From a virus: a stretch of DNA of 24,074 bases. The stretch spans positions 1-24,074 of the IMG/VR virus record IMGVR_UViG_3300025120_000543. One strand, 5' to 3'. Below, in pieces: positions 1 through 24,074 of the stretch (position 1 is the first letter of the stretch; each line of letters opens with the position of its first letter). The position numbers and the translations under genes were made by a program. Below the pieces are notes generated by a model, which worked only from the letters and a program-made list of their open reading frames with translations, ran no database searches and was not told where the DNA came from.

Positions 1-69
1 GAAAAAGAGTTGTTTTATGCAGTCAAGTATTTAAAGCATTTAAATGATAAATGGCTATCACTAAATTAA
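1..69 (+). CDS. C-terminal fragment of an unknown protein (cut by window edge)
   Basis: The first reading frame is open from base 1 to a TAA at 67-69 and gives 22 residues ending in KHLNDKWLSLN. The start lies before the window. The fragment is too short to assign. The next small gene starts inside it (ATG at 51), which matches the tight overlaps seen elsewhere in this phage. Confidence 0.5.
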   Translation, partial: EKELFYAVKYLKHLNDKWLSLN

Positions 70-227
70 AATATAAAAATATGTACACAGCACACCAATA
101 TAGAATGTATCTTAAATTTCAATTTGATAGAGGAGTAAGATACTCAAGTATAATACAATTTCATTTATTTTATAGATTAAGTAATAAATTTAATAAATAC
201 AAAGTAAATGGTTATTGGGAAGCTTAA
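51..227 (+). CDS. Small basic hypothetical protein (58 aa)
   Basis: An open frame runs from ATG at 51 to TAA at 225-227. The product is rich in Lys, Tyr and Phe, starts MAITKLKYKN and ends KVNGYWEA. An internal ATG at 81 would give a 48-residue version; I prefer 51 because it overlaps the preceding gene by 19 bases, as other pairs here do. No Cys motif, signal peptide or membrane segment is visible. I do not recognise the family. It lies in the early region directly before another unknown gene, so a small early phage protein is the most that can be said. Confidence 0.45.
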   Translation: MAITKLKYKNMYTAHQYRMYLKFQFDRGVRYSSIIQFHLFYRLSNKFNKYKVNGYWEA

Positions 228-243
228 TTAAATTTAATTAGAT

Positions 244-624
244 ATGAAAGATATATTTAGATTACCCACACCAACAAAACCAAGTGTTGAAAGGTTAAAA
301 GAGATTGAAAAAGAGCATCAAGAAGCATTACAAAAGATATATGATAGATGTGATAATAGGATAGTTCATGCTACACTACATTACTTTAAAGGTACTACAC
401 AAGTATTAAAGCAAGTACATTATTTAAGTGGTGCTAATGGTAGAGCAATCTATTCATCAGATGATGATAGGTGTTATAACTCTTGTATAATGGTAGGAAC
501 AGAGTTACAGATGGCTAAGGATAAAAGTGTATATAATATTACAGGTTCTTATTCTTACAATCTAACAGAAGAAATGTTAAAGATGTATGAAGATAATGAT
601 AGACAATTAATAATAATTAAATAA
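244..624 (+). CDS. Hypothetical early phage protein (126 aa)
   Basis: I do not recognise this protein. Residues 10-36 are charged and probably helical (SVERLKEIEKEHQEAL and following). The rest looks like a mixed alpha/beta fold with many Tyr and Ser residues and a hydrophobic end (RQLIIIK). No signal peptide, membrane helix or paired Cys motif is seen. It begins 17 bases after the previous stop and ends 11 bases before the SSB-like gene, so it probably belongs to the same early transcript. The ATG lies in an AT-rich leader without a Shine-Dalgarno site. Confidence 0.7.
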   Translation: MKDIFRLPTPTKPSVERLKEIEKEHQEALQKIYDRCDNRIVHATLHYFKGTTQVLKQVHYLSGANGRAIYSSDDDRCYNSCIMVGTELQMAKDKSVYNITGSYSYNLTEEMLKMYEDNDRQLIIIK

Positions 625-635
625 TAATAATAAAT

Positions 636-1118
636 ATGAAAAATAGTAAAGTAACAAGTGTACAATCAAATGGAAGTTGGGAGGGTAAATATGGTGTTAT
701 GTATAAATTTGAAATTGGTTTTGAAAATGGAGATGTAGGAGAATACTCATCTAAGAATCAAGAACAAAATAAATTTTTAATAGGAACTAATGCAGAATAT
801 GAATACACAGATGGTAAGTTTCCTAAAGTAAAACCTGTTTATATAAAACCTGATTCTTTTAATAATTCATTTAGTAATTCTTCAAATGATAATCTAGATA
901 GACAAAAAGTAATTTCAAAGTTATCAGTTTTAAAATCAGCTATTGAATTTGATAATAATTGCACTAAAGAAGATGTTTTAAAAAATGCTCAAACGTTTTA
1001 TGATTGGGTAATGGGTATAAATAATACATCAGATAACTTTGATAGTAGATTAAAAAACAAAATAAATCAAATAATTAGTGATGGTGGTGATGAATACCCT
1101 AATGATTTACCTTTCTAA
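636..1118 (+). CDS. Possible single-stranded DNA-binding protein (OB-fold-like N-terminus, acidic tip)
   Basis: The protein has 160 residues. Residues 4-70 alternate in a way that fits a small beta-barrel (KYGVMYKFEIGFENGDVGEY and what follows, up to KVKPVYI). A Ser/Asn-rich linker follows at about 75-90, then a helical part at 90-145. The last residues, GGDEYPNDLPF, resemble the acidic C-terminal tip of bacterial SSB proteins (E. coli ends DDDIPF), which binds replication and repair partners. It is followed immediately by a DnaA-like gene and a winged-helix initiator gene, which fits a replication role. The tail and context are direct observations. The OB fold is inferred from strand pattern only, and the protein could instead be another phage DNA-binding protein. 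Confidence 0.5.
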   Translation: MKNSKVTSVQSNGSWEGKYGVMYKFEIGFENGDVGEYSSKNQEQNKFLIGTNAEYEYTDGKFPKVKPVYIKPDSFNNSFSNSSNDNLDRQKVISKLSVLKSAIEFDNNCTKEDVLKNAQTFYDWVMGINNTSDNFDSRLKNKINQIISDGGDEYPNDLPF

Positions 1119-1119
1119 A

Positions 1120-1635
1120 ATGACTGATACAGAAAAGTTTATAAATATATGCGACCTTACTACAAGTTTAGTAGGGTTGCATAAAGGTTCTTTAGCTAAT
1201 AAAACTAGAAAGCAAGAGTATCATATACCTAGAATGGTAGCATCTATAATTGCTTTGTTAGAAAAAGAGATACACTATAAAGTTATAGCTAAAGTTTTAA
1301 ATAGAGATAGAAGTTTAATTTATCATTACGAAAAAAAACATAAGTACAATTACTCATCTTTTCCAAAGTATAGAGATATGTTTAATCTTGTATACAATTC
1401 TTTTAAAGAAATTGATAAATCTAAAAAAAATTTTAAGACAAGAGAAGATTTGATGAGTTGTTTAAAAATAGCAGGTATTAAGTCTGTAGTTAAACCACAA
1501 GTTAAAATTAAGATCAAAAGTGGAGATGCACTATTTACATTAAATACTAACTATTTTGATTTTTCAAATAATATTAATATTATTAAGGAATCATTAAAAG
1601 ATTATGATTACCAAACTAATATAATAACATTATGA
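1120..1635 (+). CDS. DnaA domain-IV-like DNA-binding protein
   Basis: A 171-residue protein. Residues 25-80 resemble the DNA-binding domain IV of the replication initiator DnaA: a basic stretch (NKTRKQEYHIPRMVASIIAL), a helix-turn-helix, and LNRDRSLIYHYEKKH, comparable to the DnaA signature RDHSTV that contacts the DnaA box. The AAA+ ATPase domain of DnaA is absent, so it cannot be a full initiator. It may bind DnaA-box-like sites in the phage origin or interfere with host initiation. The frame opens earlier, at 1078, but I choose ATG 1120: it sits one base after the stop of the previous gene, whereas starting at 1078 would add 14 poorly composed residues inside that gene. The C-terminal half (90-171) is not recognised. 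Confidence 0.6.
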   Translation: MTDTEKFINICDLTTSLVGLHKGSLANKTRKQEYHIPRMVASIIALLEKEIHYKVIAKVLNRDRSLIYHYEKKHKYNYSSFPKYRDMFNLVYNSFKEIDKSKKNFKTREDLMSCLKIAGIKSVVKPQVKIKIKSGDALFTLNTNYFDFSNNINIIKESLKDYDYQTNIITL

Positions 1636-2234
1636 AAGAGAATCCTAGCTATTATGCTATAATACCTGCTAACGTAAGGTATTCAGATTTAAAACCAAAT
1701 GCCAAGTTATTGTATGGAGAAATAACTGCTTTAAGTAATAAGTTTGGTTTTTGTTTTGCATCTAACAAATACTTTTCAGAATTGTACAATGTAAATAAAA
1801 ACACAGTATCATCTTGGTTATCAGATTTAAAAAATTATGGGTTTATAGTTATTAAGATAGAAAGAGATTCTAATAAGCAAATCATTAAAAGATGTATAGG
1901 TATCACGAAAAACACGGATAGCCCTATACACGAAAAGATGAAAGGTAATAGTACAAGTATTAATACTACAAGTAATAATATATCTATAAAGGAAAAATTT
2001 ATTAATCAGGTTATGTTTTTTGATTACCCAAAAGAAATGAAGGAAGATTTTATTAGTTATTGGACAGAGGGTGTTAAAAAAATGAGGTATCAAAAGCAAG
2101 GAACATTTGAGATTAAACTAAGATTAGAAAGATGGTCAAAAAATTCTGCTAAGTGGGATAAACCTAAATTTTCTGGAACATCTAAATTAGATGCACAAAT
2201 AAGTGAATGGCAAAAAGCAAAAGAATTATTATGA
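1632..2234 (+). CDS. Phage replication initiator, winged-helix type
   Basis: A 200-residue protein. Residues 1-75 contain a typical winged helix-turn-helix of plasmid and phage replication proteins: YAIIPANVRYSDLKPNAKLL, then helices and the recognition region YFSELYNVNKNTVSSWLSDL, then a wing (GFIVIKIERD). After a Ser/Asn/Thr-rich linker (about 100-120), residues 125-180 contain FFDYPKEMKEDFISYWTEG followed by MRYQKQGTFEIKLRLERW. That C-terminal block is, from my recollection of the family, common in phage replisome organisers. It probably binds the phage origin and recruits the helicase. It overlaps the previous gene by 4 bases (ATGA) and the next by 4 bases. No helicase gene is present in this window. 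Confidence 0.65.
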   Translation: MKENPSYYAIIPANVRYSDLKPNAKLLYGEITALSNKFGFCFASNKYFSELYNVNKNTVSSWLSDLKNYGFIVIKIERDSNKQIIKRCIGITKNTDSPIHEKMKGNSTSINTTSNNISIKEKFINQVMFFDYPKEMKEDFISYWTEGVKKMRYQKQGTFEIKLRLERWSKNSAKWDKPKFSGTSKLDAQISEWQKAKELL

Positions 2235-2392
2235 ATATAGTAGAGGAGTTAAGGCAGAAGATTTATCTAGAAAAGTTATACAAAAGAAGTGTTATTGAAT
2301 TAGATGACTATTTTAAATATAGTGGTAAGGTAGAGGATAATTTAAATTTAAAAAACATTACACCAAAATATAGATTAAAAAAAAAATATTAA
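2231..2392 (+). CDS. Small basic hypothetical protein (53 aa)
   Basis: The frame could begin at 2207, but ATG 2231 forms an ATGA overlap with the stop of the replication initiator gene, so I choose it. The 53 residues begin MNIVEELRQKIYLEKLYKRS and end in a basic YRLKKKY. It is likely a short helix pair with a charged tail. It is not a recognised family. Its place between two replication-type genes suggests a replication accessory protein, but that is only context. The next gene starts at the very next base after its stop. Confidence 0.5.
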   Translation: MNIVEELRQKIYLEKLYKRSVIELDDYFKYSGKVEDNLNLKNITPKYRLKKKY

Positions 2393-2761
2393 ATGAAAAC
2401 ATTACAAGAAGAAAACATTAAAGAACTAACAGAAAAGGTTTTAGATTTAATTGCTAAGACATCAGTAGAGTTAGGACATAGAGCAGATGCTTTAACAATG
2501 GCATCTCTTGCTAAAATATTTGCAGAAGATTTACAAAAAGAGAATAGGTTTAGAAGAATGACATTTAATCAAATAGATGATGCTTTTCATAGAGGTGTAA
2601 GATATGCAGAGTTTGAACCATTTTTAAATATTAGAACATTTTTTAAATTTATTCATGTTCATAAAGATGTAATAGATGATGCTAGAAATAAAGTAGAAGT
2701 TTTAAATCAAAATCCTAAACAAGTTCCTTATTATCAAGAACCTTTAAAACAATTAAAATGA
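2393..2761 (+). CDS. Conserved-looking hypothetical protein, possible replication accessory
   Basis: A 122-residue, mostly helical protein. Residues 25-55 contain LGHRADALTMASLAKIFAED. Residues 58-95 contain a region of the type 'Asp-Ala-Phe-His-Arg-Gly-Val-Arg' followed by LNIRTFFKFIHVHKDVI. I have seen similar proteins next to replication initiators in flavobacterial phages but cannot name a function. A helicase loader is one guess. It starts one base after the preceding stop and overlaps the methyltransferase gene by four bases (ATGA at 2758), so translation of the two is probably coupled. Confidence 0.6.
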   Translation: MKTLQEENIKELTEKVLDLIAKTSVELGHRADALTMASLAKIFAEDLQKENRFRRMTFNQIDDAFHRGVRYAEFEPFLNIRTFFKFIHVHKDVIDDARNKVEVLNQNPKQVPYYQEPLKQLK

Positions 2762-4137
2762 AAGTAGGAACATTTTTTAGTGGTATAGGAAGTCCTGAAC
2801 AAGCATTGTTAAATCTTGAGATTCAACATGAAATTGAGTTTGCTTGTGATATTGACAAATATGCAAGAGAAACATATTTAAAAAATTTTAATTGCAAAAA
2901 AATGTATAATGATATAACTGCTTTAGATATGAAAGATTTATCTTATGTTGATTTATTAGTATTTGGTTTTCCATGTCAAGCATTTTCAATGGCTGGTAAA
3001 AGAGGAGGTTTTGAAGATACAAGAGGAACATTATTTTATGATGCTTTACGATATTTAAAAGAACATAAACCAAGATATTTTATAGCAGAAAATGTAAAAG
3101 GTTTACTATCTCATGATTCTGGTAGAACTTTTCAAACTATAATAGATTGTTTAGCATCAACTATTAATACACAAATGACACTAATGCCTTTTGATAATTT
3201 AGGTTATCATATACATTATAAAGTTTTAAATACAAAAGATTTTGGTATTCCTCAAAATAGAGAAAGAATATTTATTGTAGGCATAAGAGATGATTCTGAT
3301 AATAATTTTAGATTTCCAAAAGAAATACCATTAAAATTAAAATTAAAAGATATTTTACAGGATAATTTTAGTGATAAATATTATTTAAGTGAAAAAATGA
3401 TAGCTGGTATTTTTAAAAGTAATTTTCAAGAGAGAAAACCAATGAATATTCATAATATTTCTAAATGTTTAAAAATAGGTGGTGATATACCTTGTTTTGA
3501 GGTTATAACACATTCTTTATATCCAAGATCAGGAAATCCTAATCAAGGTGGTACAGGACATTTAAGTAAATCTGATGGAACAACATATTGTTTAGATACT
3601 GGAAATGCACAAGCAATAGAATTAATACGATTAAATGATGTAAAATTAACAGCGACAAAAAGAAAAAATGAAACTCCAAAAGAAATTAACGAATTTTTAA
3701 AAAAACATAAAAACACAACAATAAAAAAAATTGCAAAATATTTAAATATACCAAAAACTCAAGCAGAGCATTATTTTAGAACTGATAAAAGCAGATGCAT
3801 ACCAAATGTTAATGATTGGGAAAAACTAAAAACATTATTAAAATTTAACGATAAATATGATAAGCAAGTTTGTGAAATAGAAAAAAAAGCTTATACATTT
3901 GAAAGCTCTACAAGATTATATAGTGAAAATGGATTAAGTGCTACATTACAAACTACTGAAAACACAATGTATAAAAGTGAAAATAAAATAAGAAGATTAA
4001 CTCCAATAGAATGTGAGAGATTACAAGGATTTCCAGATAATCATACAGAAGGTGTTAGTGATACTCAAAGATATAGACAATGTGGAAACTCAATAACTGT
4101 TAACGTTATGCAGGAAATAATTAAAAATTTAATTTAA
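2758..4137 (+). CDS. dcm-like: DNA (cytosine-5)-methyltransferase, orphan phage type
   Basis: A 459-residue enzyme that transfers methyl from S-adenosylmethionine to C5 of cytosine. The motifs are clear and in order: motif I (FFSGIGSPE, 6-14), motif IV with catalytic Cys73 (FGFPCQAFS), motif VI (ENVKG, 111-115), motif VIII (QNRERIFIVG, 166-175), and IX/X near the end (RLTPIECERLQGFPD, 413-427; GNSITVNV, 443-450). The target-recognition region (about 200-410) is large. It holds the block SLYPRSGNPNQGGTGHL and then an extra, HTH-like segment at about 300-375. No restriction enzyme gene is next to it, so it probably protects phage DNA from host restriction or marks it for packaging or regulation. 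The recognition sequence cannot be read from the protein. Confidence 0.95.
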   Translation: MKVGTFFSGIGSPEQALLNLEIQHEIEFACDIDKYARETYLKNFNCKKMYNDITALDMKDLSYVDLLVFGFPCQAFSMAGKRGGFEDTRGTLFYDALRYLKEHKPRYFIAENVKGLLSHDSGRTFQTIIDCLASTINTQMTLMPFDNLGYHIHYKVLNTKDFGIPQNRERIFIVGIRDDSDNNFRFPKEIPLKLKLKDILQDNFSDKYYLSEKMIAGIFKSNFQERKPMNIHNISKCLKIGGDIPCFEVITHSLYPRSGNPNQGGTGHLSKSDGTTYCLDTGNAQAIELIRLNDVKLTATKRKNETPKEINEFLKKHKNTTIKKIAKYLNIPKTQAEHYFRTDKSRCIPNVNDWEKLKTLLKFNDKYDKQVCEIEKKAYTFESSTRLYSENGLSATLQTTENTMYKSENKIRRLTPIECERLQGFPDNHTEGVSDTQRYRQCGNSITVNVMQEIIKNLI

Positions 4138-4142
4138 TAAAA

Positions 4143-4421
4143 ATGAAAACAATTAAAATTACTAAAGATCAAGTTAAAACACAAAAGGATGCTATTAAAT
4201 GGCATTTAAAAAACTATGGACATATTACAAGTTGGGAAGCTATAAAAGAATATGGTGCTACTAGACTTGCTGATATTATATATAAATTAAAAAAAGATGG
4301 TTATAATATACATACATCTGATTTAAAAGTAGAATCAAGATTTGGTAAAAAAACAACTATAGCTAAATACTTATATTTTAAACCTACACCAGTATTTGAA
4401 CAAAAATTAATATGGGGTTAA
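4143..4421 (+). CDS. Winged helix-turn-helix protein (HTH_39-like)
   Basis: A 92-residue protein whose centre, LKNYGHITSWEAIKEYGATR followed by LADIIYKLKKDGYNIHT, matches the pattern of small phage winged-helix proteins of the HTH_39 kind (from memory: 'hITsweAi..yGatRLsa.I..Lrk.Gy.I'). The C-terminal wing includes a basic segment (RFGKKTTIAKYLYF). It probably binds DNA and may be an early regulator. It follows the methyltransferase after 5 bases and overlaps the NinG gene by 10 bases, so all three likely share a transcript. Confidence 0.7.
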   Translation: MKTIKITKDQVKTQKDAIKWHLKNYGHITSWEAIKEYGATRLADIIYKLKKDGYNIHTSDLKVESRFGKKTTIAKYLYFKPTPVFEQKLIWG

Positions 4422-4825
4422 AGACAATAAGTAAATTAAAGAAAGAGTTAGATAAATTTTTTAGTTTATATATAAGACTTAAATTTTCAAGTTTAGAAGG
4501 AATAGTAAGTTGTTGTACTTGTAGTAAAATAGGACATTATAAAGTAGGGATGCAATGTGGTCACTTTCAATCTCGCAGACATCATTCTACAAGATGGGAT
4601 GAAAAAAATTGTGCAGTACAATGTGTAAAATGTAATATGTATGAACAGGGAGAACAGTATCGTTTTTCAATTTATATAAATAATAAGTATGGAGAAGGAA
4701 CTTCAGAAGAATTAGAAATAAAAGCAAGACAAACAATAAAGATGTCTAGAATAGACTATGAAGAAAAGATAACTTATTATAAATCAGTTGTTAATAAAAT
4801 TAAACAAGAAAAAAATATAGAATAA
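4412..4825 (+). CDS. ninG: NinG/Rap-type recombination protein
   Basis: A 137-residue protein with the hallmark arrangement of lambda NinG (Rap), a structure-specific nuclease that acts on recombination intermediates. A cluster at Cys34-Cys35-Thr-Cys37 is followed by QCGHFQSRRHHSTRWDEKN (48-66), then CAVQCVKCN (67-75). These are the zinc-binding and HNH-like parts (Cys37, Cys49, His51, Cys71, Cys74). Helical N-terminal residues (TISKLKKELDKFFSLYIR) match the family's start. It overlaps the upstream HTH gene by 10 bases. A NinB-like gene lies 2 kb downstream, so two lambda nin-region functions occur together. Confidence 0.85.
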   Translation: MGLKTISKLKKELDKFFSLYIRLKFSSLEGIVSCCTCSKIGHYKVGMQCGHFQSRRHHSTRWDEKNCAVQCVKCNMYEQGEQYRFSIYINNKYGEGTSEELEIKARQTIKMSRIDYEEKITYYKSVVNKIKQEKNIE

Positions 4826-4846
4826 TTAATTTATTTATATTTGAGA

Positions 4847-5206
4847 ATGGTTAAGCCTGTTTATTCTAGCATTGAACATAAAATTTACATAGAAGAATAT
4901 TTAAAATTAATGTTATCTTTTGTTAAAGAATCTTCATCTGAAACTAAATATAATTCTTTTCTTGAAGTTGTAGATTTAATAATTAATTATCATAATGGTT
5001 ATGGGGAAGAAGGATTAGATAAAGGTAATTGGAATGATTGGATTATGATTTTGCCTATTAATCTTTCAGTATGTTGTAATGGTTACTTTGCTGCATTAGA
5101 ATCAAAAAGAAATAGAGAATCATTAAGAGCATACAGAGTTCTGTTAGATAAGTATTTAGAAGATTGTGTGGTAAATTTAAGTAATTTAGATTATAAAAAT
5201 GAATAA
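4847..5206 (+). CDS. Hypothetical protein (119 aa)
   Basis: I choose ATG 4847. An in-frame TTG at 4841 would add only two residues and is the weaker start. The protein is mainly helical and acidic, with EHKIYIEEYLKLMLSF near the start and a central Gly/Trp stretch (YHNGYGEEGLDKGNWNDW). No Cys pairs, signal or membrane helix stand out. I do not recognise it. It overlaps the sigma-like gene by 8 bases, which suggests co-translation with it, perhaps as a partner, though nothing in the sequence proves that. Confidence 0.6.
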   Translation: MVKPVYSSIEHKIYIEEYLKLMLSFVKESSSETKYNSFLEVVDLIINYHNGYGEEGLDKGNWNDWIMILPINLSVCCNGYFAALESKRNRESLRAYRVLLDKYLEDCVVNLSNLDYKNE

Positions 5207-5762
5207 AGTATATCAAGCAGTAGCAGATTGTAGACCAACATTTGTTAAGATGTCCTACACTTTTACTAAAGATATAAACGAAATTGATGAAGCAGTACAA
5301 GAATGTATAATTTATTTTATGCAGATGAACCCAAAGACTTTAAAAGATATATACGTTAAAGATGGACAGAAAGGTTTAATAAGATATGGTGCAGTTGTAT
5401 TAAGAAGAAGTTTTACAAGTCCACGAAGTCCTTATTACTACAAATACAAGAAATACTACACACATTTAGATCAACAGGCAAGTAACATAACTTATGACAT
5501 AACAGAAACAGGGGAAACATCTAATAAAAAGAATCTATACAATATACCAAACCCAGAAGAATATGTACAATGGCAGAAGTTAGAACAGATAGACAAAGTA
5601 TTAGATAATTTCTATTGGTACGATAGAGATGTTTTTAAACTCTATTATTACGAAGGACATACATTAACAGGACTAGCAAAGAAAACAGGCATAAGCAGGA
5701 ATAGTTTGTTTACGACTATAGATAAAGTAAGAGAACAACTTAAAGAATTATTAAATGAATAA
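5199..5762 (+). CDS. Sigma-factor-like transcription protein
   Basis: A 187-residue protein laid out like a minimal sigma-70-family factor. The N-terminal helices (about 1-72) include DEAVQECIIYFMQMN, like the region-2 core helix. A variable basic, Tyr-rich linker follows (75-90), and the C-terminus (125-185) resembles region 4, with YYYEGHTLTGLAKKTGISRN leading into a recognition helix (SLFTTIDKVREQLKELL). Such proteins in phages redirect host RNA polymerase to middle or late promoters. Here it precedes the structural genes and could recognise the TCTATTATATA motif found only downstream, which is inference. A region-4-only HTH regulator is the alternative. It overlaps the genes on both sides by 8 bases. 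Confidence 0.65.
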   Translation: MNKVYQAVADCRPTFVKMSYTFTKDINEIDEAVQECIIYFMQMNPKTLKDIYVKDGQKGLIRYGAVVLRRSFTSPRSPYYYKYKKYYTHLDQQASNITYDITETGETSNKKNLYNIPNPEEYVQWQKLEQIDKVLDNFYWYDRDVFKLYYYEGHTLTGLAKKTGISRNSLFTTIDKVREQLKELLNE

Positions 5763-6156
5763 GTTCTTTGTTACTAATGAGGTTTATAATGATAGGTTAA
5801 ACATCTGTAAAAGTTGTGTGTATTATTTTAAACCTACAGGTTCTTGTAAAGTGTGCCTATGTTTTATGTCAATTAAGGCACGAATTTCCGTAATGGAGTG
5901 TCCACAAAAGTATTGGGGTAAGACAACAGAAATAGATAGAGATGTAAATATACCTAACCATTTAATAGAAGAAGTGTTATTAATATGGAAAGATATAGAA
6001 AAAGGAATAGCAAAAGACCAAGCAACTAAAAAATTAATGATCACATTGTTTAATACTATCTATGGAACTAATTATGATACAGGCACATCTTGTTCTAGTT
6101 GTTTAGTAGATTGTTTTAAAGGAATAAAAAGAATATATGAAAAATATAAAAGATAA
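5755..6156 (+). CDS. Two-part Cys-rich protein, probably zinc-binding
   Basis: A 133-residue protein with two Cys groups. The N-terminal one has Cys18-x2-Cys21, Cys31-x2-Cys34-x-Cys36 and Cys49-Pro, the spacing of a small treble-clef or zinc ribbon seen in many phage proteins (CxxC...CxxCxC...CP). The C-terminal part (95-133) reads FNTIYGTNYDTGTSCSSCLV then DCFKGIKRIYEKY, with Cys113, Cys116 and Cys120. I recall this combination from flavobacterial phages but know no function. It overlaps both neighbours (8 bases with the sigma-like gene, 20 bases with the next), so it is in the same operon. Confidence 0.6.
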   Translation: MNKFFVTNEVYNDRLNICKSCVYYFKPTGSCKVCLCFMSIKARISVMECPQKYWGKTTEIDRDVNIPNHLIEEVLLIWKDIEKGIAKDQATKKLMITLFNTIYGTNYDTGTSCSSCLVDCFKGIKRIYEKYKR

Positions 6157-6373
6157 AACACCAAATTACTATAAAGGAAAAGTCTATGGCTATAAAGCAT
6201 TTGATATTATAGAGGACTATGAATTAAATTATAATTGTGCTACTGCACTTACTTACATACTAAGAAGTGATAGAAAGCATAGTAGTCCTAAAGAATGTTT
6301 ACAAAAAGCAATAGACCATTTAGAAAATGAATTAAAAATAAATAAAGGAGGGAGGCGTATTGCCAAAAAATAA
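6137..6373 (+). CDS. DUF3310-type protein
   Basis: A 78-residue protein. The pattern PNYYKG-x-VYGYKAFDIIEDYEL then A-x2-YILRSDRKHSSPKECLQKAI and DHLENELK matches DUF3310 (PF11753), a short phage family often described as nucleotide-kinase-associated, with the conserved 'N..KYilR...K.....DL.KA..YL' core. Here the usual Gly-Asn before the helix is replaced by Cys-Ala-Thr-Ala. The biochemical role is not established. The gene ends in a Gly/Arg/Lys-rich stretch (GGRRIAKK) whose DNA contains a strong Shine-Dalgarno-like run (6347-6355) and one arm of an inverted repeat. Confidence 0.75.
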   Translation: MKNIKDKTPNYYKGKVYGYKAFDIIEDYELNYNCATALTYILRSDRKHSSPKECLQKAIDHLENELKINKGGRRIAKK

Positions 6374-6417
6374 CCAATTAGATTTTAGATATTTTTCTTT
6401 TTATCTCTCCTTTATTT
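6340..6417 (+). repeat. Inverted repeat with long loop around an SD-like sequence
   Basis: The left arm AAATAAAGGAGGGA (6340-6353) can pair with TCTCTCCTTTATTT (6404-6417) over 14 positions with one G-T mismatch, across a 50-base loop. The left arm includes most of GGAGGGAGG (6347-6355), the only strong Shine-Dalgarno-like run I noticed just before a possible start (TTG at 6360). In RNA the pairing would hide that run. It overlaps the end of the DUF3310 gene and the leader of the next gene. Function is unknown and chance pairing is possible. Confidence 0.4.
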
Positions 6418-6431
6418 TAAACAAAACAAAT

Positions 6432-6593
6432 ATGAAAAAAACAAAAAAATTATATTGTCCTAAGACTTGTAATATATTTGAAATGCAATTTGGTTTTGCT
6501 TATCCTGTTGCAGCCTGGACTACAATGGGAAGAAAAGATACAAGAACAAAGGCTCACGGAAAACAAAGAGTAGAATTAAATAAAAATAACTAA
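6432..6593 (+). CDS. Small basic hypothetical protein (53 aa)
   Basis: I place the start at ATG 6432, giving a 53-residue basic protein beginning MKKTKKLYCPKTCN and ending AHGKQRVELNKNN. It holds Cys9 and Cys13 and an aromatic middle (FGFAYPVAAWTTMG). The same frame is open back to TTG 6360, which has a Shine-Dalgarno-like GGAGGGAGG four bases upstream and would add 24 residues (DFRYFSFYLSFILNK among them). In a Bacteroidota host the ATG is more likely, but the longer form cannot be excluded. The family is not recognised. Confidence 0.5.
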   Translation: MKKTKKLYCPKTCNIFEMQFGFAYPVAAWTTMGRKDTRTKAHGKQRVELNKNN

Positions 6594-6594
6594 T

Positions 6595-6828
6595 ATGTTA
6601 AAATATCAATGTAATGAATGTGAAATACAAAAGGAATTTAGCAAGGTAATAATGAAAGTAATAAATTCTAAAGTTGTTAATATAGGAACAGAGTGTCCAA
6701 ACTGCCACGAGTATATGCAAGAAATAGAAAAAGAGTTTAGTGGGTTTCCTAGTCTTAAAAGAACAGAACCAACATTATCTAATAGAAAAAATAAATTATG
6801 GGGAGGGGTAAAAGATAGACTATCTTGA
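6595..6828 (+). CDS. Small zinc-ribbon-like protein (77 aa)
   Basis: Two Cys pairs, Cys6-x2-Cys9 and Cys34-x2-Cys37 (ECPNC), are spaced as in a zinc ribbon, with beta-rich sequence between them (KVINSKVVNIGT). The C-terminal third is basic and polar (SLKRTEPTLSNRKNKLWGG). It probably binds zinc and perhaps nucleic acid or protein; no more specific family is recognisable. Its TGA stop shares bases with the TTG start of the next gene (TTGA, 6825-6828), so the two are likely coupled. Confidence 0.6.
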   Translation: MLKYQCNECEIQKEFSKVIMKVINSKVVNIGTECPNCHEYMQEIEKEFSGFPSLKRTEPTLSNRKNKLWGGVKDRLS

Positions 6829-7208
6829 AGTTTGTAATAAAGGATAGTAAAGACAAGCAAAGTCTGATAAACTATTTAAAAGAATTAGGAAACGATTACA
6901 TAGTAGATGTAAAGAAGCAAAGAAACAATAGATCAAATATGCAGAATAACTATTATTGGAAATGTATTGTGCAAGAATTAGGAAATTCACTTGGCTATTT
7001 TCCACAAGAAATGCATGATATACTTAGGGCTAAGTTTCTTAATGAATGGGAGATGTTAGAGATAAACGATAAGAAGGTAGGTATAAACAAGATAGGAAGT
7101 ACGGCAACACTAAACACTAAAGCCTTTGAAATCTATGCAGAACAAATAAGGATATGGGCTATGACAGAGTTAGGAATAAGATTAATGCTACCAAATGAAT
7201 ATAACTAA
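6825..7208 (+). CDS. ninB: NinB-like recombination mediator (Orf family)
   Basis: A 127-residue protein. The sequence KKQRNNRSNMQNNYYWKCIV followed by QELGNSLGYFPQEMHDILRA and KFLNEWEM, then GSTATLNTKAFEIYAEQIRI and WAMTELGIRLMLPNEY, matches the pattern of NinB/YbcN-type phage recombination proteins. These are related to lambda Orf, which helps load recombinases or annealing proteins onto SSB-coated DNA. The start is a TTG overlapping the previous stop by four bases; there is no ATG upstream in frame, and the next in-frame Met would cut into the conserved part. With NinG and a possible SSB in the same early region it suggests a lambda-like recombination set. Confidence 0.7.
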   Translation: MKFVIKDSKDKQSLINYLKELGNDYIVDVKKQRNNRSNMQNNYYWKCIVQELGNSLGYFPQEMHDILRAKFLNEWEMLEINDKKVGINKIGSTATLNTKAFEIYAEQIRIWAMTELGIRLMLPNEYN

Positions 7209-7221
7209 TTTCTATTATATA
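7209..7221 (+). promoter_or_regulatory. TCTATTATATA motif, copy 1 (before terminase cluster)
   Basis: TTTCTATTATATA stands just after the stop of the NinB-like gene and 30 bases before the ATG of the small gene at 7252. The 11-base core TCTATTATATA recurs at 9009, 18386, 19135 and 21562. An ATG two bases after the motif (7223) opens only an eight-codon frame (MNQLTKLN) that stops at 7249. It may be a late promoter element or a translation leader element. Confidence 0.45.
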
Positions 7222-7251
7222 AATGAATCAGTTAACTAAATTAAACTAATC

Positions 7252-7449
7252 ATGGAAAAAAAAAGATATAGATTTTCTGATTGGATAGCTTATGTAAAAG
7301 AAAAAGAATTAACAATATCTAATATATCTAAAAATGAAATTTTTGTATCAGCATTATATTATTTTGATTATTATAATGAAGAATTAGATTATGAAACAAA
7401 TTATATTAATTATATGAATCGCGAAGGTTATTATATATATAAACAATAA
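7252..7449 (+). CDS. Small acidic Tyr-rich hypothetical protein (65 aa)
   Basis: A 65-residue protein, MEKKRYRFSDWIAYVKEKEL at the start and then very rich in Tyr, Asn and Glu (YYFDYYNEELDYETNYIN). No domain is recognised. It is the first gene after the motif at 7209 and the last before the terminase genes. AT-rich codon choice alone may account for the many Tyr and Asn codons. I infer a small accessory protein and nothing more. Confidence 0.55.
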   Translation: MEKKRYRFSDWIAYVKEKELTISNISKNEIFVSALYYFDYYNEELDYETNYINYMNREGYYIYKQ

Positions 7450-7453
7450 AACA

Positions 7454-7726
7454 ATGGACGGCAGAATAAACAATAAAGGCACAAAAGGAAATAAAGGTGG
7501 TAGACCAAGCAAAGCAGAAGAACAAAAGTTAATAGAGAATTTAACTCCTATGAATCCTGATGCTTTAAAGTCATTAGAGATAGGCTTAAAGAATAAAGAA
7601 CAATGGGCAGTTAAATTATTCTTTGAATACTTTTATGGTAAGCCACAACAAAGAGTAGATGTAACAACGAATTTTGAGAGTTTAAACATACCTATAATAA
7701 ACTTCATTGAATCCGAAACTGAATAA
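7454..7726 (+). CDS. terS: Probable terminase small subunit
   Basis: A 90-residue protein immediately before the large terminase gene and overlapping it by 20 bases. It begins with a flexible Gly/Lys-rich head (NKGTKGNKGGRPSKAEEQKL) as often seen in small terminases, followed by helices (MNPDALKSLEIGLKNKEQWA) and the segment KLFFEYFYGKPQQRVDV, which is common in this role ('.a.kyl.e...GkP.q'). The small subunit recognises the packaging site on phage DNA and regulates the motor. The call rests mainly on position and these short features. It is shorter than most small terminases. Confidence 0.65.
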   Translation: MDGRINNKGTKGNKGGRPSKAEEQKLIENLTPMNPDALKSLEIGLKNKEQWAVKLFFEYFYGKPQQRVDVTTNFESLNIPIINFIESETE

Positions 7727-8915
7727 AAAGTATAGTGTTCTATTTTCTTCTGATTGTAGATACTATATAATTACAGGGGGAAGGGGATCAGGTAAATCAT
7801 TTGCTGCTACAGTATTTTTAACACTACTAACAATGACTAAAGGTGTTAGAGTGTTGTTTACAAGATACACAATGGTATCTGCACACCTTTCTATTATACC
7901 AGAGTTCTTAGAAAAGATAGGACTATTAAATTTTACAAGTATATTTAGTATTAATAAAGCAGAGGTAGTCAATACATCAACAAATAGTGATATACTATTT
8001 AGAGGTATTAAAACAAGTTCTGGTAATCAGACTGCATCTCTTAAATCATTACAAGGTATTAGTTGTTGGGTGTTAGATGAAGCTGAAGAATTAATAGATG
8101 AGAACATATTTGATACTATTGATTTAAGTATAAGAGAGAAAAATATACAGAATAGAATTATATTAATACTTAACCCTACAACTAAAGAACATTGGATATA
8201 TAGAAAGTTCTTTGAAAGCAGAGGGATTGAATCAGGTTATAACGGCATTAAAGATGATGTGTGTTACATTCATTCAACTTACTTAGACAATAAGCAGAAC
8301 CTATCTGAAAGTTTCTTAGAAAGGATATATAGACTAAAACGAAATAACCCTAAAAAGTATTTACATAAGATTCTTGGTGGTTGGTTAGACAAAGCAGAGG
8401 GTGTAGTATTTGATAATTGGAAGATAGGAGAGTTTAATCCTAACAATCTACAAACATCTTGTGGTATGGACTTTGGCTTTTCTATTGATCCTGATTCTTT
8501 AACAGAAGTAGCTATAGACAAAACACATAAGAAAATATATATTAAAGAGCATATTTACAGAAATGGTTTAAAATCACACGAATTAGCTAAAATAATACTA
8601 GAAAAGGTACAGAACAAGCTAATAATTGCAGATAGTGCAGAACCAAGATTAATAGAAGATTTAAGATATTTAGGTGTAAACATTAAACCTGTAAAGAAAG
8701 GAACGATAGAAAGTGGTATAACTCGTATGCAAGACTATCAACTAATAGTATCTGCCGAATCAACTAACATAGCTAAAGAGTTAAACAATTATGTGTATGC
8801 AGATAAAGGTTCTAAGCTATATGTGGATAGTTGGAATCATGCTATTGATGGAATAAGGTATAACGTAATATATCATTTAGACAATCCAAACTTAGGTAAA
8901 TACTATGTGCAATAA
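7707..8915 (+). CDS. terL: Terminase large subunit (Terminase_3/PBSX-like)
   Basis: A 402-residue packaging motor and nuclease. The N-terminal ATPase has Walker A GGRGSGKS (24-31), Walker B WVLDEAEE (121-128) and the coupling motif LILNPT (153-158). The C-terminal RNase H-like nuclease carries acidic residues Asp255 (CGMDFGFS), Asp309 (IADSAEP) and Asp381 (HAIDGIRY), which bind the catalytic metals. The start is TTG at 7707: no ATG lies between it and the Walker A motif, and it gives the usual short leader. A hairpin follows directly after the stop. A portal gene, the usual next gene, is not present. Confidence 0.95.
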   Translation: MNPKLNKKYSVLFSSDCRYYIITGGRGSGKSFAATVFLTLLTMTKGVRVLFTRYTMVSAHLSIIPEFLEKIGLLNFTSIFSINKAEVVNTSTNSDILFRGIKTSSGNQTASLKSLQGISCWVLDEAEELIDENIFDTIDLSIREKNIQNRIILILNPTTKEHWIYRKFFESRGIESGYNGIKDDVCYIHSTYLDNKQNLSESFLERIYRLKRNNPKKYLHKILGGWLDKAEGVVFDNWKIGEFNPNNLQTSCGMDFGFSIDPDSLTEVAIDKTHKKIYIKEHIYRNGLKSHELAKIILEKVQNKLIIADSAEPRLIEDLRYLGVNIKPVKKGTIESGITRMQDYQLIVSAESTNIAKELNNYVYADKGSKLYVDSWNHAIDGIRYNVIYHLDNPNLGKYYVQ

Positions 8916-8916
8916 A

Positions 8917-8948
8917 AAAAGGTGCAATTCTAAGAATTAACACCTTTT
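8917..8948 (+). terminator. Hairpin terminator after terminase genes
   Basis: AAAAGGTG (8917-8924) pairs exactly with CACCTTTT (8941-8948), and AATTC/GAATT inside (8926-8930, 8934-8938) extends the stem. It begins two bases after the terL stop. The T run after the stem is short, and the A and T runs flank both sides, so it may stop transcription in either direction. The next cluster begins with a TCTATTATATA motif about 60 bases on. Confidence 0.65.
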
Positions 8949-8962
8949 AACTAATTAAAGCT

Positions 8963-9001
8963 ATGAAAACGATGCAATATTACGATATTAAACTATATTA
9001 A
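8963..9001 (+). other. Very short open frame between terminator and motif (12 codons)
   Basis: ATG at 8963 opens MKTMQYYDIKLY and stops at 9001, filling most of the space between the hairpin and the motif at 9007. It could be a leader peptide or mere chance; nothing about it is conserved or diagnostic. The interval 8949-9006 otherwise shows no structure. Confidence 0.15.
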
Positions 9002-9006
9002 CCAAA

Positions 9007-9019
9007 TTTCTATTATATA
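9007..9019 (+). promoter_or_regulatory. TCTATTATATA motif, copy 2 (before tail cluster)
   Basis: TTTCTATTATATA lies three bases before the ATG at 9023 and about 60 bases after the terL hairpin. The placement between a terminator and a new gene cluster fits a transcription start region. The very short distance to the start codon would give an almost leaderless message, or else the motif acts in translation. Confidence 0.45.
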
Positions 9020-9022
9020 ATA

Positions 9023-9667
9023 ATGAAAGTAAAGATTAACAAAGAGGGTAAAGAAAAGAATTACAACTTAATTAAAAGTTGGAATGATGTTACTTTAGAT
9101 AAATGGGTTAAACTTATAAGTAGAAGGAAAAAAACTAAAACACAAGATGCACTAGATACTATTAGTGTTTTATCTGATATACCTAAGAAACTTATAAATG
9201 AATTAGCTATAGGAGATGTTGCGATATTATTAAAAAAAATATCAGATTTACAAGCAAAAGAAGATACTAAACTTAAAAAGATAATTAAATTAGATGGAAT
9301 AGAGTATGGCTTCCACCCTAACTTAGAAGAAATAACATTAGGAGAGTATGCTGATATAGAAACATATTTAAAGAATGGCTTAGAAGATAACTTAACTAAA
9401 TTGATAGCAGTCCTTTATAGACCAATAACAGAGAGAGATGGTAAAGATTATTCTATAGAGGCTTATGGTGTAAGTGATTCAAGAATGAGAGCAAAGAAAT
9501 TTGAGAAAATGAAAGCAAGAGATGTAAATAGTTCTTTAGTTTTTTTTTGGACTTTAGGGAAAGAACTGTCAATAATTTTGCCATTGTATTTAATGGAACA
9601 GAGCAAGATGATACTAGACAAAATGCAGGAGAACAATTTGCAGACAAGTGGGGTTGGTTTGGTGTAA
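9023..9667 (+). CDS. Tail assembly chaperone-like protein (gpG analogue, zero frame)
   Basis: A 214-residue, mainly helical protein. It begins MKVKINKEGKEKNYNLIKSW and contains a block of the type KLDGIEYGFHPNLEEITLGE then YADIETYL, then ITERDGKDYSIEAYG, that I recall in flavobacterial phage tail clusters. After SSLVFF (residues 170-175) the frame continues 39 more residues. At that point the DNA has nine T in a row (9540-9548), and a second frame, closed by a TAG at 9529-9531, opens just upstream of the run and continues to 9792. That is the arrangement of lambda gpG/gpGT tail chaperones, which help the tail tube form around the tape measure. No homology to gpG can be claimed from the sequence alone. 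Confidence 0.6.
   Translation: MKVKINKEGKEKNYNLIKSWNDVTLDKWVKLISRRKKTKTQDALDTISVLSDIPKKLINELAIGDVAILLKKISDLQAKEDTKLKKIIKLDGIEYGFHPNLEEITLGEYADIETYLKNGLEDNLTKLIAVLYRPITERDGKDYSIEAYGVSDSRMRAKKFEKMKARDVNSSLVFFWTLGKELSIILPLYLMEQSKMILDKMQENNLQTSGVGLV
9540..9548 (+). promoter_or_regulatory. Probable -1 frameshift slippery site (T9)
   Basis: In the zero frame the codons read GTT TTT TTT TGG, so a T TTT TTT heptamer (9541-9547) lets both tRNAs slip back one base and continue TTG GAC TTT. The fused product would have 175 residues from the first frame and 81 from the second (256 in all). The second frame has a stop (9529-9531) just upstream of the run and then none for 86 codons. No decisive downstream hairpin was worked out. 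Confidence 0.55.
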
Positions 9668-9792
9668 TGCACAGGTTGTGTAATGGAGAGATAATAAACT
9701 TAGAAAGAATAACTAATCTTAGCCTGTACGAATGTTTGACTTGGCTAACTTATGAAACAGATTTAAACGAAACAAAAGCAGTTAAACAATGA
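9547..9792 (+). CDS. Frameshift extension of chaperone (gpT analogue)
   Basis: This frame encodes LDFRERTVNNFAIVFN at the junction, then a polar stretch, then ADKWGWFGVMHRLCNGEIIN and LERITNLSLYECLTWLTYE. The Trp/Gly and Leu/Cys pattern looks like a real conserved domain, similar to short proteins I recall downstream of chaperone-like genes in Bacteroidota phages. It has no good start of its own near its beginning. One alternative is independent initiation at ATG 9667, which shares a TAATG with the stop of the zero-frame gene and would give 41 residues but leave out the WGWF part. The other, which I prefer, is synthesis by -1 frameshifting at the T9 run. Its stop overlaps the next ATG by four bases. 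Confidence 0.55.
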   Translation: MDFRERTVNNFAIVFNGTEQDDTRQNAGEQFADKWGWFGVMHRLCNGEIINLERITNLSLYECLTWLTYETDLNETKAVKQ

Positions 9793-10283
9793 CATACTTT
9801 AAAGATTACAACAATACTATAAACACCCTAAAGAAATTAGGAGAGCAGCACTATATGATTAAGACAATTACCACAGGAGATATATGGAGTGTTGATCTTG
9901 CTAAAAACTCTTACTTCCCATTGATGCACATCACACCTGTTAATGCAGTAGCAGGAACACATCAGATGACTATTAACTTTCAAATTTTTATAATGGATTT
10001 AGTATTTCCAGATTTAAGTAATGAACAAGAAGTATTATCTGACTGCTTACAAATATGTAATGACTTAATAGGTACGTTTAAAAATGGAGAAAGTTTACTT
10101 TTATCTAATCAAGGTTTAGATGCTTTACCTAAATACTTTACTGATGGAGATATAAATATAGAACCTTTCACAGAAAGATTTGATAATGCACCTACAGGTT
10201 GGGTATTTACTTTGCCTGTAATAATAGAAAACGAATACAACACTTGTATAGCACCACAAGCAACAACAGATGCAATACAATAA
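9789..10283 (+). CDS. Possible tail terminator/tail completion protein
   Basis: A 164-residue protein. The pattern HYMIKTITTGDIWSVDLAKN then SYFPLMHITP near the start, INFQIFIMDLVFPDLSNEQE in the middle, and PFTERFDNAPTGWVFTLPVI near the end recalls a family found in tail clusters of Bacteroidota phages, with the shape (short alpha/beta domain that measures about 160 residues) of tail terminator proteins. The function is inferred from size and position after the chaperone-like gene. It overlaps the preceding frame by ATGA and the following 29-codon frame by TAATG. Confidence 0.5.
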   Translation: MTYFKDYNNTINTLKKLGEQHYMIKTITTGDIWSVDLAKNSYFPLMHITPVNAVAGTHQMTINFQIFIMDLVFPDLSNEQEVLSDCLQICNDLIGTFKNGESLLLSNQGLDALPKYFTDGDINIEPFTERFDNAPTGWVFTLPVIIENEYNTCIAPQATTDAIQ

Positions 10284-10372
10284 TGTTTGAGATATTAAAG
10301 AGATTAAATAAGATAAAGATAGGTAAAGTAATAATTAAAATAATACCACCACAAATAACAATTAAATTATAA
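10283..10372 (+). CDS. Tiny basic protein (29 aa) filling the gap
   Basis: ATG 10283 overlaps the preceding stop as TAATG, the same link used at 11355, 12815 and 15646. The frame stops at 10372, three bases before the next gene. The product MFEILKRLNKIKIGKVIIKI plus nine residues is basic and amphipathic. The exact fit into the gap and the coupled start argue for a real gene; the small size and the simple AT-rich composition argue for caution. No function can be given. Confidence 0.4.
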   Translation: MFEILKRLNKIKIGKVIIKIIPPQITIKL

Positions 10373-10375
10373 AAT

Positions 10376-10825
10376 ATGGCAGACTTAACAACAACACTTT
10401 CAGAATCCGTTGTCTTAAATGGATCGGTAAGAGGTAGCACAAACACTTTAACAACAACAGGTATAAACAATGTATATGAAAGAATTGTAACTTGTACTCA
10501 TTCACAAGCAACTACTTTAGTAGCTTTTAACACTAACTCTTATGGTGCAGTAGTACAATTAGATAAAGAAGATGTTAGATACATTAGAATCACTAATCTT
10601 AATGCTACAATATCTGTAGAGATAGCAGTAGTAGGTGCAGCAACTTTATACCAAATAACTTTAAAAGCAGGACAATCACATATATTAGGTGCAGCAGATA
10701 ATATTATGTTAGCTGAAGCAGACACTACTCCAAGTTATGGAACAATGGCTGCATTACAAAACATATCTGTTACTCCTATAGGAACTACTAATGTTGATTT
10801 AGAAGTATTTGTTGCTAGTGTATAG
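10376..10825 (+). CDS. Small beta-rich virion protein (149 aa)
   Basis: The protein is low in charge and rich in Thr, Val, Ala and Asn, typical of an all-beta virion component. It starts MADLTTTLSESVVLNGSVRG and contains KEDVRYIRITNLNATISVEI and YQITLKAGQSHILGA. I recall similar proteins ('ESV.LNG..RG....T..I..VY.RI') in marine phages, where they are structural proteins of unknown place. A tail-tube or decoration role is possible but not shown. It lies in the tail cluster and its TAG stop overlaps the GTG of the next gene (TAGTG). Confidence 0.6.
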   Translation: MADLTTTLSESVVLNGSVRGSTNTLTTTGINNVYERIVTCTHSQATTLVAFNTNSYGAVVQLDKEDVRYIRITNLNATISVEIAVVGAATLYQITLKAGQSHILGAADNIMLAEADTTPSYGTMAALQNISVTPIGTTNVDLEVFVASV

Positions 10826-11355
10826 TGGAAGCTATAGAGAAATATCTAGAAAGTTTTGGTAAATATGTTGTTCAACAAGCCAGAACTAATTTAACTAAAG
10901 GCAAAAAAAATGTAACTAAGGATTTATACAATTCTATTAAATTTACAGTTACTGACAATGCTCAAGGTTATAATGTTTCTTTTTCTATGGATAGTTACGG
11001 AGAGTTTGTAGACAAAGGAGTTTCTGGAAATAAAAAGATACAAGAGTTTACTACCTTTGATGGTAGAAAGGTAGCAAGTCCTTTTAAATACACATCTAAA
11101 CAACCACCTGCAAAACCTATATCTAAATGGGTAAGTATGAAGGGTATTAAAGGTAGAGATAAAAAAACAGGTAGATATATAACTAATATGTCTTTAGCTT
11201 TTTTAATAGCTAAGAAGATCAAAAGAGATGGTATTAAAAGCCTTAGTTTTTTTCAAAGACCTTTAGGTTTAGGATTAAATAGATTACCAAATGATATATT
11301 AATATCACTAAAAGAAGAAATATTAAATAATTTAAAAACAATAACTGCAAAATAA
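10825..11355 (+). CDS. HK97-gp10-like head-tail/tail completion protein
   Basis: A 176-residue basic protein beginning with GTG at 10825 (TAGTG overlap). The head region EKYLESFGKYVVQQARTNLT, the central DSYGEFVDKGVSG and later ITNMSLAFLIAKKIKRDGIK then FFQRPL fit small completion proteins of the gp10 kind, in which 'Y..fvdkGvsG' and a final basic helix are common. Such proteins help join or finish tails. The similarity is my own pattern reading. It is translationally coupled to the genes on both sides (TAGTG, TAATG). Confidence 0.5.
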   Translation: MEAIEKYLESFGKYVVQQARTNLTKGKKNVTKDLYNSIKFTVTDNAQGYNVSFSMDSYGEFVDKGVSGNKKIQEFTTFDGRKVASPFKYTSKQPPAKPISKWVSMKGIKGRDKKTGRYITNMSLAFLIAKKIKRDGIKSLSFFQRPLGLGLNRLPNDILISLKEEILNNLKTITAK

Positions 11356-12815
11356 TGATTATAGAACAAAGACCATTATACAATACTTTACCTGTAGGTC
11401 AAGATATTATATTTACAGTATCAGATAATACAATAGTAGCTACCAAATTTAGAGTTAATTTTACTGCACAAGTTTATGTAGCTGATGAAGTAAGTAGTTT
11501 AGGTCTTGCATCTTCATTAGTAGCTAATTTAAAAGTTACACCAAACAACAAAGGAGTTGGTATATTTTCTTTACAATCAATATTAGAAAGTTATGTAGAA
11601 CCACAACAAGAAGGGGTTAATTATTTATCTACAAGTATAAGTAAATTTAAAGGTATTGATTATAGTTTAGACAATCCACACCCAATTCATTTAATAGATA
11701 AATATTGTGTTAACACAAAAAATACTAGATATTTTCAAATTTCATTTAATATAGATTATTTTGATACTGCAACTTCAATTGATAGATTAAGTTTTTTAAA
11801 ACCATTGTCATCTGAAATATATTTGTTTTTCAATGGAGTTTTAGATTATGATGAACCTTTAGTTTTAGAAAAAAACAATTATGGATTTAATATTAATGTA
11901 CCTAAAATTATATTTAACGATTCTTATGGGAGTTTAGGTAAGTTTATTAGTAATGCACCTATAGAACAAGATGCTAGATTAAGTGATTATGGAACTTTAT
12001 CTTTTTTTAGTTGGTTAAATGTTTCTACAAATAGTTTTCAAGTAGGTACAGATGATACTTTAGTTTTTAAAGTAGATAATATAGAAATTAGTTTATACAA
12101 TAGTTCTGGAACATTAATAACAAGTCCTTTTCAAATTGAATGTGTTGATATAAATGGTGGTTGGCAATATCCTTCTGATTTTGCTGCAACTAGAATTTTA
12201 TATTTTGGTGCTTTTCCTGCTAATTTAGATGGTTGGAGTACCGAGTGGGATACACATAAAGCCAATGTATCTTATTATACTATATTAGCTTATGATGATC
12301 AAACTAATCCTATAAGTCAATTATATAAAATCAATATAGTTGATAGTGCTTGTAAAGGATTTGAACCAATTAGATTAACTTGGCTTAATCAATGGGGTAC
12401 TTGGGATTATTATACTTTTAGAAAAAAATCTGTTAAATCTTTAAACACAAATAGAACATCATATACCCAACAAAGTGGTACTTGGAATGATAGCACTTTT
12501 AGAATTAATGGTTATAAAGGTGGTAAGAAAAATTTTAGGGTAAATTCTAAACAATTAATTACTGTTAACACAGATTTTGTTAAAGATGAAGATGCAGTAT
12601 GGTTTGAAGATTTAATAAATAGCACAGATGTTTATATTTTAAATGGTTATAATGACCAAATAAATGATAGTAGAAGTGGCATAACAAATAAATATGTAGT
12701 ACCTGTTACTTTAACAACATCAAGTTATGTTAGAAAAACTAAAGTAAATGATAAGTTAATACAATATACTTTTCAAATAGAAAAAACACATAACAAAAGA
12801 ACACATTCTGTATAA
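11355..12815 (+). CDS. Tail tip/baseplate protein (distal-tail-like)
   Basis: A 486-residue beta-rich protein with no signal peptide. It opens MIIEQRPLYNTLPVGQDIIF TVSD, has a long Asn/Ser/Thr-rich middle, and near residue 335-345 carries IRLTWLNQWGTWDYYTFRKK, followed by SLNTNRTSYTQQSGTWNDS. From my knowledge of Bacteroidota siphophages the 'lNk.G.wDyf.F..ks' block marks a tail-tip structural protein placed just before the larger hub protein. Here it indeed precedes the 943-residue gene and shares a TAATG with it. Assigning it as the distal tail protein is inference. Confidence 0.55.
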   Translation: MIIEQRPLYNTLPVGQDIIFTVSDNTIVATKFRVNFTAQVYVADEVSSLGLASSLVANLKVTPNNKGVGIFSLQSILESYVEPQQEGVNYLSTSISKFKGIDYSLDNPHPIHLIDKYCVNTKNTRYFQISFNIDYFDTATSIDRLSFLKPLSSEIYLFFNGVLDYDEPLVLEKNNYGFNINVPKIIFNDSYGSLGKFISNAPIEQDARLSDYGTLSFFSWLNVSTNSFQVGTDDTLVFKVDNIEISLYNSSGTLITSPFQIECVDINGGWQYPSDFAATRILYFGAFPANLDGWSTEWDTHKANVSYYTILAYDDQTNPISQLYKINIVDSACKGFEPIRLTWLNQWGTWDYYTFRKKSVKSLNTNRTSYTQQSGTWNDSTFRINGYKGGKKNFRVNSKQLITVNTDFVKDEDAVWFEDLINSTDVYILNGYNDQINDSRSGITNKYVVPVTLTTSSYVRKTKVNDKLIQYTFQIEKTHNKRTHSV

Positions 12816-15646
12816 TGAGCATACAATTAGTATTAATACCCCAAGCATTAGATGGTACTTATTCTTCAGTATCTACCCCTGTATTTAATCAGTATGTAGT
12901 TGATAACACAAACTTTAATACAATACCTTCTTATATTGGTTTTGATTCTGTTGTTCAATATGTTACTGCTGATGCTATTAATACTAATGCACCTATTTCA
13001 TCTTGGAAAAGATTTAGAACTTCAAGTAATCCGTTTTGGGCAGATTGTACTATGCCTTCTAGAAGTAATGCAAATAAACTAGAATTACATTCTGCTTCAG
13101 GTGCTACTGCTTCAATTAGTGGAGTTTATCAATTAATTAACGGATTAACAGTAGGTGCTAGTTATGAATTGAAAATTAAAATAACACAAGCAGGTGCAGG
13201 AGGGTTTTTATATGTTGGTGCAGCAGGAGGAACTATTAATGGCTCTATACAAACATTAGCAAATAATACTTTAAATACTATATTTGGAACAGGAAACACA
13301 GGGTATTTAAATGCTACATTTATTGCAGGTGCTACAGAAGAAATATTAGCTTTATCATATACGAATACAAATGGAAGTACAATTTATATTAATCATATTA
13401 GTATAAAAGAATCTACTCAAACACCTACATTAATATATACAGACTTATTTAATGGGCAAGTTATATGTGATTTATATGAAGAAGAAGATATACCATTAAG
13501 TTTATCAATAGATAATTTTAAAAATGTAGCTGAAAAAACACAGAGTTATTCTAAAGATTTTAAATTACCTGCAACAAATAGAAACAATAAAATATTTAGT
13601 CATTTATTTGAAGTAACAAAAGAATGGGATATTTATAGTTTTAACCCATATAAAAAAACACAATGTATTTTAAAGCAAAATGGTTATAATATATTTAAAG
13701 GATATTTAAGATTAATAGATATAATAAATCAAGAAGGAGAAATTAGTTATAGTGTTAATTTATACTCTACATCAGTAACTTTAATAGATGAATTAAAATC
13801 TAAATTAATAAGTGATTTAACTGCTTTAAATGAATTAGATCATTTATATAATAAATCAAACATTAAAAATAGTTGGGATTCTACAGGGGTTTTATTGTCT
13901 ACACCTTTAGGGACTAATTCATTTGCAGGGAGTTCAGGTGCTACAAATACACAAGTTTTAAAATACCCTTTTATAGATTGGACAGGAAATATTGATATAG
14001 CAACTGCAACTACACAAACAAATGCTAATGTAGATTGTCCAGAATTAAAAAATTTAGCAGATGCTTTTAGACCTTTTGTAAATTGTAAATATTTAGTAGA
14101 TAATATATTTGCAACATCAGGGTTCTCTTATACATCAACATTTTTAAATTCAGAAAAATTTACTAAATTATTTATGGATTTTAATTGGGGAACAGGTGCT
14201 GCACCATCAAACTTTGAAGCTACAATAGAAGCATTTTATAGAAAAGATAATGCAACAAGTGATAATACTGCTACATCTTCTTATACTCAACTTCAATTAA
14301 ATGATTTTAACCCTATACCACCTAATGAAATGGGTTGGACTAATTATAAATTTACTGCACAAACAAGTGGTTCTACTTATGATATAGATTATACTTATTC
14401 TTTTAATGTAACAATTGGTGCAATAGGAGAATTTAGATGGGTACATAAAGATTCATCAGGAAATATATACCCATTAGGAGAAATAGATTATACTTATGTT
14501 ACTTTTACTACAACTACAACAGGCACTTCTACAAGATATTATTATGTAGGTAATTTTACAAGAACTTTAGCACAAGGAGATACTTTAGAAGCACAATTTA
14601 GAGCTACAGGAGGTACTGTTACACAAGATAGAATACATTCAATTTATTCAGCTAGTGTATATATAGCAGTTTCTGTTATTGCCACAACTGCAAATACTCT
14701 TTTAAATACTGCACGAGGTGGGTTAGGACAATGGGAATTTCTTAAAGGAATTTTTAATATGTTTAATCTAATTGTTTTAGAAGATAAAGTAAACGAAGGT
14801 GTACTTATAATAGAACCTTATGATGATATTTTTAATATTACAACTTCAGGGACAAGTTTGCTAGATAGAAACATACAATTTGATTGGACTAATAAAGTAG
14901 ATATTTCACAAATAAAATTAACTCCTTTAGATTTAATTGCTAAAACAACTTTTAAATATGAAGAAGATAGTGATGATTATGCTTTTAATGAATACAAAAG
15001 AGCAACCAATGGTCAACTTTATGGAGAATATATTTGGAACGCTAAAAACCAATTTGATTTTACATTATTAGAAGGAGATGAAGAAATATTAGCATCTCCT
15101 TTTGCTGCTACATTAGTTAAACCATTATATGTAAATTTTGCAAGTTTTATTGTTCCATCTATTTTCGCATCAAATGATGATAATACAGACAACGAAGGTT
15201 ATGATAATCTACCAAGAATATTATATAACAATGGTAAAAAAGATTCAGGAACAAGTTATTATATGCCTGAAGCAAATGGGTTGTCAAGTGAAAATCAAGA
15301 GTATTTTTTACAATTTAGTCATTTATCTAGTGTGCCTACAGTTATTAATTACCCACCACAATCAACAGATACAGATGATTATAACTTTGGTGCTTGTCAA
15401 TTAATAAGTCCTGTAGGTTCATCTCCTGCAAATAATTTATTTAACACTTATTGGTCGCAATATTATTTTGAACTTTATAATGTCAACACTAGGATTATGG
15501 AATTAAAAGTTAATTTAAATGCTTCTGATATACATAATTTTGATTTTAGTAATAAAGTTATTATTAAAAACAGAAAATATAGAGTTAATAAAATAGATTA
15601 TAAACCTAAAGATTTATCTACAGTTGAATTTATACTTATACCATAA
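12815..15646 (+). CDS. Large tail-tip hub protein with inserted binding-type module
   Basis: A 943-residue protein, probably the tail-tip hub or tail-associated protein. The body from about 205 (IYTDLFNGQVICDLYEEED then IPLSLSIDNFKNVAEKTQSY and KDFKLPATNRNNKIF) and the end (TYWSQYYFELYNVNTRIMEL then FSNKVIIKNRKYRVNKIDY) are patterns I associate with Bacteroidota phage hub proteins. Residues about 25-200 look like an extra jelly-roll, carbohydrate-binding-type module: INGLTVGASYELKIKITQAG and a closing INHISIKEST. The same module type recurs in the fibre protein at 22344. A low-complexity Thr-rich stretch (YVTFTTTTTGTSTRYYYVG) lies near 570. It is joined to both neighbours by TAATG. Confidence 0.6.
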   Translation: MSIQLVLIPQALDGTYSSVSTPVFNQYVVDNTNFNTIPSYIGFDSVVQYVTADAINTNAPISSWKRFRTSSNPFWADCTMPSRSNANKLELHSASGATASISGVYQLINGLTVGASYELKIKITQAGAGGFLYVGAAGGTINGSIQTLANNTLNTIFGTGNTGYLNATFIAGATEEILALSYTNTNGSTIYINHISIKESTQTPTLIYTDLFNGQVICDLYEEEDIPLSLSIDNFKNVAEKTQSYSKDFKLPATNRNNKIFSHLFEVTKEWDIYSFNPYKKTQCILKQNGYNIFKGYLRLIDIINQEGEISYSVNLYSTSVTLIDELKSKLISDLTALNELDHLYNKSNIKNSWDSTGVLLSTPLGTNSFAGSSGATNTQVLKYPFIDWTGNIDIATATTQTNANVDCPELKNLADAFRPFVNCKYLVDNIFATSGFSYTSTFLNSEKFTKLFMDFNWGTGAAPSNFEATIEAFYRKDNATSDNTATSSYTQLQLNDFNPIPPNEMGWTNYKFTAQTSGSTYDIDYTYSFNVTIGAIGEFRWVHKDSSGNIYPLGEIDYTYVTFTTTTTGTSTRYYYVGNFTRTLAQGDTLEAQFRATGGTVTQDRIHSIYSASVYIAVSVIATTANTLLNTARGGLGQWEFLKGIFNMFNLIVLEDKVNEGVLIIEPYDDIFNITTSGTSLLDRNIQFDWTNKVDISQIKLTPLDLIAKTTFKYEEDSDDYAFNEYKRATNGQLYGEYIWNAKNQFDFTLLEGDEEILASPFAATLVKPLYVNFASFIVPSIFASNDDNTDNEGYDNLPRILYNNGKKDSGTSYYMPEANGLSSENQEYFLQFSHLSSVPTVINYPPQSTDTDDYNFGACQLISPVGSSPANNLFNTYWSQYYFELYNVNTRIMELKVNLNASDIHNFDFSNKVIIKNRKYRVNKIDYKPKDLSTVEFILIP

Positions 15647-16488
15647 TGAATTATAGAAAAGGATATACAATAAAACCATCTGAAATTTCTGGTACAGGAG
15701 AAGTTTTTTTTACCAATGGAAGTGTACAAGTTTTAGCAAATCAAATAGTTTGCGAAGCCTATGGATATAACTACAATAAAGAATCAGGTACTTGTAGTGC
15801 TTTTAGATATAACTCAAAATTAAACAATAGACTTACCGATAAAAATAATAAGATTAATGGTCAAAATAATAACACGGAAAAAAACTCTAAAAATCTTGTT
15901 ATAATAGGAACTTCTAATACAACTAAAGGAAATAATAGTAATTTATTAATAACAGGCGAAAGAAACGAAATAGAAACAAGTATTAATAATAGTTCTATAA
16001 TAGCAGGTTCATTAGCAAATATTGTTAATCAAGGATCAGTAGTTATAGGTGGTGGTGGTTTTAACGAAAAAATTGGATTAAGTCAAATGTCATTTGTACA
16101 ACAATCTAATAAAACTTTAGATACAACTGAAACTGCTTTACTTACTCAATACCTACCTTTAACTTATATACAAAAAGTAGCTAATAGTGTAATAGGTTTT
16201 GAAGCTAATGTAATTGGTATAAACTTTGGGGGAGAAGGAGAGGTAGGGGAGTATGGATATGTTCAAGTAACAGGTGCAGTTACATTTACAAATGGTTTAA
16301 ATTCTACATATCATCAAACAACAACACATATAGTAGCTGCAGGGCAAAGTGGAATGAATATAACTGCATCTATGAAAGATGTAACTGCAACATCATTTGG
16401 TGTTCACGTTATTGGATTGGCAGGAACAAGAATACAATGGACTGCAAGTGTAAAATTATGGCAAAATAAACTACAAATAACTTTTTAG
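15646..16488 (+). CDS. Fibre-like structural protein with N-x-N repeat stem
   Basis: A 280-residue protein. The N-terminus (MNYRKGYTIKPSEISGTGEV, FFTNGSVQVLANQIVCEAYG) looks like a virion attachment domain. Residues 65-140 form a repetitive stretch of short strands with Asn and Gly (KNLVIIGTSNTTKGNNSNLL, ITGERNEIETSINNSSIIAG, IVNQGSVVIGGGG), typical of a trimeric beta-helix or adhesin-head stem. The C-terminal part (about 165-280) looks globular and beta-rich. It probably forms a small trimeric fibre or tail-tip appendage. It follows the hub gene with a TAATG and precedes the tape measure by two bases, an unusual place for a fibre. Confidence 0.55.
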   Translation: MNYRKGYTIKPSEISGTGEVFFTNGSVQVLANQIVCEAYGYNYNKESGTCSAFRYNSKLNNRLTDKNNKINGQNNNTEKNSKNLVIIGTSNTTKGNNSNLLITGERNEIETSINNSSIIAGSLANIVNQGSVVIGGGGFNEKIGLSQMSFVQQSNKTLDTTETALLTQYLPLTYIQKVANSVIGFEANVIGINFGGEGEVGEYGYVQVTGAVTFTNGLNSTYHQTTTHIVAAGQSGMNITASMKDVTATSFGVHVIGLAGTRIQWTASVKLWQNKLQITF

Positions 16489-16490
16489 AT

Positions 16491-18362
16491 ATGGCAGAAG
16501 AAATAGTATTTAACGTACAATCAAATGTAAAATCAGTTACTAAAGATAATAAAGAATTAATTAAATCAGTAGTTGATGCTGAAACTGAATACAAGAATTT
16601 AAATGAACAAATGAGTATTCAAAAAGAAGTTATTACTGATCTTGAAAAAGATTTAGTTTTAATGAAGGCTCAATTAAGAGAAACACCAATGACAGGTGCA
16701 GCAGGGTTCTATGCTTTAGAAGAAGCTATAGAAAAAGCTAATGATGAGTTAAAATTAGAAAAAATAGGTTTAACAGAAATTAAAAACCAGATAGATGACA
16801 ATAGAGATAGTGTTAAAGATTTAGAAAAAGGAACAGAAGATGGTGCTAAAGGTTTTAAAAAGATGGGTGTTGCTGCTAAAGGAATAGGAGGTGCTTTAAA
16901 AGCTATGGGTATTGGTTTGCTTGTAGCAGGTTTTGTAGCTTTAAAAGAAGCACTAGAAAGAAACCAAAAGTTTTTAGATACTATGAATACTGTAGTAGGT
17001 ACTATTTCTAAAACATTTAATGATTTAGCTAGTACATTAGCTGATGTTGTTGTATGGGTTACTGCATCTAGTGATAGGTTTAATGGTTTAGGTCAAGTTA
17101 TTAAAGGTATTACAACTATAGCAATAACACCATTAAAACTAGCTTTTTTAGGAATGAAATTAGCAATAGATCAAGTTCAATTAGCTTGGGAAGGTTCAGC
17201 TTTAGGTAATGGAGATAAAAGTAAAATGGCTGAACTTCGAGTAAGTATTGGGAAAACAATAATAGATATAGAAAAAGTAGGTAATGCAGCAATAGATGCA
17301 GGTAAAAACATAGTTACTAATTTTGGAGATGCAGTTACTGAAATAGGTGCTATATATGAAAAAGTAGCAGAAGGTGTTTCTAAAATAAGTATTAAAGGTA
17401 ATTTTGAATTAGCTAATCAGATTACTATAGCAGGTAATGCAGCTAAAATAGCTGAAGCACAATTGCAAGGATTAATAGAAAAATATGATAAACAAGCAGA
17501 AATACAAAGACAAATACGAGATGATGAAACTAAAACTTTTGCTGATCGTATTGCAGCTAATCAAGAATTAAATGATATTTTAGAAAAGCAAGAAAAAGAA
17601 ATGTTAGATTTAGCAGATAAAAGAGTAGGTGCTGCAAAATTAGAATTAGATGCTAACAAAACAAATATAGATTTACAAAACGCATATCAACAAGCATTAA
17701 ATGATAGGGCAGGAGTTGAAGCACAAATAGCAGGATTTAGAAGTGAGCAAATGACTAATCAGGTATCTTTAGAAAAAGAACTATTAGACATACAAAATCA
17801 ATTAGCTGCAGAAGGGCTTAATGGTGTTCAAAGAGAATTATTAGAGTTAGATAATGCTTATAAAGAAAAACTTAAAATGGCTGAAAAGTCAGGAACAGAT
17901 ATTACTGCATTAACTAAACAATATGAAAAACAAAAATCACAAGTAGTACAAGCAGGAATTAACGATCAATTAGATGCTTATTCTAGTTTAGCAAGTGCAT
18001 TAAGTACGTTGGCAGGAGAAAACAAAGCATTATCTGTAGCATCAGCAGTTATAGATACTTATGTTGGTGCAAATAAAGCTTTAGCACAAGGAGGTGCATT
18101 AGGATTTATTTCAGCAGCAGCAGTAATTGCAACAGGACTTAATAATGTAAGAACAATACTATCAGCAGATGTAGGAGATGGTGGAGGGGGAGGTTCAGTA
18201 CCTGCTACAAACACACAAACACCTGCACCCCAAATGTTAAGTGGAAACTTTAGTTTAGGAAATGCACCAGAACAACAACCTGTTCAAGCCTATGTAGTTA
18301 CAGATAGTCTTACAGATAATCAAAATAAGTTAGCTTATATTCGTAGGAGAGCAACAATTTAA
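16491..18362 (+). CDS. Tape measure protein
   Basis: A 623-residue protein with long helical stretches (about 20-115 and 330-490), a hydrophobic Gly-rich segment (GIGGALKAMGIGLLVAGFVA, 131-150) and a second hydrophobic region near the C-terminus (YVGANKALAQGGALGFISAA). A Gly-rich linker (GDGGGGGSV) then leads to the end VQAYVVTDSLTDNQNKLAYI plus RRRATI, a tail I associate with tape measures of Bacteroidota phages. It sets tail length. At about 0.15 nm per residue, the length would be near 93 nm if all residues count. It sits directly before the head genes rather than next to the chaperone-like gene. Confidence 0.85.
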   Translation: MAEEIVFNVQSNVKSVTKDNKELIKSVVDAETEYKNLNEQMSIQKEVITDLEKDLVLMKAQLRETPMTGAAGFYALEEAIEKANDELKLEKIGLTEIKNQIDDNRDSVKDLEKGTEDGAKGFKKMGVAAKGIGGALKAMGIGLLVAGFVALKEALERNQKFLDTMNTVVGTISKTFNDLASTLADVVVWVTASSDRFNGLGQVIKGITTIAITPLKLAFLGMKLAIDQVQLAWEGSALGNGDKSKMAELRVSIGKTIIDIEKVGNAAIDAGKNIVTNFGDAVTEIGAIYEKVAEGVSKISIKGNFELANQITIAGNAAKIAEAQLQGLIEKYDKQAEIQRQIRDDETKTFADRIAANQELNDILEKQEKEMLDLADKRVGAAKLELDANKTNIDLQNAYQQALNDRAGVEAQIAGFRSEQMTNQVSLEKELLDIQNQLAAEGLNGVQRELLELDNAYKEKLKMAEKSGTDITALTKQYEKQKSQVVQAGINDQLDAYSSLASALSTLAGENKALSVASAVIDTYVGANKALAQGGALGFISAAAVIATGLNNVRTILSADVGDGGGGGSVPATNTQTPAPQMLSGNFSLGNAPEQQPVQAYVVTDSLTDNQNKLAYIRRRATI

Positions 18363-18385
18363 AAACCAAACAATAACTAATTAAA

Positions 18386-18396
18386 TCTATTATATA
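18386..18396 (+). promoter_or_regulatory. TCTATTATATA motif, copy 3 (before head cluster)
   Basis: TCTATTATATA begins 23 bases after the tape measure stop and ends two bases before the ATG at 18399. It divides the tail genes from the head genes, but no hairpin precedes it. Confidence 0.45.
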
Positions 18397-18398
18397 TT

Positions 18399-19133
18399 AT
18401 GCCTTGTACAAAATGCGATAACGGAAAATGGAAGTGGGGAGAAAATGGAGAGTGTAAATACGATTCAAAAGCTGCTTGTGAAAAAGCAAACCCTAAACAT
18501 TATAAGAATTTAAAGACTACTAAGATAGTTGAATTGGTAATAGCTGATGAAAGTCCAGAACTTACAATAGATGCTATTAGTCTGGTTACTAGTCCTGCTA
18601 TAGAAGAAAATTTTGTGTTTTTTGGAAAAGAGAAGAACAACTTAACTTTTGCTAAGATAGATGAGGAAAAAAGAATGTTAGTTAGTCCTGCTTTAATACC
18701 TAACAAACAGATATTTAGACACGATCCTAATACTAATAGTGATTATTATGTTTATTTCTCTAAAGAAACTGTTGCTGAAGCTGCAAGTTTATATTTAAAG
18801 CATAACAATCATCATAAAGCTACATATCAACACGAAGAAAATGTTACAGGTGTTTTAACTGTAGAAAGTTGGATAAAAGAAGGAGATATGGATAAGTCTA
18901 AACTATATGGTTATGATTTACCTAATGGAACTTGGTTTGTCAAAATGAAAATCAATAATGATGAGATGTGGAGTAAAATAACAGGTGGGGAATTACGAGG
19001 GCTAAGTATAGAAGGATATTTTATTGATAAAATGGAAAAAATGTCTGAAACTGTAAAACCAACTGATGAAGATATACTTACTGCACTAAATGAAATAATA
19101 CAAGATATTAAAAATCAAACAAACAATAAATAA
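18399..19133 (+). CDS. Prohead protease, XkdF-like, with Cys-rich N-terminal module
   Basis: A 244-residue protein. Residues 90-160 match the XkdF-like prohead serine protease pattern: LVSPALIPNKQIFRHDP, YYVYFSKETVAEAASLYL, then YQHEENVTGVLTVESWI, with His145 and Ser157 as candidate catalytic residues and SIEGYF (203-208) as the closing block. Before it lies a separate 30-residue piece with Cys3, Cys6, Cys19 and Cys27 (MPCTKCDNGKWKWGENGECK), which may bind zinc or be a removable scaffold link. The enzyme would cleave the scaffold and perhaps the capsid protein during maturation. It is followed by the scaffold and capsid genes, the standard order. Confidence 0.75.
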   Translation: MPCTKCDNGKWKWGENGECKYDSKAACEKANPKHYKNLKTTKIVELVIADESPELTIDAISLVTSPAIEENFVFFGKEKNNLTFAKIDEEKRMLVSPALIPNKQIFRHDPNTNSDYYVYFSKETVAEAASLYLKHNNHHKATYQHEENVTGVLTVESWIKEGDMDKSKLYGYDLPNGTWFVKMKINNDEMWSKITGGELRGLSIEGYFIDKMEKMSETVKPTDEDILTALNEIIQDIKNQTNNK

Positions 19134-19145
19134 TTCTATTATATA
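19134..19145 (+). promoter_or_regulatory. TCTATTATATA motif, copy 4 (before scaffold gene)
   Basis: TTCTATTATATA begins directly after the protease stop (19133) and ends 14 bases before the ATG at 19160. The intervening bases are A-rich (AAAAATAACTAACT). Having a copy here as well as before the protease may allow extra production of scaffold and capsid proteins. Confidence 0.45.
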
Positions 19146-19159
19146 AAAAATAACTAACT

Positions 19160-19927
19160 ATGGATTTAAAAAAGCAAATATTAGTAGCACTTGGACTTGA
19201 TAAGCAAGATGAAGTTAAACTTGAATTTCAAGCTAAACTTGAAGATGGTACTATTATAGTATCTACTGCAGTTGCATTAGAAGCAGGTAGTGATATTTCT
19301 GTATTAACGGAAGATGGCTCAACAATATTATTGCCAAAAGGTCAATATCGTACAGATGAAGGTATGGCTTTTTCAGTTGAAAAAGAAGGTATTGTAGCTG
19401 AACTTTACGAAGATGAAGTAGAAAAGGAAACTGAAGGCGCACCTGTTGAAGAAGAAATGGAAGAAGAAGCAGATGTTGCTGATTGGAAAGGTATGGAGAA
19501 AAGAATCCAGAACTTAGAAGATGCTATCTCTGATCTTAAAGGAGATAAAGAAGATATGGCAGAAGATGATGGTAAGGAAGCTGATGTAGAAGATTGGGCA
19601 GGTATGGAAAAAAGAATACAAAACCTTGAAGATGCAGTTGCAGACCTTAAAAAAGATAAAGTAGGAAATATTGAGGAAGAAGAATCTGATGTAGAAATGG
19701 ACACAGATAACAATCCAACTCCTAAAAAAATAAAGACTACAGAAGAAGTAGAATTTGAATACCAAGCTAAAATAGAGGAGTTAAAATCTAAAGTAGTTGA
19801 GTTATCAAACGAACCTGCTGATGTACCTTTAGCGACTAACAAGTTTAGCACAGACAAAAAAGATTTTACTCCAGATTTAAAAAGAATGACAAAGAGAGAA
19901 AGAATCTTATATAACATAACAAAATAA
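19160..19927 (+). CDS. Scaffold-like acidic protein with internal duplication
   Basis: A 255-residue, strongly acidic protein placed between the protease and the major capsid protein, where the scaffold is expected. Residues 1-80 form a beta-rich head (LEFQAKLEDGTIIVSTAVAL). Two copies of an acidic/coiled-coil unit follow: ADVADWKGMEKRIQNLEDAI and ADVEDWAGMEKRIQNLEDAV, with a period of 37 residues. The C-terminus is basic (PDLKRMTKRERILYNITK) and could bind the capsid protein, as scaffold tails do. Scaffold function is inferred from place, composition and coiled coil. A short head with a lipoyl-like look could be a fused domain of other function. Confidence 0.65.
   Translation: MDLKKQILVALGLDKQDEVKLEFQAKLEDGTIIVSTAVALEAGSDISVLTEDGSTILLPKGQYRTDEGMAFSVEKEGIVAELYEDEVEKETEGAPVEEEMEEEADVADWKGMEKRIQNLEDAISDLKGDKEDMAEDDGKEADVEDWAGMEKRIQNLEDAVADLKKDKVGNIEEEESDVEMDTDNNPTPKKIKTTEEVEFEYQAKIEELKSKVVELSNEPADVPLATNKFSTDKKDFTPDLKRMTKRERILYNITK
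19469..19666 (+). repeat. Tandem duplication in the scaffold-like gene (111-base period)
   Basis: The unit starting at 19469 is repeated from 19580. Over the first 27 residues, 22 are identical, while many third codon positions differ (for example ATCCAG versus ATACAA for Ile-Gln). The duplication is therefore not recent and seems kept by selection. The units differ in the linker after residue 27. Confidence 0.8.
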
Positions 19928-19949
19928 TTAATTTAAAAAATAAATAAAA

Positions 19950-20870
19950 ATGGCTTTACCAACAGTAAATAGTACGTATGCAGGGTCAGCAGCAGGATTT
20001 TATATTTCTGCAGCACTTAAAGAAGCAAGTTCTTTAGAACACTTAACTGTATTACAAAATATAAAATATAAAACAAGTTTGCAGAAAGTAGCTGCTGCAA
20101 GTCTTGTCCGTAATAGTGATTGTAATTTTACTGATCACGGAACACTTACGTTAACCGATTCGGTTCTTACTCCAAAATTGTTACAAATAAATACGCAAAC
20201 TTGTAAGTTAAACTTGCTGGAAAGCTGGGAGGCAGAAACAATGAAGGCAGGTGCTATGAATAACAATGCACCTAAATTTGAGGACTACGTTATCTCATAC
20301 TTTACTCAACACATCTCTGATGCAGTTGAATCTTCAGTATGGAGTGGTGCTGCTGCAACTAACGGACAGTTTGAAGGGTTTTTAACTGCTGCAACAGGTG
20401 CTTTCGCAGTAAATGGTAATGTTGTTCAAACAAACAACGTAGGTGGTGCAGGTACTGCTTATATTGCTACAAATATTATAGAGAACTTACAAACTATTGC
20501 TGCTGCAATCCCATCTACAGTATATGGTAGGGAAGATTTAAGAATATATATGAATTGGAAAACTTACAGACTATATGTTTCAGCAATTTCTGCTTTAGGA
20601 TATGTAAATATGTATTCAATGAATAATGACTATGAAGCAACTTTTGAAGGAATCAAGTTAGCAGTAGTTTACGGCATGCCAGATAATAAATTAGTAGCTG
20701 CACAAAAATCTAATCTATATTTTGGTACAGATACAATAAGTGATATAACAAGCCAAATAAAAATGCTTGATATGTCCCCACTTGATGGATCAGATAATTT
20801 AAGATTTGTTGGAAAATTTTCTGGAGGAGTACAAGTAGGTATCGGTGCTGAAGTAGTACAACAAGACTAA
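19950..20870 (+). CDS. Major capsid protein
   Basis: A 306-residue protein. It begins MALPTVNSTYAGSAAGFYIS with an N-terminal helical part, followed by a mixed alpha/beta body (SWEAETMKAGAMNNNAPKFE, DYVISYFTQHISDAVESSVW) and typical late HK97-fold features: YGREDLRIYMNWKTYRLYVS in the A-domain style and IKLAVVYGMPDNKLVAAQKS then LYFGTD, a common pattern in phage capsid proteins ('v.g.p.d.i.a....l.fgtD'). It follows protease and scaffold genes and is followed at once by a strong hairpin, as expected for the most expressed gene. Codons here are less AT-biased (for example CGT, GTC, TCC), fitting high expression. Confidence 0.85.
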   Translation: MALPTVNSTYAGSAAGFYISAALKEASSLEHLTVLQNIKYKTSLQKVAAASLVRNSDCNFTDHGTLTLTDSVLTPKLLQINTQTCKLNLLESWEAETMKAGAMNNNAPKFEDYVISYFTQHISDAVESSVWSGAAATNGQFEGFLTAATGAFAVNGNVVQTNNVGGAGTAYIATNIIENLQTIAAAIPSTVYGREDLRIYMNWKTYRLYVSAISALGYVNMYSMNNDYEATFEGIKLAVVYGMPDNKLVAAQKSNLYFGTDTISDITSQIKMLDMSPLDGSDNLRFVGKFSGGVQVGIGAEVVQQD

Positions 20871-20876
20871 TTAAAT

Positions 20877-20904
20877 AGAAAGGGAGTGTAAAAACTCCTT
20901 TTCT
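20877..20904 (+). terminator. Hairpin terminator after the capsid gene
   Basis: AGAAAGGGAGT (20877-20887) pairs with ACTCCTTTTCT (20894-20904) with one G-T wobble and a six-base loop, followed by TTT. It lies six bases after the capsid stop. Partial termination here would raise capsid mRNA over that of downstream genes. Confidence 0.75.
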
Positions 20905-20926
20905 TTAACTTTTAAAACTAATAAAT

Positions 20927-21490
20927 ATGGCTTGTAATTTAACACACGGAAGGGGAATCCCTTGTAGAAACCTTGTAGGAGGTGTAAAGTTCGTGTACTT
21001 TGCTAAAAAAGAGGAGATTAGTTCATTAGTAACTGTTGGATCAGAAATTACTGATATTGAAATGGGAACTAATGATTTATACAGATATTCAGTAAGGAGA
21101 GGTAATGCTAGTGTTACAGAAACTATCACAGGTTCAACTGAAAATGGTACTGTAGTATATGCACCAACTGTAAATTTAAAACTTACAGGATTAAGCACAC
21201 AAGATCAAAATGAATTAAAAATGATAGCACAAGCTAATTTGGTTGTTTTTGTTCAATTAAATCAAGTTCTAGCTTCTAATGACCATAATGTTATATTATG
21301 TTTAGGTGCTACTAATGGAATGGATTTAAATACAGGTACTAACGCTTCAGGTGCTGCATTTGCAGATATGAACGGATACGATTGGACTTTTGAAGGGCAA
21401 GAATTTGCACCAATGCAAACTGTAGCTGATTATACTGCTATTCCTTTTGACAATACTGCATTTACTATAGGTGCTATTGTAACATCTTAA
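20927..21490 (+). CDS. Virion structural protein, possibly tail tube
   Basis: A 187-residue, low-charge, beta-rich protein beginning MACNLTHGRGIPCRNLVGGV with Cys3 and Cys13. The body includes NASVTETITGSTENGTVVYA and VNLKLTGLSTQDQNELKMIA then GAAFADMNGYDWTFEGQEFA. This pattern ('MAC.LT.GR...C...vGGi..vyf', 'l..ls..d..elk.la', 'g.a..dm.Gy.lt..g.e.aP') is one I associate with tube-like virion proteins in Bacteroidota phages. The function is not proven. Its location after the capsid gene and between two hairpins, each followed by a new gene, makes it a highly expressed single-gene unit, as a tube protein would need. Confidence 0.6.
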   Translation: MACNLTHGRGIPCRNLVGGVKFVYFAKKEEISSLVTVGSEITDIEMGTNDLYRYSVRRGNASVTETITGSTENGTVVYAPTVNLKLTGLSTQDQNELKMIAQANLVVFVQLNQVLASNDHNVILCLGATNGMDLNTGTNASGAAFADMNGYDWTFEGQEFAPMQTVADYTAIPFDNTAFTIGAIVTS

Positions 21491-21510
21491 TAGTATTTTA
21501 TATATAATTT

Positions 21511-21542
21511 AAAGAGGGCTACTTAGGTAGCTCTTTTTTTTT
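21511..21542 (+). terminator. Strong rho-independent terminator
   Basis: AAAGAGGGCTAC (21511-21522) pairs with GTAGCTCTTT (21527-21536) around a TTAG loop, with one bulged G, and nine T follow (21534-21542). It is the best terminator in the window. The next unit begins 18 bases further with a copy of the TCTATTATATA motif. Confidence 0.9.
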
Positions 21543-21559
21543 CAAACAAAAAAGAACTT

Positions 21560-21572
21560 TTTCTATTATATA
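21560..21572 (+). promoter_or_regulatory. TCTATTATATA motif, copy 5 (after terminator)
   Basis: TTTCTATTATATA ends two bases before ATG 21575 and lies about 18 bases after the T run of the strong terminator. With that terminator upstream, the genes from 21575 need their own promoter near here, which is the best single argument that this motif or its surroundings drive transcription. Confidence 0.5.
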
Positions 21573-21574
21573 TT

Positions 21575-22063
21575 ATGATACACGGACAATACGATCAACC
21601 TTATACTTTTTACACTACAACGGAAGAAAAAAGAATAGATAGATCAGTACCATCTACACAGATTAGGTTTCTATTTAAATTAACTAATGATATGGATAGA
21701 AATGTTGTTTATTCTTATGGGCAAACACAATTAGTTAATAATAGATACACAAGAGTTAATATGACACCTAGCACAACGGCATTACAAGATGTATTTACAG
21801 GTAAAGTTAATTTTTTACCTAATGGTTATTGGTCATACGAAATATACGAAGTAAGTTGGCAGTCTGCTAGTCCTGTTTTAGCTACAGGTACTGCACCGAT
21901 CAATGCTACAGATGTACTTAGTCCTGCTGCAAATAATAAGGGTGTAGTGCAAGGATTAGTAGAGTTAGGAAAATTATATATAAAAGAACCAACAGGTGGC
22001 GAAGAAGTGCAGTACGATTCTTATACAAGACCTGCACAAACAAATTACGTTTACGTTAGTTAA
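21575..22063 (+). CDS. Virion structural protein (162 aa)
   Basis: A 162-residue beta-rich protein. An N-terminal beta-sandwich-like part (TQIRFLFKLTNDMDRNVVYS) is followed by YWSYEIYEVSWQSASPVLAT and TDVLSPAANNKGVVQGLVEL then GKLYIKE. I recall the 'W.Y.vYEvs.........t.vls......GiV..G...v' pattern in phages of Bacteroidota, where it is a structural protein likely linked to fibres. It is the first gene after the strong terminator and motif and heads a unit with the small protein and the LamG fibre downstream. Confidence 0.55.
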   Translation: MIHGQYDQPYTFYTTTEEKRIDRSVPSTQIRFLFKLTNDMDRNVVYSYGQTQLVNNRYTRVNMTPSTTALQDVFTGKVNFLPNGYWSYEIYEVSWQSASPVLATGTAPINATDVLSPAANNKGVVQGLVELGKLYIKEPTGGEEVQYDSYTRPAQTNYVYVS

Positions 22064-22076
22064 ATAAATAAAAAAA

Positions 22077-22340
22077 ATGGGAATAAAAAATACACAAGCA
22101 TTATTAAATGAGCAATTAGGAGGATTAGGTGGGGTAGAAGTTTTTACAACTACTGCACAGACAGGTAAAGATTATTATGCAATATACTTTGTTTTAGAAA
22201 GTGTAATATCTGCTATTACTGTAGCTAATTCTACAGGTGCAAGTAACTTGGTTACAACAATACCTGCTGGAACTACATTGTTTATGAACACGACTGCTAT
22301 TACTCTGACTTCAGGTTTAGCTATCGGATATAAAAACTAA
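22077..22340 (+). CDS. Small virion-type protein (87 aa)
   Basis: An 87-residue, almost uncharged, beta-rich protein (TVANSTGASNLVTTIPAGTT, LFMNTTAITLTSGLAIGYK). The pattern of an internal 'v..st......ti.aG.ti......i.l.sG..i.Y' is common to small phage structural or fibre-base proteins. It lies 13 bases after the previous stop and three before the LamG fibre gene, so it may join the fibre to the virion. Its exact role is unknown. Confidence 0.5.
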   Translation: MGIKNTQALLNEQLGGLGGVEVFTTTAQTGKDYYAIYFVLESVISAITVANSTGASNLVTTIPAGTTLFMNTTAITLTSGLAIGYKN

Positions 22341-22343
22341 TAT

Positions 22344-24074
22344 ATGTTAGCATTAGCAAATAAGCTAAGTTTACCGACAGAACCTATTTATAGGTTTGTA
22401 AATAAACGTTCTATTGTCTTTGATGGAGTAGATGATTGTATTATTACTGATGGTGCAGATACTGTACTACAAAATACTACTTATTCTTTTTGGTCTAAGT
22501 CAAGTACGACAGGTAGAAATGAGGGTGTGTTTGGGCATGGTAATAATAATATAGGAGGTTTTCATTTTAACGCTTTTAATTCTAATAGACCTTTATTATA
22601 TTTAGGTACTTCTTTTATGTATTGGAATGATACACCTGCACAAGATGATGGAGAGTGGCATCATTGGGTAGTTTATTTAGATTTAGATATTACAAAATGT
22701 AAATTATATTGTGATGGTGTTTTACAAACTGTTAGTCAAACAAGTGTAGGGTCTAACAATGCTTACACAGAATCATTAACTATAGGTGGAGATAAAGCAT
22801 CAGGTGGTTCTTACTTTGAAGGTAACATAGATGAGTTTGCAGTATTTGATAGAGAACTCACACAAGCTGAGATTACTCGTATGTACAATACATACTACTC
22901 TCCAAACAGAGTAGCTAATGGTAACTTTAGTCAGATAGGTAATGAAGAAGTAGAGAATGGTAATTTTAGTGAGGTTGGTGCAGAAGAAGTAACTAATGGC
23001 GACTTTGCTAGTGATACGACTTGGAATAAAGGAAGTGGTTGGACTATTGGAAGTGGCGTAGCTACTTGTGATGGTACTAATTCTGCTCTTTTATTTCAAT
23101 CATTAGTAGGCACAACAACAAACGATATTTTTAAAGTAACATACACTATTAGTAATTATGTAAGTGGAAGTGTGTTTGTAGGTTTTGGTTCAGGATTAAC
23201 TCAACCATCAGGAACTACTAGAAATGCTAATGGTACATATACTGAATATTTATCAAAAACATCAGTATCTACTTCTTTCGGTTTTAAAAGTATTTCTTTT
23301 GTAGGTAGCATAGACAACGTATCAGTAAAAGAGGTTGGGCAAGATTGGAGTTTTCAAAGTGGTTGGGGGGTAGGTAATAACTTAGCAAATTTTAATGGTT
23401 CAAGTTTTAACGCATCAAGACAAGATGTTGGTTTAATAACTGGAAAACAATACAAAGTTACTTTTGATTTAAACATAACAAGTGGTAATGTTGTTGTTCA
23501 ACTTGGTGGAGCAGCTAACACATTTGATTCTAGTGAAACTCACACCTTTTACGATACTGCAACTACAAATGGTGCTTATTCATCTTTTATAAGTTTATAT
23601 AGCTCATTATCTTCAGTATTTACAATAACAAACATATCAGTCAAAGAAGTAGGACAGAATTGGGGTGTTACAGGTACAGATTCAACTCACTATGTAAACT
23701 TCACAAGTAGTGGTGCAAGATTTGTAGCAGGAACTACATCTCCTGTTACATCTTTATTTCAAAACGTATTAATTTCAGGAAGAACATATAAATTAACTTG
23801 TAATATTGCTTATGAATCAGGTTCAGGTAATTTAAGGTGTAATATAGGGGGAGTAAATCAAGCTCCATTTACAGAAGGGTTTAATACTAGAAATCAAGTT
23901 TCAGGTTCTAGTGCTTTTTCATTTTTAAGAGATGCAGCAAATGTTAATTGTACAATATCAAACGTAGTAATACAAGAACTAAAGCACGATGCTACAAACC
24001 TTATGCTTAATGCAGGTGCTTATCAGTCAGCTAATCCATTAATCACTTCTACTAATAGTATGGAGTTTGATGGT
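22344..24074 (+). CDS. LamG-containing tail fibre/adhesin with repeated binding modules (3' end outside window)
   Basis: The frame opens at ATG 22344 and stays open to the last base (577 codons, no stop). Residues 20-187 form a LamG/concanavalin-A-like domain (SIVFDGVDD at 23-31; EWHHWVVYLDL; YFEGNIDEFAVFDRELTQAE near its end). Then come three 13-residue units (VANGNFSQIGNEE, VENGNFSEVGAEE, VTNGDFAS..; from residue 190) and three roughly 105- to 115-residue modules (about 216-333, 334-438, 439-547), each closing with I-x-N-V/I-S/V-V/I-K/Q-E. The module type looks like family 4/9 carbohydrate-binding domains. The last six residues in the window, SMEFDG, look like the start of a second LamG. 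It is likely the receptor-binding fibre that contacts host surface glycans. Confidence 0.75.
   Translation, partial: MLALANKLSLPTEPIYRFVNKRSIVFDGVDDCIITDGADTVLQNTTYSFWSKSSTTGRNEGVFGHGNNNIGGFHFNAFNSNRPLLYLGTSFMYWNDTPAQDDGEWHHWVVYLDLDITKCKLYCDGVLQTVSQTSVGSNNAYTESLTIGGDKASGGSYFEGNIDEFAVFDRELTQAEITRMYNTYYSPNRVANGNFSQIGNEEVENGNFSEVGAEEVTNGDFASDTTWNKGSGWTIGSGVATCDGTNSALLFQSLVGTTTNDIFKVTYTISNYVSGSVFVGFGSGLTQPSGTTRNANGTYTEYLSKTSVSTSFGFKSISFVGSIDNVSVKEVGQDWSFQSGWGVGNNLANFNGSSFNASRQDVGLITGKQYKVTFDLNITSGNVVVQLGGAANTFDSSETHTFYDTATTNGAYSSFISLYSSLSSVFTITNISVKEVGQNWGVTGTDSTHYVNFTSSGARFVAGTTSPVTSLFQNVLISGRTYKLTCNIAYESGSGNLRCNIGGVNQAPFTEGFNTRNQVSGSSAFSFLRDAANVNCTISNVVIQELKHDATNLMLNAGAYQSANPLITSTNSMEFDG
22911..23000 (+). 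repeat. Tandem 39-base (13-residue) repeats in fibre gene
   Basis: Units start at 22911, 22950 and 22989; each encodes V-x-N-G-N/D-F-S/A followed by a Gly/Glu-rich spacer. The first two are full 13-codon units and the third runs into the first binding module. Third-position differences show they are not a very recent copy. Confidence 0.75.

Follow-up and report, generated by a model that had tools for sequence, protein, structure and literature searches.

A marine phage probably turns on its virus-particle genes from five matching promoters with a sigma factor of its own

By means of its own sigma factor, a marine phage probably turns on the genes of its virus particle from five matching promoters, and for three of these promoters transcription appears to start on the start codon or no more than a base or two away from it. 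The window, i.e., the whole stretch of 24,074 nucleotides of viral DNA analyzed here, carries five exact copies of TCTATTATATA on the + strand (Table 1). With good confidence, we propose that these sites would be two-part phage late promoters read by the host polymerase together with an ECF-type sigma encoded by gene 5199. Binding of the sigma to these sites, the point at which transcription starts, leaderless translation, and late timing are what we infer from the sequence.

Results

A sequence-only reading of this DNA had reported the five exact copies, all before genes, and had suggested comparing their frequency with chance. The copies are confirmed: a first-order Markov model expects 0.04 copies on the + strand against the five found, and the minus strand of the window has no exact copy (0.11 expected). 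No other 11-mer in the window is as frequent as TCTATTATATA, and all five copies lie in gaps preceding a gene, with non-coding DNA making up only 2.4% of the window by our gene list. The motif is half of a larger element. The second half is a conserved A-rich box at -19 to -12, with the consensus [AC]AA[AC][TC][AG]AA, a fixed 19 bases upstream of TCTATTATATA; at copies 7211 and 19135, it lies within the 3′ end of the preceding gene. The sequence-only reading had missed this second box. It had placed copies 9009 and 21562 after hairpins, and both hairpins were found; the second occurs in 21/21 relatives tested, whereas a simple test applied to relatives did not detect the first. After copy 7211, an ATG 1 nt on opens an 8-codon mini-ORF, which was dropped as a leader mini-ORF because its ATG is absent from several relatives.

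Table 1. Sigma gene, proposed late promoters, and hairpins of the window
Feature	Coordinates	Strand	Upstream (-35-like) box	TCTATTATATA copy (-10 region)	Motif end to start codon	PWM score (bits)	Orthologs preceded by a site	Remarks
ECF-type sigma gene	5199..5762	+						187 aa; candidate reader of the five promoters
Late promoter 1	7192..7221	+	CAAATGAA 7192-7199	7211-7221	30 nt (gene 7252)	35.4	43/48 (gene 7454), 3/3 (gene 7252)	Leadered; T, not A, at predicted +1; precedes small-terminase region (genes 7252, 7454, 7707)
Hairpin before promoter 2	8917..8948	+						Terminator-like, weak U tract; -9.8 kcal/mol, z = -4.4
Late promoter 2	8990..9019	+	AAACTATA 8990-8997	9009-9019	3 nt (gene 9023)	28.8	68/68 (gene 9023)	Transcript start predicted at 9022/9023
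Late promoter 3	18367..18396	+	CAAACAAT 18367-18374	18386-18396	2 nt (gene 18399)	30.7	13/14; distance to ATG 2 in all 13	Start predicted on the A of ATG 18399; gene 18399 is an XkdF-like protease (Peptidase_S78_2 match)
Late promoter 4	19116..19145	+	CAAACAAA 19116-19123	19135-19145	14 nt (gene 19160)	33.8	25/28 (gene 19160)	Start predicted at ~19148, leader ~12 nt before ATG 19160; gene 19160 lies between protease and capsid gene, a scaffold-like position
Rho-independent terminator before promoter 5	21511..21542	+						-14.9 kcal/mol, z = -4.8, then T run
Late promoter 5	21543..21572	+	CAAACAAA 21543-21550	21562-21572	2 nt (gene 21575)	33.6	23/23 (gene 21575)	Start predicted on the A of ATG 21575

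The element is conserved. Across about 180 related marine contigs, TCTATTATATA again tops the 11-mer counts; in 1.89 Mb of related loci, it has 150 unique gene-strand contexts versus 15 on the opposite strand. The upstream box stands at exactly -19 in 252 of 285 copies, a rigid spacing as in ECF promoters, and at 0/15 of the opposite-strand copies; at a score of at least 14 bits, the PWM gives 199 gene-strand sites and none on the opposite strand. The sequence-only reading had proposed a comparison of the matching gaps in related phages, and there the sites recur: each of the 10 long relatives has five, no more and no fewer, at the gene positions seen in the window, including relatives with a replaced terminase module. 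A site precedes 175/184 orthologs of the five genes versus 0/1,411 other gene starts; sites stand only before late (structural) genes, as expected of late promoters. A scan of the whole collection with TCTATTATATANNATG was two-peaked; among the matches listed, 66/67 loci with the box belonged to this phage family by protein versus 5/52 without it. The -10 sequence of the window family is CTATT (C in 92%, then TATT). In distant capsid relatives (L113-L117), the motif is absent, and no obvious replacement was seen by eye. Looking for the host among bacterial genomes yielded one AT-rich, probably mis-binned contig in a Pseudooceanicola bin, on which we base no host assignment. A search of the available literature, which takes in few subscription papers, turned up nothing on these promoters.

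Gene 5199 had been described as sigma-like, and the TIGR02937 profile, an AF2 model, and a PDB fold match all agree with that description. The TIGR02937 sigma70-ECF profile spans residues 6-185 of the product (E 1.2e-9), and 37/37 homologs match it as well. The score of 38.0 bits lies under the curated cut-off of 42.9, and the score against Pfam Sigma70_r4 is also below threshold (20.1 versus 24.1); since these curated family thresholds are not reached, we call the gene "ECF-type." An alignment-based structure model was used, the single-sequence prediction being poor (pLDDT 50). In the AF2 model, helices at 2-94 and 119-184 flank a disordered linker (90-118), which corresponds to the ECF layout of sigma2 and sigma4 domains only, joined by a linker of <50 residues. 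The best PDB fold match is 6dv9_F, the M. tuberculosis ECF SigL, and the top PDB matches are sigma factors; the Foldseek TM-scores are low (0.34), probably owing to the flexible link between the two sigma domains. Searching PDB sequences with the sigma profile gave no significant hit. The long relatives with five sites also have the sigma gene, and a search for autoregulation found a site in 0/85 upstream regions of its orthologs. After the sigma gene, in most relatives, lies gene 5755 (133 aa, cysteine-rich), whose product is a candidate anti-sigma partner.

The sigma and the promoters vary together. In one sub-clade, the C of the motif is replaced by A at every promoter together, and in the same sub-clade the sigma carries T73 to Q and R76 to N. 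The tally of sigma residues against promoter base is 75 TR/C, 7 QN/A, and 0 exceptions; in the sigma tree, the QN/A change appears once, as one nested event. Residues 73-76 lie between two predicted sigma2 helices, the place at which ECF sigmas have the loop setting -10 specificity (PMC8103513, PMC6411747). The covariation rests on one evolutionary event. Sigma columns 73, 76, and 176 all separate the two groups completely, both groups being fixed.

A variant of the element occurs in the isolated phages P12024S/L as AAAACAAA ... CGTTAATATA nn ATG, in which the ATG follows at the distance found in the window. Across these phages and their relatives, the sites read AAAACA-N17-GTT (CGTTA), 17 of 22 sites have the ATG at +12 relative to the C, and an ECF-type sigma is encoded just upstream of terminase; hhalign matches this sigma to that of the window weakly (probability 20%). 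ECF promoters have the hallmarks AAC at -35 and CGT at -10 (PMC8103513), and the M. tuberculosis SigH promoter has the layout GGAACA-N17-GTT (PMC6411747). The P12024 variant agrees with both and closely matches ECF AAC-N-CGTT. In the window itself, AAC occurs in the -35 box at four of five sites (AAACT, CAAAC), promoter 1 having CAAAT and some relatives CAAAC. CGT is absent from the -10 box of the window family (CTATT), whereas the P12024 clade has CGTTA, and the spacer of the window family is 15-16 by ECF reckoning versus 17. The sites have no TAnnTTTG -7 box or TTTG of the Bacteroidota primary-sigma type, and a sigma70 consensus scan (90 found versus 104 expected) is uninformative in this AT-rich DNA. 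The sites do not fit a T4-type late promoter (TATAAATA, without a -35 box), the core here being TCTATTATATA with a box present at -19.

Discussion

In the mechanism that we propose, the promoter would be [AC]AA[AC][TC][AG]AA - 11 bp - TCTATTATATA, with TCTATTATATA as the -10 region, and its reader would be host RNA polymerase carrying the ECF-type sigma of gene 5199. The upstream box would be bound by sigma region 4 and CTATT melted by region 2, the C lying at -12 and the flipped master T at -9. The RNA would then begin 12 nt after the C, placing +1 on the A of the ATG, or within one base of it, at genes 9023, 18399, and 21575; the first operon gene at those three promoters would be carried on leaderless or nearly leaderless mRNA, and promoters 1 and 4 would give short leaders of ~28 and ~12 nt. 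The sigma gene, without a site of its own, would be made earlier by host-type transcription, which would produce an early-to-late switch. The sequence-only reading had suggested a late promoter read by the sigma-like protein, a suggestion favored by late-gene conservation, strand bias, spacing, the sigma gene, and the coordinated change. It had regarded three copies as too close to the ATG for a -10 element. The difficulty is answered: CTATT, the 5′ part of the motif, is the -10 core, equivalent to ECF CGTT, and the start is probably at the ATG. The leaderless alternative that it had raised gains support; ECF numbering (C at -12) puts the predicted +1 on the A of the ATG. Protein conservation starts exactly at the ATG (MPC.KC, MIHGQY, M..KI.K); therefore, a transcript start downstream of the ATG would remove the start codon. 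We also lean, less firmly, toward the wider view that in flavobacterium-type phages an ECF sigma would put +1 on the A of the ATG, that several virion operons would be leaderless-led, and that the sigma loop and all five promoters changed together in at least one lineage (T73Q/R76N, C-12 to A).

It is possible, though we think it unlikely, that the sites are ECF-sigma late promoters whose start lies slightly upstream of position 11-13, or that leadered read-through is what is translated, leaderless mRNA being unimportant. Promoters 1 and 4 are leadered, the ATG is 5-32 nt away at about one third of all sites, and host flavobacteria have only ~5.5% leaderless mRNAs (PMC9723704). However, in two distantly related clades whose -10 sequences differ, the largest class of sites has a C-to-ATG distance of exactly 12, and a leader of more than 2 nt would need a start inside TATATA; furthermore, an A at +12 is kept in 25/25 (A-rich anyway) and 37/39 copies with the ATG further away. 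The late promoters might instead be read by host polymerase with a host sigma or through some other phage activator, with gene 5199 having another target, and the several ECF sigmas of host flavobacteria, one with a CGT -10 box (PMC9723704), would allow this. We nevertheless judge it improbable: the host primary sigma would call for the TAnnTTTG -7 box lacking at the sites, the phage sigma residues and the promoter base change together, the sigma gene accompanies the five sites in the long relatives, and in P12024S a different sigma is paired with a different -10.

Two further readings dispense with a promoter. The sequence-only reading had also offered a translation element that guides ribosomes ignoring Shine-Dalgarno sequences to the start codon. 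Many copies do end 2 nt before the ATG, and motif position 10 puts an A at -3, which is favored in Flavobacterium johnsoniae (PMC6847099). Yet the identical motif stands at 2-5, 11-18, and 26-32 nt from the ATG; where this bacterium favors A at -6, -12, and -13, the motif has an invariant T, C (A in one clade), and T; it is paired with a fixed box 19 bases upstream, and it occurs at 0/1,411 other gene starts tested. We regard this explanation as highly improbable, and the likelihood of binding sites for replication, packaging, or recombination, or of an accidental repeat, as close to nil. One site does lie near the terminase genes, but the strict strand orientation, the fixed relation to gene starts, the position at five separated operon heads, and the terminator before one site in all 21 relatives argue against such a role.

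Promoters read by the phage's own ECF-type sigma would amount to a complete small regulon, one sigma and five promoters, obtained from sequence alone and recurring in many marine phages. If true, the co-change of the sigma and its five promoters means that an entire phage regulon has switched specificity in nature. This natural one-base/two-residue change makes sigma-promoter recognition directly testable: a T73Q/R76N sigma is expected to favor TATATTATATA over TCTATTATATA, and the unchanged sigma the opposite. If the late mRNAs are leaderless, they offer a system for studying how Bacteroidota ribosomes, which ignore Shine-Dalgarno sequences, initiate without a leader, and any benefit that this brings the phage late in infection. 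Operon starts also become annotatable in phages with mostly unknown genes.

The kind is already known: the window family would be a variant of phage ECF-sigma late promoters, as in phiEco32. Like phiEco32 and SU10, the window has a small phage ECF-type sigma, which would redirect host polymerase to a few AT-rich late promoters ahead of structural genes. We know of no upstream box in phiEco32 promoters. Unlike phiEco32, the window has a fixed -35 box, a predicted +1 at the ATG, and a host of another phylum, with no sequence relation shown. The ECF-family sigma of phiEco32/SU10 is gp36, and the middle/late promoter motif, tAATGTATAtA, lies 6-8 nt upstream of the start (PMC4281155). This analogy would predict a start 4-6 nt inside the gene.

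Bacterial ECF promoters (SigH, RpoE, SigW) share the two rigidly spaced boxes, and their sigmas share the sigma2 and sigma4 domains, short linker, and specificity loop between the region 2.3 and 2.4 helices. In contrast to them, the window family has CTATT(ATATA) for CGT, a spacer of 15-16, and no autoregulation. T4 late promoters (gp55 sigma, TATAAATA) likewise combine a phage sigma for late genes with an AT-rich element. They have no known -35 box and need the sliding clamp and gp33. The giant phages phiKZ (TATG, where G is the start) and AR9 also have AT-rich late promoters (PMC5312081), with the phiKZ start at or in the ATG, but theirs are read by phage multisubunit RNA polymerases rather than a sigma factor. 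In TA-led bacterial genes, a -10-like signal ~10-12 bp before the start codon marks leaderless transcripts (PMC3160421); the window has a -10-like signal at a like distance, theirs being of the sigma70 type (TAnnnT) and serving cellular genes.

Results

The sequence-only reading reported five copies of TCTATTATATA in this window, and these exact copies were confirmed, all on the plus strand and none on the minus strand, for which a first-order Markov model of the window gives 0.04 and 0.11 expected copies, respectively. It is the commonest 11-mer of the window, whose non-coding share is 2.4% by our own gene list.

Coordinates of the 11-mer copies and other features (window genes are named by start coordinate; G-numbers are long related genomes)
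Feature	Position	Strand	11-mer end to start codon (nt)	Downstream gene
Putative late promoter 1	7211-7221	+	30	7252
Putative late promoter 2	9009-9019	+	3	9023
Putative late promoter 3	18386-18396	+	2	18399
Putative late promoter 4	19135-19145	+	14	19160
Putative late promoter 5	21562-21572	+	2	21575
Sigma-like gene 5199	5199..5762	+
Cysteine-rich 133-aa protein	5755-6156
Methyltransferase-like gene	2758-4137
Leader	7223-7251
Overlapping ORFs	9023-9667; 9547-9792
Terminator-like hairpin	20877-20904
Host-type sequence, gap near early-region start	G002:19578; G003:23281; G011:23681; G014:7349
Host-type sequence at gene-9023 promoter	G001:17000; G002:29734; G003:1769; G005:15834; G007:12399; G012:28218	-

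About 180 related loci of marine phage contigs (1.89 Mb) were gathered by protein scans, the queries being terminase, capsid and the sigma-like protein; in these loci TCTATTATATA tops all 11-mers (unique contexts: 150 on the gene strand versus 15 on the other). The 11-mer is half of a larger element. Alignment of 165 unique copies revealed a second block, [AC]AA[AC][TC][AG]AA, spanning -19 to -12 with numbering from the first T; every one of the 165 has AA at -18/-17. The distance of this upstream box is constant, matching at -19 in 252 of 285 copies and at other distances in few. At 14 bits, all 199 sites found by a 31-column matrix lay on the gene strand, and the box is absent from all 15 opposite-strand copies. 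Each of the five window copies carries it (28.8-35.4 bits). In an unbiased scan of a viral collection with TCTATTATATANNATG, 66 of the 67 loci with the box belonged by protein to this phage family, as did 5 of the 52 without it, counted among the matches listed.

All ten long relatives (27-33 kb) have exactly five gene-strand sites, one of them with an extra weak match on the other strand. Comparison of the same gaps in related phages, the check proposed earlier, placed these sites at the same five positions in all ten: upstream of the small-terminase region, gene 9023, the XkdF-like protease gene 18399, gene 19160 and gene 21575. A site precedes 175 of 184 ortholog starts of these genes; for thirty other genes, including sigma and early genes, the count is 0 of 1,411. 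It is kept at the head of the terminase module though that module is replaced in some long relatives; in G002-G004, the small and large terminase subunit genes are swapped for unrelated genes, and late promoters at both module ends are retained. Promoter 5 is preceded by a rho-independent terminator, both in the window, where its z is -4.8, and in 21 of 21 relatives. A terminator-like hairpin also follows the capsid gene, but here no late promoter comes until promoter 5 at 21562. In many relatives (loci L008, L009, L014, L132 and others), an inverted repeat (TTGATTAATCAA, GATTGAATAATCAATC), possibly an RNA hairpin or operator, occurs within the 28-32 nt leader that follows the small-terminase promoter; the window leader differs and folds weakly. 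The ORF starting at 9023 is overlapped in another frame by a second ORF, kept in many relatives. The pair may undergo programmed frameshifting, as tail assembly chaperone genes do; no clear slippery site was seen.

The product of gene 5199 (187 aa), earlier called sigma-like, is a candidate reader of the five promoters, and that designation held. The ECF sigma profile TIGR02937 matches this protein along its length (E 1.2e-9, with a score below the curated cut-off), as it does 37 of 37 homologs. AF2 modelling from an alignment gave two helical domains and, at 90-118, a loose linker between them. Among solved structures, the best fold match was M. tuberculosis ECF SigL from an initiation complex, and almost all fold matches listed are sigma factors. 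The gene keeps its place shortly ahead of the first late promoter, and none of its 85 orthologs is itself preceded by a site. The cysteine-rich protein encoded after it in nearly all relatives could be a partner of the sigma, or an anti-sigma.

In one sub-clade (L044, L045, L046, L049, L050, L052, L061), all detected promoters have TATATTATATA in place of TCTATTATATA. No exception occurs among 82 distinct sigma sequences: T73/R76 accompanies promoter C in 75 and Q73/N76 accompanies A in 7. Of the other columns, 176 alone is fixed in both groups and separates them fully. In the sigma tree, the sub-clade is a single nested branch (support 100/99) flanked on either side by C-type clades, so the joint change was one event, and it hit several separate promoters per genome simultaneously. 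The AF2 model predicts helices at 45-73 and 78-86, and residues 73-76 fall between them. ECF sigmas have their specificity loop here, and swapping it redirects -10 recognition (PMC8103513); that of SigH holds the flipped T at -9 (PMC6411747).

Discussion

The same geometry recurs in an independent clade. Its isolated members P12024S and P12024L (Persicivirga/Nonlabens), with terminase 62% identical, lack TCTATTATATA; their structural genes are preceded by AAAACAAA ... CGTTAATATA nn ATG, and an ECF-type sigma is encoded shortly upstream of terminase. The ATG lies exactly 12 nt past the C at 17 of 22 sites in these phages and relatives, and the largest class in the window family has the same distance. 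The AAAACA-N17-GTT of this clade shares its layout with the SigH consensus GGAACA-N17-GTT, where the second T is -9 (PMC6411747). Such a layout would put C at -12 and +1 at the A of ATG. The sequence-only reading, which proposed a late promoter read by the sigma-like protein, saw a difficulty in a motif too near the ATG for a -10 element. This geometry answers it: the -10 core would occupy the 5′ portion of the 11-mer, with TATATA forming the stretch between core and transcript start.

Late mRNAs would then be leaderless where +1 is the A of ATG, as judged from this geometry. Protein conservation begins exactly at the predicted-start ATG (MPC.KC, MIHGQY, M..KI.K), so a transcript start downstream would lose the start codon; an in-frame stop often lies closely upstream. 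Where the ATG is further off, an A is retained at +12 (37 of 39 and 25 of 25 copies), though these stretches are A-rich. About 5.5% of F. psychrophilum mRNAs are leaderless (PMC9723704), and a -10-like signal some 10-12 bp upstream of the start codon has been taken as a mark of leaderless genes in bacteria (PMC3160421).

The translation element offered earlier as an alternative does not fit. The motif is unchanged across 2 to 32 nt from the ATG, has a second box at a rigid distance and is missing from all other genes. Furthermore, it has T, C and T where F. johnsoniae translation favours A at -6, -12 and -13 (PMC6847099). Host primary-sigma promoters were rejected as the identity of the sites, since TAnnTTTG does not match. 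A host ECF sigma might read the sites, yet this would leave the coordinated sigma/promoter change unexplained; reading by the gene 5199 product would accommodate it.

In several relatives, a host-type promoter-like sequence (e.g., TTGGTTAGTAATTAAAAAAGTTTTAAATTTG) occupies a gap close to the early-region start, which would suit a host-to-phage switch. Such a sequence also lies across the upstream box of the gene-9023 promoter, on the minus strand, in 6 of 10 genomes, either as an antisense promoter or by compositional chance.

Phage ECF-type sigmas for late genes are already known, as in phiEco32 gp36 (PMC4281155). In contrast to that system, there is here a fixed -35 box, a predicted +1 at the ATG in many operons, and a joint change of sigma and promoters. 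We found no description of these promoters in the literature searched, whose journal coverage was partial.

The cytosine DNA methyltransferase-like gene is common to few relatives only (six upstream regions found). An AT-rich 36 kb phage contig of this family, L339 (PAPR01000004.1), sits inside a Pseudooceanicola metagenome bin, most likely through mis-binning.
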